A DNA stretch of 64,000 bases from Pseudomonadales bacterium (lineage in GTDB: Bacteria; Pseudomonadota; Gammaproteobacteria; Pseudomonadales; Azotimanducaceae). Position numbers and translations under genes: made by a program. The first letter of the stretch is position 1. The number at the start of each line of letters is the position of its first letter. The stretch spans positions 1,240,001 to 1,304,000 of the forward strand of contig WLWP01000001.1 in NCBI GenBank assembly GCA_012103505.1, written 5' to 3'. Positions 1 to 64,000 of this stretch are shown piece after piece. The notes beneath the pieces are model-generated. The model saw only the letters and a list, made by a program, of their open reading frames with translations, searched no databases and was not told the DNA's origin.

Positions 1-694
1 CATCAAGAACGCGTTTGTACGGTTCAAGAGCCGCGTATGGGAAGGCGAAATGCAGTTCGCCGCCGCTTTCGCCAATGTCTAGGCGATAGCTTGTAACTAA
101 AACTGCATCTGAACTCCCCACGACGTTTACTAAGCTTGGGTTTACCTCGTCACCGATGACCTCGCAGCGAATTGGTAGTACGTCTTCCCAAGCGTCTTCA
201 AAGTCACTCAACAAACCCGCCACCATTCGGTCAATTACACGTCGTTCTGTAGGAGAAAATTCCTTACCTTCAAAACCTGTTGTCAAACCATCGCCACCGA
301 AAAAGCGATCAACAATCTGGTGGATTAACTTTGCGTCTATAGTGAGAAGACAAACGCCTGAGAAAGGACTGATTTTCAGCAGCTTGATACAGGTTGGCAC
401 ATAGAGCGTTTCCATATACTCAGAAAATTTGAGTACCTGCACCCCGCCTGGTCCAACTTCGATTGGTACTTTCATCGAGGCGGGAAGGCTTGCGCGTATG
501 GTGCGTGAGTATCGTTCGCTGATAAGTTCTACGGTCGGCAGGCGACCACGAACAACTCGATCCTGGTTCGTTAGATCGTATTCTGCGACGCTGGCTTCAG
601 CCGATTCTGCTGCGTCTATAGCGACTTCACCTTCATCAACACCAGTCAACAGCGCATCAATTTCGTCCTGCGTTAGGACATCCTTGTCAGTCAC
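1..694 (-). CDS. fliM: Flagellar motor switch protein FliM (C-terminus cut by window edge)
   Basis: FliM is the C-ring component that binds phosphorylated CheY and, with FliG and FliN, sets rotor direction. The gene starts at a GTG at 694, nine bases after the fliL stop. The N-terminus reads TDKDVLTQDEIDALLTG, which is the conserved CheY-binding peptide (LSQxEIDALL) of FliM. The last visible residues, GESGGELHFAFPYAALEP, match the middle-domain motif of the family. About 231 residues are present of a usual 320-340, so the C-terminal FliN-like part lies outside the window. It is the gene after fliL in the usual fliLMNOPQR order. Confidence 0.95.
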   Translation of the reverse strand, partial: MTDKDVLTQDEIDALLTGVDEGEVAIDAAESAEASVAEYDLTNQDRVVRGRLPTVELISERYSRTIRASLPASMKVPIEVGPGGVQVLKFSEYMETLYVPTCIKLLKISPFSGVCLLTIDAKLIHQIVDRFFGGDGLTTGFEGKEFSPTERRVIDRMVAGLLSDFEDAWEDVLPIRCEVIGDEVNPSLVNVVGSSDAVLVTSYRLDIGESGGELHFAFPYAALEPYKRVLD

Positions 695-703
695 GTCGGT
701 CCC

Positions 704-1198
704 TTACTGCAAAACGAAATTGGTGATAAGTGCCGTCTCGATACCCGGCTGGACATCCAAACGCGCTAAGTTGTCATTAATGAGCTGAACAATCCCTAGT
801 CGAACTGCATCTTTACCTTCCTGGGTTTGTAGCTCCAAGAAATTTTGATCCGTCAAAAACCCAACAATCTGGCTTCGGATCAGAGGCATATGCGTAATTA
901 CCGACTCAATTGCCTTTTCATCCCGAGCCATGATGGAAAATTCGGCTTGTAGGTATCGAGGTTTCGCACCGGTGAGGTAATTGATGACGTAGGGCGGCCG
1001 CATGTTTTGGTAGATGGCGGTTTTTGGCTTGTTGGTAGGCGCAACCGCCGCTACGGCTTCTGGCTCGTCATTGCCACCCAGAAAAAACAAAGTGCCACCA
1101 ACACTCGCGCCAATCGCGACGACAAGTGCGACTGCGAAAATAATGACGTTCTTCTTGCTTCCGCCTTCGGGCGGGTTCTCTAGCTCTTCATCAGCCAT
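704..1198 (-). CDS. fliL: Flagellar basal body-associated protein FliL
   Basis: FliL is a single-pass inner-membrane protein that surrounds the stator units and supports torque. The 164-residue product has a short charged N-terminus, one membrane segment at about residues 17-42, a low-complexity linker rich in Ala, Glu and Pro, and a periplasmic FliL domain (RPPYVINYLTGAKPRYLQ onward) ending in the typical hydrophobic tail NFVLQ. Length and layout are normal. It lies between fliK and fliM. About 140 bases separate it from fliK, so it may have its own promoter; AT-rich sequence just upstream includes a GATAAT hexamer, which is weak evidence. Confidence 0.93.
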   Translation of the reverse strand: MADEELENPPEGGSKKNVIIFAVALVVAIGASVGGTLFFLGGNDEPEAVAAVAPTNKPKTAIYQNMRPPYVINYLTGAKPRYLQAEFSIMARDEKAIESVITHMPLIRSQIVGFLTDQNFLELQTQEGKDAVRLGIVQLINDNLARLDVQPGIETALITNFVLQ

Positions 1199-1243
1199 GT
1201 CAAAATCCCATTATCAAATTAAACTGACTAAAGTTCGTTCAAA

Positions 1244-1263
1244 ACCGCCAATTTCTCGGCGGT
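1244..1263 (-). terminator. Hairpin between fliK and fliL, possible weak terminator
   Basis: A six-base inverted repeat (ACCGCC and GGCGGT, eight-base loop) is followed on the minus strand by TTTTG. It lies about 80 bases downstream of the fliK stop and 45 bases before fliL. The stem is short and the T-run is only four bases, so termination would be partial. It could separate the fliE-to-fliK transcript from fliL onward. Confidence 0.35.
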
Positions 1264-1340
1264 CTAGAATTAGTCTAGTAGGGATTTGGAAATGCGCCTG
1301 TTTTAGTCAAAAAAATGACGCACGGGAGGCAATACGGCAG

Positions 1341-2336
1341 TTAGACGGTAATGTGTAAGCCGCCTTGCGATTCAGTGGACAAATTTGGCTGTGTTTCTGG
1401 GTCTGTTAAAGGATCTGATGCGAGATGCTCACTGTCGCTATCTCGCCCTTCTCGTTCTTCCGAAGAAGGCTCCTTTTGCTCACTTCGTACATCTAACTCA
1501 GACAGGTCAATGCCCATCTCCGCAAGGCTCGCACGAAGCCGAGGTGCCATCGCTTCCAGAAGTTCTTTGGTCCCTGGGTCTCGAGCAACGATCTGAACTT
1601 GGATGTCCGCTCCTTCTTGGCGGAAATCAAGATCTAGACGCCCCAGCTCTCTCGGGTGTAGTTGTAAGGAAACGTGGCCAGGTTGCCTCGCCCGCATAGC
1701 GATAAAGCGCTGGATCTGTGACTGCACGGCATCAGCAGCCTCAGGGCTTTGACGCTGTACCGCTGCTTGTATCGTACCACTCGCGCTGATCTCTTCGCTT
1801 TCACGAGGTGCGCTCGCCGTAGGCGTTGCGTTGATGTTTGACAAAGCTTGCGTCTGGCTTGGTCCAATGCTGTTTCGCGTTGTTGAATCACCGGTGTCTA
1901 GTCCGCGCGTTTCTGCATTCGCACTACCCTGCAGCATCTCGCGAATATTGGCAGCGGATAGAGTTAGGTCGCTTGATCGGTTTACGGCGGCCGACCGTTT
2001 AAAGTCGTTTCGCTCATCTACTAGCTCGAATCTCGCTGCTTGGGCGTTGTTTTGTTGTCCAGCTTGTTGTCGTAAGTCAGAAGAAGGAATTCCAGCAGAC
2101 AATCTCCGGCTCGCGGATGGAACAGCTGGTGCCCTGACTGGTGCGTTAGCTGATTGTGCCGTTGATGTCGTTGCAGCGTGCTCGATCCGTTGATTGGGCG
2201 TCTGCGGGTCAGCTGGTAACGGTCGGTTCAACATTTCTACAGGCCTACCCATTCGCTTTTCATCGCTGACAACTGGTGCGTCTTTATTCTGCGCTACCCT
2301 CGACACGGGGGGGGGTGGCTGATCTCTGTGCAGCAT
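1341..2336 (-). CDS. fliK: FliK C-terminal part (hook-length control), frameshifted from its N-terminus
   Basis: FliK is the secreted molecular ruler that measures hook length and switches FlhB substrate specificity. This frame holds the C-terminal two thirds, including the Flg_hook domain: RARQPGHVSLQLHPRELGRL, then LDFRQEGADIQVQIVARD. These are the most conserved residues of the family and are intact. The tail is the usual acidic, Ser-rich stretch. The start of this frame is not a real start: it overlaps the upstream N-terminal frame by 53 bases, and the overlap contains a run of nine C (2307-2315 on the minus strand). Removing one C would join the two parts as ...RSATPPVSRVAQNKD.... See the separate entry for the N-terminal half. 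Confidence 0.88.
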   Translation of the reverse strand: MLHRDQPPPPVSRVAQNKDAPVVSDEKRMGRPVEMLNRPLPADPQTPNQRIEHAATTSTAQSANAPVRAPAVPSASRRLSAGIPSSDLRQQAGQQNNAQAARFELVDERNDFKRSAAVNRSSDLTLSAANIREMLQGSANAETRGLDTGDSTTRNSIGPSQTQALSNINATPTASAPRESEEISASGTIQAAVQRQSPEAADAVQSQIQRFIAMRARQPGHVSLQLHPRELGRLDLDFRQEGADIQVQIVARDPGTKELLEAMAPRLRASLAEMGIDLSELDVRSEQKEPSSEEREGRDSDSEHLASDPLTDPETQPNLSTESQGGLHITV

Positions 2337-3033
2337 CTTGCCTTAGGCTCGATGTTTCCGCCTCGAGTTGCTTATTGATTGGTTGTCGCACTAAAGCCGC
2401 AGAACTTTGCTTTAACGGCAGCGTGTGAGGAACAGATTCAGACGATTGAGTTCTTGTCTTTTTAAGGTTTTCTGCACTTACCATTGCTGCAAGCTTGTTA
2501 GGGACTTGAGCAGCGTCACTGTCCAGAACCTGTATTTGAGATATCGACACTGCGGACGACTTTGCTTCTTCTGTCAGTTGCCGTGTTTGTGGAACGAGTT
2601 GTTCTTTTTCCAGAAACCGAGATTCTTGAGTCGGCATTGCGATTGCGTTGGACGATTCAACGCTGATCTTTTGGATTGGGGTAGATCCCCTAAGGGCAAC
2701 ATCCATTGGTGGTACTACTGGCGTCGCCGCCATCGACTGTGTTGCGGGGCTTAGCTTGTTTAACGGCATGATCTGGCCGTCGGGTGGCAAAACTGCGCCG
2801 CCCTCCTCCATTGGTGTTTCGGCCAACATCTCAGCGAAGGGAATTTCGAGTGGTTGCTGCACCGGCAGCGGTGCAACGGTCTGCTCTTGAACCGCGTCAA
2901 GCATGACGTGCTGAAAGTTCAACGGCACAGTCGGAAAATTGACGTTGCCGTCAATTTTCGTCTGAAAACTCAGGTCAGTTGGGCCAAGCTTCGCAATACT
3001 TCGCGTTTCCAAGCCTGCATCCAGACTTGGCAA
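2284..3033 (-). CDS. fliK: FliK N-terminal part, ends by frameshift at the C9 tract
   Basis: This frame encodes the low-complexity, Pro/Gln/Ser-rich N-terminal half of FliK (PLPVQQPLEIPFAEMLAE and similar), which is poorly conserved in the family and has no catalytic residues. It ends in a short out-of-frame tail (RVEGSAE) just after the C9 tract. The start is uncertain. A TTG at 3033 opens the frame, but a CTG at 3054, eight bases after a GAGGAG Shine-Dalgarno-like sequence, would add seven residues (LNLSFLN). Joined to the C-terminal frame, the product would be about 560 residues, within the broad FliK size range. Confidence 0.75.
   Translation of the reverse strand: MPSLDAGLETRSIAKLGPTDLSFQTKIDGNVNFPTVPLNFQHVMLDAVQEQTVAPLPVQQPLEIPFAEMLAETPMEEGGAVLPPDGQIMPLNKLSPATQSMAATPVVPPMDVALRGSTPIQKISVESSNAIAMPTQESRFLEKEQLVPQTRQLTEEAKSSAVSISQIQVLDSDAAQVPNKLAAMVSAENLKKTRTQSSESVPHTLPLKQSSAALVRQPINKQLEAETSSLRQDAAQRSATPPRVEGSAE
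2307..2315 (-). repeat. C9 homopolymer at the fliK frameshift
   Basis: Nine consecutive C on the coding strand of fliK. With nine C the upstream frame runs to a stop at 2284. With eight C it continues in frame into the Flg_hook domain. Such a tract is a candidate for slipped-strand phase variation, transcriptional slippage or a sequencing error; the sequence alone does not decide between these. Confidence 0.8.
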
Positions 3034-3118
3034 ATTTAAAAATGAAAGGTTCAGGTGCTCACTCCTCGCTTCAAGACGCCCTCGGGCGCACTACTACCTA
3101 GACATACAGTTAGGAGTT

Positions 3119-3134
3119 AGCAAGAAGTAGGCCA
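3119..3134 (-). promoter_or_regulatory. Candidate sigma-54 promoter upstream of fliK
   Basis: On the minus strand the sequence TGGCCT, five bases, TTGCT fits the sigma-54 GG-N10-GC core, with a perfect -12 element and four of six -24 bases. It lies about 65-85 bases before the possible fliK starts, in the gap after hptB. A GCGCCC/GGGCGT hairpin (about 3079-3094) lies between it and fliK. It is weaker than the flgB promoter and should be treated as a candidate only. Confidence 0.4.
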
Positions 3135-3158
3135 ACCACCCCCGAAAAGTGGCATCAA

Positions 3159-3503
3159 TCAGAGATGGTGCTTAACCGCTTCACTGACCTCAACGAGTTG
3201 AGTGTTGACGGTTTGTAGAAGTTCGGGAATGTCTTCCGGCTGGCTTAGCCGAGCATTGTCTTCAAGTGAGGCGCACGTTCGCTGTAGTTGTTCCGCGCCA
3301 ATATTGCCGCAGCTACCCTTGAGACTGTGCGCGGCTCGTCTAAGTTCATCGAAGTCTTCACCTATCCACGCGCTTTTGGCTACAAGGTATTGTCGTTCCG
3401 ATTCTTCGAGAAAGGTCTCTAGCAGGACGGGAAACTCCTCCTCCATGATTTCTCTAAGTTCTTCTAGCATCTCGGCGTTTAAAACATCATTCACTATTGT
3501 CAC
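3159..3503 (-). CDS. hptB: HPt phosphotransfer protein, HptB-like
   Basis: Histidine-containing phosphotransfer domain protein of about 114 residues. The helical bundle carries the motif AAHSLKGSCGNIGA, whose His is the phosphoacceptor. In Pseudomonas aeruginosa HptB passes phosphate from hybrid sensor kinases to the receiver of HsbR. Here the gene directly follows the HsbR-like gene and overlaps its end: the GTG at 3503 (VTIVNDVLN...) overlaps by 17 bases, and a second GTG at 3494 overlaps by 8, so the two are probably translationally coupled. Which GTG is used cannot be told from sequence. Confidence 0.85.
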   Translation of the reverse strand: MTIVNDVLNAEMLEELREIMEEEFPVLLETFLEESERQYLVAKSAWIGEDFDELRRAAHSLKGSCGNIGAEQLQRTCASLEDNARLSQPEDIPELLQTVNTQLVEVSEAVKHHL

Positions 3504-5187
3504 TCCATTGCATGGTGACCAGAACTTCATTACCTGGCTCAACGAATTCAATTGCTTGGCAGAGATCGTTTAGCAAGCGCACGCCTCTACCGTGATATTG
3601 GTTTTTACTGACCGTTTCTGCCTTTGCGACTTTTTTAAAGTCGAACCCCTTGCCACTGTCGATCACACGGATGAGCAAGTCGACGATGCCGTCCTTACAA
3701 CACCCGGCAATCTCAAAACGGACAAAACCCTCGACACTTTCTAAGGCACTAGCACGCGCCTGGTAGTACTCAGCAAAGCCTTCTACCGATTTTTTTAGAT
3801 TCGAATCTAGGCCCAGGACACCGTGCTCCAAGCCATTAGAATAGAGCTCGGCTAGCACCGTATAGATCTCTGTTGCTTTTTTTCTTAAATACGGCGCCTG
3901 CATCAAGATCTGTTGCAACATCGGCAATGGGTTGAAGGCTCTGAGTGAATCTGGACCGAGTTCGTAGGTCAACTTCCAATCCCTTGGACCAGAATCGCTT
4001 TCTGGTGAGCTAGGTTGACTTAACTCATCGACCTCGTCAGGCGTCACCAATTTGATCTCAACCATGGTGATGTCATCATCACGACCATTCATGTACTCGT
4101 AAACCGCACCTTGGATCGCGTCGAACAACTGTTCAGGGGGCGATTCTTGAACGATTTTTTCCAAACGCTCTGAACCAAAGTACTCTTGTGAACTATTGCG
4201 AGCTTCAATGACCCCATCAGTTGCAAAAAACAATCTGTCGTCTGGAAAGCCCTCAATGACAAGTGTTTCGTCTTTGAATTTATCTGGACCCAAAATACCG
4301 AGCGGCAGATTCATGGATTGTAACGGTACAACCTGATCGTTTGCTGATCGTCGTAAGTAAGCTGTAGGGACGCCGCCATTCCAATACTCGACGGTGCATC
4401 GATTGAAGTCGATATTGACTGCAACGGCACAGCAAAAATATCCCGAAGGGAGAACCGAACCTAACTTCTGATTACACTCCTTCAGAATTTCCGGTAAAGA
4501 AAAACCTTTGGCTGTCATCCCATAGAACGCGTCTGCCAATGGCATAGCCCCAATCGCGGCAGCCAAGCCATGGCCCGTAAAGTCGCCAAGTAACAAACAC
4601 AACTGTTTCGCTGGGGTTATTGAGGCAAGTAGAACGTCACCGTTAAAGACCGACATCGGAGAAAGCATGTGGCGGATATAGTCGCACTCAAGCTGGCGCG
4701 AGTGTGCGACATTGTCAAAAACCGCTTTAGCAGCTTGTTGGTCTGCGACCAACTGCATGTGGTGCTTCGAAATCTCATCACGCTGGGATTGCACAGTCTG
4801 ATGCATCTCACGCATCCTGCTCAGTGCATGTAATTTTGCTTTCAGAATAATCTGGTTATAGGGTTTGGTCAGAAAGTCATCGCCACCCGCCTCTAAACAT
4901 CGAGCGAGCTCCGATGCATCGGTAAGACTGGTGAGGAAAATTATAGGTGTAAACTCGTCACCGCAGGCTTCCTTTATCTCCTCCGCGACCTGAAAACCAT
5001 CTTTCCCCGGCATCAAAGCATCCAACAGGACAAGATCGGGTTTGTCTGCATGGTACTTAACAAGTGCGTCGTTACCATCGACCGCATCGGTCACTTTATA
5101 ACCGGCTTTGCGTACGATCGTTGTAAGAATTTTTCGATCGACAGCGTTATCGTCTGCAACGAGTACGCGTATTGAAGACTCCATCAC
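3487..5187 (-). CDS. hsbR: HsbR-like response regulator with PP2C phosphatase and ATPase/kinase domains
   Basis: A 566-residue three-domain regulator. Residues about 6-125 are a receiver with the acidic pair DD at 12-13 and phosphoacceptor Asp56 in LLDALMPG, with the distal Lys in LTKPY. Residues about 160-385 are a SpoIIE/RsbU-type PP2C phosphatase (FNGD, GDFTGHG, FATDGVIEARN, DDDITMVEIKL). Residues about 415-560 are a HATPase_c anti-sigma kinase-like domain (ELYSNGLEHG, DSGKGFDF). This is the domain order of Pseudomonas HsbR, which dephosphorylates or phosphorylates the STAS protein HsbA according to its receiver state. The start is GTG 5187 or ATG 5184. It sits between the STAS gene and the HPt gene, inside the fli operon. 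Confidence 0.88.
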   Translation of the reverse strand: MMESSIRVLVADDNAVDRKILTTIVRKAGYKVTDAVDGNDALVKYHADKPDLVLLDALMPGKDGFQVAEEIKEACGDEFTPIIFLTSLTDASELARCLEAGGDDFLTKPYNQIILKAKLHALSRMREMHQTVQSQRDEISKHHMQLVADQQAAKAVFDNVAHSRQLECDYIRHMLSPMSVFNGDVLLASITPAKQLCLLLGDFTGHGLAAAIGAMPLADAFYGMTAKGFSLPEILKECNQKLGSVLPSGYFCCAVAVNIDFNRCTVEYWNGGVPTAYLRRSANDQVVPLQSMNLPLGILGPDKFKDETLVIEGFPDDRLFFATDGVIEARNSSQEYFGSERLEKIVQESPPEQLFDAIQGAVYEYMNGRDDDITMVEIKLVTPDEVDELSQPSSPESDSGPRDWKLTYELGPDSLRAFNPLPMLQQILMQAPYLRKKATEIYTVLAELYSNGLEHGVLGLDSNLKKSVEGFAEYYQARASALESVEGFVRFEIAGCCKDGIVDLLIRVIDSGKGFDFKKVAKAETVSKNQYHGRGVRLLNDLCQAIEFVEPGNEVLVTMQWSDNSE

Positions 5188-5227
5188 TTGTTACTCAGGC
5201 AGAACCTTGAAGAGACACTAACGCTAG

Positions 5228-5533
5228 TTAGTGAATCGAGAAAAGTTGGTCGAAGTTAGAAATGGTTAGAATTTTTTTGACATCTGAGCTGCAGTTTACA
5301 ATCTCAACATCAGCTTGATCCCCGCCCGCGTGGTCACGAAGTAACAGCAACATCCCGAGCGCAGAACTATCGATATAGTTCGCACCGCCCATGTCGATGG
5401 AAAATTTTTCTGGTTTGGCTTCAAGTGCTTCGTAAGAATCGCGAAAGTCCTTGTGGGCACTAAAATCGAAACGCCCGTCAACGGCAATCGTTAACTTATT
5501 TGACGCTTGATCTAGATTCGAATCTATGGACAT
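5228..5533 (-). CDS. hsbA: STAS-domain anti-sigma factor antagonist, HsbA-like
   Basis: A single STAS domain of 101 residues with the motif NYIDSSALGMLLLLRDHAG; the phosphorylatable serine is at position 56 or 57. In Pseudomonas HsbA binds either FlgM (freeing FliA) or the diguanylate cyclase HsbD, depending on Ser phosphorylation. The gene lies just upstream of hsbR and hptB, after fliJ. A flgM gene is present about 28 kb away in this window, so the partner needed for the same control is available. The role here is inferred from homology and context. Confidence 0.85.
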   Translation of the reverse strand: MSIDSNLDQASNKLTIAVDGRFDFSAHKDFRDSYEALEAKPEKFSIDMGGANYIDSSALGMLLLLRDHAGGDQADVEIVNCSSDVKKILTISNFDQLFSIH

Positions 5534-5564
5534 GACTTAATCTCCAGCTAACCGTTTACATCAG

Positions 5565-5978
5565 TTAAAGCTTAGACGGCGCGCGGTAGATTTGCGCCTT
5601 TTCCGCCTTTTTTCGCAATGCGTACTCGTGATCTCTATCACGTTTTTCGAGCAGACCGCGCAGCAGCTTGAGTTTGCGATGTCGCATGCCTAGTTTTTGA
5701 ATCTCGCTCTCCAGTAAGCGTTCTTTCTCGTTAAGGCGCTCGCCTTGTACTTGATAAGTACGGTAGAGCTCTGAGAAGAAGCGACGTCTGATATGTAAGG
5801 ACTGCGTTGTTGAAGACGGTGCATTCAGATCGCTTTCAACATATTCAGTAACTAGCCCTTCTATGCCCTTTAGGCCAGCTGCCAATTCATCAGCCTGCGC
5901 TTGTCTGAAAGCCACCCTTCTCGCTTGGTTTGACCGTGCGATCTCAGCTAGCCGTTCCACTTTCCTTAGCTTAGTCAT
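5565..5978 (-). CDS. fliJ: Flagellar export chaperone FliJ
   Basis: A 137-residue, highly charged, almost entirely helical protein with long heptad-like Arg/Glu/Leu patterns (KLRKVERLAEIARSNQARR at the start and RKLKLLRGLLEKRDRDH near the end), as expected of the coiled-coil stalk of the flagellar type III export ATPase. FliJ inserts into the FliI ring and connects it to FlhA. It follows fliI after three bases, in the standard fliHIJ order. Length is close to the usual 147. Confidence 0.88.
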   Translation of the reverse strand: MTKLRKVERLAEIARSNQARRVAFRQAQADELAAGLKGIEGLVTEYVESDLNAPSSTTQSLHIRRRFFSELYRTYQVQGERLNEKERLLESEIQKLGMRHRKLKLLRGLLEKRDRDHEYALRKKAEKAQIYRAPSKL

Positions 5979-5981
5979 GCA

Positions 5982-7412
5982 CTATTGACGCACTGGTTGG
6001 ACAGTCTGATGGTTAATGTTGATCCCGGGATTGATTCCTTCAACGCTTAGCTCACCCTGGGAGGGTTCTGCCACTTTAAATACTTGTTCGAGGTCATAGC
6101 GACTTTCACCGGACGGTATCGGCGCGTGTTCGCTTTGCTGTAAAAACTCACACATAGCGGGGTACAGCCGTATCGCCTCATCAGTTAGCGCGTCACTTCC
6201 TTGTTGGTATGCTCCGATCGCAATCAAGTCCCGTTGCTCTTGATAACACTGCCAAAGTTGCCGAAAGCGAACGGCGTCGACCCTCTGTTCTTCGCTGATA
6301 AGTTTGGTCATCAATCTCGATATGGAACCACCGACGTCAATGGCTGGATAGATGCCTTGTTCAGCCAACTCTCTGGCAAGAACAACGTGTCCATCTAAGA
6401 TAGCTCGGGCCGCGTCGACAACAGGATCCTGAAAGTCATCTTCTTCCATCAGAACTGTATAAAACGCCGTGATGGATCCGGCGTTTGCGCTCGCACCGGT
6501 GCCAGCACGCTCGACCAGCTTGGGTAACGCAGCAAATGAAGATGGGGTATAGCCTCGTGTACTAGGTGGTTCCCCCATCGCTAATCCTATCTCTCGTTGC
6601 GCTTGGGCGACCCTAGTAAGGCTGTCCATCAGCAACAGCACATTGCGACCCTCTTCGCGAAAAGACTCGGCTATCGTCGTTGCTAGTCTTGCGCCGCGTA
6701 AACGCAGCGCCGCTGAGTCGTCCGCAGGGCAGGCAACGACAACCGAGCGCGCTAAGCCTTCGCCGAGGTTTTCTCGTATAAATTCTTGAACTTCTCTACC
6801 CCGCTCACCGATTAACCCAACGACTACGACGTCAGCTTGGACAAATCGAGCCAACATACCAAGCAACACACTTTTACCAACCCCAGAACCTGCGAACAGA
6901 CCTACCCGTTGACCTCGACCGACAGTCAACAAGGCATTGATGGCTCTTACGCCAAGGTCAATTTCTTGATCAATGGGGTGGCGCATCAATGGGTTGATTG
7001 GCTTGTTTGCAATGACGGGATGAACGGCAGAGAAATCACCGAGCCCATCGATTGGATGACACATGCCATCTACAACTCGTCCTAACATTGCATCAGTTTC
7101 AGGCAACTCACTAACATCTGAAGTTCGAGTTGGTACCCGAATTAGCGTTCCCGGGCGTATACCCTGCGCCCCGACTAAAGGCATCAAAAAACAGCGATCA
7201 CCGTCAAACCCGACTACCTCCAACGGCACTGGCCGATCAGCGACCAGCCAACAAATGCTACCCAGTCCGACTCTGATCCCCTGGGCTTCTACTAATAGGC
7301 CAACGCTTCGCACAACTTGCGCATAGGGTTGGCTTTGGAAAAGGTTTGGTTCTTTGTCTACGACATGGTCATAGAGTTCACGGAGACTAATCACTTGGTA
7401 CGACTGACTCAT
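5982..7412 (-). CDS. fliI: Flagellum-specific export ATPase FliI
   Basis: The ATPase of the flagellar type III export apparatus. The Walker A motif GLFAGSGVGKSVLL is intact, as are the Walker B stretch NVLLLMDSLTRVAQAQREIG and the family signature GEPPSTRGYTPSSFA. The ATG at 7412 (MSQSYQVISL) is the likely start; it lies inside the end of fliH with a 26-base overlap. The protein has 476 residues, slightly longer than usual because of a C-terminal extension after YDLEQVFKV. It acts with FliH (inhibitor and tether) and FliJ, both adjacent. Confidence 0.95.
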   Translation of the reverse strand: MSQSYQVISLRELYDHVVDKEPNLFQSQPYAQVVRSVGLLVEAQGIRVGLGSICWLVADRPVPLEVVGFDGDRCFLMPLVGAQGIRPGTLIRVPTRTSDVSELPETDAMLGRVVDGMCHPIDGLGDFSAVHPVIANKPINPLMRHPIDQEIDLGVRAINALLTVGRGQRVGLFAGSGVGKSVLLGMLARFVQADVVVVGLIGERGREVQEFIRENLGEGLARSVVVACPADDSAALRLRGARLATTIAESFREEGRNVLLLMDSLTRVAQAQREIGLAMGEPPSTRGYTPSSFAALPKLVERAGTGASANAGSITAFYTVLMEEDDFQDPVVDAARAILDGHVVLARELAEQGIYPAIDVGGSISRLMTKLISEEQRVDAVRFRQLWQCYQEQRDLIAIGAYQQGSDALTDEAIRLYPAMCEFLQQSEHAPIPSGESRYDLEQVFKVAEPSQGELSVEGINPGININHQTVQPVRQ

Positions 7413-8067
7413 CGTCGGCAAGCGCGAAATCATTCAAAACATCCATGACCGAATTTTCTAGATTTGCGCAGACGTCTAGTTCTCTCAACGCATGGCCGAC
7501 CTGGATACGGACCACACCTGGAGCAAGAGATGGATCAGCAACCAAACGTGCATTGGCAACACTGCTCACGTCGGATGACAGTTTGGCAAAATCTTCGTCC
7601 GCGAATCGAAAGGTGACTCTCTCGTTCTCTTTTTGATCTAACTCTTCTTGCAGGCGAGTTTCGAGGTGTTTTAAGACTTTTGGATTCGTTCTCAGTTCTA
7701 ATCCAAATACGGCTCGGAACAGCCCTTGGACAATATCTACCGCATCAGTAAGGGAGTTTTTGGACTGTTCGCGATTAACGCGTTCCAACTCCTCAGCCGC
7801 TTGACTAAGAACTTCAATCGTCGCTTGAATCTCTTGTTCAGCTGCCGTTCGACCATCAGCATATCCTTGATCGATGCTGGACAACGGGGCGACGTCGTCC
7901 TGGGTAGTGGGATGTTGATCCGTTGAAAGTCTTACTCCCGCTGAGGGCTCCTTATTCGCTGAAGGCTCTATTCCCGCTGAGGGCTCTCCCATCCGTTGCC
8001 AAAAGGAGTCTGCATTTGTCGCGACACCAACTTTCGGCCATTCATATTCTGTAGATACACGACTCAT
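7387..8067 (-). CDS. fliH: Flagellar assembly protein FliH
   Basis: FliH forms the stalk that links FliI to the C-ring and regulates the ATPase. The 226-residue product has a variable N-terminus with a short degenerate repeat (EPSAGIEPSANKEPSAGV), a central helical stretch (GRTAAEQEIQATIEVLSQAAE) and the C-terminal FliI-binding region (ADPSLAPGVVRIQVGHALRE). It lies between fliG and fliI with a 3-base gap and a 26-base overlap, the normal order. The N-terminal repeat is visible in DNA as related GCTGAGGGCTC units near 7938-7990. Confidence 0.88.
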   Translation of the reverse strand: MSRVSTEYEWPKVGVATNADSFWQRMGEPSAGIEPSANKEPSAGVRLSTDQHPTTQDDVAPLSSIDQGYADGRTAAEQEIQATIEVLSQAAEELERVNREQSKNSLTDAVDIVQGLFRAVFGLELRTNPKVLKHLETRLQEELDQKENERVTFRFADEDFAKLSSDVSSVANARLVADPSLAPGVVRIQVGHALRELDVCANLENSVMDVLNDFALADDESVVPSD

Positions 8068-8070
8068 CCG

Positions 8071-9084
8071 TTAAACCATCTCATCGCCACCAGAACCACC
8101 CAACATAATCTCACCTTCATCGGCGAGCCGTCGGGCTATCAACAATATCTCTTTCTGAGCGCCTTCGACCTCTGAGAGGCGGACAGGTCCTTTGGCATCC
8201 ATGTCATCCTTCAAGAGATCTGCAGCGCGACTAGACATGTTGCCAAACACTTTGTTTTGCAGAGCTGGATCTGCGCCTTTGAGCGCCATCGTCAGGCTAT
8301 CCGTGGAAATCTCTTTCAACAGAGTTTGTATGCCTCTGTCGTCGACCATTAACAAATTGTCGAATACAAACATGAGTTCGTTGATGGCATCCCCGAGACC
8401 TTGATCGATCTCTTTGATCGCCTCCATCACCGGCTCATTAGCCTCTTTCGACATATTGTTCATAATTTCAGCTGCTGAGCGTTTTCCACCAAGTTGTGCA
8501 AAACGCACCGGTCCCGCACTCGATGCGGTTTGGTGCTCGATAACATCTGCAAGTTCTGAAATAGCAGCAGGGGATATCGCATCCAGGTTCGCCACTCTCA
8601 TCACTATATCCCGGCGTAAGCTCGTATCGTCGATATAATCTAATACTCGGGCTGCTTGATCAGCTTCAAGAAAAGACATGACGATCGCCTGAACTTGTGG
8701 GTGTTCCGACATGATGAATTCGGCAACTGCTCTAGGGTCCATCCAGCGCAGACGATCCAATCCTGCTGTGCTACCACCGTTGATTTTTTCGATCACGGAA
8801 TTTGCCTTGGATTCGCCCAAGGCATTTGTCAGTGTGTTCTTAATGTATTTGCCAGCGCCCATAGTCAGTCCGGATTCATCTGAGACCGTTTCTAAGAATC
8901 CATCAACGATCATCTCGATCTGATCCGTACTAACGGACGCAAGTCCAGACATCGCCTCGCTTAAACGTTGTACTTCCCGTTGATCCAGGTGCTTGAGCAC
9001 GTTGGCAGCTTCACTTTCGCCAATTGTGAGCAAGAGAATGGCGGCCTGATCAACCGTTGGTAGTTCTAGCGCTGCTTCACTCAT
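8071..9084 (-). CDS. fliG: Flagellar motor switch protein FliG
   Basis: Rotor protein that transmits torque from the stator. The 337-residue product has the three FliG domains: the N-terminal FliF-binding part (DQAAILLLTIGESEAANVLKHL), the middle domain with SEHPQVQAIVMSFL (the EHPQ motif), and the C-terminal torque helix (MFVFDNLLMVDDRGIQTLLKEI) with the charged residues that face the stator. It ends GEIMLGGSGGDEMV as usual. The ATG overlaps the corrected fliF stop (ATGAGTGA), which supports the fliF frameshift described there. Confidence 0.95.
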   Translation of the reverse strand: MSEAALELPTVDQAAILLLTIGESEAANVLKHLDQREVQRLSEAMSGLASVSTDQIEMIVDGFLETVSDESGLTMGAGKYIKNTLTNALGESKANSVIEKINGGSTAGLDRLRWMDPRAVAEFIMSEHPQVQAIVMSFLEADQAARVLDYIDDTSLRRDIVMRVANLDAISPAAISELADVIEHQTASSAGPVRFAQLGGKRSAAEIMNNMSKEANEPVMEAIKEIDQGLGDAINELMFVFDNLLMVDDRGIQTLLKEISTDSLTMALKGADPALQNKVFGNMSSRAADLLKDDMDAKGPVRLSEVEGAQKEILLIARRLADEGEIMLGGSGGDEMV

Positions 9085-10718
9085 CTTCAGTCACCCAGTG
9101 TTTGACAACTTGAGCCACCCGCTCAGGGTCTTCATTGATTAAATTTCTAACAGTTTCCATTTTTGCTGCGCTTGAATCGTTGGGATCAAGCGATATCGGA
9201 GATGGCAAGCCCGGTACAGCCTCCTGTAAGGCCGCCTCCCGTAATTGAGTCAGCTATTGCCAAGCTCTGTTGCTCCCGAACCAACTCGCCTGCTTGGCTA
9301 AGGTTCTTAAACAACGGGCGGAGTAGGCCGAGGATGACTACGATGAATGCAAGGCCGCCAAGAACTTGCTTTATGATTCCGGAGAACCAGTTCTGCTCAT
9401 AAAATGGTGTCGGTGCCACCTCGGCGGTGGGCGCACGATAAAATTCTCTGTTAACTACGCTGACTGTATCGCCGCGCTCTTCGCGAAAACCTGCTGCGGA
9501 TTTCACAGCCTCGGTTAGCGCGGCTAACTCTTCTTCTGACCAAGCTTCGTTAGTTACAACGCCAGTTTCTGCGTCTGTTACTGGACGATAGTCAACGACC
9601 ACTGCGATGCTCAATCTCTGTATACGCCCGACTTGTTGCCGCGTGTGTCTAATCGTCCGGTCTACTTCGAAATTTCGAGTGCTGCTGACACGAGTTGATT
9701 TGGTCTCTTCTACTTCGTTCTCCGTAGGCGCATCGGCAAGTTCTGGTGGCTGGTTCGAGAGGGTACCTGGTATGCCACCAATCTGACCCCCTATGCCCAA
9801 TTCCTGTTCCTCAGTCTGCTGCTCACTTCGGACCACAGAGAGCTCTGGGTTGTATTGTTCTTGCGTGCTTTCGGCACGGGTGAAGTCAACTTCGGCACTG
9901 ATTTCGGCTGAGAATCGATCCCTGCCCGCCCACTTCGACAAAATGTTGGCCACTTTGTCATACAAGTTACCCTCAATCTTGTGAACAAGGTCCAAGTCCT
10001 GCTGTGAACGCAACAGAGAGTCATCCACGGCCCCATTGCTAAGTAGCGTTCCTGATTGGTCCACGACAACGACATCTGACGGATCTAAATCCGGGACGCC
10101 ACCTGCGACCAAATTCATGATGCCTCGAATTTTGTCCTGATTAAGGTCTCGTCCAGGTTTGAGAGTGAGCGTCACAGACGCGCTAGGTTTACGACGATCT
10201 CGGAGGAACGTCGTTGTCTTTGGCGTCGCCAAAATGACGCGAGCGTGGTAGACGGCATTTATTGCCATAATATTCTTGGCAAGCTCTCCTTCAACCGCAC
10301 GACGATGGTCGTTGTATTCACGGAACTGGCTAACCCCAAAACCTTGTTCGCGGTCGAGGATCTCGTAGCCCATTTGTTCGCCGACAACACCATCTTCAGC
10401 TAGCGCCATCCGAGCATCAAAGATCCTCTCTGCAGGTACTAAAATGGTCCCGGTACGCTGGTCGACTTGTGTAGGTATCTGGTGGGCTTCGAGTGCATTA
10501 ACTATCTCGCTTGCTTCACCGGGTGTTTTTGGAGAACCAATAGGCCGGTAATCTGGAGTTTGAACCCACATTGCGACGACGATTGCCATTGCTACACTCG
10601 CAGCCAAAGCAACTAGCAGGGTCACCTGGCGCACTACCGGCATTCCGGTGGCACCTTTGATGAAGTTGCTGCCTGGGAACAGAGGGCCGTTTGGTTCTTT
10701 TAGTTGTGCTTCTGCCAT
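9077..10718 (-). pseudogene. fliF: MS-ring protein FliF, 3' end frameshifted
   Basis: FliF builds the MS ring of the basal body. The frame from 10718 encodes the N-terminal membrane segment, the YscJ-like ring-building motifs and the second membrane segment (GGLAFIVVILGLLRPLF), then runs out of frame near 9251-9257 and stops at 9186 after 510 residues with an unrelated tail. The correct tail lies in the next frame: LTQLREAALQEAVPG, then VRNLINEDPERVAQVVKHWV ending at a TGA at 9077 that overlaps the fliG start. That tail is the FliG-binding peptide of FliF. One extra base in the region separates the frames, and a TAG sits just upstream in the second frame. As written, FliF could not bind FliG. 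Confidence 0.85.
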
Positions 10719-10732
10719 CTTTGCTTCCTAAA

Positions 10733-11104
10733 TTAGATCGGCATATTCATGATGTCTTGATAAGCGCTAACCATGCGGTTACGTACCTGCACCATCGCCT
10801 GAAATCCAAGGCTTGCTTTCTGTCCATCAACCATCACATTAACCAAGTCAGAGCGCCTCCCCGCAATAAAATCATTGGCGCTGGAACTGGCGGTCTGTTG
10901 CATGCTGTTGACGTTGTCTATTGCACCTTTAAGGGTCTCGCCAAAATCGACCTTCGTTGCACCTGGAGATCCGATTACCTGCGTAGAAGCGACATCCTGG
11001 CTGGGTTGTGTCTGGACGGCCCCAGCCTGAGCTTGTGTTCGGAGTGCCCGCATCTGTGCAAGCACCATCTGTATGTCTGGCTGACCAACGCCCTTAACAT
11101 CCAT
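10733..11104 (-). CDS. fliE: Flagellar hook-basal body protein FliE
   Basis: FliE joins the MS ring to the rod and is an early export substrate. The 123-residue protein ends with the family signature (NDFIAGRRSDLVNVMVDGQK and VQVRNRMVSAYQDIMNMPI). It starts at ATG 11104, overlapping the stop of the fleR-like gene by one base (TAATG), and precedes fliF by 14 bases. Its N-terminus is a little longer than in E. coli but typical of gammaproteobacteria. Confidence 0.93.
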   Translation of the reverse strand: MDVKGVGQPDIQMVLAQMRALRTQAQAGAVQTQPSQDVASTQVIGSPGATKVDFGETLKGAIDNVNSMQQTASSSANDFIAGRRSDLVNVMVDGQKASLGFQAMVQVRNRMVSAYQDIMNMPI

Positions 11105-12105
11105 TAGACACGACCCTCAAGTAGAAGACCTTTGTCGCGCATCTGCTTTATCTTGTGACGAAGTGTTCGCTCAGATATCCCAAGCTCAATTGCTGTGTGC
11201 TTTCGAACGCCTTTGTTTCTGCTCAAAGCATCAAGCAACAGCGCATCTTCATTGGATTTGAGCTTGGCGTGCAAACCGTTTGTGGCTGCATCTGGTTCAT
11301 TGAGAATGATCTGACGGATGTCGAGAAGATCCTCCGATATCAACGTGCCCTCACACAAAACTAACGCACGCTGCATGCAATTTTCTAGCTCCCGAACATT
11401 ACCCGGCCAGCTATATGACAGTAGACGCGCTCGAGCACCTTCGCTGAGCTCCATGTTCGGTTGTCCAAATTTCGACAAGCAACTCTCAGCTAGAGGCAAA
11501 ATGTCCTCTACTCGTTCACTGAGCGATGGAAGCTCAAGTGGGAAGACTGACAAGCGATAATAAAGGTCTTCACGCAAATGCCCGTCCCGCACGGCTTCGA
11601 CGAGATCTCTATTCGTGGTTGCCAAAATTCTCACGTCCACGCTTAGCGCTTTGGCACTACCGAGCCGCTCAATTTCACGCTCCTGTAATACCCGGAGCAG
11701 CTTGGCTTGCAGCCCAATTGGCATTTCCGTTATCTCATCCAACAGCAGCGTTCCGCCGTCGGCCATTTCGAATTTTCCGACGCGCTTTTCTGTCGCGCCA
11801 GTAAATGCACCTTTCTCGTGCCCAAAGAGAGTTGCCTCAAGCATGGTTTCTGGTATCGCCGCGCAGTTCATAGCGACAAACGGACCTGTGCTTCGCCGCG
11901 ACTGTTCATGTAGGTACCGCGCAACCACTTCTTTGCCGGTCCCACTCTCGCCCGATATAAACACTGAAATATCTGCTTTTGCGACCTTGTCTGCGTAACC
12001 AAGCACTTTTGCCATCGCTGCACTTTGTGCAATCGGCTTACGAGGATTAGCGCCTAGTGCAGGAGTGACTGAAAACTGGTGAGATTCGTTAGCAATCATG
12101 TTCAC
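11104..12105 (-). CDS. fleR: Sigma-54-dependent activator, FleR/FlrC-like without receiver domain
   Basis: An AAA+ sigma-54 activator of 333 residues. It has Walker [11 protein letters not shown], the GAFTGA sigma-54 contact loop, a Walker B region [13 protein letters not shown], and a C-terminal Fis-type helix-turn-helix ([20 protein letters not shown]). The AAA+ part ([20 protein letters not shown]) is closest to FleR/FlrC, the activator of class III flagellar genes. FleR proteins normally carry an N-terminal receiver phosphorylated by FleS. Here only about 35 residues precede the AAA+ domain, and no fleS is present. The start is GTG 12105 or ATG 12099, overlapping or touching the fleQ stop, so the two are probably coupled. 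Confidence 0.85.
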
Positions 12106-13211
12106 TGCACCGTGTCCAGAGTCCGACCTAAGCCATGCTTACGCATCTTCTCCACAAGAGTTGTCCTTCTGATGTGTAGGCGGTCCGCCGCTCTCGCAAC
12201 CACTGCATTCGTGTCCTGTAGCGCTTGCTCGATGAGACTTTTTTCAAGGCGTGTTAAGTAATCTTTTAAGTCGATACCATTAACAGGCAGAAGCACGTCT
12301 TCGCTGGAGCTGCTAGCCTGTTGGACCTGAGCACCTTCAACTTCGACATATTTTTTTGGCAGGTCCACAGACCTCACGAGGCTGTTCGGGTATTGAATCG
12401 CCAGTCGATTTAACAAGTTCGACAACTCCCGAACATTTCCAGGCCATGGGTATTGTTTTAGAAGTTCTAGGGCATCGACAGAAAAACGAACATGGAGACC
12501 CTGTTCGTTTTGTATACGGTTCATCAGTACGTTTACTAAGAGAGGTAAGTCTTCTCCGCGGGCTCGCAGCGGACTAAGCTCAATCGGATAGACGTTTAGA
12601 CGGTAATAGAGATCTTCACGAAACTCGCCGTCATAGATTTTCTGTTCAAGATTCTGGTTGGTCGCAGCGATAATTCTGACGTCACTGACCTGGGACTTAA
12701 TACCACCAACCCTTTCAAAGCTCTTTTCCTCCAATGCACGCAGAAGTTTTACCTGCATCATGAAGGGCAAATCACCGATCTCATCGAGAAACAATGTACC
12801 GCTGTGAGCAAGTTCAAAGCGTCCTATTTTCTGGGTGATCGCACCAGTGAAGGCCCCTTTCTCGTGACCAAACAACTCGCTCTCTAAGAGTTCACCAGGT
12901 ATTGCTCCGCAATTTATCGGCACAAAAGGTCCACTTACACGTTGAGAGCCTTGGTGTAGCGCTCGAGCTACGACTTCTTTGCCAGTCCCAGACTCACCTG
13001 TTATCAGCACTGTGACATCGCTGCCAGCCGCACTGGATATAGACTGTCTGACTAATTCTGCATTTTCACTGGCCCCTACATACGCTTGTGCAGCAGGTAG
13101 GCAAGCCATTGCCTCTGAACCCGCCAATGTCATAGCTTCAAGTAGGTTCGACAAACTACAAGGGGAGACAACAACGCCGTTCTCTTGGCGCACTGCATCG
13201 ACCGTGGACAT
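12102..13211 (-). CDS. fleQ: Flagellar master regulator FleQ (AAA+ and HTH part)
   Basis: Sigma-54-dependent activator of the top of the flagellar hierarchy, also c-di-GMP responsive in Pseudomonas. This frame holds Walker [37 protein letters not shown], the GAFTGA loop, [20 protein letters not shown], and a C-terminal Fis-type HTH ([20 protein letters not shown]) that is nearly identical to FleQ/FlrA. The usual N-terminal receiver-like domain (about 120 residues) is mostly missing from this frame, but a matching fragment lies just upstream at 13229-13432 in another frame. In-frame sequence without a stop ([11 protein letters not shown]) extends upstream of the ATG at 13211, consistent with a frameshift inside one gene. 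Confidence 0.88.
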
Positions 13212-13228
13212 GTTTGCATCAATGTAGA

Positions 13229-13432
13229 CTAGGCATCGAATGAACCAGCATTCGTCCCGTCTCCGAGGATCACCCTCGCCTGGGCAGGGTCACTACAAAC
13301 TGAAAGATCTGCAAACTCGAGAAGTTTTCTAACTTCACGTGACTTGTCGGGATCTGCAAAATCGAGTGCAATGTGAAATTTACGCTCGCTACCATTCTCC
13401 GCGTGATTCGCGGTATCTGGAAGGTCATCCAT
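13229..13432 (-). pseudogene. fleQ: FleQ N-terminal receiver-like fragment, probable frameshift
   Basis: A 67-residue frame with KFHIALDFADPDKSREVRKL, then [20 protein letters not shown], which resembles the start of the degenerate FleQ receiver domain (a first beta strand, then an iLeFLge-type helix). A GAAGGAAAA Shine-Dalgarno-like sequence precedes the ATG at 13432. It ends at a TAG at 13229, where a one-base frameshift would lead into the open frame that continues to fleQ. Two readings are possible: a disrupted fleQ start, or a separate small gene coupled to a short FleQ. I favour the first. Confidence 0.6.
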
Positions 13433-13560
13433 AACCGATTTTCCTTCTCAACCAATACAACTATCCGTTAGATGTAGTTAAGTAGAGAAAACCAAATGGT
13501 CAAATTTTCGACACTTCGCCGACAGGAACTGTCAGAATTCCAGCGGTGTGGATTAACACG
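13433..13560 (-). promoter_or_regulatory. fleQ upstream region with inverted repeat
   Basis: This 128-base gap between fliT and the fleQ start contains a perfect inverted repeat GACAGGAACTGTC at 13521-13533. On the minus strand a TTGACC hexamer follows about 20 bases downstream; the -10 match at 17-base spacing is poor. The inverted repeat could be an operator for fleQ or a weak hairpin after fliT. There is no T-run. Confidence 0.35.
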
Positions 13561-13836
13561 TTAGTGGACTGGGAGATCTCCCATAGCCTTGTATTGGCCT
13601 ACAGCTTTACGCTGATTGACGACTTGTTGCAATTGCCCTCCACTTTCAGTTCTCTGTTTTCGAACTTCAAGTGTCATTGCATCGATCCTTGCTTTTAGGG
13701 CTAGGAGCTCATCTACCCGGTCACTCACCAGCATCGGGCGTAGTTCCTGCAGAGCTTCATCCGCAGCATGCAAATCACCAGCACTGATTGCATGGGCAAT
13801 TAGGTCAATCTGAGTTTCTGCTTCAGGAACGCTCAC
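13561..13836 (-). CDS. fliT: FliT-like flagellar chaperone
   Basis: A 91-residue, mostly helical protein starting at a GTG (13836) four bases after the fliS stop. The sequence (IDLIAHAISAGDLHAADEAL and ELLALKARIDAMTLEVRKQR) has the length, helical character and position of FliT, the export chaperone for FliD. Sequence conservation in this family is low, so the name rests mainly on position after fliD and fliS. The C-terminal half is very charged and Gln-rich. Confidence 0.65.
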   Translation of the reverse strand: MSVPEAETQIDLIAHAISAGDLHAADEALQELRPMLVSDRVDELLALKARIDAMTLEVRKQRTESGGQLQQVVNQRKAVGQYKAMGDLPVH

Positions 13837-13840
13837 TGTC

Positions 13841-14263
13841 TTAGCCTGCGCTAACTTGAACACCGATAGCGACCCAAGCACTCTGCACAGTATCCAGCAG
13901 GTCACGCACTTCGCGCAGCGCCACCAGATCATTGTCAGCATTTGCCTGAAACATTCTACGTTGCATGTAGTCGTACAAACTATCTAGATTGCCCGCAACG
14001 TCTGGACCCTTGTCGTGGTCTAACGATGCTTGGAGTCCTACCAGAATTTCCACCACAGTATTTACTGCAGCCGTGCGTGCCTCAATATCGCCTCGCTCTA
14101 TATACCCTTCCGCTTGGTTAAGCTTGTCTCGGGCGCCATTAAATAGCATGTCTATAAGTTCATGCGGCGTTGCACCATCCACCTTTGTCTGGAGCTCGAG
14201 CTGGCGATAGGCGTCAATAGATGTATTTGCTGATGTAGTCACATTCTTTCCAACGGTTGTCAT
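13841..14263 (-). CDS. fliS: Flagellin export chaperone FliS
   Basis: FliS binds the C-terminus of flagellin and prevents premature polymerisation. The 140-residue product has the family pattern: a Tyr in DAYRQLELQTKVDGATPHEL, followed by IDMLFNGARDKLNQAEGYIE and a later LYDYMQRRMFQANADND. It lies between fliD and fliT, as in most gammaproteobacteria. Confidence 0.92.
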   Translation of the reverse strand: MTTVGKNVTTSANTSIDAYRQLELQTKVDGATPHELIDMLFNGARDKLNQAEGYIERGDIEARTAAVNTVVEILVGLQASLDHDKGPDVAGNLDSLYDYMQRRMFQANADNDLVALREVRDLLDTVQSAWVAIGVQVSAG

Positions 14264-14308
14264 ACGAGTTAGCGGATCAAGGCGTAAAAACTTTAGCGAA
14301 AATTTATA

Positions 14309-16750
14309 TTAGTTCGAGTCACGGCTATAACCGGGTAGATTAGAAAGCTGCTGTTCTAAGAACGAGGATGTGTTATTGAGCGTCGAGATCAACGCGTCCG
14401 CGGCAGCAAACTGGATACGTAAACGTTCCTCGAGTAAATCCATGCGTTTGGAGAAGTCACCGGCTTCCTCTTCGATATCTGCAATCCGCTCATCCAAGCC
14501 ACTCACTTTTGTCGTCAACGTTCCAGTGAGCCCAGTAAAATTCTTGAGAAACGCCTCGATTTGGTTCATGACACCCCGCACAAGCGTTACGGTGCCACGT
14601 TCGCCAACATCAGTACCCTGTACCCTTATCTGCATGCCTGAGGCAGGATCTGCGACTGAGGTTGCGTTCTTGCCTTGCTCACCCTGCGCAACATTGAGAC
14701 CCAAATCAGTCACTACACCGGCTTCTGCAAAGGTTACGTTTGCCGTGGAGCCTAAGCCTTCGCTATCAGATCTGATCACAAACCTTTGGTTAGCGGCGTC
14801 CCAGCTTGCTGTAACGGTCAGACCGGATGTGCTCAACGTGCTGTCAGCATTAATCTGAGTTTGAATTTCTGTCGCTAGGTCGGCGCCAGAGGCATATGTA
14901 GTTTGGGTCAGATTGATATCGTTGGAAAGAATGCCATCAACCGAGATGCGGAACGTATCGTTCGATGCATCTACCGTTAAAGGTGGCGTATCGAAACTTG
15001 TTATCGACTGTCCATTGTACGTCCCTTGGGTCGCGCCAACTGGACCAGAAGGAATGGATAAGAACTGTCCGGTACCGATCCCTTCAATGCCATTGATAGT
15101 CCCGGCGACATCTACGCCAACATTATTGCCCGAAGTAACCGCCGAGAGGCCAAGCTCAGCGGCGGTATCAGTGTCTATGGCGTCGATGCCGATATTTGAC
15201 GACGAGCCATAGGTCGTAGAAGAGAGAATTAGCGTTTCATTATCGGCGTCATACGTCACCGAAGCATCAGCACCTGCTGCTTGCAATGTCGCGTCCTGAT
15301 TGATTTGTGTCTGTATTTGGACCGCTAGCGCATCACCATCTGCATAAGTCGCTTGAGCAAGTGTGATTGTGCCGCTACTCACCCCGTTGATAGTTACAGC
15401 CAAGCTATCGTTGTCATCATCGATGGTAATAGGACCAGACAAAGCTGGTACCGCAGCCCCTGTCAGACTGCCTTGTGTCGCCGCGGCAGTAATTTCAACA
15501 TCGTAAGAGCCTGCTGCGGTTTCGCTTTGAAAGTTGGTCACGCTGATTTGCGAGTCGCTCGCGCGCGTCTGATCCGCGAGCATTGCGACAACATCGGCTG
15601 AATTTGAACTGAGCGCGCTCTGAAATTGCGAGGTACTTAGCTGTAGAGAAAACTCAGCGTCTTGGTTGGTAGACAAACCAAGATCTACTAGGGCTCTAAA
15701 ATTACTGGAGCTCAAATCATCTACGGAGCTGTACATGAACTTACGAAGCTGTGCGAGCAGAGTCCGTATGGTTGAATCCCCAGTTAGAAGAGCGCCAATA
15801 CCTTCATCAGCGTCAAACTCCGTTAAATCATCTGTTAGTGTTTTGAGGGCATTGTAGGAATCGACAAAGGTCTGCATCCGTTCAACGATAGCCCCATTGT
15901 CTTGGGCCACAGTGACCGTCGCAGGCGCACCCGCATTGTTGCCAATAATGTTGAACGTCACACCGTCGATGACATTTTCGACAACGTTGGTTTCTCTGGT
16001 CACCGTAATGCCATCGACCACGACAGTGGCGTCATCGGCATCAACGGTCTGAGTGAGATTCGTCCCCGGAGTGTTATCAGTCGCATTGAAATTCAGCGCA
16101 CTCAAACCGGGAGTCCCGCCCTCAGTTACTGTCAATTCCATCGAATGGTTTTCACCGGTCTGGTCCGAAGTCAGGACAAGGACAAAGCCTTGACCGTCGT
16201 CGACAACTGTTGCCGTGATGCCAATTGCAGCGGCATTAATTGCATCGCGCAGTCCACCCAACGTGTTGTTCGAACTATCGATAGTAATCTGCGCGGACGC
16301 ACGCTCTGGGTTTTCTGTAAAGGAGTCATAGCTGCCACCTGAGAATGTCGTTGCACCAAAACGGATGTCGATAGTGCCATCTCCGACCACCTCATCAATG
16401 GTGTCGAATCTCATTGTGGTTAAAGAGTGAGCTCGCGCTGTTGAAAGTACTTCGAGCGTATGGATGCCGGGGGTCGCGCTTGCCTCCGCTGTCGCTGTCA
16501 CAGCGGCTTCATTGGTGGAGGTTACCGTATTGAGCAGGAACCCTTCAGAATCGCCTAAATTCCCGCTGGCAGAAATTAACCCGTCTAGACCCGAACGAAT
16601 TGCGCTGTATGCGGATATCTTTGCTTCAAACTCTGCTTTTTTGGCGTCCAGTCGAAGATCAGTCGCTTCTCTTTCAGCAGCGATAATGTCTTCAACGAGC
16701 TCTGACGTTAAAAGTCCTGAGCCAACACCGAGTGATTGAATAGATGCCAT
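14309..16750 (-). CDS. fliD: Flagellar cap protein FliD, enlarged
   Basis: FliD is the filament cap that folds flagellin at the tip. The N-terminal domain (ASIQSLGVGSGLLTSELVED) and C-terminal coiled region (SSFLEQQLSNLPGYSRDSN) are standard. The ATG at 16750 is the likely start. The protein has 813 residues, against about 450-480 in most relatives. The extra length holds at least two related units of roughly 100 residues, each containing a TINGV- or VDGIL-type strand, a NLTQTTYASGADLATEIQTQ-type helix and a late Asp/Asn-rich turn (about residues 430-545 and 580-690). These look like Flagellin_IN-type modules. They would form extra outward-facing domains. Confidence 0.93.
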   Translation of the reverse strand: MASIQSLGVGSGLLTSELVEDIIAAEREATDLRLDAKKAEFEAKISAYSAIRSGLDGLISASGNLGDSEGFLLNTVTSTNEAAVTATAEASATPGIHTLEVLSTARAHSLTTMRFDTIDEVVGDGTIDIRFGATTFSGGSYDSFTENPERASAQITIDSSNNTLGGLRDAINAAAIGITATVVDDGQGFVLVLTSDQTGENHSMELTVTEGGTPGLSALNFNATDNTPGTNLTQTVDADDATVVVDGITVTRETNVVENVIDGVTFNIIGNNAGAPATVTVAQDNGAIVERMQTFVDSYNALKTLTDDLTEFDADEGIGALLTGDSTIRTLLAQLRKFMYSSVDDLSSSNFRALVDLGLSTNQDAEFSLQLSTSQFQSALSSNSADVVAMLADQTRASDSQISVTNFQSETAAGSYDVEITAAATQGSLTGAAVPALSGPITIDDDNDSLAVTINGVSSGTITLAQATYADGDALAVQIQTQINQDATLQAAGADASVTYDADNETLILSSTTYGSSSNIGIDAIDTDTAAELGLSAVTSGNNVGVDVAGTINGIEGIGTGQFLSIPSGPVGATQGTYNGQSITSFDTPPLTVDASNDTFRISVDGILSNDINLTQTTYASGADLATEIQTQINADSTLSTSGLTVTASWDAANQRFVIRSDSEGLGSTANVTFAEAGVVTDLGLNVAQGEQGKNATSVADPASGMQIRVQGTDVGERGTVTLVRGVMNQIEAFLKNFTGLTGTLTTKVSGLDERIADIEEEAGDFSKRMDLLEERLRIQFAAADALISTLNNTSSFLEQQLSNLPGYSRDSN

Positions 16751-16764
16751 AGTGAACAAGTCGT

Positions 16765-16825
16765 CCACAAGGACTCACAAAGGTATCGTGAGAGTAATCT
16801 CTGCAATCTATTGTGAGTCCTGTGG
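16765..16825 (-). other. Long imperfect hairpin between flaG and fliD
   Basis: Arms 16765-16780 and 16811-16825 are complementary over 15 pairs with one bulged base (CCACA, bulge, GGACTCACAA against TTGTGAGTCC, TGTGG). The 30-base loop contains a small AGAG/CTCT inner stem. The element starts seven bases after the flaG stop and ends 14 bases before the fliD start. No T-run follows, so it is more likely an mRNA-processing, stability or translation-control structure than an intrinsic terminator. Confidence 0.7.
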
Positions 16826-16832
16826 GACTAAA

Positions 16833-17267
16833 CTAAATCCTTGTATTGATCAAACCGAGACTAGAACCCAATCCGTTTTCACCGGACCGAAGCTCTGCTT
16901 CAATATGACCCTTCAAGTTCCGTGCCAAGTTCAAAGCGTTTTCGCTAGGAATCTGACGAATGATCTCTTGCGAATTGCGGTCAACAACACTGACCACGGT
17001 TCGCCCTAAATCCTCATCGACAGTGAAATGCAGATCGCGCTGTAACGACTGCACATAGTCGTTTAGCCGCGCCACTGCTTGTTCCACTTTGTCGGCACGT
17101 TGAGCCGAAGCCTTTTCGAGCTCTTGCTTTTGAGGCTTCTGAGCTTGCGATGCATCCGGCAATACTTTGCCGCTTTCAGCACTGGACTTTGCCGCCGAAC
17201 GGCTTTTCGTCGTGCTCCCATCAGCAACGTTGGCCCTTGATAGCTCTTGGGTATTTACGTTGTTCAT
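16833..17267 (-). CDS. flaG: FlaG family protein
   Basis: A 144-residue protein with an unstructured, Ala/Lys/Gln-rich N-terminus and a conserved C-terminal FlaG domain (LHFTVDEDLGRTVVSVVDRN, then SQEIIRQIPSENALNLARNL). FlaG proteins are linked to filament length control. It lies between fliC and fliD, the usual site in polar-flagellate gammaproteobacteria, and is flanked by hairpins on both sides. Confidence 0.9.
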   Translation of the reverse strand: MNNVNTQELSRANVADGSTTKSRSAAKSSAESGKVLPDASQAQKPQKQELEKASAQRADKVEQAVARLNDYVQSLQRDLHFTVDEDLGRTVVSVVDRNSQEIIRQIPSENALNLARNLKGHIEAELRSGENGLGSSLGLINTRI

Positions 17268-17294
17268 GGCGGACCTCGCTTAACTAGAGTGGTT

Positions 17295-17319
17295 AGGTGG
17301 CTGAGAAACTCAGCCACCT
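17295..17319 (-). terminator. Hairpin after fliC
   Basis: A perfect 11-base stem (AGGTGGCTGAG and CTCAGCCACCT) with a three-base loop begins 11 bases after the fliC stop codon. No T-run follows, so it may act as a partial terminator or as a 3' stabiliser that keeps fliC mRNA more abundant than flaG and fliD mRNA. The arms are far stronger than expected by chance at this spot. Confidence 0.7.
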
Positions 17320-17329
17320 GTCACTACTC

Positions 17330-19435
17330 TTATTGGAGGAGAGAGAGAACGAGCTGCGGCTGAGCGTTCGCCTGCGAGAGGATCGATACGCCTGCTTGCT
17401 GCAGTACCTGAGTTCTTGACAACTCTGCTGTTTCTTTGGCGAAATCAGCATCGAGGATCCGAGACCGTGCAGCGGTCAAGTTCTCAACGTTGATGGCCAA
17501 TGATGAAACCGTTGAGTCGAGGCGATTCTGGATAGCACCCAGATTTGCTCGCTCGCGGTTTACAGAATCAAGCGCGTTGTCTACTGCTGAAAGCGCACTC
17601 TCAGCTCCGGCCACGGTGGACAGATCTATTTCACTTAAGAATTGACCTGTGCTGGTTCCGCCGAAAGAGCCGATCTCTAAACCAACATCTGTAACACCAC
17701 TGTCACCGTTGGTAGTACCCGCTGCAACATCAAAGCTTTCAGCAGATTGTAGAGTGACCGTTCCGGTCACGGCTTCATCGTCAGCACCGCCAGAAGAAAC
17801 ACCGTCTACGGCTGCATCAAGGCCTGCAGCTGTACCGAGTGCAACTGAGGCTACGTCAGCCTGAATGTTTCTTCCATCTTCGGCAGTCAATGTGATCGTC
17901 GTACCGTTGTCAGAAGCGACGACACCAGTTTGACCGCTGATTGCGTTGATCGCATCAATTGCAGTTGTACGGTTGATCTCATCAGCATTAGCGTCTGTAG
18001 CTACAGCGATTGTAGCGATCGTCGCTGTATCAACACCGTTGATGGTGATCACACCAGAACTTGCACTATCAGTTTGACCTGTACCGCCAACCAAGACTGT
18101 TGCGTTGACTTCAGCGTTAACGCCGGTCTGATCACTAGACTTGTTGATCGCAGCTGCAAGTGCAATTGCACTGGCACTGTTATCGGTACTAGAAGCGGTA
18201 TCATCTGTTGTCTCGGCAGCACTGATTGTGACGCCGTTGATGATTATGTCACCAGCACCAAGCGCGTTGAGCGTTGTGCCCGCTTGTTCTGAACTCGTCA
18301 CTGCGGCTGTAGTACCACCGAAGGTACCGGCTGTAAGACCAGAGTTAGCGACATCACTAGAACCAGATCCATCGCCACCGTCGATGACGACATCGCTGCC
18401 ATCTTTCGATACAAGTGTGTATCCACCTTCATAGGTGCCAAAGGCTGCAAGACCGAATTCATCTTCATCACCGGCCGTAATTGTACCGGCAGCAAGAGTC
18501 ACGTTTCGGCCATCAGCAGCAGTCAGTTCTACACCGATCGTGTCAGAGCCTGAATCAGTTGCTACTACACCGGTGCGGTCGCTAACAGCGTTGATCGCTG
18601 ATACAACACCAGATCGGGTAGCTGCGCCGTCTGCGCCAGTTGCCAACGATATGGTTACGCCATTAAGTACCAAAGTACCGGAATCTGTTCCACCCGCAAC
18701 ACCTTGACCAGCAACTGAGTTGCTGTTCACTTGTGCTTCAACACCAGTGTCACCAGTCGAACGGTTGATTGCAGCTGCTTTGGCTATTGCTGAAGCGCCT
18801 GCATTTGCAACAGAAGATGTATCGTCTGCAGCGGAGGAAGGTCCAATGGCGACGCCATTGATAGACAAGTCACCGTTGGCCAATGCGTTCGCGTTACCAA
18901 TGGCGCTTATACCAGCACCAATACCGCCACCGAGCGTTTCGGTACTAACTTCGGCGATCGAGAACCCTACAGTTTCACCGACGTTGGTGCCGATCTGTAC
19001 GCTAGAAGCAAAGCTTCCGTCGAGCAGCTTACGGCCGTTGAAGTTAGTTTGTTCAGAAACTCGTGCTAGCTCATTGATGAGCTGGCTCGCCTCTGCGTTA
19101 AGGGCCTGCCGGTCTGAGTCACTGTTGGTTGCGTTAGCAGACTGTAGAGCCAGCTCCCGTAATCGTTGCAGGCTTTCAGTCATAGCACCTAGGGCACCTT
19201 CAGCTGTCTGAGCCAGCGATATCCCGTCGTTTGCGTTTCGAATTGCGACACCCAAGCCTCGGACCTGTGCGGTGAATCTTGTACTAATGGCAAGACCCGC
19301 TGCATCGTCTCGAGCGCTGTTAATGCGCAAACCAGATGACAGTCTCGACAGTGCCTGTAAACCTTCCGCCTGTGTGCGGTCTAGGTTTCTCTGCGCTGTC
19401 AGAGAACTGAGATTGGTATTAATGATCTGGGGCAT
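17330..19435 (-). CDS. fliC: Flagellin FliC, enlarged
   Basis: The filament subunit. The D0/D1 helices are intact at both ends: [20 protein letters not shown] at the N-terminus with [20 protein letters not shown], and a C-terminus ending [16 protein letters not shown]. The protein has 701 residues, against about 280-500 in many relatives. The centre (about residues 165-590) is an array of repeated units with INGV-type strands ([48 protein letters not shown]) and a [12 protein letters not shown]-type helix, as in Flagellin_IN modules. A FliA promoter lies upstream and a hairpin downstream. It is the only flagellin in the window. Confidence 0.95.
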
Positions 19436-19503
19436 TTCAAGCTACTCCATTTGCGTTGTTAGATATCCCCTCCGAATCCAATACAGGGGGTTCTCAAATA
19501 GGG

Positions 19504-19530
19504 ATAACGGCGATCGTGGGGATTACTTTA
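19504..19530 (-). promoter_or_regulatory. FliA (sigma-28) promoter of fliC
   Basis: On the minus strand TAAAGTAA, 11 bases, GCCGTTAT closely matches the sigma-28 consensus TAAAGTTT-N11-GCCGATAA, with exact spacing. The -10 element lies about 68 bases before the fliC ATG. The rest of the 228-base gap back to the flgL stop shows no gene. Confidence 0.85.
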
Positions 19531-19663
19531 GTGACTGAGTTCACAGTCTGGGTCAGGCGGGTAAATATCTGCAAAAATCGAGTCTAGAAGTCGCCAAATC
19601 CGCCTAAGGCGCACGCCTGTGAACGGCCTGCGCGTCTCTTACATTTTAGCCGGTAATCTAGGA

Positions 19664-20887
19664 CTAGAGGCGATTGAAGAGAGAAAGGTCCTTGATTCGA
19701 ACAAAACTCTGCTGAGCTGCTTCTAGAACAAAGGACTGATAGGCAAGGTCACTGACCGCTTCAGCAAAATCCAGATCTTCCACACTGGAGCGCACCCCTT
19801 CTAGCTGGAGATTGACATCTTCGTGCAAGGTTTGAACAGCTTCTAAACTGTTGAACCGCGCGCCTATATCAGCTCGCGTACGGGAAATGCTAGAAGTCGC
19901 AGCATTGAGTCCAGCGATCGTCTTGTCGATTAATGACTGAAACGCCTCAGGTTCATCCGAAGCATCAATATTCTGCAAGCCTGTTGCGATACCGTTGACC
20001 GTCTCGAACAAGGACTGTTTGTTGTTTGTCGCGATAACAAAACGTTCACCTGGCTGCACAGCACCATCTATGCGAAGGGAGACACCAGCAACATCTATCT
20101 CCGCCTTACCGAGAAAGGCGACATTGACCATCCCTTCTAGCGGACGGCCATCGCTGCTTCGTTTGACTGTGTAGTTTGGTGCACCTCCGGCTTCAGCCTC
20201 AGGTCTGAACTCGATAACGATCTCGTCTGGATAGAATTCATCGAGCAACTCTTGGTCGGAAACCGTGAGACCCGTCAGACTAGCTGATGGTGCAGAGTCG
20301 ACCGTCAGTTCCACGTTGGTAGCCGGCGCAGATATGTCCATAAACACTTTGCTGCCAGAATCGTTCAGAGTCAGATACTGCGTACGATCAATCTGCACCT
20401 GCCTAATCCCCTCATCACCATGGTAATTGACAGTTTGCCCATCTAACTCGAACGGAGGCACTTCACCCTTGTAGCCACTGAATAGAAACTGCCCGGCGGG
20501 ATTCCGAGTGTTCGCCAGTGACAGTAGCTCTTCAAAACGGGCTGAAATTTCACTCGCCAAGAATTCTCTGTCTTCACTCGTGCGAATTCCAGACGCTGCT
20601 TGTAGGGTTAATTCTTGTACACGATGTATCAGCTCGCTCACTTGATCGAGCACGGAATCTTCCAGCGCGAGTTGTACATCTGCCGCATCGGCGTTTTTCA
20701 GAAACTGTTCTCGAGCACGCATCTCTTGGTTGAGATTAATTACCCTCGCTGCCCCAACCGGATCGTCAGCTGGATTGACGAGGCGTTTTCCATGGGAGAT
20801 CTGCTGCTGCGTATCAGCGGTCTGCTTCGCCAAAAGTTGAATTTGATTGGCCGCTTGGCTGTGAACTTGAAACGAAGAGACACGCAT
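19664..20887 (-). CDS. flgL: Hook-filament junction protein FlgL
   Basis: FlgL (HAP3) joins hook-associated protein FlgK to the filament. The 407-residue product begins MRVSSFQVHSQAANQIQLLA with the conserved LVNPADDPVGAARVINL and ends with the flagellin-like helix SFVLEAAQQSFVRIKDLSLF. Length is typical. It follows flgK after about 60 bases and is the last gene of the flg run. Confidence 0.93.
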   Translation of the reverse strand: MRVSSFQVHSQAANQIQLLAKQTADTQQQISHGKRLVNPADDPVGAARVINLNQEMRAREQFLKNADAADVQLALEDSVLDQVSELIHRVQELTLQAASGIRTSEDREFLASEISARFEELLSLANTRNPAGQFLFSGYKGEVPPFELDGQTVNYHGDEGIRQVQIDRTQYLTLNDSGSKVFMDISAPATNVELTVDSAPSASLTGLTVSDQELLDEFYPDEIVIEFRPEAEAGGAPNYTVKRSSDGRPLEGMVNVAFLGKAEIDVAGVSLRIDGAVQPGERFVIATNNKQSLFETVNGIATGLQNIDASDEPEAFQSLIDKTIAGLNAATSSISRTRADIGARFNSLEAVQTLHEDVNLQLEGVRSSVEDLDFAEAVSDLAYQSFVLEAAQQSFVRIKDLSLFNRL

Positions 20888-20947
20888 CGAATCTATATCC
20901 TTGAGTTAGCTCAATTCAGAGCAGTTTCACCAGACGCCTAACAACAT

Positions 20948-23581
20948 CTACGAGACGGAGTTAAGAAGTACATTAAATATATCGCGCGCAATCGAAATCA
21001 CTTGAGCCGCCGCGTTGTACGCTTGCTCATGTCTAATGAGATTGGCAGCCTCTTCATCGAGATTAACGCCTGAAACAGACTCACGAAACGATTCACTCTG
21101 GGCTAAGAGCGACTCTGCTGCTTCCCGATTAACCTGGGCTTGTGCAGATTGGATGCCAACACTTTGGATCATGCCCCCAAAAACGCCTGCAAAGGTCCTG
21201 GGCGGATCACCGACGATCGGCGTTTCACTCAAAGCGCCCATGGCCAATGCGTTTCGGTTATCTGCGACGCCCTGCGCATTAAAGACCAGGTCAAAGCGAT
21301 CGCCTGCTTTGGCTGCGCCTGTCAAGACGGCATCGAAACCTAGATCAGCGCGTGCGTGAACAGGCTCGCTAGCAAATACGCCGGTAACACTACCCGTAAG
21401 CGTTAAACCGGGATCAAGAACCGTATTAACAACGCCACCCACAGTAGCAGTGCTGTAGCTTCCAGGAACGCTTCCACCAAGAGTTAAGGACTCTCCTTTT
21501 GCATTGGTCAAAGTTATCGACTCGGCAGGGTCACCTTGGAAGTGAAGCGCAAGATCTGAGCCATCCTGTGCTGTTAACGAAAGCGTCTGTCCGTCAGATT
21601 TCGCATATATACCACGCGCACTTAAGTTCTCATTGTCATTGATCGTATCAGCTAGTTCAGCCAAGTCGGTGAAACCTGAAACGGTCACGCCATTTATCGT
21701 CAACTCGACTGGTGTACCCGTCTGTTGGTTTGTCAGACCGGATAACTGTACTTCAGTCGTGGCTGAAGCCTTCACGCCGGGCAAGTTCGACAACTGTGCT
21801 GCGATTTCTGCCGCTGAGGCATCAGCATTTAAAGTTACGTTCAAATCTTGGTCCGGGTACACAGAATCGAGGTACGCGACGGTGAGCATGCCGCTCGGAT
21901 AGCCGTTACCCAATGCGCTGAAATCACTAACGAAGCCGTTGGTGGTCTCGATCGCAGACACTGCAGGCCCAGATGTGCTCACCAAACTACTACCTGCGGC
22001 GAACGGCAGTAGGTGATTCTCCGCGCCTGGAACGATGTTCATCGTACCGAGATCAGGTTGCAGCGGAACCGGATTGCCTGGATCACTGTTATCCAAGACC
22101 ACGTATTCAGTATCGCTTAAGAATTCAACCAACAGCGGCGGTAGTAGCGCACCATCGCCATTGAAAACTGGGTGTTCAGAATCTGTGATCTGAACTCTAA
22201 TGCCCGCATCGCCTTCATTCGCTCCTCGCGCATCAACCAAAACAGGTGATGCCAGGGCCAACGCGCCAGGTTCAGACAGCACAAGGTCAAACTGCTGAGC
22301 AAAATCACCGTACGGACGAACGAGGATCGTGTCCCCGGGCTTTAGAGTACCTGAGGCAAATTCAACACGGAGTCCTTCAAACTCAATTTCTTGAGGAACA
22401 GTTAAGGATGTCCCCCTTTGGACAAGTGCGCCATCGGATTTTCGCTGTATCGTATAACTTCCAGCATTTTCCTCAGAGAACCGAATGATGTAGTCATCAG
22501 GCTCCGCTGCGAACGGATCGTCGATGTAGACATTGACGGAAGCTGTTGCGCCACCAGTCGAGCTCTGATTGCCTAGGTAATCAGTACGATTCCCGACAAG
22601 CGCAGCATCATTCACATCTCTGAACAGATGTTTTCCAAACTTGCCATCGAGGTCGACACCAAGTTCGTGCTGTTCATTGAACGCTATAGAAAGAGCGGCA
22701 GCGAGACGACCAATTTCATTTTGTGTGGGAAACAGAACCTCTTCACGGAAGCGCAGCAAACCGCCCATCTCGCCACCTGTTAGCGAAGATGTGACTATCT
22801 CCTGACTACTGCTACCGATCGGCTGTAGTGCAATATCGCCATCACCAGTAACTTCAAGTCGCGCAACATCCTGGCCGAGAACGAGCGGTTGGCCCTTGCC
22901 AATAAACACATTCATCTGGCCATCGCCCTGTTCAATCGTGGAAACAGAGACAAGGCTCGACAGGTCCTTCAAAAGCAATTCACGTTGATCTAACAAGGCA
23001 TTGTAAGCAGAAGAACCATTTTCACTCGCCATCGATGCAATCCGGTCGTTGACATCAACAAGCAAGGTTGAAAGCTCATTCACCCTAGCTGTCGCTGATT
23101 CGAGTGCAGTCGTAGAGTCTCTAGCCAATAACCATGTACGTTCAGCAACGCCTTGGAAACGATTGGTCATCGCTTGGGCGTTGTTTAAAACAAAATCTCT
23201 GAGCGCGAGATCGGAAGGTTCATTTGCGGCATCTTGGATAGAGGCAAAAAAATCACGCATAGACGCATCGATTCCTGCCCTTGCGTCAAACACGCTGGAT
23301 TCCAATTGTCCGATGCGATCAGCAAAAGACTCTAACTCCGCGCTTAGCGATGTGTCTGTACGCACTTGTTCGTCAATAAAGGCGTCGGCAATTCGTGTCA
23401 CACTGCCAACGCGTACGCCCGCACCCCCTAATCCTGATGCATTGGATCCAACAATCGTCTCGAGGTCAGCCCGTTGTCGGGTATAACCTGGTGTTGCGGC
23501 GTTAGTAATATTCTGGCCAACAACGTTCAATGCAGCCTGCTGCGTTTTTAGACCCGTTACGCCAATGTTTAGGAGAGACAC
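20948..23581 (-). CDS. flgK: Hook-associated protein FlgK, enlarged
   Basis: FlgK (HAP1) is the first junction protein on the hook. N- and C-terminal helices are conserved: SLLNIGVTGLKTQQAALNVV and LIRHEQAYNAAAQVISIARD. Translation starts at a GTG (23581) that overlaps the flgJ stop by one base. At 877 residues it is well above the usual 450-650. The added central part includes a unit with VELTINGVTVSGFTDLAELA and ARGIYAKSDGQTLSLTAQDG, resembling the repeat modules in FliC, FliD and FlgE. Confidence 0.93.
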   Translation of the reverse strand: MSLLNIGVTGLKTQQAALNVVGQNITNAATPGYTRQRADLETIVGSNASGLGGAGVRVGSVTRIADAFIDEQVRTDTSLSAELESFADRIGQLESSVFDARAGIDASMRDFFASIQDAANEPSDLALRDFVLNNAQAMTNRFQGVAERTWLLARDSTTALESATARVNELSTLLVDVNDRIASMASENGSSAYNALLDQRELLLKDLSSLVSVSTIEQGDGQMNVFIGKGQPLVLGQDVARLEVTGDGDIALQPIGSSSQEIVTSSLTGGEMGGLLRFREEVLFPTQNEIGRLAAALSIAFNEQHELGVDLDGKFGKHLFRDVNDAALVGNRTDYLGNQSSTGGATASVNVYIDDPFAAEPDDYIIRFSEENAGSYTIQRKSDGALVQRGTSLTVPQEIEFEGLRVEFASGTLKPGDTILVRPYGDFAQQFDLVLSEPGALALASPVLVDARGANEGDAGIRVQITDSEHPVFNGDGALLPPLLVEFLSDTEYVVLDNSDPGNPVPLQPDLGTMNIVPGAENHLLPFAAGSSLVSTSGPAVSAIETTNGFVSDFSALGNGYPSGMLTVAYLDSVYPDQDLNVTLNADASAAEIAAQLSNLPGVKASATTEVQLSGLTNQQTGTPVELTINGVTVSGFTDLAELADTINDNENLSARGIYAKSDGQTLSLTAQDGSDLALHFQGDPAESITLTNAKGESLTLGGSVPGSYSTATVGGVVNTVLDPGLTLTGSVTGVFASEPVHARADLGFDAVLTGAAKAGDRFDLVFNAQGVADNRNALAMGALSETPIVGDPPRTFAGVFGGMIQSVGIQSAQAQVNREAAESLLAQSESFRESVSGVNLDEEAANLIRHEQAYNAAAQVISIARDIFNVLLNSVS

Positions 23582-24450
23582 TACATCACTCCTTTAGTTA
23601 TTCGTTCAGCGATGCTAACAAGCTTGTCAGCATACTTCGGATCCGTCGCGTAACCGGTTTGCATGAGTGTAGATGCAAATTTCTTCAGGTCGTCACCCGC
23701 CGCCATCACATCTTGGTAACGAGGGTTTGAGCTAAGTGTTTGTATGTAGTCTTGGACGCTTCCCTCCCAATCCGGATAGGACCGGAAGTTGGCGAGTTTG
23801 TTTACCCACTTGCCGAGCTCAAATTCCATACTCGATATGGGTACTGAGGGTTCTGCATCCGTTTTCGCCTTCATCCCAAATAGATTGTGGCTGAGCGACC
23901 CATCCTCTTTCGCGATGACATTGTTACCCCACCCAGTTTCAAGCGCCGCTTGTCCCAACACACCTTCAATGGGCAGGGATGTATTCTTCAGCAGTTTCTC
24001 TACTATGGGTTGAATCGTCTGTATGAATGCATCTGGATCAGAAAAAGCTGAGACTCGTTGTGAGGTCGGAAGAGGCTGTGGCTTCTGCGCTTCTACGCTG
24101 TTACTCAGCTGAGGTGTTAGTGCACCCTCCGTCGGAAGCGGCGCCTGACCTTGTAGTTGACGCACGATTACGTCTGCCAGCCCAACACCTCCGTGTTTAG
24201 AAAGATGAATCGACATCTCGTGATCCATCATCTGCTGATGCATCTTCATTTCATTTGTGTTCATAAAATTGTCAGAAGCGATAGACTCGTTCGCTTGACG
24301 GGCAGCTTTTAGCCACATGTCGATAAAGAGACTTTCGAAGTGCTGTGCAGCCTTCTGTAAACCCTCAGGAGAATTCGTCTCCTTATTGAGAATATGAGGC
24401 AACTGCGCAAATTGCGCATAGCTTACATCTGTCGCCATCGGTCCTGACAT
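23581..24450 (-). CDS. flgJ: Flagellar rod assembly protein / peptidoglycan hydrolase FlgJ
   Basis: A bifunctional FlgJ of 289 residues. Residues about 25-100 form the rod-binding domain (QKAAQHFESLFIDMWLKAAR). Residues about 140-289 form a glucosaminidase domain that opens the peptidoglycan for the rod, with the catalytic Glu in GQAALETGWGNNVI and LSHNLFGMKA. The ATG at 24450 overlaps the flgI stop; MATDVSYAQ at 24435 is an alternative. It is intact although flgI upstream is not. Confidence 0.93.
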   Translation of the reverse strand: MSGPMATDVSYAQFAQLPHILNKETNSPEGLQKAAQHFESLFIDMWLKAARQANESIASDNFMNTNEMKMHQQMMDHEMSIHLSKHGGVGLADVIVRQLQGQAPLPTEGALTPQLSNSVEAQKPQPLPTSQRVSAFSDPDAFIQTIQPIVEKLLKNTSLPIEGVLGQAALETGWGNNVIAKEDGSLSHNLFGMKAKTDAEPSVPISSMEFELGKWVNKLANFRSYPDWEGSVQDYIQTLSSNPRYQDVMAAGDDLKKFASTLMQTGYATDPKYADKLVSIAERITKGVM

Positions 24451-25546
24451 TAGATCACTACCAGTTCCGCTCGCAGAGCACCTGCCTGTCGCAATGCCTC
24501 TAGAATGGCCATCAGGTCACCTGGCGCAGCGCCCACCTCGTTCACCGCAGTGACAATGTCTTGTAAGTTCACACCAGGAGCAAAATAAAACATTCGGCTG
24601 TCTTCTTCGGTAATCTCCACTTCAGATCCAGCGACCACAACGGTTTCGCCCGCAGCAAATGCATTAGGTTGGACAGCTTCTGCGTCCTCGCTGATGGTTA
24701 CCGTCTAGCTGCCGTGTGTCACAGCTGCTGGCGCAACCTCTACTCTCTCCCCGATAACGATCGTACCCGTTCGCGAATTGATCACGACTTTGGCCGAGTT
24801 GGAATCTGGTTCTACGTCAAGATTCTCTAGAACCGACAGAAACGATACGCGTTGCGTTGCATCTTTCGGCGACCGTACTGATATAGAACCTGCATCTAGA
24901 GTTGTTGCCACCGCCGGGCCAAAAGTCGAATTGATCTTTTCAGCAAGACGTCGTGCCGTTGTGAAATCTGCTTGGTGGAGATTAAAGACAATGTTCTCAG
25001 CGTGACTAAATCCATCGGGTGCAGGCCGTTCTATATTGCCCCCCGACGCTATCCGGCCAACGCTCGGTACGTTGACCGTCACGGAAGAGCCATCAATACC
25101 CTCTGCGCCAAAACCACCAACAACCAAGCTACCTTGAGCTACTGCATAGACGAGGCCATCCAGGGCTTTGAGTGGTGTTACAAGTAAAGTTCCACCACGG
25201 AGAGACTTGGCGTTGCCTACCGAAGAAACGGTCACATCCAGACGCTGACCAGGTTTTGCAAACGCTGGGAGATCGGCATGCACGGCTACTGCTGCTACGT
25301 TTTTGAGTTGAAACGTCGCATTAGCAGGCATTTGTATCCCCAGCTGCTGCAACATATTCCTAAACGTCTGAACCGTAAAAGGTGTTTGGCTAGTTTGATC
25401 TCCAGTACCATCCAAGCCAACGACCAAGCCATATCCCACCAATTGGTTACTACGGACGCCACTGACGTTAGTCAGGTCCTTAATGCGTTGCGCTTGCACC
25501 TGAGAAGCACGAGCACCATCAATACAACAGACAGAAAATACTTCAT
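24450..25546 (-). pseudogene. flgI: P-ring protein FlgI, disrupted by a frameshift and an in-frame amber codon
   Basis: FlgI forms the periplasmic P ring around the rod. The ATG at 25546, nine bases after the flgH stop with GGAG before it, begins a signal peptide ([14 protein letters not shown]). The mature part ([20 protein letters not shown], then [18 protein letters not shown]) is in a different frame, so one base appears to be missing near 25500-25520. The mature frame then stops at a TAG (24705-24707) after VTHGS, where relatives have SLTVTISED; TVTISED follows directly and the frame continues to LVVI at 24450. A TTG-to-TAG change explains this. The C-terminal 85 residues are lost unless the amber codon is read through. 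Confidence 0.85.
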
Positions 25547-25554
25547 CGGTACTC

Positions 25555-26229
25555 CTAGAATGGGTTAATCGAGCCAAGGAAGAACTTAGTCATCCAACCG
25601 GCCCGGTTTGAGTTAGCAATCGCTCCGGTGCCGCTATATGCGACTCTCGCATCTGCTAGACGCAAGCTAGAGACAGAGTTGTCGGCGCCAATGCCCTCAG
25701 TCCTCACCAACCCAGAAACACGGACATATTCTTCGCCAGTGTTGAGCTGGAACCATTTTTCGCCTTGAACCAACAACAGACCATTTGGTAGTACATCAGC
25801 AACAACGGCGCTTATCGTGCCAGTTAGCGAGTTGCTTTGATCGCTATCTCCTTGGCCGCTAAATTCGGTCGAGCTTGAAATGGAATTCAAATCTGCATCC
25901 GTACTTCCACGAACTATGTTGCCTAATAGCGTCGGGTTTAGAATTTGATTAGTTGTATCTTTGGCAATAGAGGTTTCTGCACTCTTAGAAGAACGCATGC
26001 GTTCTTCAAGAGAGATGGTGACTACATCACCGATTTCCCGAGCTCGACGGTCGTCGAACAATGCCAAATTGTGACTCGTGTGAAAGAGTGAACCTGCGCT
26101 CAAGCTAGTAGGCTTTGGCATCGTCGGCAGAACCGGACGATAAACTGGTTCAGCGCGTGCCGGTTCCTTCGGTATATGCATACACCCGCCGAATAACAGG
26201 AGAGCAAACAAAGCTAGTGATATTCTCAT
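25555..26229 (-). CDS. flgH: Flagellar L-ring lipoprotein FlgH
   Basis: FlgH forms the outer-membrane L ring. The ATG at 26229 gives a lipoprotein signal, [16 protein letters not shown], with the lipobox cysteine at residue 16. The body shows the family features [20 protein letters not shown], then [10 protein letters not shown], and the C-terminal [14 protein letters not shown]. The 224-residue length is normal. It lies 10 bases after flgG and precedes the damaged flgI. Confidence 0.93.
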
Positions 26230-26239
26230 TTCAATTGAC

Positions 26240-27019
26240 CTATAGATTCTGAGCGAGATACTGGAGCATCTGATCCGCGGTAGAGACGACCCTCGCATTC
26301 ATTTCATAAGCACGTTGCGTCGCCACCATGTTCACCATCTCTTCGACGACGGAGACGTTAGAAGACTCGAGTACCCCTTGCACGACCTCTCCTGTACCGT
26401 TTAAACCAGGTGTGGATTGCAATGGCGCGCCACTGGCAACGGTTTCGCGGTAAAGATTACTTCCCACCGCCTCAAGCCCTGTTGGATTGACAAAATCAGC
26501 CAGTTGAAGGTTGCCAATTTGTGTCTGTGTGCCGTTAGAGGTTGCAGAGACGGTGCCATCACGAGCAATCGTTAAACCGGAGCTTCCTTGAGGAATGTTG
26601 ATCGCGGGTTCCAGCGCATAACCTTGTGAAGTAACAAGATCACCATCCTGATTTACTGAGAACGAACCTGTTCGACTGTATGCAACGGAACCATCGGGCA
26701 TGGAAATTTGGAAAAATCCGTTCCCCTCAATAGCCAGATCCAAAGCACGCTCGGTGGTTTGCAGGGAACCAATGGAAAATTGTTTCTGCGTAGCGGCAAC
26801 TCGAACCCCTGTACCGAGCTGTACACCCGAGGGCAGCGTTGAATCCTGGGAAGATTGCGCCCCGGGTTGCTGATTGATCTGATAGACAAGATCTTCAAAG
26901 ACAGCACGATCCTTCTTAAATCCCACCGTACCAACGTTCGCAAGATTGTTGGAGATCGTACGCAGCGCCGTATCTTGTGCGGCTAATCCTGTTTTACTGA
27001 CCCAAAGCGTTGAATTCAT
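26240..27019 (-). CDS. flgG: Flagellar distal rod protein FlgG
   Basis: FlgG is the distal rod subunit. The ATG at 27019 is preceded by AGGAGTT at good spacing, so it is favoured over an in-frame TTG six bases upstream. The N-terminus NSTLWVSKTGLAAQDTALRT and C-terminus MVNMVATQRAYEMNARVVST are the conserved rod-protein helices. About 259 residues, the standard length. It follows flgF by about 30 bases. Confidence 0.95.
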   Translation of the reverse strand: MNSTLWVSKTGLAAQDTALRTISNNLANVGTVGFKKDRAVFEDLVYQINQQPGAQSSQDSTLPSGVQLGTGVRVAATQKQFSIGSLQTTERALDLAIEGNGFFQISMPDGSVAYSRTGSFSVNQDGDLVTSQGYALEPAINIPQGSSGLTIARDGTVSATSNGTQTQIGNLQLADFVNPTGLEAVGSNLYRETVASGAPLQSTPGLNGTGEVVQGVLESSNVSVVEEMVNMVATQRAYEMNARVVSTADQMLQYLAQNL

Positions 27020-27048
27020 TGTCAACTCCTATGTCGTGTTCTGTCTTT

Positions 27049-27789
27049 TTATCCAATTCTCAATAGTTGAGTGACAGCTTCGTCGTTGCCCTCCGCTACC
27101 TTCATCATCTTTACTTCCAGCTCGAACTGTCGCGCAAGGGATATAATCTCCGTCAGTTCATGAACTGCGTTCACGTTGCTTGATTCGATAAAGCCGGAGT
27201 TCACAGAGACTCCAGCGGCGTTCGGAAAAGGTTCTTGTAAGTTGTTCCGTATCAACCCTGCTTCGTCTTTAAACACTTCTGCAGCGGACGGATTAACCAA
27301 TTTAAGTTGGTCTATTTGAACGAGCGCTTCAGAGCCTTGCCCTTGAGGACGAATGGTTATCGCTCCATCAGAGCCGAACTGAATCGATTCAAAGGGAGGC
27401 AATACAACTGGTCCACCAGTGCCCAGCATTTGGAATCCGTTAGAATTTGACAAACGCCCTGCGCTATCAACCTGCAACGATCCGTTCCGCGTGTAACCCT
27501 CTGTGCCGTCAGGTGCGAGTACAGAAAAAAGACCGTCGCCGTTGATGGCGATATCCAGAGGCGAACTTGTTTCAACTTGGGTGCCTGAGCTGAGGTCAAC
27601 ACCAGCTCCCTCATTCACTGCGTAAACCCGAGTTCTATAACCATCCCCGGAAACCTCTTGCGAACTCACACGGGCTAAATCAGCGCGAAATCCGTTGGTC
27701 GAAGCGTTCGCTAGGTTGTTGGCTCTAGCCGTCTGGGCCTGCTCGATATTCGAGAGACCCACGGAGCTAACGTAAAGTAGACGATCCAT
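27049..27789 (-). CDS. flgF: Flagellar proximal rod protein FlgF
   Basis: FlgF is a proximal rod subunit of 246 residues. It begins MDRLLYVSSVGLSNIEQAQT and shows the NNLANASTNGFRADLAR rod signature and the C-terminal helix HELTEIISLARQFELEVKMM. The start codon overlaps the flgE stop (TAATG), so translation is coupled to the flgE reading frame. Its level could therefore depend on ribosomes reaching the downstream flgE fragment. Confidence 0.93.
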   Translation of the reverse strand: MDRLLYVSSVGLSNIEQAQTARANNLANASTNGFRADLARVSSQEVSGDGYRTRVYAVNEGAGVDLSSGTQVETSSPLDIAINGDGLFSVLAPDGTEGYTRNGSLQVDSAGRLSNSNGFQMLGTGGPVVLPPFESIQFGSDGAITIRPQGQGSEALVQIDQLKLVNPSAAEVFKDEAGLIRNNLQEPFPNAAGVSVNSGFIESSNVNAVHELTEIISLARQFELEVKMMKVAEGNDEAVTQLLRIG

Positions 27790-28727
27790 TAGATGTTGAT
27801 GATCGTTTGCGTGATTTCGTCAGCGGTAGAGATAGTCCTCGAATTCGCCTGGAAATTTCGCTGCGCGATGATTAACTGCACTAGTTGCTCGGACAGCTCG
27901 ACGTTCGAATCTTCCAAAGCACCAGACGTGATGCTACCAAGCGACCCAGAACCCGGTGCTGCGACCACCGGTGGACCTGACTGACTTGTCTCTATCCAAG
28001 AGGTGTCACCAACCGCGCTCAACCCTTGAGTATTCGTAAAGTCGGCAACCGCTATCTGGCCAAGCGTTGAATTCTGTCCGTTCGTGAACCGCGCGACGAC
28101 AACACCCTCGTCGTCAATAGCGAGACCCGACAGCTTGCCAGTGGTATAGCCGTTTTGTTCTATCGCACCCAGTGCGAAGTCTCTGCCAAACTGGGTAGAG
28201 TCAGACAAGCGTAACTCAAAGTTTGAGCTTTCCGGGGGTTGCGGTATCGGTAATCCACCGCCACCAAGAACGTTTGTTGGTCCGACGGCACCATTCGGCG
28301 CGCCCTGAGAATCAAGCGGTGTCCAGTTACTAATTAGTATGGGATCGGTACCCGATAGATTTAGTGTACCGTCAGAATTGAATTGGACGCCAAAGTTAGC
28401 GCGCGTTGGTTCCAGGTTCTGAGGCGGTGGCAAGTTTGGATCAGGGTCACCAACATCTTCACCGTCGATCAAGGTGTAAACCGACCAACGATTCTCTTCT
28501 TCTCCTGCAACACCAGGCGTGAATCGTTCCTTCACGAAATATAGAGATAGTGCGTGCGGATTACCTAGGCTATCGAAGATAGTCATGGATGTAGCCGCAT
28601 TGTAGGTTTCTTGATTCGATGGATCGAAGGTGTTGAGCGCAAATTGGGTATAAGCGTTTTGGTCTAACACCCCAAATATGTTGGAGACTGCCGGAATCGC
28701 GTTCTCCATCGTTAAGCCTTCACTCAA
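27789..28727 (-). CDS. flgE: FlgE C-terminal part (hook protein), frameshifted
   Basis: This frame encodes the C-terminal third of the hook protein: TFDPSNQETYNAATSMTIFD, then SLGNPHALSLYFVKE, a central D2-like segment, and the C-terminal helix LSEQLVQLIIAQRNFQANSR with DEITQTIINI. There is no good independent start; the frame opens at TTG 28727, overlapping the stop of the N-terminal frame. Compared with relatives, the sequence should be continuous with that frame, so one base is probably missing near 28727. If translated alone, the fragment would lack the N-terminal D0 helix and could not assemble. Confidence 0.85.
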   Translation of the reverse strand: MSEGLTMENAIPAVSNIFGVLDQNAYTQFALNTFDPSNQETYNAATSMTIFDSLGNPHALSLYFVKERFTPGVAGEEENRWSVYTLIDGEDVGDPDPNLPPPQNLEPTRANFGVQFNSDGTLNLSGTDPILISNWTPLDSQGAPNGAVGPTNVLGGGGLPIPQPPESSNFELRLSDSTQFGRDFALGAIEQNGYTTGKLSGLAIDDEGVVVARFTNGQNSTLGQIAVADFTNTQGLSAVGDTSWIETSQSGPPVVAAPGSGSLGSITSGALEDSNVELSEQLVQLIIAQRNFQANSRTISTADEITQTIINI

Positions 28728-30595
28728 TGTCCGCCGACTGACACCACTGACGAACCAGAGGTATCAAGCGTAACCGCCAAACTCTGGCTGCCACGTACGT
28801 CCACTGTATCTGCAGGGTCACCAGTCGCTGAAAACACAAGGTCGTTACCGACCTGATCAACGATTACTAAGTTCCCATCTATGTCGATTTCAGCACTCAC
28901 TGTGCCGAGGCCAGGCAGGCCAAGGTTAATGCTATCAGCCAGTTCTTGTAGTGACGAACCAGCTACAGGTACGTTGTTTATTGCCAACGCAAGCGTTCCG
29001 CTCGTGTTGTTGTAAGTTGCATCGTTAATGACCGCTGTGGTCTCTGCGCTCGCGTTAACTTCAGGTATCGTTGCTGAAGCAAACTGTGTGGCGATCTCAG
29101 CTGCTGTTGAGCCTTCAGCGATGCTCACGTTAATACTTGATCCATCCGGATACACGACATCCACAGTCTGGGCTGAATAGCCATTAGAGGCGGCAGAAAC
29201 ACCTGGGACAGAAATCCCTGTCGAGAGATTCAAGACATTGGATAAGTCAGCCTGAGTCACGCCATTGTTACTTGCATCCAAATTGCCGATAGAAATCGTA
29301 GAGCTCTCACCTGCAACGCTCGCCACAAACTGGATTCGGGTATTGTCTGCTGGATCCAATGCAACTGTAACGCTTAAGCCCGAAGCAATAAGTTGATCTT
29401 CGATATCGCTGATCAACTCAGCCGAGTTGGTGATATTTGTATTCAGATTTACAGTGGCTGTACCGTTGTTACCACTCGATCCGGCAAGTGTGATATCGAA
29501 GGAAGCAGACGAGGCGCTACCTTGTACGCCAGCGGTGGCAGTACCACCGTAGGGATCTGGGTTAGTGTTCGAGGCACCTGCCCCACCCGCTTGACCCAAA
29601 GCCACGTCACCAAGGACCGCTTCAATATCGCCCTGCGTGACACCTGCACCTAATACAGAATTGTCGTTGGGGTCTATCGTGATTACGCTGTTCTCACCGG
29701 CGTTAACCGCAAAGAATTGTAAGCGACCAAGATTCGCTGGATCTTCCCGTACATCAATGCCAATCCCGGATCCTGAAAGGTCATCTCTGATGTCGTTGAT
29801 CAGATCCTGCAGCGTGGTGATGTTCGAGGTCAGATTAACGGTCACTGTCGTGTTTTCGGTTGGCACGCTCGAGCCCGCTAACTCGATTTCAAAGGAAGAA
29901 TTAGCCGCTCCGGAAAAATCAAAAGGCGCAAGCACTTGATTCGCGCTGATACTGGAAACTGTGTTCACACTAAAATCAAAAGGCGTTGGTGCTGCACTAG
30001 TTTCTAGTTCGGTCGACGTTGGATTGGGTAGACCAAGTTGCGCCAAACCAATCGAAGATCCGTTGGTCGACAACGAATTGCCAATTTCCGAAAGGACCTG
30101 AGCGCGCGCATCCAGATTCACGTTCGCTTCGACTAGTGAGGTCTGCAGAGGTGGTAGGTTAACCGTGTTTATCTGCAAGTCGCCGAGAATGCCGCTAAGT
30201 GTGCCTGCGTTATTCGCAGTGAAACCCTGTACTCGTGAGCCGCTGCTATTCGTTATAAAGCCCTCGTTATCAACAGCGAACGCGCCTGCTCTCGTGTAAG
30301 TACGAGCACCGCCATCACTCAAGACGAAAAAACCATTACCATCAATGGCAAGGTCTAAGCTCGAATTCGTAAACGAGATGGTGCCTTGATCAAATCGTTG
30401 GGCAACGTTGGCAAGCTTCACACCAGCCCCAATCTGATTAGACCCCGTACCGAGCAAACTGGAGGCATAGATGTCTGCGAACTCCGCCCTACTCGCTTTG
30501 AACCCCGTGGTACTGGCGTTGGCTATGTTGTTACCCGTAATTCTTAGATCACTGGAAGCCGCGCTCATACCACTTAGTGCTGTGTTAAATGACAT
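28724..30595 (-). CDS. flgE: FlgE N-terminal part (hook protein), ends by frameshift
   Basis: Residues 1-140 are the conserved N-terminal hook region (SFNTALSGMSAASSDLRITG, then NNIANASTTGFKASRAEFAD). From about 220 to 475 there are two tandem related units, each with a FEIELAG or FDITLAG strand, a TVTVNLTSNITTLQDLINDI-type helix and GVTQGDIEAVL or GVTQADLSNVL. A further INNVPVAGSSLQELADSINL unit follows. The frame stops at a TGA (28724) after 623 residues, just before the frame with the C-terminal third. Joined, FlgE would have about 935 residues, twice the usual 400-480. Confidence 0.87.
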   Translation of the reverse strand: MSFNTALSGMSAASSDLRITGNNIANASTTGFKASRAEFADIYASSLLGTGSNQIGAGVKLANVAQRFDQGTISFTNSSLDLAIDGNGFFVLSDGGARTYTRAGAFAVDNEGFITNSSGSRVQGFTANNAGTLSGILGDLQINTVNLPPLQTSLVEANVNLDARAQVLSEIGNSLSTNGSSIGLAQLGLPNPTSTELETSAAPTPFDFSVNTVSSISANQVLAPFDFSGAANSSFEIELAGSSVPTENTTVTVNLTSNITTLQDLINDIRDDLSGSGIGIDVREDPANLGRLQFFAVNAGENSVITIDPNDNSVLGAGVTQGDIEAVLGDVALGQAGGAGASNTNPDPYGGTATAGVQGSASSASFDITLAGSSGNNGTATVNLNTNITNSAELISDIEDQLIASGLSVTVALDPADNTRIQFVASVAGESSTISIGNLDASNNGVTQADLSNVLNLSTGISVPGVSAASNGYSAQTVDVVYPDGSSINVSIAEGSTAAEIATQFASATIPEVNASAETTAVINDATYNNTSGTLALAINNVPVAGSSLQELADSINLGLPGLGTVSAEIDIDGNLVIVDQVGNDLVFSATGDPADTVDVRGSQSLAVTLDTSGSSVVSVGGH

Positions 30596-30645
30596 TTAGG
30601 TGTTCTCCTTCTACCTTAGATGCAATAGCGGAAGATCCGCTCTAA

Positions 30646-31311
30646 CTACTGAATTTCTTTGATTTGATCGGCCGGGACAGAGCCCCCGCCAGCTAGATTC
30701 GCGATTAGCCCACTCTCTTGGATAGAGACGCTAACGATTCGGTCTGGCAAATTAATGTTGAATGCGCTCTGCACGCCCTCTACATCACCACGGGCAACGA
30801 CCGTGAAGTAGTCGGGCTCCACAGGTTCGCCATTTGGACCTAAGCCATCCCAATTGAAACGCAAAGTGCCTGGCCGATGGCTACCAAGCTCCTCGCTATG
30901 GACTACTTGACCCTGACTGTTCAGCACCTCTAAACCTAGGTCTGCGACCTCAGCATCGATCTCAATCGCGCCGCCTATACCACCCTGAGTGTTTAGAGCC
31001 GTTTGGCTGGTCGGGACGAGTACGTTCTTGCCGACCAAACCAGCCGCATCCATTGTCATACTCGATCGTAGTGACGTGACGAGCCCATCCATAGACTCAT
31101 TCAGGTTTTGGATACCCTCCACACTTGAAAACTGGGCAAGCTGAGCGATAAACGCTTCATTCTTGGCCGGTTCCAATGGGTCTTGGTTGGAAATTTGCGC
31201 AATCATCAATTGTAGGAATGCGGTTTTGCCGAGCTCTTCCTCGCCCGATCGATCCCCGACCGGCGCTTGGCGAAACTCTTCAACACTCCGTATCCCGTTT
31301 AGGTCAAGCAT
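30646..31311 (-). CDS. flgD: Hook-capping scaffold protein FlgD
   Basis: FlgD caps the growing hook and is later replaced by FlgK. The 221-residue protein contains the conserved N-terminal motif LGKTAFLQLMIAQISNQDPL with EPAKNEAFIAQLAQFSSVEG, and the C-terminal FlgD Ig/Tudor-like region (GTLRFNWDGLGPNGEPVEPD). Length and placement between flgC and flgE are standard. Confidence 0.94.
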   Translation of the reverse strand: MLDLNGIRSVEEFRQAPVGDRSGEEELGKTAFLQLMIAQISNQDPLEPAKNEAFIAQLAQFSSVEGIQNLNESMDGLVTSLRSSMTMDAAGLVGKNVLVPTSQTALNTQGGIGGAIEIDAEVADLGLEVLNSQGQVVHSEELGSHRPGTLRFNWDGLGPNGEPVEPDYFTVVARGDVEGVQSAFNINLPDRIVSVSIQESGLIANLAGGGSVPADQIKEIQ

Positions 31312-31320
31312 GAGCTCTCC

Positions 31321-31752
31321 TTACTGTCCTAGTGTCAACACGCGCTCGGCGAGCGTCTTCGCGGTGTTCATGACTTCTACATTGACCTGAAAAGATCGGC
31401 TCGCAGAGATCATGTTGGCCATTTCTTCCACAACGCTCACGTTCGGATAGGTCACATAGCCTTCATCGTTTGCGTAAGGGTGATCTGGTTCGAAGCGAAG
31501 GCTGAATGGTTTTTGGCTCTCAACGATTGCTGGAACCTGAACGCCGCTCGTCGCGGCTTCTGAATTTGTAGACCTTTTACCAAGCGCCTCTTGTAGAGTC
31601 GCCTGGAATACCGGATACCGTGCTCGGTACGTCTCTTCTGGATTCGGCGCCACACTCTCAGCATTCGCGATGTTACTGGCGATTGCATTGAGCCTGACAG
31701 TTTGGGCTGCCATGCCAGATCCGGACTGATCAAATATATTTAGTAAACTCAA
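31321..31752 (-). CDS. flgC: Flagellar proximal rod protein FlgC
   Basis: Proximal rod subunit of 143 residues, starting SLLNIFDQSGSGMAAQTVRL with the rod signature NAIASNIANAESVAPNPEET. It ends MANMISASRSFQVNVEVMNT, the usual C-terminal helix. It follows flgB by about 37 bases and precedes flgD by 9. Confidence 0.94.
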   Translation of the reverse strand: MSLLNIFDQSGSGMAAQTVRLNAIASNIANAESVAPNPEETYRARYPVFQATLQEALGKRSTNSEAATSGVQVPAIVESQKPFSLRFEPDHPYANDEGYVTYPNVSVVEEMANMISASRSFQVNVEVMNTAKTLAERVLTLGQ

Positions 31753-31789
31753 AATAATTCCTTTAATCAGTTACTTATGTAACTTTTAT

Positions 31790-32218
31790 CTATTCACCTT
31801 TAATTGCAGACATAAGGCCTGTTATACGGCCATTCAGCAGTCTCAAAGCGGTTAAGAATTGAGTACTGTTTTCAGCAAACGCCGCCTGCTCAAGCTGCGT
31901 ATCCACGCTATTGCCGTCTAGTGAGGCCATTAGCGGATTGCGGTATTGCAGATCAGTCGAGGATCCGCCCGCGCCAATCGCCAAGTGATTCGCATTGGTT
32001 CTCTTGACACTCCCTTGGCTAGACTCCTCGGCCTGTATTTGCCTTTGTTGCAAGACCTGATGAAAATCGAAGTCTCGTGCCTTAAAACCGGGGGTGTCCG
32101 CATTCGCGATGTTGTTTGCCAATACACTTGTACGCTCGGCTCTTAAGCTGAGCGCGTGAGGCATCGCGCCCAGTGCGTTGTCGATAGAGATATTCATGGC
32201 TTGTTGTCTATTACTCAT
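31790..32218 (-). CDS. flgB: Flagellar proximal rod protein FlgB
   Basis: First gene of the flgB-L run. The product shows NISIDNALGAMPHALSLRAE, then ERTSVLANNIANADTPGFKA, and the C-terminal AENSTQFLTALRLLNGRITG helix. The start is either ATG 32218 (142 residues) or ATG 32197, which would begin MNISIDNAL as in many FlgB proteins; neither has a strong Shine-Dalgarno sequence. A sigma-54 promoter lies about 61 bases upstream of 32218. Confidence 0.93.
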   Translation of the reverse strand: MSNRQQAMNISIDNALGAMPHALSLRAERTSVLANNIANADTPGFKARDFDFHQVLQQRQIQAEESSQGSVKRTNANHLAIGAGGSSTDLQYRNPLMASLDGNSVDTQLEQAAFAENSTQFLTALRLLNGRITGLMSAIKGE

Positions 32219-32278
32219 CCGTCATCGGTTTTTCGACGCTTGTCAGTGGTGCATACAACACGACCAACACCAACTCTA

Positions 32279-32294
32279 AGCAAAGGTTGTGCCA
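32279..32294 (-). promoter_or_regulatory. Sigma-54 promoter of the flgB operon
   Basis: On the minus strand TGGCAC, five bases, TTGCT is an essentially perfect match to the sigma-54 consensus (TGGCAC-N5-TTGCW). The predicted start point is about 50 bases before flgB. The activator would be the FleR-like or FleQ protein encoded in this window. Confidence 0.88.
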
Positions 32295-32392
32295 ATTCCG
32301 ATTAAACCGATTGAAAAGACTTCAGAGACGCGGCAGGAGTGCGGCGGCGATCTACGCTGCAGTGAGGATTGAACGTAGTGAAACGGCGGTCC

Positions 32393-32410
32393 TTGCCGCT
32401 TTTGCGGCAA
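32393..32410. other. Hairpin in the flgB-flgA divergent region
   Basis: A perfect seven-base stem, TTGCCGC and GCGGCAA, with loop TTTT, in the 283-base region between the divergent flgB and flgA genes. A further TTGCCGCC copy follows, so alternative pairings are possible. There is no T-run. The rest of the region contains the flgB sigma-54 promoter and a short motif (32362-32379) that recurs near 41888; I see no clear promoter for flgA. Confidence 0.45.
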
Positions 32411-32501
32411 TATCTTGCCGCCGACGGGCCGATCCTTCTTAAACTTACAGTTCTTTTACCCCACACCGTTTAAATCAGGAGATTTGTACTAGATTTACCC
32501 C

Positions 32502-33326
32502 ATGAACCACCAACCGGCCCACCAGACAGCCCTCATCCCTATTCGGAAACTACCCCAGAGGCCTGTTCTGGAATCAGTCGATGCAATCGAGCTAACACTA
32601 GTCGCTTTCTTACGCATCACGGTTGCTGCGCTAATGGCCATTTGGACTGTCGCTCCCACCCATGCCGCACCAAGTCAAACAGAGACGGATTCAAACGATG
32701 CGCTTGTGCCTGCTCTCATCGAGATAACAACCAAGCTCGCCACTCAGCGATACCCAGACGCTCAAATAGAGGCAACGGCCCTGCCGCTACCGCCCATGCT
32801 CGCACAAGGTAAGACGTGTGATGAATACACTTTAAGCGTGCCTGACAATTGGCACCCTAGCCGTATACCAGTGCGGGTTCGATGTCAGGGAACCCACCCT
32901 TGGTCATTTTTCACAGGCGTGAAGCTCTCTATATCTATTGAAGCCGCCACAACCAATCATCTTCTCGCTCGCGGTGCGACAATTGGCAAACAAGACGTCA
33001 GCTTGAAGTGGATTACGCTTACCCACCACAACCAAGATTTGCTCCACGATCTAGAGGCAATCGTCGGCCAGAAGGCCTATCGCACGTTAAGGCCGGGCAA
33101 AGCCATGACGAGCAGAGACCTCGTCCAGCCTTATGCCGTCAGTAAGGGGGAGCGGGTCACCATTCAAGCAAGAATTGGGTCCGCGCAGATAACCACAACC
33201 GGTACAGCGTTAAGTAATGGACATATTGGCGACCAAATTAGTGTCCGCAACGAAACCTCGGCCCGTGTCATAAAGCCCTGGATTTCCGCGAAAGGTACAG
33301 TCACGACTCGACCGATCGAGACGTAG
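32502..33326 (+). CDS. flgA: P-ring assembly chaperone FlgA
   Basis: Periplasmic chaperone for FlgI. The 274-residue product has an unusually long N-terminal region before the signal-like hydrophobic segment (ITVAALMAIWTVAPTHAAPS, about residues 40-58), and a C-terminal SAF/FlgA domain (RTLRPGKAMTSRDLVQPYAV, then GERVTIQARIGSAQITTTGT). The true start may lie further in, but no better-placed start codon with a Shine-Dalgarno sequence is obvious. It is transcribed away from flgB, towards flgM. Its client FlgI is disrupted in this sequence. Confidence 0.9.
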   Translation: MNHQPAHQTALIPIRKLPQRPVLESVDAIELTLVAFLRITVAALMAIWTVAPTHAAPSQTETDSNDALVPALIEITTKLATQRYPDAQIEATALPLPPMLAQGKTCDEYTLSVPDNWHPSRIPVRVRCQGTHPWSFFTGVKLSISIEAATTNHLLARGATIGKQDVSLKWITLTHHNQDLLHDLEAIVGQKAYRTLRPGKAMTSRDLVQPYAVSKGERVTIQARIGSAQITTTGTALSNGHIGDQISVRNETSARVIKPWISAKGTVTTRPIET

Positions 33327-33350
33327 TTCAAACAAATTCGAAATTTCTAC

Positions 33351-33377
33351 TAAAGTTATTCAGTAGGAAGTCGATAC
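33351..33377 (+). promoter_or_regulatory. FliA (sigma-28) promoter of flgM
   Basis: TAAAGTTA, 11 bases, GTCGATAC fits the sigma-28 consensus with exact spacing. It lies 38 bases before the flgM ATG, in the 89-base gap after flgA. FlgM under FliA control is the usual feedback loop. Confidence 0.85.
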
Positions 33378-33415
33378 CGAACCTAGATAGAAGTAATTGT
33401 AACGACGGCAGAGCG

Positions 33416-33718
33416 ATGGCAAGCGAAATAAACAATGTAAATATAGCGAAGTATGGCACCCCGAAAGGTGGTCCTACTTCTGAGTCTTCTTCGCATAATG
33501 CGGTACCTGATGAGGTGCGTAGCAAGGATGATCGAGTTGAGATCAGCAAGGATGCTAAAACGGTCGAGCGCGTTAGCGTTTCGATCAGCGAATCATCCGC
33601 CTTTGATGAAAAGAAAGTTGCCGATATAACTCAGGCGATTCGAGAAGGACGTTATCCCCTCGATACACAACGGATCGCAGAAAAGTTCATGGAACTTGAG
33701 TCACAACTCAATCCATAG
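33416..33718 (+). CDS. flgM: Anti-sigma-28 factor FlgM
   Basis: FlgM binds and inhibits FliA until it is exported through the completed hook-basal body. The 100-residue protein has a disordered N-terminus and the conserved C-terminal FliA-binding part (DRVEISKDAKTVERVSVSIS and KVADITQAIREGRYPLDTQR, then IAEKFMELE). It is preceded by a FliA promoter and followed by flgN. In this genome it is also a possible partner of the HsbA-like STAS protein. Confidence 0.92.
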   Translation: MASEINNVNIAKYGTPKGGPTSESSSHNAVPDEVRSKDDRVEISKDAKTVERVSVSISESSAFDEKKVADITQAIREGRYPLDTQRIAEKFMELESQLNP

Positions 33719-33740
33719 AGTGCTGAAAAGAACCTTAGAA

Positions 33741-34172
33741 ATGTCCCATCCCCTAAAAATTCTGGCTCGTTTCAAACTGCATATCGAAGCGATGGACGAG
33801 ACGCTTAGCCAGGAACGTCGTGCCCTTGAGACACGTGACGTTGAAGTCCTAACAGACTGTTCGAACGAAAAGCTGCGGCTTTGCCAAGCACTAGCAGCAC
33901 CTGAGTTTAGCGAGTCCTTAGCCACATCAATCCAAGAACTAGAGGATGATGAGAGGACTGAGTGTGAACTGCAGCACACAAACTTATTGGCACAGCTCAC
34001 TCAGATACGGGACTCAAACCTAGTTAACGGAAAAATTCTCAACAGATCCCAGAATTCCGTCCGAGAGATATTACACCTTCTGAGCGGACGATCCCTCGAT
34101 GGACTTTATGGCGAATCAGGTCAACCTAATAGCGATACCGAAGCGGGCGGCGAGTCCATCGCGCGTGTATAG
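33741..34172 (+). CDS. flgN: FlgK/FlgL export chaperone FlgN
   Basis: A helical protein of 143 residues (ILARFKLHIEAMDETLSQER and ALETRDVEVLTDCSNEKLRL) with a C-terminal Asn-rich stretch typical of FlgN (NSVREILHLLSGRSLDGLYG). The ATG at 33741 is the likely start; a longer frame from a TTG inside flgM is less likely. It follows flgM by 22 bases, the standard pairing. Confidence 0.87.
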   Translation: MSHPLKILARFKLHIEAMDETLSQERRALETRDVEVLTDCSNEKLRLCQALAAPEFSESLATSIQELEDDERTECELQHTNLLAQLTQIRDSNLVNGKILNRSQNSVREILHLLSGRSLDGLYGESGQPNSDTEAGGESIARV

Positions 34173-34196
34173 CATCTCCCACACAGGGGGTTGGTT

Positions 34197-34955
34197 GTGA
34201 AAATTAGAAGTCCTCTGCCAGCCCCAGCGCTGCAAAAAGATCAGCCAAAAAAACAGCCCAGAGATCGACGGCGCGAAAGTCGATACTTAAACACCAAAGT
34301 CGAAATCGTTGAGCGTTTCAAACAATTTAGAAACCAACGATTAACGTTAACGCTCCAAGTTGAAGGCTCCAACCTCGAGCTCAGCTGCCAAGTTTTAGAT
34401 GTGCTCGACAACGCAATTTACCTTGAGAATATCCTGCCACGTGAAGCGCTCGTGGACTTTCGCAAGAAGCCTCGGTTTACCTTATCAATTAGGGACGAAG
34501 GTAATTATGCATTCGTAGAAGGTTTAACTGTCACAGCGTTGCACGAAGAGCGTGGCTTGCCGTACTTTGAAATCCCAATTCCCAAACAAATGCTTTACCA
34601 GCAGCGTCGCAAGGCAACTCGATACTCAATCCCGCTTCGTGTCGCAAGTCGCGGAGCGCAAATCACATTTTTTCGACATATGGATATGGTTGGAGAAATT
34701 ATCGACATTTCCATTGGTGGATGTAGAGCGAATTTTACTGGTCCGCTGCTGGAACCAATCGCAGTCGACGAGGTGGTTGATAACTGCGCTATCGCCTTAC
34801 CTCCTTTCCTCGAGATACATAGCCGGGGTGTTGTGCGTCACTGTCATAAAAATAAACAAGGTGTTACTACTTGCGGTATCGAATTGACAGATATGCACGT
34901 CACTGACCGCAGGCGCCTCGAACAGTTTATTCAAACCCTCGCAAAGCAAACCTAG
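34197..34955 (+). CDS. ycgR: YcgR-like PilZ-domain flagellar brake protein
   Basis: A c-di-GMP effector that slows the motor. The N-terminal YcgR domain (about residues 25-130) is followed by a PilZ domain with the RxxxR element (RRKATRYSIP) and the DxSxxG element (IDISIGGCR). A GTG start at 34197 is six bases after AGGGGG, a good Shine-Dalgarno sequence. It follows flgN by 24 bases, so it is probably co-expressed with flgMN from the FliA promoter. The stop codon shares the bases CTAG with the stop of the convergent gene. Confidence 0.88.
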   Translation: MKIRSPLPAPALQKDQPKKQPRDRRRESRYLNTKVEIVERFKQFRNQRLTLTLQVEGSNLELSCQVLDVLDNAIYLENILPREALVDFRKKPRFTLSIRDEGNYAFVEGLTVTALHEERGLPYFEIPIPKQMLYQQRRKATRYSIPLRVASRGAQITFFRHMDMVGEIIDISIGGCRANFTGPLLEPIAVDEVVDNCAIALPPFLEIHSRGVVRHCHKNKQGVTTCGIELTDMHVTDRRRLEQFIQTLAKQT

Positions 34956-35548
34956 CTCACTGCCTTGAATCTATGCCAGTCGTCTGGTGTGTCAACGTCC
35001 CATATTCTGTCCAGGAGTTGCACAGACAAGTCTCGAGTCGCTGCGTTTCTCAGGGTCTCAGCTAGTACCTCAGGTGTGCTCCAAGCTATGTTTTCGAATA
35101 ACTCTAGATGCGGCTCACGCAGAGCAACGAGTCCGTAGCCACCATCTTCGGTAGGTCCAAGCACGATCGCATGATCGTTCAACCCGTCAAACGCTTGCTC
35201 GACATAGCTCGCTGTAATCCCTGGACAATCACCGCCAATCAAACAAACGCGCGCCGCGCCTCTGTTGAACTCATCGACAAAAGTGAAGTGCATGCGTTGG
35301 CCTAGATCATCACCCCGCTGGACTTCTACTCTAGCTTTCAACAAGTCAGTCCACACCTTGACGAGAGGTGATGGGCTGGTTATCCAGAGCGAACAATCCG
35401 CAGCGGTGCTCGATAAACGGGCTATCTGACTTTCGACAAGCTCAACGTGTGCATCACAGGCTCCGGCTTCCCCGAGGAGCGGTATGAGACGTGTTTTACA
35501 CTCACCAACAGACGGAGTTCGTGTGAAGAGGCAGAGTACGTCTGTCAC
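34952..35548 (-). CDS. DUF2064 / TIGR04282-type glycosyltransferase-like protein
   Basis: A 198-residue protein of the nucleotidyl/glycosyltransferase-fold family often annotated TIGR04282. It begins VLCLFTRTPSVGECKTRLIP, a P-loop-like GxxKTRL nucleotide-binding start, and has GGDCPGITASYVEQAFDGL and LGPTEDGGYGLVAL, the family signatures. It overlaps the next upstream gene, a TIGR04283-type glycosyltransferase, by four bases; the two are a common pair. Databases link the pair to arsenosugar synthesis, but there is no arsenic gene nearby, so the product is unknown. Confidence 0.8.
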   Translation of the reverse strand: MTDVLCLFTRTPSVGECKTRLIPLLGEAGACDAHVELVESQIARLSSTAADCSLWITSPSPLVKVWTDLLKARVEVQRGDDLGQRMHFTFVDEFNRGAARVCLIGGDCPGITASYVEQAFDGLNDHAIVLGPTEDGGYGLVALREPHLELFENIAWSTPEVLAETLRNAATRDLSVQLLDRIWDVDTPDDWHRFKAVS

Positions 35549-36222
35549 GTAATTTTACGCGAGTAGTAGGATCGATAGAGCTCCTCGGCATCGGCACCGA
35601 AGTAGAAACGTAATCGGTAGGTCCACATACTAACTATCGTCCGCAAAACGCCCTGCATTCGCCATCGTCTCGGTGATGCTCCAACTTTTATTCTAAGGGG
35701 TCTGTATTTTTCCGGAGCGTGAGTTTTGAGGCCCTTAGAGGTTGCAATATCTTCCATCAGACTTAAGCCAGAGAAACCTCCCGCCTCCCGGAGCAACGCT
35801 GTGTGAAAGAACATCGCCTGATCGCCTGTACAAATCTTTGTTAGGCGGGAACGATAGTTCATCATTGCCGCGATCACGGTTAAACCGGGGATCTTCACAT
35901 CAAACCTTCCCCAACACGCCTCTCCCTGAACCAAGTCGTTCCAGCTCGATCTCATTTGTTCTGAAATGAAGGCATCCGCATGTAAGACCATACACATGCC
36001 CTCGGTAACATTCTCTAATGCGGTTTGGATTTGACGACCGCGCCCAGGCGAAGCAACAAGATAGGTTGCCGCGCTCAACTCAACAATCGCTTTGGTACTA
36101 GCAGAACCGGCGCCGTCCACAACAACTACCGTGGATTGCCACGCCTGTAGGCGCAATTCCCGAAGTAGTTTTTCCAGAGCGCTATCATCCTTGTAGACGG
36201 GGATGACGATCGTGCCTGACAT
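35545..36222 (-). CDS. Family 2 glycosyltransferase, TIGR04283 type
   Basis: A 225-residue GT-A glycosyltransferase. It starts SGTIVIPVYKDDSALEKLLR with VVVVDGAGSASTKAIVE, a donor-binding start. A DAFIS segment takes the place of the DxD motif (VLHADAFISEQM), followed by the acceptor region TGDQAMFFHTALLREAGGFS with LMEDIATSKGLK. It is translated just before the TIGR04282-type gene with a four-base overlap, so the two form an operon. The acceptor is unknown. Confidence 0.82.
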   Translation of the reverse strand: MSGTIVIPVYKDDSALEKLLRELRLQAWQSTVVVVDGAGSASTKAIVELSAATYLVASPGRGRQIQTALENVTEGMCMVLHADAFISEQMRSSWNDLVQGEACWGRFDVKIPGLTVIAAMMNYRSRLTKICTGDQAMFFHTALLREAGGFSGLSLMEDIATSKGLKTHAPEKYRPLRIKVGASPRRWRMQGVLRTIVSMWTYRLRFYFGADAEELYRSYYSRKIT

Positions 36223-36261
36223 AAGGTTGCCCTGACTACGCCAAACGTACCTGGAACCTGC

Positions 36262-37116
36262 CTAAGCCTTGATGACTTCTTCCGCCACCTTTTGCATACC
36301 TCCCGGTACGTCAGCGCCAAACGCTGGTAGTGGGATAAGAAGTCTCTGAGCACCGGCATCGGCCAACTCTGCCACAGCTTCCTGGCCACCTCGACCTGTC
36401 CACATACAAGAGATTTCTATTTCTTCGGCGTCACGATCTTGCTCATCGCAAGCAGCGTGCAGCGCCTTCACGCCTTCCTTAAGTTCGTTAGCTTGTGTGG
36501 TCGGCGCAAACCAACCTTGGCCAAAGCGCGCTGTCCGTTCAAAAATCTTACCTTTATTGCCACCCATAACAACTCGTAATGAAGGCGCTTTTGGATAACT
36601 CTGAAAACCACTCCAGCTTAGAAACTCACTTTGATGCTCTACAACATCCCCCGCCCAAACTTTTCGCGTGCCGGTCATATAGTCATCGAATCTTGCACCA
36701 CGTTTTTCAAACGGAGCACCTAGCGCATCATATTCTTCCTTCAACCAGCCAATGCCGAGGCCAAACTCGAGGCGGCCACCAGAAACGAAATCCAGGCTTG
36801 CGGCTTGCTTCGCGACGTAAAGTGGATTGGCCTGCGGCAAAATATTCACACCCGTTCCTAACGTGATAGTTTTAGTGTGGGCGGCGATATGCGAGAGCGC
36901 AATCAAGGGGTCAATGAAGTTTGTATCCGAGGGTCCGCCCATCTTGCCTTCTGGGTTGTACGGATACTTCGATTCATAGTCCACGGGTACAACGACATGC
37001 TCGAATGTCCAAACAGATTCGTAGTTCAACGTTTCAGCTAGTTGGGCTAGGCCAAGCATCTGTTCGAGGGAGGTTAGCCCGACATTTATAGGCACTATGC
37101 CAATCTTCATTTCCAT
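36262..37116 (-). CDS. LLM-class F420/FMN-dependent oxidoreductase
   Basis: A luciferase-like monooxygenase-fold protein of 284 residues. Features are KIGIVPINVGLTSLEQMLGL at the start, then WTFEHVVVPVDYESKYPY, ITLGTGVNILPQANPLYVAK and GRLEFGLGIGWLKEEYDALG, which are signature elements of the TIGR03619 group. These enzymes use F420H2 or reduced flavin; which one cannot be told here, and F420 genes are not visible. An AGGA lies just before the ATG at 37116. Substrate unknown. Confidence 0.85.
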   Translation of the reverse strand: MEMKIGIVPINVGLTSLEQMLGLAQLAETLNYESVWTFEHVVVPVDYESKYPYNPEGKMGGPSDTNFIDPLIALSHIAAHTKTITLGTGVNILPQANPLYVAKQAASLDFVSGGRLEFGLGIGWLKEEYDALGAPFEKRGARFDDYMTGTRKVWAGDVVEHQSEFLSWSGFQSYPKAPSLRVVMGGNKGKIFERTARFGQGWFAPTTQANELKEGVKALHAACDEQDRDAEEIEISCMWTGRGGQEAVAELADAGAQRLLIPLPAFGADVPGGMQKVAEEVIKA

Positions 37117-37174
37117 TCCAACATCCTTTCAAATTTATATTTAACGCCGCTCGAGCAGCTGACTTTTTGTAGCG

Positions 37175-38536
37175 CTATTGTGCCAACGTCGCCTGGGATG
37201 GCGCCATGATCTTTTTACGAATATGACTGAATTTTCTATCGTCGACCAATCTAACTGTACCTGTCGAGGTTTCGATTCCTAGGTTATAAAACGCTTGGTT
37301 GGTGTCGGGCATGCCTAGACTATCCGCATGGTTTTCGTAAAGCGGCACGAATATGGGGACGCTGATTTCATCATCGAGCATTTCAAAGAGTTTAAGAGGC
37401 GTCACACTCCGTGGATTTGGCAGGGTCAGTCGCCGGAGCGCTTCATCCAGAGACAGACCATGACTTCGGAGTTCAATATCAGCCAGCAAGGCAAATGCTG
37501 CCCCGCTCCAGTAAATCATCAGCCTGGACTTCCAGAATGATTCGCGCGTTGCTGAATTCGGTGTCATGTCGCGACCAACTTCATCTGCGCGCCCGAAAGA
37601 GCGAGTCATTCGCTGCCAAGCTTCCTGTTCGCTGTAGTGACCAAGTCGAGCTTGTATTACATTTTGGTAGTAACTGGCAAAACCTTCCGAAACCCAGCGT
37701 CCGCTACCCGATACGTAGGGAAGTTTTAGGTGGGATAACTCATGTGCAACCGTCCAGTCGTAACGCAGATCGTCAATCGATCTATCAGCGTCAACAAACA
37801 AACGCACCGACTCGCCTTGATTCCGGATTACGTGGCCAAATGGCACCGGCGACTCACCGCGCGGTGGAACCGCGAAGACCATTATTTGCGCGTTGGGATT
37901 TGGGAATTGGGCACCGCCTGCTACACCCCACAACAATTCGTTGAGCCAACTCTGAATTTTCGCTGCATTCTCTTTAGGCCCAATATAGGCTGCGGGTTTC
38001 TTCAGACCTTCGATTGTGAGTCGATGAAACGCACCCAGAACAATTTGCGGCGTGCTGCTTCTCGGTGAGCGAGGTATCACCAGCTTGTCACCAGTGACCG
38101 GCCATGGATGCGACACAGGAACCCGCCCTTCAAGCTTAACTGACGCAGCTTCTCGGGGATGCAGGAACAAAAATTCAGCGGGATTCGCAGTAGCCACGCC
38201 GCTTGGCAGATCGATACGAAATCGACCCTCTGGAGTGCGCGGGATTCGGTATTCGTACTCAACACAAGTGGCGCCTTTGGGAATCCCACGCCGTACTTCT
38301 CGCTTAGGAAATTCGCTGCCGTCGCAATGCCGGAACCCCTTCAAGCGATCTAGACGCACGTCACCAACCGGAATCACTCGTTCAGCGTCCACGTGTAACC
38401 GTATGTCTATGGTGCGCAAGTCATCAGCAACCTGGAGCACATATGACAAGTCAGCAGATGCAACATTGGGTAACAGACTAATGATTGCCGCACCTGCGTT
38501 GATTAGAAATCCGGTATATTTGCGCGTTCGTCCCAT
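37175..38536 (-). CDS. Secreted gluzincin-type metallopeptidase (M1/M61-like)
   Basis: A 453-residue exported protein with an N-terminal signal segment (residues 8-28, ending NVASA). The motif HELSHLK at 265-271 followed by the Glu of WVSEGFASYYQ at 284 is the HExxH...E zinc site of gluzincins. The N-terminal domain is beta-rich, as in M61 proteins, and the helical C-terminus contains SLDEALRRLTLPNPRSVTPL. The closest named family is not certain. The gene starts only 11 bases from a divergently transcribed symporter. Confidence 0.75.
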   Translation of the reverse strand: MGRTRKYTGFLINAGAAIISLLPNVASADLSYVLQVADDLRTIDIRLHVDAERVIPVGDVRLDRLKGFRHCDGSEFPKREVRRGIPKGATCVEYEYRIPRTPEGRFRIDLPSGVATANPAEFLFLHPREAASVKLEGRVPVSHPWPVTGDKLVIPRSPRSSTPQIVLGAFHRLTIEGLKKPAAYIGPKENAAKIQSWLNELLWGVAGGAQFPNPNAQIMVFAVPPRGESPVPFGHVIRNQGESVRLFVDADRSIDDLRYDWTVAHELSHLKLPYVSGSGRWVSEGFASYYQNVIQARLGHYSEQEAWQRMTRSFGRADEVGRDMTPNSATRESFWKSRLMIYWSGAAFALLADIELRSHGLSLDEALRRLTLPNPRSVTPLKLFEMLDDEISVPIFVPLYENHADSLGMPDTNQAFYNLGIETSTGTVRLVDDRKFSHIRKKIMAPSQATLAQ

Positions 38537-38547
38537 GAGTTGCTCAA

Positions 38548-40125
38548 ATGATTTGGATTAGTTGTGCCAGCTTTATGGCGCTGGTCGCCTATATCTCTTA
38601 CCGACTCACCAAGGGCCGGGTGAGTGACAGTACCGGTTTTTTCCTAGCCGGGCGATCTTTGACCGGAACTTTCATCGCCGGTTCCTTGTTACTCACTAAT
38701 ATTTCGGCAGAACAAATTATCGGGCTTGCGGGATCTGCTTACGCGTTCAACTTGAGTTCCATGGCTTGGGAAATAGTAGCGGTCGTTGCGATCATCATCA
38801 CCGCATTGGTTTTTTTACCGCGCTATCTAGCCAACGGGTTTACGACGCTGCCGCAATTTCTAGGTGAACGTTTTAGTCCAGCTATTCGTTTCTCTACTGT
38901 CGCTTTGTTCCTCCTGGGGTATGGGCTCGTCACCATTCCATCAGTTCTATATTCAGGCACGATAGCCGTCGTCGAGACTGTCCTTGGCGACTTTAGCTCT
39001 GACTGGACTTTTGTCGCAGCACTGATTGTGATCGCCCTTATCGGAATGGCTTATTCTGTCACTGGAGGCCTACGAGCGATCGCGATATCAGATACGCTCA
39101 ATGGTGCAGGTCTAATATTTTTTGGGTTTTTAATCCCAATCCTCGCGTTAGGTCACCTCGGCGAGGGGAGTATCTCGGAAGGTTGGCGAATTGTTGTAAC
39201 CAACCACCCTGAAAAACTAAATGCGATAGGCAGTGACACGGACCCTACCCCCTTCATCACGCTCTTTACCGGGATGATCTTTGCCAATCTCGCCTATTGG
39301 GGTACCAACCAATACGTTATCCAACGCTCCTTGGCTGCAGAGAGTTTAGCCGCGGGCCAAAAAGGCGTGTTGATCGCCGGTTTCTTCAAACTCCTCATTC
39401 CTTTCTTTGTCATGCTACCCGGGGTCATCGCTTTCCACCTTTACGGCGACTCGCTTACAAGCATGGATCAAGCCTATCCGCGGCTCGTGAAGGATGTGTT
39501 GCCAGGTTTTCTGACGGGTATCTTTCTAGCTGTACTTCTTGGCGCAGTGTTTAGTTCGTTTAACTCCTTGTTACAAAGTGCCGCAACGCTCATTACTTAT
39601 GACTTGTACGTACCATTACGAAATCAAACTGCCACGGATCGGGAGCGAATTCGAATAGGACGATACGCCTGTATCGCGATCACGATATCGGGGCTGCTCG
39701 TAGCACCGGCATTACAGTTGGCTCCTGACGGCTTGTGGCAACTCATTAGAAAATTCACTGGCTTCTACAACATCCCAATTATCGCGATCGTCCTTGCTGC
39801 CCTGTTCCTTAAACGATCCACAGCCAAGGCTGCTCTAGCCGTCGTTCTATTTCATATCCCTGCCTATGGCGTCGTTACGTTTTGGTGGGATAGCGGCATT
39901 CATTTTATTCACTGGTACGCTATTCTGTTTTTCATTGAAATTGCGCTTCTCATCTTTTGGCGCGATGAACAACCCTTTGACGCCCATTCGCGTTCCCGTC
40001 AATCTGTTAGTACGGTCGATCTGACGCCGTGGCGTTGGCGGTGGCACCTTGTGGCCTCACTGTCGCTGATCATCATCGCACTCTACGTCGCACTCTCGCC
40101 GCTTGGTCTCGCGGCAAATAGCTAG
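38548..40125 (+). CDS. Sodium:solute symporter (SSS family), SGLT-like
   Basis: A membrane protein of 525 residues with about 13-14 transmembrane segments. The start (YRLTKGRVSDSTGFFLAGRS with LTNISAEQIIGLAGSAYAFN) and the later WGTNQYVIQRSLAAESLAAG motif are typical of vSGLT-type sugar or polyol sodium symporters. It begins at ATG 38548 in the first membrane segment. Substrate not predictable. It is divergent from the peptidase and convergent with matB. Confidence 0.88.
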   Translation: MIWISCASFMALVAYISYRLTKGRVSDSTGFFLAGRSLTGTFIAGSLLLTNISAEQIIGLAGSAYAFNLSSMAWEIVAVVAIIITALVFLPRYLANGFTTLPQFLGERFSPAIRFSTVALFLLGYGLVTIPSVLYSGTIAVVETVLGDFSSDWTFVAALIVIALIGMAYSVTGGLRAIAISDTLNGAGLIFFGFLIPILALGHLGEGSISEGWRIVVTNHPEKLNAIGSDTDPTPFITLFTGMIFANLAYWGTNQYVIQRSLAAESLAAGQKGVLIAGFFKLLIPFFVMLPGVIAFHLYGDSLTSMDQAYPRLVKDVLPGFLTGIFLAVLLGAVFSSFNSLLQSAATLITYDLYVPLRNQTATDRERIRIGRYACIAITISGLLVAPALQLAPDGLWQLIRKFTGFYNIPIIAIVLAALFLKRSTAKAALAVVLFHIPAYGVVTFWWDSGIHFIHWYAILFFIEIALLIFWRDEQPFDAHSRSRQSVSTVDLTPWRWRWHLVASLSLIIIALYVALSPLGLAANS

Positions 40126-40163
40126 CCCTCGACCTGGCCGCGTACAGACCTGAGACCGGCTGA

Positions 40164-41639
40164 CTACCCTTCGAAGAGCCCCTGATACTCGTCACGCAAG
40201 AGATTCTTTTGCACTTTACCCATCGTGTTCCGAGGCAGCTCTGCGACATTGAGGACACGTTTGGGTTGCTTGAATTTGGCCAACTGCCCCTCAAGAGCTC
40301 TAATCACGACTTCCGTAGCAACATCCTCTCCTTCAGGAACGACTACAGCAACAACACCTTCGCCAAAATCTCTATGCGGAACACCGATCACGGCACTCTC
40401 GACAATCCCTGGAATTTCATCGATGAGTCGCTCTACTTCCTTTGGATAAACGTTGTAACCACCACTGATGACTAAGTCTTTGGCCCGACCAACGATGGAT
40501 ACCCTACCGGCGTCATCAACTGTCCCTAAATCACCGGTTATGAAGAAACCGTCTGGTCGTATTTCCTCTGCAGTCTTTTCCGGCATCCGCCAGTAACCGC
40601 CGAACACATTGGGCCCCCGGACTTCGATGGTACCTACATCACCAGTTGTTACCTCTTGACCATGGTCGTTTGCAATCCGCAGTTCTAGCCCTGGCAACGG
40701 GAAACCAACTGTTGCCGGTACTCTCTCGCCAAGCAGTGGATTCGAGGTATTGATGATCGTCTCACTCATGCCATAACGCTCAAGAATTCGTGTCCCCGTG
40801 ACTTGCTCCCATTCATCGAATACCTGTTCAGTCAGCGGTGCCGAACCGCAGATAAAAACCCGCATATGTGCCACGGACTGCTTAGCGAAATTCGGTAGCG
40901 CGAGTAGTCGGACGTAGAACGTTGGAACGCCCATCAGCACAGTTGCCCCGTCTAGTTGTTCAGCAACCACAGCAGCATCGAATTTCGGCAACCAGATCAT
41001 TGGTGTGCCATTCAGCAGCGCACAGTGGCTGGCGATGAAAAGCCCATGAACATGAAAAATTGGTAACGCGTGCAGGAGGACATCACTGTTCTGCCATCCC
41101 CACGTTTCGCTCAGGGCGGACGCGTTAGAAGCCAAATTGTCGTGACTTAACATGGCGCCTTTGGAGCGTCCTGTCGTCCCTGAGGTGTACAAGATCGCCG
41201 CAAGGTCACTGCCGTTAAGATTCTCAATCGGTGGCGTGTCTACACCCAACGTAAGTTCCGTTAAGCTCCCCGTGCCATCGGCGTTCAGCGTCAACGAGGT
41301 AACGTCGTCTCGAGTCGTGGCACCAACAAACAGGGTGGGTTCAGCATCACCGATGAAGTAGTCGAGCTCCGCAGGCGTATAGCCTGAGTTAAGTGGCAAA
41401 TAGATCGCACCAATCCTCAACGTGGCAAGGTAGAGTGCTAAGTTTTCTGGCGACTTTTCAACCTGTACGGCGACACGATCGCCAACGGCTACGCCTTGTG
41501 CCTTCAATACACCGGCAATTTTTCCAACGTGACCTTGCAGATCACCATAGGTCCAATTCTCTCGGTCTAGCAGGCGCAGACAGTCAGTATCCTGATTAGC
41601 TGTAAAAACTGTATCTAGTTGTGCGTAAAAGTTAGCCAT
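40164..41639 (-). CDS. matB: Malonyl-CoA synthetase (MatB-like acyl-CoA ligase)
   Basis: An AMP-forming acyl-CoA synthetase of 491 residues. The ATP-binding loop YTSGTTGRSKGAMLSHDNL, the YGMSE motif, and the C-terminal GGYNVYPKEVERLI with the catalytic Lys in NTMGKVQK are present. Overall sequence (HALPIFHVHGLFIASHCALL, RILERYGMSETIINTSNP) matches malonyl-CoA synthetases. The ATG at 41639 is preceded by GGAGGGGAC at good spacing. MatB converts malonate and CoA to malonyl-CoA; no malonate decarboxylase or matC is next to it. Confidence 0.85.
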   Translation of the reverse strand: MANFYAQLDTVFTANQDTDCLRLLDRENWTYGDLQGHVGKIAGVLKAQGVAVGDRVAVQVEKSPENLALYLATLRIGAIYLPLNSGYTPAELDYFIGDAEPTLFVGATTRDDVTSLTLNADGTGSLTELTLGVDTPPIENLNGSDLAAILYTSGTTGRSKGAMLSHDNLASNASALSETWGWQNSDVLLHALPIFHVHGLFIASHCALLNGTPMIWLPKFDAAVVAEQLDGATVLMGVPTFYVRLLALPNFAKQSVAHMRVFICGSAPLTEQVFDEWEQVTGTRILERYGMSETIINTSNPLLGERVPATVGFPLPGLELRIANDHGQEVTTGDVGTIEVRGPNVFGGYWRMPEKTAEEIRPDGFFITGDLGTVDDAGRVSIVGRAKDLVISGGYNVYPKEVERLIDEIPGIVESAVIGVPHRDFGEGVVAVVVPEGEDVATEVVIRALEGQLAKFKQPKRVLNVAELPRNTMGKVQKNLLRDEYQGLFEG

Positions 41640-42095
41640 GTCCCCTCCCAAAGAAGCCCATTATGCGGCGGTAGTACTGAGTTAGAAATACCCATTAACT
41701 GTTTGATTTTTTGAATGAAAAGGCATTGCCTTGAGAATCTTCTTCTGCTAACTTTGCGTCCGCTTTCAGCCCTGCCGGGTACTAAGGGGAACGGCACAGA
41801 CAGCACCTACGATAAGTTCTGCGAAGAACAACAATATCGGCGAATCAATTAGATTCAATGATAATTGGCTTCAAAGTGTAGGTGTGATGAGGACTGAGCG
41901 AAGTTGTTGACCCTATTTTTTACAACGACTTACTGCCAAAAATCGAGGTGGAGGGGATGCCACATTCGACCTTCCCATAAAAATAATAACTAATGGGAAA
42001 ATTTGAGCCGCCATTTTGGCGGCTTTTTCTTTTCCGAACCCAAAATGTAGAATGCAGCCCACACAGACCGGCACTCAACACTGAAAGCAACCGTC
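41640..42095 (+). ncRNA. Structured leader or small-RNA region upstream of aroA
   Basis: This 456-base gap has no protein gene on either strand of convincing size. On the plus strand it contains a nine-pair hairpin at 41901-41931 (arms AAGTTGTTG and CAACGACTT), a GGAGGGG followed by a tiny frame ATG...TAA at 41957-41980 (MPHSTFP), and a strong intrinsic terminator at 42006-42033. Together these fit either a transcription-attenuated leader of aroA or a separate small RNA. No convincing -35/-10 pair was found, so the 5' end is unknown. Confidence 0.45.
42006..42033 (+). terminator. Intrinsic terminator upstream of aroA
   Basis: A perfect eight-base stem, AGCCGCCA and TGGCGGCT, with a three-base loop is followed by TTTTTCTTTT on the plus strand: a textbook Rho-independent terminator. 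It ends 62 bases before the aroA ATG. The nearest plus-strand gene upstream ends 1.9 kb away. The segment CATTTTGG (42012-42019) can also pair with CCAAAATG (42040-42047), which would be exclusive with the terminator stem. Confidence 0.9.
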
Positions 42096-43370
42096 ATGGC
42101 TAAGTTCAAGATTCCAAGAATTGCAAAACCGTTTGCTATCGATGTGATGCTGCCGGGAAGCAAGTCCATCGCGCTGCGCCAACTGGCGATGTCTGCCCTA
42201 ACAGACAAACCGACCACCTTGTTCGGTATTCCTCACTGTGATGACACCGAAGCCATGCTCGATTCACTCACACGTCTCGGCATGACGATCTCTAGAGACA
42301 AAGATCAAACCGGGCTTCAGGGTCCGATGAATCTAACGGACGATGTGACGCTCGATGCAAGGATGAGCGGTGCCTCGACACGACTCCTTATCGGGCTTGC
42401 AGCCCTCCGATCAGGTCAGACCTGTATAGACGGGCACGAGTCGCTGCGAGCAAGAACCAACACACCACTAGTAGATGCACTCGAACGCCATGGCTGCCAG
42501 GTCAACCCAGCCCCAAACGGTGGATTGCCCTTACGTATCAAGGGTCCGATAGCGTCTACCTCGACCATCAGTATTGATGGCTCACTCTCGAGCCAATACA
42601 TCACCGCCCTCCTCGTGATTATGCCTTTGCTAAAAGACGCTAATCGCATCGAGATTACTGGTGATTTGGTTTCAAAGCCCTACATCGATATCACACTCAA
42701 TGAGATGTCGAAAAGAGGGGTTAACGCAAACTGGTGTGATGCAAACACGCTCGAGGTAACACCTGGGGACTACGGCGGTGGAGAGTTTCGGGTTGAAGGT
42801 GACGCCACGGCAGCCACATATTTTGCGGGGCTCGCGACACTGCATCAAAGCAGCGTCCACCTGCTCAACATTGGTGCTGGAACACACCAAGGCGATTATA
42901 AGTTCATGAAGCTGATGGAAGATCTCGGCGCCCATGTTTCGCGGACTTCAGAAACCACCAAAATCACAGGACCAAAGGATCTTGCTGAACTTGGCTCCAT
43001 CGATATGACGGAAATGCCAGATGCAGCTCTGACTCTAATCGCCATGCTACCGATGTTGCCAGGCATAAAATCGATTAACGGCCTTTCCTCACTTCACCAC
43101 AAGGAGTGCGATCGTTTGGAATGCCCGGCGCAAGAATTCAAAGAGATGGGGGTTGGCGTAGACACGACTGAAGACAGCATAACAATCGGTTCAGTGCTGA
43201 CGGGTGACATTAGCGCCCACGAACTAACCACCTATCACGACCACCGTATTGCTATGGCTTTCTCGCTACTCGGGAGTTGTACAGATTCGCTAACCGTTGA
43301 TGATAAGCGGGTCGTTGACAAAACCTACCCCGAATACTGGAGCGACTATCAACGTGCAGTTGCGACCTGA
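42096..43370 (+). CDS. aroA: 3-phosphoshikimate 1-carboxyvinyltransferase (EPSP synthase), divergent
   Basis: Sixth step of the shikimate pathway, joining PEP to shikimate-3-phosphate. The 424-residue protein keeps the active-site residues in LPGSKSIALRQ (Lys, Ser, Arg), SLSSQYITALL (Gln), EMPDAALT (Asp), HKECDRLE (Glu, Arg), DHRIAM (Arg) and DKTYPEYW (Lys). The loop that is NAGTAMRPL in E. coli reads MSGASTRLL here, with changes equivalent to Thr97 to Ala and Pro101 to Leu, near the glyphosate-binding site. RPIGPL becomes RTNTPL. Its 3' end overlaps the convergent symporter by 22 bases. Confidence 0.88.
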   Translation: MAKFKIPRIAKPFAIDVMLPGSKSIALRQLAMSALTDKPTTLFGIPHCDDTEAMLDSLTRLGMTISRDKDQTGLQGPMNLTDDVTLDARMSGASTRLLIGLAALRSGQTCIDGHESLRARTNTPLVDALERHGCQVNPAPNGGLPLRIKGPIASTSTISIDGSLSSQYITALLVIMPLLKDANRIEITGDLVSKPYIDITLNEMSKRGVNANWCDANTLEVTPGDYGGGEFRVEGDATAATYFAGLATLHQSSVHLLNIGAGTHQGDYKFMKLMEDLGAHVSRTSETTKITGPKDLAELGSIDMTEMPDAALTLIAMLPMLPGIKSINGLSSLHHKECDRLECPAQEFKEMGVGVDTTEDSITIGSVLTGDISAHELTTYHDHRIAMAFSLLGSCTDSLTVDDKRVVDKTYPEYWSDYQRAVAT

Positions 43371-44857
43371 CGATCCAGCAACGAGACGCCTATCATAGTT
43401 GCGAATGCAGCGACCATCGCATACAGCGCCGGATAGCCGGAAGGGAATATCGGTTCGGCATTACCAAGCACGCCGACCCAGACCGCTGGACCAAGTACCA
43501 TGAGCACCAATGTTGTCACCAGGCCAACTATTCCTCCAATGACGGCTCCTTTGGTTGTAAATCCCGACCAATACATCGAGAGTATGAGCAACGGGAAATT
43601 TGTACTCGCCGCTACCGCGAGCGCGAGCGATACCAAATAAGCTACGTTCTGTCCCTCGAAAGCCAGCCCTAAAAAGATTACGACCACGCCTAACACAATA
43701 GCTGTCAAACGGGAGACTCGTAGCTCATCTTGCTCCGTCGCCTGCCCTTTCTTGATGACGCTCGCATAGAGGTCATGTGAGACAGCCGAAGCGGAGGCAA
43801 GAGTCAGTCCCGCGACAACAGCAAGTATGGTGGCGAACGCAACTGCCGCCATAATCCCGTAGAAAACATCTCCGCCAACAACACGAGCGACGTGCACCGC
43901 CACCATGTTCGTGCCGCCCGCGATCTGTCCAGTGGCGTCAAGGAACTCTGGTTCGAGTTTCAACAACAAACTAATCGCTGCGACGCCCACGATGAAATAA
44001 ATGATCAAGTTGACATAAACGACTGCGGTCATCGCAACCGCAGCTGAAGTTCTCGCAGCACGCGCGTCTGGGACGGTGAAAAAACGCATTAGCAAATGTG
44101 GCGAGCCTACCAGGCCAAACACCAGACCAAAGCCCAGACTTAGACTTGCCAAGGTATCCAATCCAAGACCGCCAGGGATAACTAGTCGATCCAGCGTCGC
44201 ACCAGCGAGTTCGTTTTTACTTCGCGCTGAACTATAGAGCGCTTCGAAGTCGAAGCCAAAGTGGGCCATCGTCAAAATTGCGAGCATCGTAATGCCGCCA
44301 AGGAGCAGTATTGCTTTGGTAATTTGCACCCAAGTCGTCGCCAGCATTCCTCCGAGCGAAACGTACGTCACCATCAACACACTTACTAGAATCACTGCAA
44401 ACGTGTAGTCGATGTTAAATAGAATCTGGATGAGTGCGCCTGCGCCTACGATTTGAACCATCAGGTACATCAATGCGGAAACGAGCGCTGTAATCGCCGC
44501 TACAATGCGGATCGGGCGTTCGTCGAGTTTTATAACAAGTATGTCAACGAAAGTAAAATGGCCGAGTTCGCGCAACTTGTCTGTCATCAAAAAAAGAAAA
44601 ATCGTAAAGGCAATCGGAGCGCTTGATACATAAATCGCTGTGTCGTAACCGGACGTGAATATCATGGCGGTTGTACCGAGCAGAGTTGCGGCACTCATAA
44701 AGTCACCAGCTATTGCCAGACCATTTTGAGTCCCACCGATCCGCCCACCAGCGACGTAAAAGTCTGCTGCCGATTGCGTCTGTCGCGCAGCAAAAAAAGT
44801 GATTATCAGTGTTATCAAGATAACGATCACGAAGCACGTAACAGCGACAATACTCAT
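43349..44857 (-). CDS. actP: Cation/acetate-type sodium symporter (SSS family)
   Basis: A membrane protein of 502 residues with about 13 transmembrane segments. The regions AGGRIGGTQNGLAIAGDFMS, GATLDRLVIPGGLGLDTLAS and GLVGSPHLLMRFFTVPDARA resemble ActP-type monocarboxylate symporters. It is translated after a 71-residue membrane protein with a four-base overlap, matching the usual DUF485/DUF4212-type partner plus ActP layout. Acetate or a related short-chain acid is the likely substrate, by inference. Confidence 0.82.
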   Translation of the reverse strand: MSIVAVTCFVIVILITLIITFFAARQTQSAADFYVAGGRIGGTQNGLAIAGDFMSAATLLGTTAMIFTSGYDTAIYVSSAPIAFTIFLFLMTDKLRELGHFTFVDILVIKLDERPIRIVAAITALVSALMYLMVQIVGAGALIQILFNIDYTFAVILVSVLMVTYVSLGGMLATTWVQITKAILLLGGITMLAILTMAHFGFDFEALYSSARSKNELAGATLDRLVIPGGLGLDTLASLSLGFGLVFGLVGSPHLLMRFFTVPDARAARTSAAVAMTAVVYVNLIIYFIVGVAAISLLLKLEPEFLDATGQIAGGTNMVAVHVARVVGGDVFYGIMAAVAFATILAVVAGLTLASASAVSHDLYASVIKKGQATEQDELRVSRLTAIVLGVVVIFLGLAFEGQNVAYLVSLALAVAASTNFPLLILSMYWSGFTTKGAVIGGIVGLVTTLVLMVLGPAVWVGVLGNAEPIFPSGYPALYAMVAAFATMIGVSLLDRQVATAR

Positions 44858-45069
44858 TTTTGTTCTTCGTTACGTTGACGGATATACGTCCAGGCGAGGA
44901 CCACCGGTATCAGATGGATACCTATAACAAGCAGATACCCCCAGGTGATTCCCAAAAAAACGGGGGTCGCAAGAACGTTAGGAAAGAGCGGAATGCCAAA
45001 CAACAACGCCAGGAACATCGTAAAACAGGCAGCCAGCGCTATTTTAGCAAAAGCTGTGAGCTCTCCCAT
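44854..45069 (-). CDS. Small two-helix membrane protein, symporter partner
   Basis: A 71-residue protein with two membrane helices (about residues 8-28 and 38-60) and a charged C-terminus RQRNEEQK. Size, topology and the four-base overlap with the following symporter match the DUF485/DUF4212-type partners of ActP-like symporters. I do not see a diagnostic motif that fixes the family. Confidence 0.72.
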   Translation of the reverse strand: MGELTAFAKIALAACFTMFLALLFGIPLFPNVLATPVFLGITWGYLLVIGIHLIPVVLAWTYIRQRNEEQK

Positions 45070-45072
45070 TTA

Positions 45073-45528
45073 TTAGGCCGAGGACTTACCGGGCACGCCC
45101 TGTTTGTCGCGCACGAGAGCGAAGGCATAACCACCGACGGCACCCGCGAAACATTGGGACAGCAATCCCATAGTTGTTCTAGTAACGGCAAGTCCGTGAA
45201 TCCCTCCCGCAGCCTCTGTGAGCGCCATATTCATTGCAAGAAGAGCAACTGCGCCACCAACAACAAAACCCAGGTACCGTAACTGAGGCACGACTTTCAA
45301 CACTAAAAACGCGATCGAGAGTCCGAGCAACAGTGCAAAAGTGAGTGCTGGCAAATAGATTTGGGTCATGCCTAAGAAATCATGAAAGGTGGTGTCAAGA
45401 CGGGTAGATAAACCGATATCAACGCCCATTTCGACTAATTGAGCTAGATTCAGTTGGCTGTAGGTGATGGTACCCACGGCGTAAGTGGCAACGACCGCGA
45501 CCACAAATGCTAAAACTACTTTTCCCAC
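45073..45528 (-). CDS. Hypothetical four-helix membrane protein
   Basis: A 151-residue protein of unknown function with about four transmembrane segments (near residues 3-22, 57-80, 85-108 and 120-140). A short periplasmic stretch follows the first helix (LAQLVEMGVDIGLSTRLDTT). It precedes the small membrane protein by three bases and is clearly in the same operon, first in order. I do not recognise the family. Confidence 0.7.
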   Translation of the reverse strand: MGKVVLAFVVAVVATYAVGTITYSQLNLAQLVEMGVDIGLSTRLDTTFHDFLGMTQIYLPALTFALLLGLSIAFLVLKVVPQLRYLGFVVGGAVALLAMNMALTEAAGGIHGLAVTRTTMGLLSQCFAGAVGGYAFALVRDKQGVPGKSSA

Positions 45529-45581
45529 TCAGCCTTCCTCCGGTTTGGGGTACCATATCAGCTTCACCGTGGAAGTCGAAT

Positions 45582-46646
45582 ATGAACCTGAAACTAGTTA
45601 TCTCTGTAGTCCTGATTTGGTTTGTTGGCCAACCTGCATATAGCAACTACGAAATAGAAACCGTCGCAGAAGGTCTAGACTTCCCATGGTCAGTCGCGTT
45701 TTTGCCGAACGGTGATCTGTTGGTCGCAGAGCTCTCTGGCAACGTTCGTCGTATATCGAATGGCACGGTCGGCGACCCAATTGCAAACGTCCCCGAGGTG
45801 TTTCGGATGTCTCAGGGTGGCCTGTTTGATGTCTTGTTGGACCCCGAATATGAGACCACCCAACAAATCTATCTAAGCTATGCAGAAGGTGACATAGACA
45901 GCAATGCGACGACGGTCATTAGAGCCAGATTGGTCGATAACGCGCTAACGGAAGTGACGGAGATATACTCAGCGAGCCCGCGCAAGTATGGCCCTGTGCA
46001 CTATGGCGGTCGAATGGATTGGTCGGCAGACGGTAACCTGCTCCTGACAACGGGCGATGGCTTCGATTTTCGCGAAAAAGCCCAAGATGTCACAGAAGAA
46101 TTTGGCAAAACCATCCTGATTCAAATCGGCAGTGGTGTAATCCCTCCATTCCCAGAAGCCCCACTTGTTCTGAGTTATGGCCACCGCAATCCTCAGGGTT
46201 TAGCGGTTGCGGAAGACGGCACGATCTATCAGCACGAACACGGTCCAAGCGGTGGCGATGAGATTAATATTATCGAGCCCGGTAAAAACTACGGCTGGCC
46301 TGTTGTTACTTATGGTATGGATTACAACGGCGCCTACGTATCACCCTTTACCGAACGGGAAGGCATGACTCAGCCTATTCATGTTTGGGTACCTTCAATC
46401 GCGCCGAGCGGGCTCATTGTTTATGAAGGAGAAATGTTTCCCGAGTGGCGTGGCAACCTTTTCATCGGCGCGCTGGTTGACCAAGAAGTACGTCGTCTAG
46501 AAATGGATGGTCGTACGGTAACCAACGAAACTGTTGAGTTTCCTGAGATAAGCGCACGTATCCGGGATATCCGCGAAGCACCAGACGGTAGTATCTACGT
46601 ATTGACCGACGGTAATCCAGGTAGCGTACTTCGAGTCGCTCGCTAG
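45582..46646 (+). CDS. PQQ-type sugar dehydrogenase (glucose/sorbosone dehydrogenase family)
   Basis: An exported beta-propeller of 354 residues. The ATG at 45582 with GGAAG upstream gives a clean signal peptide (NLKLVISVVLIWFVGQPAYS). Family motifs are present: GLDFPWSVAFLPNGDLLVAE, GGLFDVLLDPEYE, HYGGRMDWSADGNLLLTTGD, YGHRNPQGLAV, EHGPSGGDEINIIEPGKNYG and NLFIGALVDQEVRRLE. This is the YliI/Asd group, soluble and periplasmic, which oxidises sugars with PQQ. No PQQ synthesis genes are in the window. Confidence 0.9.
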   Translation: MNLKLVISVVLIWFVGQPAYSNYEIETVAEGLDFPWSVAFLPNGDLLVAELSGNVRRISNGTVGDPIANVPEVFRMSQGGLFDVLLDPEYETTQQIYLSYAEGDIDSNATTVIRARLVDNALTEVTEIYSASPRKYGPVHYGGRMDWSADGNLLLTTGDGFDFREKAQDVTEEFGKTILIQIGSGVIPPFPEAPLVLSYGHRNPQGLAVAEDGTIYQHEHGPSGGDEINIIEPGKNYGWPVVTYGMDYNGAYVSPFTEREGMTQPIHVWVPSIAPSGLIVYEGEMFPEWRGNLFIGALVDQEVRRLEMDGRTVTNETVEFPEISARIRDIREAPDGSIYVLTDGNPGSVLRVAR

Positions 46647-46665
46647 CCCCTGGCAAGATTGTGGT

Positions 46666-46720
46666 TGCGCCAGAGAATCAGGCTAGATCAGCCTGACTCT
46701 CTCCTTCGAAACCTGGCGCA
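46666..46720. terminator. Two-tier hairpin between convergent genes
   Basis: Outer arms TGCGCCAG and CTGGCGCA, and inner arms AGAGA-TCAGGCT and AGCCTGA-TCTCT with one mismatch, can fold together around the loop AGATC. The structure lies between the ends of the sugar dehydrogenase (+) and the carboxylesterase (-). There is no long T-run on either side. It probably acts as a bidirectional transcript end or stabiliser. Confidence 0.55.
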
Positions 46721-46727
46721 CCAGGCG

Positions 46728-48383
46728 CTACGGTCCTGCGTCGACTAACGCTGCATCAAGGATCGCGCGCTCACGTCCGCGAGGATCGTTAACCACACGA
46801 GAATCCGTATCAAATATCATTGTGGCTCGATTTGTCGTGTCGTATGTTGGCCATTCAGGTAGGCCATCATGATTCGGGTCACCGGCTCTCGCAAACGCAA
46901 GCCATGCTTCAGACATGACATCTGCTAGCGCTTGCTGCTCTTCGCCGACGCCACTCATGGACGCTGAGTCAGCAACGTTGTCGAAGACAAACCCGATATC
47001 CAATGCGTGAGTCGCGCCCCACTTCCCACCTTCAACTGGTGAACGCCAAGTCATGTAGTACTGATAGACCGGTGCGCCACCCTGTTCCGCTTTACGGTCT
47101 GCCAACTCAAAACTGCCACGGCCAAAAACACTATTGTCGGTCGTTGCTTCGAAAAAGAGGTTTGGCGGATCAATGTCAGGGTGAAGCTCGCGATAACCAG
47201 TAATGACGTCATCCGCTTGCACACCCGGAATTGCTTGCGCTAGCGCTCCTGGCAGCGTATCCCAAGTGAGATCGAACAATGCAGGCTGACCGGCACCAAT
47301 CAGGAGAGACATCTCAGTTTGTGTGCTGCCGATTAACAGGGGGACACCTTTAGACGTTTCTGGCGCAGCGGGAGTAAACGGATGGCGTAAGTTGTGCACA
47401 CCGTCGATAACCGGTCTAGATCCGACCCGAAGACCATTCGCTGCTAGTCGCTGGGCTGCTGAGGAAATCTCATCTGTAGTAAGCGCTTGAAGAGCGTCAA
47501 TGTTTTCCGCTTCGATCCCGAGCTCTGCCAACAGAGCTGAACTTTGTTCAACGGCAGTTGTTGCTTCCATCAGCGTTAACGCTGGACCGCTCTGAGCCAC
47601 CGCGCGATGAAACAAACCCGACGCCGCCTCCATGGCCATTAGGGTTGTGACTTTCCAGCCACCGCCTGATTCACCAAAGATAAGAACATTGTCTGGATCA
47701 CCACCAAATTCGCTGACGTTTTCTTTGACCCACGTTAGAGCAGAGATCAGATCGAGCATCCCCGCGTTACCAGACCCTGCGTATTGATCACCGTATGGAT
47801 CTAGGTGCGTATAACCAAAAACATTAAGCCGGTGATTAACAGATACAACAACGATATCGCCCCGATTAACCAAACGAACGCCGTCATATGCGTTCGAAGA
47901 ACCAGACCCCGACGTAAAGCCGCCGCCGTGCAGCCAAACCATTACGGGGCGTTTCGCCTGATCGAGTGATGGTGTCCAAACGTTTAGGAAGAGACAATCC
48001 TCGCTCATGCCTGGATCAGGTTCGGGAAGCCAAGAATCAAACAAACTTAAGCGTCCGCGGGTCGCTTGTGGACAAGCTGGACCAAACGCCAAAGCATCAG
48101 CGGGAACGTTCCACTCGCTTGGCGCAGCGGGTGCTACGAATCGGGTCGTAGAGGTGTCAGCACCGTAGCGAATCCCCTTGAACGTGGTCACGCCATCATC
48201 AAAGAAGCCGCGTACTGGTCCGAATTGAGTATTCGCGATCGGAGACTGTTCGGCGCTGTCGGTAGACGCGCTCGTAGCTTCAGCAGCCGGCGGGGCAGTT
48301 GTTGTACTTTCCTGGCAAGCGCTGAGTGCAATTGCGATAACGGCGAGCCCGAACACGTTGATCAACCCTTTGGCTAATTTCAT
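46728..48383 (-). CDS. Lipoprotein carboxylesterase, type B
   Basis: An alpha/beta hydrolase of 551 residues with a lipoprotein signal (KLAKGLINVFGLAVIAIALS followed by the lipobox Cys); the ATG at 48383 follows AGGATCC. The oxyanion motif HGGGFTSGSG and the nucleophile elbow FGESGGGWK are present, with Gly where most relatives have Ala after the Ser. A His in GATHALDIGFVF completes the triad region, with EDCLFLNVWTP upstream as the type-B signature. Likely periplasmic or outer-membrane anchored; substrate unknown. It is transcribed toward the sugar dehydrogenase. Confidence 0.9.
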   Translation of the reverse strand: MKLAKGLINVFGLAVIAIALSACQESTTTAPPAAEATSASTDSAEQSPIANTQFGPVRGFFDDGVTTFKGIRYGADTSTTRFVAPAAPSEWNVPADALAFGPACPQATRGRLSLFDSWLPEPDPGMSEDCLFLNVWTPSLDQAKRPVMVWLHGGGFTSGSGSSNAYDGVRLVNRGDIVVVSVNHRLNVFGYTHLDPYGDQYAGSGNAGMLDLISALTWVKENVSEFGGDPDNVLIFGESGGGWKVTTLMAMEAASGLFHRAVAQSGPALTLMEATTAVEQSSALLAELGIEAENIDALQALTTDEISSAAQRLAANGLRVGSRPVIDGVHNLRHPFTPAAPETSKGVPLLIGSTQTEMSLLIGAGQPALFDLTWDTLPGALAQAIPGVQADDVITGYRELHPDIDPPNLFFEATTDNSVFGRGSFELADRKAEQGGAPVYQYYMTWRSPVEGGKWGATHALDIGFVFDNVADSASMSGVGEEQQALADVMSEAWLAFARAGDPNHDGLPEWPTYDTTNRATMIFDTDSRVVNDPRGRERAILDAALVDAGP

Positions 48384-48460
48384 ATTGGATCCTAGAATTC
48401 GATAGAACCCAAATACTGCGCTCGAACGTCGAGATGTCAAGCAACACCAGAGTCCACAAC

Positions 48461-48865
48461 TTATCCAATCTCTTCGAAACAGGGCGTCCCATCCGGCAAG
48501 GGGACCCAGGGCAGCTTCCGCTTGACCCAGTAGTGTGCATCGGGGTCTAGCGCATAGGGCTCATCGAGCGTTCCGGCTTTGATGGACATCAAAGCACTCG
48601 TCGCGTTGTATATCCGCACAGCGCATTCGGGGCAAAACGCACACTGCTTGTCGCGCCCGCTGGCGGCACGAAGTTCAAAAAATTTGAGCGTGCCTGACGT
48701 TAAACAAAAGCTATCCGGCTGGATGACCAAGCTCATACCGAATGCGCTGCCGGACTGTCGCTGGCAATCTAGGCAGTGACAGACGTTAAGCCTGTGCACA
48801 GGTTCTTCTAACCTATAACGGATGTGGCCACACTGGCACCGCCCTTTTAGAGCTTTCACAGTCAT
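48461..48865 (-). CDS. GFA family protein (CENP-V/GFA domain)
   Basis: A 134-residue single-domain protein with zinc-binding Cys motifs: GRCQCGHIRYR, NVCHCLDCQRQSGSAFGMSL and AFCPECAVRIYN. GFA-domain proteins are annotated as glutathione-dependent formaldehyde-activating enzymes, but most have no proven activity. It is preceded by GAGGACT before the ATG at 48865. Its 3' end is about 78 bases from the start of the carboxylesterase, which reads in the same direction. Confidence 0.85.
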   Translation of the reverse strand: MTVKALKGRCQCGHIRYRLEEPVHRLNVCHCLDCQRQSGSAFGMSLVIQPDSFCLTSGTLKFFELRAASGRDKQCAFCPECAVRIYNATSALMSIKAGTLDEPYALDPDAHYWVKRKLPWVPLPDGTPCFEEIG

Positions 48866-48954
48866 AAGTCCTCCACAAATCCGATTATCTTCTGGTCCGT
48901 CTCTAATACAGCTAGGCTAGTGCAAGCTCCAGTTGCCAAGTCTCTTATTTGGGC

Positions 48955-49620
48955 CTAGGAGTCGCCTTTGCAATTGAAGAATCCTGTTTCAGCACGTACA
49001 CATCCGGGCGAATTCCAACAGAACCATCTGTTTGCTATGCGGAAAATCAGTGCATATCCTAGAAAGCCGTTTTCGTACCCACGCCCTGTCGCACGAGATT
49101 CAAAATTCACCACATTTTTGTAGAATATTCTTGGTGAATCTACTCCAGCCACCTTAACTTGTTCCATTTGTCCAACTTTCCAACGCTGCGCCTCCAATTT
49201 GTTCCCTCGATGCTCTGTGGCCGTGGCGGATGCATAGTTGTACAGGTAGTCTTGATTAAACATAAAGCTCACAGCTTCATTTACTGGAGTCGGCTTGTTT
49301 GTGTAGAACGTATATCCAACTACTTTCCGACCTCGCAGGGAGGCTATACAAACATCACCTCTGCAAAAAGCTTCTCGGTAGTCAGCCTCCATAAGTTCGC
49401 TGCAAAGTGACTCATGAAAGTCCTGGCTTGTTATCGATCGAGTTTCGTAATCTTCTCGCAGGACAATCTCCGAGAAATCGGCTTCGCTAGTCTCCACACG
49501 ACAGAGCTCTTGTCTAAACAGTTTGTAAACTAGTCGATCAAAGTACCGCAACAGCGTAGGCAAAATACCTTGTCGCACAACGGCGTCCTGGAAGCGTCTG
49601 TTCTTTTCGCGTAGTTTCAT
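48955..49620 (-). CDS. GNAT-like acyltransferase-fold protein, paralogue A
   Basis: A 221-residue protein I do not recognise by name. The centre has GDVCIASLRGRKVVGYTFYT, then YNYASATATEHRGNKLEAQR, where EHRGNKL resembles the acetyl-CoA-binding motif A of GNAT proteins. The C-terminus (NGFLGYALIFRIANRWFCWN) is strand-rich. It shares clear blocks with the divergent neighbour at 49816. The N-terminus is basic and helical (FQDAVVRQGILPTLLRYFDR). No membrane segment. Function unknown. Confidence 0.65.
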   Translation of the reverse strand: MKLREKNRRFQDAVVRQGILPTLLRYFDRLVYKLFRQELCRVETSEADFSEIVLREDYETRSITSQDFHESLCSELMEADYREAFCRGDVCIASLRGRKVVGYTFYTNKPTPVNEAVSFMFNQDYLYNYASATATEHRGNKLEAQRWKVGQMEQVKVAGVDSPRIFYKNVVNFESRATGRGYENGFLGYALIFRIANRWFCWNSPGCVRAETGFFNCKGDS

Positions 49621-49815
49621 CCGTGTGAAGGAGGTTGCGTCAAAATTTGTCCGGTAAAACTATCTCATGTCTCATAGCATATCCAAGTTGTTATGCAACT
49701 ACGAACGAACGCTACCCTCGAGAGTTAACCTACAATGATTCTCGGCAAACAATTTCGGTCAGTTTTAGACGACATTCGCCGCTAGGGTTTACTCAGAGCC
49801 ATATACTCTCGGATA
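49621..49815. other. Divergent intergenic region between the two GNAT-like genes
   Basis: This 195-base region between the two divergent paralogues is AT-rich. A GGAGG lies just before the minus-strand gene, giving it a good ribosome site. I see no convincing promoter pair, repeat or RNA gene in it. Confidence 0.5.
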
Positions 49816-50409
49816 ATGACCAGGCTCGAAAAGTGGCTGAACTTTCATGTCGTCCTTATTAACTCACGCCCTTTAGATCCTAGTCGTAATAGACCACCAA
49901 TTCTGGAGGGTGATCAAGTCCTCATCTACAAGCCAATAGAGATGCTAGGTTACGTATCGGAACAGCTCCAAATTTCTGAATCATTTCTGCGTGAACGCGC
50001 GGAGACCGCCGATGTTTGCGTTTGCTATCTTCGTGATTCTTCTTTGTTAGCCTATGTTTGGCTGGGTTTCGACCGAATCCCGATGGAAGCTAGTTTATTC
50101 GTCACGGTTCAAAAGCCGTATGTCTACAGCTACAAAGCCTTCACACATCCATCTCATCGCGGCAAACAGCTTCAGAATCGACTGGGTGAACTCAACGATA
50201 CATGGCTTACAGCCCGTGGGTACAAGTTCAACATCGACTACATCAAGACACACAACTACGCTTCACTGGTTGCAGACCGTCGCTATGGAAACAAGGCGGT
50301 CGCGTATTTGGCGTTCTGGAAAATCGGGGACCGGACGTTAGTGTTACATACGTCGGGATTATCCTCACAACAAATGAGTGTGATTCGACCCTCGATAGAT
50401 TCACACTGA
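49816..50409 (+). CDS. GNAT-like acyltransferase-fold protein, paralogue B
   Basis: A 197-residue protein related to the divergent neighbour: ADVCVCYLRDSSLLAYVWLG, then YVYSYKAFTHPSHRGKQLQN, align with the same blocks of paralogue A, with HRGKQL as the GNAT-like motif. The C-terminal part (IDYIKTHNYASLVADRRYGN and AYLAFWKIGDRTLVLHTSG) also matches. No signal or membrane segment. Starts at ATG 49816. It ends about 50 bases before tRNA-Arg. Function unknown. Confidence 0.65.
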   Translation: MTRLEKWLNFHVVLINSRPLDPSRNRPPILEGDQVLIYKPIEMLGYVSEQLQISESFLRERAETADVCVCYLRDSSLLAYVWLGFDRIPMEASLFVTVQKPYVYSYKAFTHPSHRGKQLQNRLGELNDTWLTARGYKFNIDYIKTHNYASLVADRRYGNKAVAYLAFWKIGDRTLVLHTSGLSSQQMSVIRPSIDSH

Positions 50410-50460
50410 CATGCGCAGAACATAACAAGAGGATGGATCGCGAATTACGAGATTTGAAAA

Positions 50461-50535
50461 TGGTAGCCCCGGCAGGAATCGAACCTGCATCTACCGCTTA
50501 GGAGGCGGTCGTTCTATCCATTGAACTACGAGGCC
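50461..50535 (-). tRNA. tRNA-Arg(CCU)
   Basis: The minus strand folds into a full cloverleaf. The acceptor stem is GGCCTCG with CGGGGCT. The D-arm reads GTTC...GAAC. The anticodon stem is ACCGC/GCGGT with loop CTCCTAA, so the anticodon is CCT (reads AGG). The T-arm is GCAGG-TTCGATT-CCTGC, and the 3' CCA is encoded. It lies 20 bases downstream of the molybdenum enzyme gene on the same strand. Confidence 0.95.
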
Positions 50536-50554
50536 AGCGAAACTTCCGAGCTAA

Positions 50555-52801
50555 TCAGGCTGTGTAAGACTCAATCTCTACAAGACAGGTATTGGCACTG
50601 CAGCCTTGCGCTAACCCTGAGGTACCAACATCGAGCGTCAGTACATTCGGGTTTCCATTCAGTTCCAAGGAACCCGCTGTGCTCGGATCCGATGGACGAT
50701 ACCAAGCACCCGTTGGAAGTACCACGACATCGACTCTCATTTGGTCGTCAAAATTGGCTGCCGCCAAACAAGCGCCTCGCTCGTTATAGAGACGTACTGT
50801 TTGGCCTTCCACTATACCCCGGGCACAACCCGTGTCTGGATGAAGGGTAACAATCTCGTGACCATTGAGCTTGCCGAGATCCGCGTAAGCACTATGATCG
50901 AACTGACTATGCAATCGGTATTTTGGCTGCGGTGTAAGTAAGGCTAGGGGAAATTTGTCACTGGCTTTGCCACCGAGTCTTTCCTCTGGCTCCAACCAGC
51001 TGGCATGTCCTAGGCAGTCTTCTAGTTCAAAGGCGTTTACCACTTCTGAGAAAAGCTCGATTTTACCGCTGGGTGTACCTAGCCGATGCGCATTAGGATC
51101 GGCCCGAAATTGACTCAGCCACCCTACCCGAGCTGGTTCTTCAGGAAGCTTGAACTTTCGCTCACGCCAAAATTCATCAAAGGAAGGAAGTTCGATGTCT
51201 TGTTTGGCTGCTGTGACCTGGGATCGCTCCCACATATTCGCAAGCCATTCATGTTCGGTACGACCCTCAGTAAATTCGTCAAGCACGTCGAAACGAGCCG
51301 CCAGCCCTTTGAAAATTGCGTGATCAGACCGAGCGTCATTCTGCGGTGGGATAGCCCGCTCCATGACATGGGCATATGGGTCATGACTCGACGCGCAAAT
51401 ATCGTCACGCTCAAGTTGAGTCGTTGCGGGGAATACAATATCCGCCCACTGCGCGACAGGCGTCCACCAAGGCTCGTTAACGATAACCGTGTCCGGCCTT
51501 CGCCACCCTTTGATCAGTCGGTTTAGGTCTTGATGGTGATGAAATGGATTACCACCAGCCCAATAGATCAGCTTGATGTCTGGATAAGTTATTTCCTGAC
51601 CGTCATAAGGAATCGTTTCACCAGGATGAAGTAACAGGTCAGCTATGCGCGCTACTGGTATGTGAAAACCTGTTGGATTCCTACCCTTTGGCAGCGTTGC
51701 CCAGTTGAAGCGGCGTGAGTCGCTCCCAACAAATCCTTCTGCACCGTAACCAAACCCAAACCCGCATCCCGTTCGACCGACATGCCCCAACATGCAAGCT
51801 AAGGTGATCAACATCCAGCATGGTTGTTCGCCGTGTTGCGCGCGTTGTAGGGACCAGGCCGCAGTTAAGAACGTGCGTTTTGTGGCCATCGTCCGTGCCA
51901 GTTCCGCAATCGTCGCCGCTTCGACGTCGCATATCTCGCTCGCCCACGAAGGCGTCTTGGGCTGCCCATCGCCGATGCCTAGTAGGTATTTTCTAAAATG
52001 CTCATAACCCGCGCAATGCGAAGTCAGAAATGCTCGATCTAGAAGATTTTCCGCTTCTAGGACGTAGGCACATCCCAGCATGAGCGCAACGTCCGTACCA
52101 GGCCGAGGGCTGATCCAGCGATCTTGGTTGTCACCATCCCCTCGCACTGGAGAAACTGTAACTATCTCGACACCGGCCGCACGCGCGTGTGCCAAACCAG
52201 GTTCAGATTGGTGTTCAGTGATGCCGCCGTATGCGACCTGAGTGTTGCGCATAGGGAGGCCACCGAACGCGACCACCAGTTCAGCACCAGCGGCGATCTC
52301 TCCCCAGGTTGTCTGTTCAAGCTCCATTTGTCCCCATGACAATACGACATGGGGCAATATGACTTGAGCCGCGGCGGTGCTATAGGTATTCGCCGCGCGC
52401 GTTGAACCACCAATTAGATTGATGAATCGATGGAGTTGGGATTGTGCGTGATTGAACCGGCCAGCGCTCGCCCATCCGTAGGAGCCCGCAAAGATCGCGC
52501 GATTGTCGTACTCGTTCGAGACCCGATGCAATTCCTTTGCAGCCAGATCCAACGCCTCATCCCAAGGCAAATCGACAAACTCGTCTGCGCCGCGACGATG
52601 CTTGGCTCGATCAGAATTCTCCAACCACCCTCTCCGCACCGCGGGCCGAGCGATCCGTGCTTTGTGTTGGACTCCGTCGATGAGCGCTTTGCCAAGCGGA
52701 GACGGATTTGGGTCTAAATCGAGGTCAAGAACGTCTACGATCCGATCGTTTTCAACGACCACATCGTAGATACCCCACTGGGTAGCGGTCCGGTACTTCA
52801 T
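50555..52801 (-). CDS. Molybdopterin oxidoreductase, BisC/TorA/DMSO reductase family, cytoplasmic
   Basis: A 748-residue molybdopterin enzyme. AIFAGSYGWASAGRFNHAQS is the hallmark of the BisC/DorA/TorA group, with the Ser of SYGW as the predicted Mo ligand. Later motifs include CMLGHVGRTGCGFGFGYGAE, AGGNPFHHHQDLNRLIKGWR and FPATTQLERDDI. The C-terminal MGD-binding domain includes TPQPKYRLHSQFDHSAYADL. There is no Tat signal and no N-terminal [4Fe-4S] Cys motif, so it is cytoplasmic, as BisC is. It probably reduces an S- or N-oxide; the exact substrate is unknown. It follows the amidohydrolase by 32 bases. Confidence 0.88.
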   Translation of the reverse strand: MKYRTATQWGIYDVVVENDRIVDVLDLDLDPNPSPLGKALIDGVQHKARIARPAVRRGWLENSDRAKHRRGADEFVDLPWDEALDLAAKELHRVSNEYDNRAIFAGSYGWASAGRFNHAQSQLHRFINLIGGSTRAANTYSTAAAQVILPHVVLSWGQMELEQTTWGEIAAGAELVVAFGGLPMRNTQVAYGGITEHQSEPGLAHARAAGVEIVTVSPVRGDGDNQDRWISPRPGTDVALMLGCAYVLEAENLLDRAFLTSHCAGYEHFRKYLLGIGDGQPKTPSWASEICDVEAATIAELARTMATKRTFLTAAWSLQRAQHGEQPCWMLITLACMLGHVGRTGCGFGFGYGAEGFVGSDSRRFNWATLPKGRNPTGFHIPVARIADLLLHPGETIPYDGQEITYPDIKLIYWAGGNPFHHHQDLNRLIKGWRRPDTVIVNEPWWTPVAQWADIVFPATTQLERDDICASSHDPYAHVMERAIPPQNDARSDHAIFKGLAARFDVLDEFTEGRTEHEWLANMWERSQVTAAKQDIELPSFDEFWRERKFKLPEEPARVGWLSQFRADPNAHRLGTPSGKIELFSEVVNAFELEDCLGHASWLEPEERLGGKASDKFPLALLTPQPKYRLHSQFDHSAYADLGKLNGHEIVTLHPDTGCARGIVEGQTVRLYNERGACLAAANFDDQMRVDVVVLPTGAWYRPSDPSTAGSLELNGNPNVLTLDVGTSGLAQGCSANTCLVEIESYTA

Positions 52802-52833
52802 CTAATTTGTTGGTTCGCCAGCTACTTTCGCGC

Positions 52834-54039
52834 TTACGTGTACTGCTCTGGTATGTCAAAACCAAAGATACGAGCTGCATTGAGGCCTAGAACTTTGCCG
52901 CGCTCATCTTCAGTCAACATGCCCATTGTTCTTTCAATCGCTTGGGCTGAATGCGGCCAAGTACCCTCATGATGCGGGAAGTCATTTGCCCACATAAAGT
53001 TGTCAACGAGTCCTGCGTCTCGGGCACCGCCTAATCCAGGAGGATCTTCTTGGAAACTCGCAAAGCCATTCATGCGGAAATATTCACTCGGTAAATATTT
53101 AAGCTGCGGACGTACCCACATATGGTGCTTTTTGTAAGCCTCGTCCATCGCCGTCAACGCCCAAGCGACCCAGCCTATACCTGCTTCGATCGAACCAAAT
53201 TGTAACTTTGGAAAACGATCTATCACTCCCGAAGCACAAATGTTGGCAATCGGTTCCATGGTTGGTGCCAACGAGTGAACGGCATAATTGATAACTGCAC
53301 CACCGTTACCTCGACTCGTCCTCGGATCTCGACCCGTTGATACGTGAAAAGTCATTGGCAAACCCACATCTTGTATACACGCCCACAGCGGGTCAAATTC
53401 TGGCAGGTTGTAGTTAGGATCCTCGTGATTGGGTGGACCCCAGTGTGGTTTACAGGGCAGAGATAGACCTTTAAACCCAAGTTTCGCAACCCGCTCGACT
53501 TCCTTGATCGCGCCTTCCTTATCTCCCGCAGCAATGGCTGCCATCGGTGCAAGTCGATCGTTGTAAGGACCGAATTCCTCCCACGCCCAGTCGTTCCACG
53601 CCCTACACATCATCTGACTAAACTCGACGTCTGAGGTGGCCCACATCGTGAGGCCAAGGTTTGGAAACAGAATTTCTGCATCCACACCATCTAGCGCTAA
53701 ATCAGAAATACGTGCTTCTGGTGAGCGGCCGGAAGCATTACGCAATGCATCTTCGCCTTCCATCTTAATGTTGCGAATACGCAGTGGTCGGAAGCCTTCC
53801 GTCTTCTGAAACTGGGCGCCCTCCTTGTTTACTTGGACGCCTGGGAGGCGATGGTGGAACTCTTCGGGTACGCGCTTGTGCCATAAGTCTTTAGGTTCTT
53901 GCACGTGACCGTCGGCAGAAACCATAAAGTATTTGTTTTTCGCATCGGGATAAGGGCTACGCTCCCACGCGGCACTTTGATTGTCGGTTTCTAACCGCCA
54001 GGCGTTGTTCTCATCAGGTGTTGGTATTGCTTCACTCAT
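52834..54039 (-). CDS. Amidohydrolase family 2 protein (ACMSD/LigW-like)
   Basis: A TIM-barrel metal hydrolase or decarboxylase of 401 residues. SADGHVQEP carries the DxH metal motif (with Gly), FHVSTGRDPR holds the later His, and MWANDFPHHEGTWPHSAQAI holds the catalytic Asp and a His-His pair. These are features of amidohydrolase_2 (PF04909) proteins, often involved in aromatic ring degradation. The N-terminus has an extra 38 residues rich in Asn and Trp. It is preceded by a barrel protein gene and followed by the molybdenum enzyme; the three are closely spaced on one strand. Confidence 0.87.
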   Translation of the reverse strand: MSEAIPTPDENNAWRLETDNQSAAWERSPYPDAKNKYFMVSADGHVQEPKDLWHKRVPEEFHHRLPGVQVNKEGAQFQKTEGFRPLRIRNIKMEGEDALRNASGRSPEARISDLALDGVDAEILFPNLGLTMWATSDVEFSQMMCRAWNDWAWEEFGPYNDRLAPMAAIAAGDKEGAIKEVERVAKLGFKGLSLPCKPHWGPPNHEDPNYNLPEFDPLWACIQDVGLPMTFHVSTGRDPRTSRGNGGAVINYAVHSLAPTMEPIANICASGVIDRFPKLQFGSIEAGIGWVAWALTAMDEAYKKHHMWVRPQLKYLPSEYFRMNGFASFQEDPPGLGGARDAGLVDNFMWANDFPHHEGTWPHSAQAIERTMGMLTEDERGKVLGLNAARIFGFDIPEQYT

Positions 54040-54079
54040 ATATGTCTCCCAAAACTAGTGTTAATGAACGCCTTTGAGC

Positions 54080-57040
54080 CTAGCTACCCATGCGGTAGCG
54101 AAGTTTTACCACAAGTTGTTCACCAACTGGATTATCGTATGCTTCCTCAAATAGATCAGCGAAACCTAACATTGTCTCGTTATGTTCGCCATTGAGCGTG
54201 TAGACGACAAAGAGCTCGGACAGCGGCGCAAGTTCCCATCGATACCGCAGTTGTAGATTGACTCTAGAAATCGCAAAGTCATCGGACAGGCCGTCGGGAC
54301 CGACTCTTTCTAGGTCGCCAGGGCGAACCGGGACCAAGTAGTTATCCTTTTCTTCCGCCTTTATCCCCACCCACTGCGCCGAGAGGCGTAACTGTTGTTT
54401 GGCCGAAAGGAAATAATCCAAATCCAGTGACGGGCGCCATTCGCGAGTCGTAAACGTCGAAAAGTCGCGATCGCCTTGCCACAGCAACCAGCCATCTCGT
54501 TCTTGATACTGTGCAGCGGCACCGATGTTAATTCGGTCGATTGGCCGCCAGGTCACGCCGAACCGGCCTCGATGGCTGTCGCCTTCAACAACTTCTCCAC
54601 TCCGCCCAAGTTCAACTCGGTAGCTCACGCGCTTAGAGGAGTCGGTTCGATAGTCAACTGACAAACTTGATACCGGTTCGAGGGAAAAAGTGCCGTTGCC
54701 GCGGCTGTCACGATCTTCGTCGCGGTGAGGAAAGTACGCTACCCCGAGGCGTAGACTGTCTCGATTCTTTAAGTCAAAGCCGAGGTTAGTCCCTACCCCG
54801 GATCGTATGCGCTCACCATCTCCGTTCACACCATAGTCGGTCCACGTGTTGATGTTTGCCTTACGCACCCAATCCAAATCGGATCGACTGTAGTTCACGA
54901 ACGCGTTGTAGGCTGTCTCGTCGTTACGCCGTAAAAAGCCAAGATCGTTTATGTCTAACGTGTCATCAAAGTGCGACACACCGAGCCCGTAATTTACACC
55001 GCGGCGTTGTGAATACCGGATATCGACGAAACCACCGCTACCCTGGCCGACCTCATCCTTATCGGAATACAACATCTGCCCATCAACCTTGAGCTTCCCG
55101 CGTCCAGTCAAATAGTGGTAATCCAGACCGTGCACCGTCGCGTCTTGATCGCTATGAGCTGCGAGCGTTGAGAGGGAACCAATCGCGCGATAGCTTCCGT
55201 CGGTGCCTTTGTTTTCGTACAGAAACCTCGCCACGCCATAGTCACTTCCCTCTTGGTGGTAGTTGATTTCGCGAACATCAAATTTGGCATCCCCTTCCGA
55301 TGCACCCAAAATGCCATAACGAACATCACCCATTTGACCGACGACCTTTGTCGCGCCATCCAGCTCAATAGGCCTGCCAAGCTCTCTAGACGGAACAACA
55401 ACGCCGTCCGGCACATTGGGTGCCCGTGAGCGTCCGCCGATCCGGCGAGTATGCAAGGCCGTCACTACATTCCCGCGCGATGCTCTTGGCGTGGCATCAA
55501 ACACCTCTGTACCTTCTTTAAAGAATAAGCGCTTTTCCGGAAAGAAAGTCTCGAAGGCGCTCAGATTTACGATCACATCGTCACTTTCGACGTTGCCAAA
55601 ATCTGGATTCAACGTTGCTGTCATTTGAAAGTTTGTGGACGGACGCCAGAAGACATCTGCGCCTACCCGAGGCTCTGTTACACCGTCAACTTCGTCCTGC
55701 GTCACTGACGCGTACGGAAAGACGCTCCACTGCTGACGTGGATCTACTTCTTCAATTAGTAGCGGTTGTAGCGCTGACATAAACAGAGGCTGAGTAAACG
55801 GCAAAGAAGGTACTGCCCAGCGTTCATCGAGATAAGCGACTTTACGGCTAGCGTAGGCATTAATCGTGCGCACACCTGCTTCCTTAGGCATCGCCACCTG
55901 GGACCAGGGCAAGAAAATCTCTGCATTCCACCCCGTTGCGGTGACTGTCGTACCGCCGTACCAAGCACCATCCCAATCGCCGCTAAACTGTCGTTCTGGT
56001 AGAACGGTGCCGTCTACCTGGTTGCCACCGAGCGCCAAATTGACCCAATAGCCGTATCGTCCTTCACCGGACGTATCAATTGTTACGCCAACATTGTCTC
56101 GGTTAAGTCTTCCCTCGTCTCGCCCCGAATACCAAGTTACGAGCGTATTGGGTGGCTGCTCCATTTCAAACGATGCGTACAGTCCCTTTTCGGTATAAAA
56201 CATTTTCACGACTGTTTGGTGTCGAGGCACACCTTCGGTATCCGGGTCTACCACTAAAAAACTATCGACTCCCGGCGTTGACTGCCACGGCTCTTCGTCT
56301 AAGTGTCCGTCGATTTGGATGGAGATTTGGGATTCGGAGTAAGTCGGGAGAGGGATCGGGTTAGCGGCATCAATGGGGATTCGAGCCGGCGCAATGAGCA
56401 CAACTGGCGGAGGATCACCAGTCTGCAAAGGCATCGATTCAGGCTGGGGCACGAAACTGGCGTCTCGACGGAGCTTGTTCAGTTTGTATCCGTCTGGCGC
56501 TTGATCGATAAGCAGTGGTACTTCCTCACTACCCGCGGGGAGTTGATTTGTGGATTCTATGGGCGGGAGGTCATTTAGGTAATCATCATCACTCAGCAGA
56601 TCTTCAAGCGAGGAATCGAGTTCGCCGAAGTCGTAGTCGAACTCATCGTCATTCAAAGTTGACGTCTGTTCGCTCGAACTACTCATTCCTTCATCGACTA
56701 GTCCATCGCCTAGTCGAGAGGCAAACACCGTCTCATCACCGGCCCACATCCACGCACCGGAGTATCCCGCGGCATGGGCAGATCGAATCCGATCATCCGC
56801 CGCAACCCGATCTACATATGGACCACTGGCCACTCGAAAATAGAGACCTTTGGGCGTATCGACACGTACCACCGAAAAGGACTCACCCATTTTTTGACTA
56901 GCTGTTGCACTCGCTTTTTGCGCTGTATCCGATGTCTTAAAGCTGCCAACAGAGACCCAAAATTGGGTGGCGCCTAGAGCCAGCATTGAAGGCAACCAGC
57001 AAATGAACGCGAGCAAAATGGATGTTGCGATCCGTACCAT
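54080..57040 (-). CDS. SPOR- and CBM9-containing DUF5916 outer-membrane barrel protein
   Basis: A large exported protein of 986 residues. The ATG at 57040 gives a signal peptide (VRIATSILLAFICWLPSMLA). Residues about 22-95 look like a SPOR peptidoglycan-binding domain (TQFWVSVGSFKTSDTAQKAS, then RVASGPYVDRVAADDRI). An acidic linker follows (DEFDYDFGELDSSLEDLLSD). About 200-390 is a CBM9-like domain (ISIQIDGHLDEEPWQSTPGV, YASFEMEQPPNTLV, VNLALGGNQVDGTV). From about 430 on there is a DUF5916-type beta barrel (FFPEKRLFFKEGTEVFDATP) ending in a membrane strand (LVVKLRYRMGS). A promoter and palindrome lie upstream. Function unknown; an outer-membrane location is inferred. Confidence 0.82.
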   Translation of the reverse strand: MVRIATSILLAFICWLPSMLALGATQFWVSVGSFKTSDTAQKASATASQKMGESFSVVRVDTPKGLYFRVASGPYVDRVAADDRIRSAHAAGYSGAWMWAGDETVFASRLGDGLVDEGMSSSSEQTSTLNDDEFDYDFGELDSSLEDLLSDDDYLNDLPPIESTNQLPAGSEEVPLLIDQAPDGYKLNKLRRDASFVPQPESMPLQTGDPPPVVLIAPARIPIDAANPIPLPTYSESQISIQIDGHLDEEPWQSTPGVDSFLVVDPDTEGVPRHQTVVKMFYTEKGLYASFEMEQPPNTLVTWYSGRDEGRLNRDNVGVTIDTSGEGRYGYWVNLALGGNQVDGTVLPERQFSGDWDGAWYGGTTVTATGWNAEIFLPWSQVAMPKEAGVRTINAYASRKVAYLDERWAVPSLPFTQPLFMSALQPLLIEEVDPRQQWSVFPYASVTQDEVDGVTEPRVGADVFWRPSTNFQMTATLNPDFGNVESDDVIVNLSAFETFFPEKRLFFKEGTEVFDATPRASRGNVVTALHTRRIGGRSRAPNVPDGVVVPSRELGRPIELDGATKVVGQMGDVRYGILGASEGDAKFDVREINYHQEGSDYGVARFLYENKGTDGSYRAIGSLSTLAAHSDQDATVHGLDYHYLTGRGKLKVDGQMLYSDKDEVGQGSGGFVDIRYSQRRGVNYGLGVSHFDDTLDINDLGFLRRNDETAYNAFVNYSRSDLDWVRKANINTWTDYGVNGDGERIRSGVGTNLGFDLKNRDSLRLGVAYFPHRDEDRDSRGNGTFSLEPVSSLSVDYRTDSSKRVSYRVELGRSGEVVEGDSHRGRFGVTWRPIDRINIGAAAQYQERDGWLLWQGDRDFSTFTTREWRPSLDLDYFLSAKQQLRLSAQWVGIKAEEKDNYLVPVRPGDLERVGPDGLSDDFAISRVNLQLRYRWELAPLSELFVVYTLNGEHNETMLGFADLFEEAYDNPVGEQLVVKLRYRMGS

Positions 57041-57060
57041 CGTGGGAGAGTCACTCTGAA

Positions 57061-57074
57061 AGGTGTAATCACCT
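57061..57074. promoter_or_regulatory. Palindromic operator-like site before the DUF5916 gene
   Basis: A perfect palindrome AGGTG-TAAT-CACCT lies directly downstream of the -10 element of the candidate promoter at 57075-57104 and 21 bases before the start codon. Its position over the likely start of transcription fits a repressor site. The regulator is not identified. Confidence 0.5.
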
Positions 57075-57104
57075 AATATAGCAGGCGAGCGCAGGATTGG
57101 CCAA
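57075..57104 (-). promoter_or_regulatory. Sigma-70-type promoter of the DUF5916 operon
   Basis: On the minus strand TTGGCC, 18 bases, TATATT resembles a sigma-70 promoter. It lies about 35 bases before the ATG at 57040, after the oadB stop. It would transcribe the barrel gene, the amidohydrolase and the molybdenum enzyme. Confidence 0.55.
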
Positions 57105-57127
57105 AGCGAACACCGCAACGCATCCGC

Positions 57128-57147
57128 TTCGGTTCGGTTCGGTTCCG
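57128..57147. repeat. Short tandem repeat, four TTCGG-type units
   Basis: Three exact TTCGG units followed by a TTCCG, just downstream of the oadB stop and upstream of the barrel promoter. A length change here would not alter a protein. It may only be a slippage-prone spot. Confidence 0.6.
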
Positions 57148-57153
57148 TGAAGT

Positions 57154-58287
57154 TTAGGACGCGGTAAACAGAATCATGATCCCAGCCGCCACTGCCGAGC
57201 CTATTACCCCCGCGACATTTGGACCCATAGCATGCATCAGCAGGAAGTTGTGTGGATTCGCTTCCAACCCAACTTTGTTTGCTACCCGCGCAGCCATTGG
57301 CACTGCAGAAACTCCAGCTGCGCCGATCAGCGGATTTATTGGCGTCGAACTCAGACGATTCATCACCTTCGCCATCAAAATCCCGCACGCAGTGCCTATA
57401 GCGAACGCGCACATACCTAGCAACAAGATACCCATTGTCTCGAAGGTCAGAAAAACACTTGCTTGCAATTTCGATCCAACAGCGAGCCCGAGAAAAATTG
57501 TCACTATGTTGATTAGCGCATTCTGCGTGGTATCCGACAGCCGATCGACCACGCCGTACTCTTTCATCAAGTTGCCAAAGCAAAACATACCAAGCAACGG
57601 TGCCGCGGAAGGCAATAACAATGCGACCAACAATAACAACAGAAGTGGGAATGCGATTTTTTCCAACCGGGAAACATCCCTAAGTTGAGTCATCTCTATC
57701 GCTCGTTCATCGACGGTTGTTAGGGCACGCATGATCGGGGGTTGGATAATCGGGACCAACGCCATATAGGAATAAGCAGCAACGGCAATAGCGCCCAGCA
57801 GATGCGGCGCCAATTGACCAGCCACATAGATCGCCGTGGGCCCGTCAGCACCTCCGATAATGCCGATAGCCGCGGCTTCCTTGAGGCTAAAGTCCATGAT
57901 GCCGAGGCTAGACAACCCCAGCGCACCTAGGAGTGTCGCAAATATGCCAAATTGCGCAGCCGCACCTAGCAACAATGTGCGCGGATTTGCCAAAAGCGGA
58001 CCAAAGTCGGTCATAGCACCGACACCCATAAAGATGATCAGTGGAAAGACACCGGTCTCTATGCCTACCTTGTAGACGAGATAAAGCAATCCATCACCGG
58101 TTGCGATTTCTACCCCTGGGATATTGCTCAAAATCCCACCGAAACCAATTGTGAATAAGAGCAGAGGTTCAAACTTTTTAGCAATCGCCAGGTAGAGCAA
58201 TCCTAAGCCTATAAGGATCATGACAAGTTGGCCGAAGGTCATCTGATATAGCCCAGATGCCTGCCAAAGCTGGATAACAAGATCCAC
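57154..58287 (-). CDS. oadB: Oxaloacetate decarboxylase Na+ pump beta subunit OadB
   Basis: The integral membrane subunit that couples decarboxylation of carboxybiotin to sodium export. The 377-residue protein has about nine membrane segments. It contains the conserved Na+ site [20 protein letters not shown] (Asp in GADGP) and the repeat [13 protein letters not shown] near the start, with [20 protein letters not shown] near the end. It follows oadA by about 27 bases in the standard oadGAB order. Length is slightly shorter than the 433 of enterobacterial OadB, as in many marine relatives. Confidence 0.93.
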
Positions 58288-58314
58288 TACACAAACACTC
58301 AGCGAATCGTCGGT

Positions 58315-60084
58315 TTAGGCGAGATCAAGAAGAGAGTCTCCGACAGCAATCGCATCACCCACGGCGACGTTCACGCTCGTGACCACACCGTCCCTAGGCG
58401 CACTAACTTCAGCCTCCATCTTCATCGCCTCTAGGACAAGTACAGTCTCTCCCTCAGTAACTTGCTGACCAGGGCCAACCAGAATCTTAAAAACGTTGCC
58501 TGCTAGTGGCGCAGGCAGAGGCACTCCGGAAGTTGTCTCACTTGGGGTAGTAGATAGCCCCTGTTTGGCTGCGACCGCCCCACCTGCACTTACTTCAACG
58601 GTGTAGCTATTGCCATTCACTTTGACGGAATAGACTGAACTCTCGTCGGCTACGACGGTGGCTGGAGAACCTGATGTAGACTGCTGGGTAACATCTGAAC
58701 CTGGCAGCGGCTCAAAGGCACTTGGGTCACCACGATTTTCAATAAACTTGAGCCCAACTTGCGGAAAAAGAGCGTAGATCAGAACATCATCGATCACATC
58801 ATTGGCCAGACGGAAGCCTTTTCCTTCCGCTTCGCGTTCAAGCTCTTCTGTTAGTGTGTCTACTTCCGAGTCGATGAGATCTGCAGGACGGCACGTTATC
58901 GGCTCCCCACCCTCGAGCACCCGCGATTGCAGAGATTGGTCAACCGGCGCGATAGTTGCGCCGTATTCTCCCTTCAATACGCCTGCCGTTTCCTTCGTAA
59001 TCGTCTTGTACCGCTCGCCCATCAACACGTTAATCACCGCTTGAGTGCCCACGATTTGTGAGGTGGGTGTAACCAACGGGATGTAGCCGAGTTCTTTACG
59101 TACTTTCGGAATTTCTTCGAGAACCTCATCGATTCTCTCTGCGGCGTTCTGCTCGCGAAGCTGGCTTTCGAGGTTGGTCAGCATGCCGCCTGGCACCTGA
59201 GCAACGAGAATGCGAGAATCAACACCCCGAAGGCTGCCTTCAAACTGCGCGTACTTTTTCCGCACTTCACGAAAGTAGGCAGCTACCTCTTCGATCAGGT
59301 TGAGGTTCAGCCCTGTATTCCTCTCCGTGTCTTCAAGTATTGCGACCAGCGACTCGGTGGCACTATGTCCGTAAGTCATGCTCATGGATGAAATCGCGGT
59401 ATCGACGTTATCTATCCCAGCTTCTACGGCCTTGAGGTAAGTCGCGGTCGACATCCCTGTCGTGGCATGACATTGCATGTGGATAGGAACAGCCAAAGAC
59501 GCTTTCAGTTTTGAAACCAGCTCGTAGGCAACATATGGCTTCAACAATCCCGCCATATCCTTGATGCAGATACTGTGGGCACCCATGTCTTCAATCTGTT
59601 TGGCGAGATCAACCCAAAGATCAATCGTATGCAATGGGCTGACTGTATAGGAGATCGTCCCCTGGGCATGCCGGTCAACTGCCAACGTCGCTCGAATTGC
59701 GGTTTGCAGATTCCGTACATCATTCATTGCGTCGAAAATTCGAAACACATCAACGCCATTTAATGCGGCGCGTTCAACAAATTTCTCAACGACATCATCT
59801 GCATAGTGACGATAACCGAGTATGTTTTGCCCTCGGAACAACATTTGCTGCGGCGTCTTTGGCATTGCCGCTTTCAACAGACGCATGCGTTCCCACGGAT
59901 CCTCGCCGAGGTATCTGATGCATGCATCGAAAGTGGCTCCACCCCATGACTCCAGCGACCAATACCCGATCTCATCGAGTTTGCCCGCAATCGGAAGCAT
60001 ATCCTCGATACGCATACGCGTGGCTAGGAGGCTTTGATGCGCATCTCGCAATACGACATCTGTGATTCCCAATTTTTGCGACAT
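58315..60084 (-). CDS. oadA: Oxaloacetate decarboxylase alpha subunit OadA
   Basis: The soluble carboxyltransferase plus biotin carrier subunit. The N-terminal TIM barrel has [20 protein letters not shown] and [20 protein letters not shown], with metal-site His in [20 protein letters not shown] and the active-site Lys in [11 protein letters not shown]. The C-terminal biotinyl domain has [11 protein letters not shown] with biotinyl Lys555. The linker between them is Ala/Ser/Thr-rich. The 589-residue length is normal. It is flanked by oadG and oadB. Confidence 0.95.
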
Positions 60085-60097
60085 TTTTTACCTATAA

Positions 60098-60313
60098 CTA
60101 ACGGCGTCGATGGTGCTGAACCGCGGCGGTTATCGCCGCAATTTCCTCGTCCTGCTGGATAGCAGTCGGAGCAAGCGGTGTGGTTTGTGGAAAGTATCTT
60201 TGAACCGTGCGCGACATCGCGACAGTTGCCGCAATAAGCAACGTTAAGAAACTAAACACGGTTCCCATACCTACAAGCATGAGCTCCAAACCCGCGGATA
60301 ATAGTGGTGACAT
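60098..60313 (-). CDS. oadG: Oxaloacetate decarboxylase gamma subunit OadG
   Basis: A 71-residue protein with one membrane helix (LELMLVGMGTVFSFLTLLIA) and a cytoplasmic tail that ends AVQHHRRR; His/Arg-rich tails in OadG bind zinc and assist the alpha subunit. It is first in the oadGAB operon, 13 bases before oadA, and has its own promoter just upstream. Confidence 0.88.
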   Translation of the reverse strand: MSPLLSAGLELMLVGMGTVFSFLTLLIAATVAMSRTVQRYFPQTTPLAPTAIQQDEEIAAITAAVQHHRRR

Positions 60314-60339
60314 TGTGGATCCAGATTAGAGGCGGCGGG

Positions 60340-60368
60340 ATTATACCCGCACGTATAGTAAATGTGTG
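60340..60368 (-). promoter_or_regulatory. Promoter of oadGAB
   Basis: A perfect TATAAT -10 element (60340-60345 on the minus strand) is 17 bases downstream of a weak CACACA -35 element and 26 bases upstream of the oadG ATG. The short leader and perfect -10 make it a likely start of the operon. Confidence 0.65.
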
Positions 60369-60382
60369 CTGTGTGTTCGGGT

Positions 60383-61255
60383 TTAGGCGGGAGCCCGTAA
60401 TGCGATATATCCACCCAAAATGACGGCGACGCCACCGACCCAGACAGCCCAACTAGGCACCTCGCCCCAGAACAAGAATCCAGCGAGTGAAATCCAGATA
60501 AGAGCAGTGTATTCAAAGGGCGCGATGAGCCCTGCCGCGGCATATCGGTACGCGAGTGCCGCAAAGCCATGAGCAATCAAACTGCCGAATCCCGCAAGAG
60601 CGAAGAGCGCCCAATCCCAGCCGACAGGCTCAATCCATTGTCCCCAAGTGAGTAAAGCGGCCAACAACAGGGCAACTGGGTACGTATAGAACGTCAGAAC
60701 CGGAGTTGACACCTTGCCTGCTAGTGCTCGGTTCGAGATAGAGAGCAATGCCCAACAAACTGCACTTCCGATTATTGCCCACACGGCGGGATGCATACCG
60801 AACTCATCCGGCTGCACCACAATTAACACTCCAGCAAACCCAACCAAAACTCCACACAAACGCCACGGACCTATATCTTCGCCGAGCAAAGGTTTAGCCA
60901 GCAGTACAATCAAAACCGGCGAAATGTAAGCCAGCATCAACGCCATGACCAACGGCACATACCCCAAGCCGTAGAAAAAACCAAAATTTGCCCCTGCCGT
61001 GAGCAGTCCTCGCCAGAGCTGCCAACGAAAGCCTGCGTACTTCAACGCCGCCAAGCCCACACTCTGATAGACAACGAAAGTTATAATCGGAATCGCAAAC
61101 GCGCTACGGAGTAGAACGATCTGTGCGGTTGGATAGTCTCCGGCGAGCGCCTTAACAACTACGTCAATCGATGAACCACCTAACATAGCGGCGCACATGC
61201 ACAAAGCACCGAGGGTGATGTTGCTTTCAGGGTAGTTTCGCACGGCTGTAGTCAT
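60383..61255 (-). CDS. EamA/DMT-family transporter
   Basis: A drug/metabolite transporter of 290 residues with ten predicted membrane helices in two EamA halves. The ATG at 61255 (TTAVRNYPESNITLGALCMC) fits better than a 26-residue upstream extension. Motifs are GLGYVPLVMALMLAYISPVL in the first half and FEYTALIWISLAGFLFWGEV in the second. Usually an exporter of metabolites or amino acids; the substrate is not known. It precedes oadG by about 70 bases on the same strand. Confidence 0.87.
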   Translation of the reverse strand: MTTAVRNYPESNITLGALCMCAAMLGGSSIDVVVKALAGDYPTAQIVLLRSAFAIPIITFVVYQSVGLAALKYAGFRWQLWRGLLTAGANFGFFYGLGYVPLVMALMLAYISPVLIVLLAKPLLGEDIGPWRLCGVLVGFAGVLIVVQPDEFGMHPAVWAIIGSAVCWALLSISNRALAGKVSTPVLTFYTYPVALLLAALLTWGQWIEPVGWDWALFALAGFGSLIAHGFAALAYRYAAAGLIAPFEYTALIWISLAGFLFWGEVPSWAVWVGGVAVILGGYIALRAPA

Positions 61256-61461
61256 AGTCTGATCGCTATGGTCTATATCGATAAACAGATTTAAGCACGG
61301 AGAGAGAGTCGCGCCCGGACGTGTGACGCACATGTGAACCCACTTATTTCCCCGTCGCGGTGCGGATACTATCTGTAGTCCGATGGCATGTCTTCCAAAA
61401 CAAAAACATCAAAAGCCGCCCGGGATACAACAAGACAGTCGGCAGCTCACCCCGCCATGGC
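61256..61461. other. Intergenic region between anti-sigma and EamA genes
   Basis: This 206-base stretch has no gene, tRNA or clear terminator that I can support. On the minus strand it lies between the anti-sigma stop and the transporter start, and it should hold the transporter promoter, but no good promoter pair stands out. Confidence 0.4.
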
Positions 61462-61920
61462 TTAACTCGCCTGCGGCGTCCCCGTCATCGGATTCAATGC
61501 CGCCTCTAACAATTTTTGGTCGTCATTAGCCATCGCTTGAAAACGTGTAACCGCAAAGACTAGAAGGCACGCAAGCAGACCAAGCTCAAACGCTGTCGCC
61601 AGCCAGGCTGCCATAAAACCAAACACCAATTTGGCTGTCACCAACGAGAAAGCTAAGGTTGTTCTTCCAGACAACGTTGAGAGCAACCATGGCGAGCTAA
61701 TCCCCTCCGCATCACCATCCGAAGCAGATCCGGGGATTAATGAAAAGTCGGTCTGCATACTCCGCGCACTTTTGGAAAGTAAATCATCCGTCGCCCGCAG
61801 CTGCTCCAACTTTGCGGCTAAATTCCGGTCAGACACAAGTGCACGCTTTATGGCGTGAGTTCGTTCAGGGCTCAGTTCACCATCGACGTAGCCTGTCAGT
61901 TCGACATCTTCAATCATCAT
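61462..61920 (-). CDS. Anti-sigma factor (ECF partner)
   Basis: A 152-residue protein with an N-terminal anti-sigma-like part (ELTGYVDGELSPERTHAIKR, then ALVSDRNLAAKLEQLRATDD), a linker and two membrane helices (about residues 90-130). The DGELSP motif is common in anti-sigma proteins next to ECF genes. The ATG at 61920 overlaps the end of the sigma gene by 11 bases, so the pair is translationally coupled. No zinc-binding ZAS motif is visible. Confidence 0.8.
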   Translation of the reverse strand: MMIEDVELTGYVDGELSPERTHAIKRALVSDRNLAAKLEQLRATDDLLSKSARSMQTDFSLIPGSASDGDAEGISSPWLLSTLSGRTTLAFSLVTAKLVFGFMAAWLATAFELGLLACLLVFAVTRFQAMANDDQKLLEAALNPMTGTPQAS

Positions 61921-62392
61921 ATTCTCCGTGTTGATCGGCGAAAGCGATTCGAGCGGCATGCAGTCTAGACATCACTGTGCCGTTAGGTATTTCGAGATAG
62001 TCAGCCATGTCCGCGTAGGTCATCTCGGCGAAGTAACGTAAGCGTAGAATTTCTTGATGTGCGCTACTGATACGAGCCATACACCATTCGACTTCCTGTG
62101 AAAGTTCTGCCGCCGACCCTCCCTGATGATTTGAGCTTGTTTCTTCTTCATAGGCGTTCGTCTGTTCGCGCTGACTCTTGCGCAATCGATCCAAACAACA
62201 GTTTTTCAAAATCTTGAAAAACCAAGCCTTGAAAGGACGCGATGGGTCATAGCGATCAAAAGATGATATCGCCTTCACCGCTGCGTTCTGGACCGAATCT
62301 TCCGCGTCACTCGCGTGATGAAGAATACTCTTGGCAAAGGAGTGTGCAGCAGGCTGAATCTCTCGAAAACGCTCATCAAAGGTCTCGACCAT
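61910..62392 (-). CDS. ECF RNA polymerase sigma factor
   Basis: A 160-residue ECF sigma factor. Region 2 (residues 12-80) contains DAEDSVQNAAVKAISSFDRY and the -10 contact FKAWFFKILKNCCLDRLRKS. Region 4 (residues 100-155) has SSAHQEILRLRYFAEMTYAD, then MADYLEIPNGTVMSRLHAAR, the -35-binding HTH. The ATG at 62392 comes one base after the stop of a small membrane protein gene. Stimulus and regulon are unknown. Confidence 0.92.
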   Translation of the reverse strand: MVETFDERFREIQPAAHSFAKSILHHASDAEDSVQNAAVKAISSFDRYDPSRPFKAWFFKILKNCCLDRLRKSQREQTNAYEEETSSNHQGGSAAELSQEVEWCMARISSAHQEILRLRYFAEMTYADMADYLEIPNGTVMSRLHAARIAFADQHGEYDD

Positions 62393-62393
62393 G

Positions 62394-62705
62394 TCAGCTG
62401 GCCTGATCCAGGGCCTTTAAAGCGTCCAAGAGATCCTCTCCAGCAAATAGCACAACTGTGATCATCACGAGAAGATACACCAGCGAGACAGCGATGGCCG
62501 CGATGGCTAGGCGACGTCCTTGTGGGCTCGCATCCGATGCCCCGCGATACGCCAGTGTTCCCAGCACCAATCCAACAATCGCTTTCTCTGCCCCCAGAAG
62601 CTGTACAAAAGCGACAATACTTATGGTGAGCGCTGCGACGGCTAAACCGGCAACGCGACCTGCAGCAAAAGCCGCATTGAAATTTTGGGAAGTTTGGTCA
62701 GCCAT
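62394..62705 (-). CDS. Small membrane protein upstream of the ECF pair
   Basis: A 103-residue protein with two or three membrane helices (GLAVAALTISIVAFVQLLGA, and LAIAAIAVSLVYLLVMITVV). The ATG at 62705 is the likely start. Its stop lies one base before the sigma start, so it belongs to the same operon. It resembles DUF4190-like small membrane proteins by eye only. Function unknown; it might take part in signal sensing. Confidence 0.6.
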   Translation of the reverse strand: MADQTSQNFNAAFAAGRVAGLAVAALTISIVAFVQLLGAEKAIVGLVLGTLAYRGASDASPQGRRLAIAAIAVSLVYLLVMITVVLFAGEDLLDALKALDQAS

Positions 62706-62811
62706 GATCTGCCCGAATGTAGTGAAGTTAGTATTAATACGCTCCACCGGGCTGATTTATTCATCAGGCGTTAGGTTTTATATTAGTTGCACGTGTCTGA
62801 AGATGATTAGG

Positions 62812-63927
62812 TCACTCTCTAATCGTTGACGCGATCCGCCTAATGACTGCTGCCAGATCGACACCGCCATCTCGATTTGTCTGAATCGCGATAGTTATAC
62901 CCGATTGAATATAGTGTGTCACACGTGACCGATAGCCTGACCACCTACCTCCATGCAACAAGGCTTTACGGTCCGCGTCGACAAACATGCCGAAGCCATA
63001 ATGCCAACTTTTCTCACGGGGATCGTGCCAACCACCATTGATCATCAGCGCTAGCGAGTCAGAACTAACAATCTTTCCCTCGGCCAAGGCGCCGACAAAC
63101 TCAACTAGCATCGTCGGATTGGTCACCAGACCCCCGCCCGTCCACTCTGACCGAGGATCATATTTCATCCGCCCATCTTTCTTCACTGCGCGACCACCTC
63201 CCATATAACCAATGGCTATGTCCGGCAACACCGCTACATTTTGCGGACGGACGCCATTAAGTTGTTCGGCACGAAGAATTCGCTCCTGCAAAAGGTCGTA
63301 GTAGCTCTCGCCCGTTGCTGCTTCGATGAGTCGACCGAGCACCAGGTAGCCTGAATCTGTGTAGCTGTATCCCTCGCCGGGAAGGAAGCGCCCTGTCTTT
63401 CCGGCCACGAAACCAATCAGTTCTTCAGGCGGAAAATAGGCACTGCCTTGCCGAATTGCTCGCCAGAGCATCTTTCGGTTGAACACAAAGGTACCTGGGT
63501 AGTCGCCTAAACCAGAACTGTGAGACAGCAAGTGCCTAACGAGGATGGCATCGGCGTTCGGCAGTTTGTTGAACCATGCATGGTGTCCAAGCCATTTCGA
63601 CGCAGGTTCATCTAGCCCTATAATCCCATCCTCGACCAACAACATCACTAGCGTCGCAACAAACATTTTCCCTGTGCTGCCGCCTGGCATCCCAATGTCG
63701 TTGTCGAGAGGCAGGTCGTTTTCCTGGTCTGCTAATCCGACTGACCCGCGCACTATGCGTCCGTCGGAAAAACGTACCGCCGCACGCACTCCCGGCATAT
63801 CCATTTCTTCTCGGACTTGGTCCAAAATTGAAATGAGTTCTACGTCAGTAAGTGCAGATATAGGGTGCGCCCACAAACAACAAAGGAAAATGAGCCACCC
63901 AAAGGTCTCTCTTCTTGTTCCAATCAA
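62812..63927 (-). CDS. Serine hydrolase, beta-lactamase (class C/esterase) fold
   Basis: An exported 371-residue protein with a signal segment at residues 8-26. The SxxK motif is S84-T-G-K87 in GGSTGKMF, the tyrosine motif is SYTDSGY, and HGG occurs in LLHGGRWSGY. The ELIGFVAGKTGRFLPGEGY segment is typical of beta-lactamase-family esterases and peptidases rather than of antibiotic-resistance enzymes. It is upstream of the ECF operon on the same strand. Substrate unknown. Confidence 0.87.
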   Translation of the reverse strand: MIGTRRETFGWLIFLCCLWAHPISALTDVELISILDQVREEMDMPGVRAAVRFSDGRIVRGSVGLADQENDLPLDNDIGMPGGSTGKMFVATLVMLLVEDGIIGLDEPASKWLGHHAWFNKLPNADAILVRHLLSHSSGLGDYPGTFVFNRKMLWRAIRQGSAYFPPEELIGFVAGKTGRFLPGEGYSYTDSGYLVLGRLIEAATGESYYDLLQERILRAEQLNGVRPQNVAVLPDIAIGYMGGGRAVKKDGRMKYDPRSEWTGGGLVTNPTMLVEFVGALAEGKIVSSDSLALMINGGWHDPREKSWHYGFGMFVDADRKALLHGGRWSGYRSRVTHYIQSGITIAIQTNRDGGVDLAAVIRRIASTIRE

Positions 63928-64000
63928 TTCAGGCTTGCCCCAGTTAAGAGCAATAAGTATGCCCTTCTCAGACCTTGTCCGGCTATGTTTTGGACACTGA

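Follow-up and report, generated by a model that had tools for sequence, protein, structure and literature searches.

Shigella and other non-motile bacteria carry flagellar pseudogenes in which several independent small lesions are found within a gene set that is still recognisable. The locus described here shows the same pattern. It differs from Shigella in that the remainder of the 844 kb examined has few lesions, and in its setting, a Pseudomonadales relative with a large genome. In Brucella, an unrelated lineage, some genes of the flagellar set are likewise listed as pseudogenes (PMC8781033). A report on Escherichia albertii describes flagellar genes that are fully conserved and not accompanied by dedicated chemotaxis genes (PMC4700944). 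Flagellar genes with no dedicated chemotaxis genes are also encountered here; in contrast to E. albertii, breaks are found in structural genes, and the chemotaxis-like genes form a Chp/Pil-like set. Flagellar decay of this sort is ordinary and familiar in kind. The literature was searched by topic rather than by organism and yielded no title on this organism; this does not show that none has been published.

The window is a 64 kb stretch of DNA (bases 1,240,001–1,304,000 of a 4.65 Mb contig) from a genome of 5.82 Mb in 21 contigs, with a completeness of 99.13% and an estimated contamination of 6.61%. Its minus strand carries one flagellar cluster. The nearest relative among the genomes compared, G008, belongs to the same genus (FlgI, 83% identical) and is collinear with this genome for some 120 kb that span the flagellar cluster, with a nucleotide identity of 64–74%. 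Gene order is the same in both genomes across the cluster and its flanks; however, the fliF, fleQ, flgI and flgE frames are open in G008 and one long ORF lies at the place of fliK. Base composition was noted separately: between syntenic stretches of these two congeners, G+C is 51.6% in 844 kb of this genome (G000) but 60.3% in 782 kb of G008.

From a first-pass annotation, inactivating breaks had been proposed in five genes of the cluster: fliK, fliF, fleQ, flgI and flgE. All five frames are seen directly to be broken in the assembly at those places, and for all but fliK the breaks are also seen with G008 proteins. The main piece of fliF (9186–10718, minus strand, as are all pieces described for the cluster) encodes 510 amino acids that match Pfam PF01514 and PF08345 and run out of frame at the end. 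The last 58 residues are found in another frame at 9080–9253 (tblastn with G008 FliF, 83% identity). The frame breaks near 9249–9253, and the junction is 5 nt shorter than in G008. In fleQ, a break between 13199 and 13241 separates an N-terminal piece (13219–13432), recognised in the sequence and by tblastn with residues 2–54 of G008 FleQ (43%), from the AAA+ and HTH piece (12102–13211; PF00158 and PF02954; 67% to G008). As a side observation, a fleR-like gene at window positions 11104–12105 is without about 85 N-terminal residues found in G008 (416 residues in G008, 333 here).

The flgI gene has two lesions, a frameshift in the signal peptide and a nonsense change. The start of the signal peptide (25508–25546) is out of frame with the mature protein in a three-frame view; this lesion was detected by eye, with the break at about 25508–25530. 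The main piece (24705–25577) matches PF02119 up to profile position 259 of 343 and ends at an in-frame TAG (24705–24707) that falls inside the G008 alignment. Past the TAG, the remainder (24453–24704) is in frame and conserved, the tblastn match to G008 FlgI extending as far as the final residue of that protein. At the position of the TAG, 10 of 11 aligned relatives have a leucine and one has a methionine. Among 33 FlgI matches in 29 of the 40 genus genomes, an internal stop is found only here, as counted in a column that is blind to frameshifts. Lastly, flgE is divided into a first piece of 623 amino acids (28724–30595; PF22692 and PF00460) and a second piece in another frame (27789–28751; PF07559 and PF06429; 80% to G008), with a break near 28730–28751 and a sequence 13 nt shorter than in G008.

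By alignment, the frames of fliF, fleQ, flgI and flgE are open in G008, and conserved residues carry on past each break. FliF, FlgI and FlgE (searched as FlgE_D2) each gave a single match across the whole genome, such that none of the three has a second intact copy. The probable explanation is that the lineage recently lost flagellar motility, with independent small mutations having built up in its only flagellar cluster. A mixed population, in which broken alleles at intermediate frequency were assembled while part of the cells still swim, is an unlikely alternative: nothing direct speaks for it, although the contamination estimate may be cited in its favor, and a second copy of FliF, FlgI or FlgE is absent from every contig.

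The fliK gene provides some contrast to the other four. Its first piece, an ORF of 249 amino acids (2284–3033) with no Pfam match, lies at the place of a 592-residue ORF in G008, and its second piece (1341–2336) contains a Flg_hook domain (PF02120, 70 bits). Only residues 309–575 of the G008 ORF align, at 30% identity; since the first half gives no alignment, the two pieces are assigned to one gene by their position and length. The frame change coincides with a run of nine C (2307–2315), identified in the sequence and by a run scan, which is possibly a run-length miscall, as two non-flagellar genes are split at similar runs. One of these is a short-chain dehydrogenase gene (C6:1821032-1821908) whose frame changes at a run of eight G, its two halves matching adjoining parts of one Pfam family. 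The other (C6:1308086-1310015), 4 kb beyond the window, is split at a G8 run and is presumed to be metallohydrolase-like, no Pfam match having exceeded the cut-off; the open frame is 509 residues long here but 660–699 in the homologues from G008, G010 and G032.

There are four G/C runs of at least 8 in the 844 kb: the C9 of fliK, the G8 of the metallohydrolase-like gene, the run of eight in the dehydrogenase gene, and a G10 that sits in no ORF of at least 100 residues. All three coding runs are out of frame, two of them in non-flagellar genes. By comparison, 205 homopolymers of at least 6 (A/T up to 8, G/C up to 7) occur within intact single-frame genes that have a homologue, flagellar genes included. 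A length miscall at the longest G/C runs of the assembly is likely and the fliK break is probably one; fliK is therefore not to be counted as firm. The same three runs might instead be phase-variable tracts, and that every coding G/C run of at least 8 is out of frame would agree with this. Run-length miscalls produce the same picture, however, and switching fliK would be without consequence when fliF, flgI and flgE are broken, making phase variation highly improbable.

If the fliK break and the state of the three coding runs are taken as a guide, assembly or sequencing error might be extended to all of the lesions. A draft-quality assembly had been named as the main alternative and is indeed the better reading for fliK, but is weak for the other four genes. 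Their breaks are not at runs: no homopolymer of at least 5 was found within 60 nt of the frame breaks of fliF, fleQ, flgE or the 5' end of flgI. In addition, neither a nonsense change nor a shortening by 5 or 13 nt resembles an error in run length, the 205 runs of at least 6 leave their genes intact, and only one of 402 genes outside the flagellar interval is broken. Error as the source of every lesion is thus improbable.

Since conserved residues are present before and after every break, it may also be asked if the breaks are bypassed by programmed frameshifting, stop readthrough or slippage, leaving a working flagellum; the C9 run of fliK could slip. However, no slippery heptamer (XXXYYYZ) is present within 60 nt of any of the five frame breaks. 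TAG is the commonest stop, ending 191 of 462 ORFs with a G008 match, and thus the amber codon is an ordinary stop in this genome; the rare or absent TAG gene ends expected from a reassignment of TAG were not seen. Five separate recodings would be required, the frames in G008 are plainly open, and this explanation is scarcely credible.

The distribution of lesions was assessed by aligning G008 ORFs to nine blocks of this genome, which total 844 kb and include the window. Comparable genes were those with a homologue in G008 that is no less than 40% identical across 80 or more residues; the flagellar interval was defined as beginning about 10.6 kb ahead of the window and ending at 35 kb within it. 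Within the interval, 4 of 42 comparable genes are broken (fliF, fleQ, flgI and flgE) in contrast to 1 of 402 others (Fisher p = 3.3e-4); in an earlier, smaller set, the counts were 4 of 42 and 0 of 298. The fliK gene is below the identity limit and outside of this count, and the metallohydrolase-like and dehydrogenase genes, which were detected through their runs, are not among the 402. The clustering claimed at the outset thus exceeds chance, and the equal lesion rate in other genes that would have spoken against it is not seen in the 844 kb. With 38 of the 42 genes open, the flagellar case depends on five lesions, of which flgI accounts for two. The existence of non-flagellar lesions and the contamination estimate of 6.61% also count against it.

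Stops were listed only where at least 7 of 25 residues were identical on both sides. By this procedure, 15 genes of this genome were marked: the four flagellar genes, a KAS III-like gene, and ten rows that were dropped before the count of 1 in 402 was made. Three of the ten (C6:621636, 1163440 and 3642214) were judged to be antisense ORFs, six (C6: 649090, 1752708, 3489276, 3757517, 1195550 and 4075189) to be sequence 5' of the true start, and one (C6:3520252) to be probably a non-coding stretch. The alignments were viewed for eight of these rows, while 621636 and 3757517 were judged by their stop pattern. In the reverse direction, eight rows were marked on G008; none of the three viewed is a lesion in G008, and one is an rlpA-dacA fusion in this genome. 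The fusion (C6:3465854-3467509) is a 551-residue ORF with a first part that we take to be RlpA-like, followed by what is presumably a DacA-like carboxypeptidase. In G008, each part has a frame of its own, and the fusion in this genome thus seems to have arisen by a deletion. Two other approaches were discarded. A homology-free frame scan with a hexamer HMM was tried on eight sites (six cluster lesions, the metallohydrolase-like gene and the rlpA site, the latter with a misplaced coordinate) and dropped as a control because just fleQ and flgE were marked; sorting of antisense ORFs by codon score was too weak.

It had also been stated that no lesions were seen elsewhere. This holds inside the window as far as it was compared, where 0 of 11 genes are broken between 35 and 64 kb, but not for the genome. 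The KAS III-like gene (C6:3628669-3629791) has a frameshift away from any long homopolymer and is a single open frame in G008; together with it, the short-chain dehydrogenase and metallohydrolase-like genes are split, and all three lie outside the window. In the non-flagellar part of the window, the oadB and oadA genes of a sodium-pumping oxaloacetate decarboxylase (57154–60084) both have open frames. A truncation of oadA was suspected and rejected, as the solved OadA structure 2nx9 aligns over residues 3–452, and pyruvate carboxylases as far as residue 588. An overlap at 57154–57583 was taken to be an over-long TTG start of the DUF5916 gene that adjoins oadB. Compared to the first-pass annotation, then, four genes are better supported, fliK is weaker, and lesions elsewhere in the genome exist.

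The lesions had been attributed to recent relaxed selection on motility, with a comparison of substitution rates between flagellar and other genes as a check. Sites that are invariant in at least five outgroup sequences were considered, and changes private to one genome were counted; 28 genes with at least five outgroup homologues were retained (11 flagellar and 17 others) and the rest were dropped. In the 11 flagellar proteins (784 invariant sites), there are 27 private changes here and 21 in G008, and in the 17 other proteins (3737 invariant sites), 57 and 25, respectively. Faster change of the flagellar proteins on this branch is not seen in a test that has low power for a recent event; the difference between the two sets is not significant (Fisher p = 0.13) and its direction is against relaxed selection. 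Given the small number of lesions, no more than a few additional changes are to be expected, and thus the result fits a recent loss. It is no proof about selection and does not separate neutral decay from selected loss. A recent loss of constraint is still the best reading for fliF, fleQ, flgI and flgE, one that would be too recent to leave a rate signal.

With respect to chemotaxis, this genome has three CheW-domain matches and one MCP match, the same numbers as G008. All those of this genome lie at C6:3762675-3770899, where a CheW-domain open frame is 2035 residues long, and the same arrangement is present in G008. This group is presumably a Chp/Pil-like twitching set. Searches with the CheW and MCP domains identified no dedicated flagellar chemotaxis genes in either genome.

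A flagellum requires FliF for its MS ring, FlgI for its P ring and FlgE for its hook; in pseudomonads, the master activator is FleQ. Judging from the sequence, the flagellum is most probably dead in this organism; its absence of function, the order of events and the cause of loss are what we infer in the following course. Most likely, selection for swimming ceased or turned against it. Small lesions would then have accumulated: frame-changing lesions in fliF, fleQ, flgE and the signal peptide of flgI, and the internal TAG of flgI. The basal body and hook would not be completed in the absence of full-length FliF, FlgI and FlgE, and without an intact FleQ the regulon would be poorly expressed. 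With no structure to build and poor expression of the regulon, further lesions would be neutral. A more specific version can be considered, in which decay is at its first stage in a nearly intact genome, selection acted through fleQ and the hook and basal-body genes to switch off motility in a lineage already without dedicated chemotaxis genes, and the coding G/C runs of at least 8 are real contingency tracts instead of miscalls. As a whole, this version is speculative and doubtful.

For the reading of this assembly, the comparison offers a guide in that breaks outside of runs are more trustworthy than breaks at G/C runs of at least 8. For the biology of this lineage, the cluster cleanly illustrates the onset of flagellar decay, with an intact syntenic congener at hand, and as such may be useful for understanding the timing and the order of loss.
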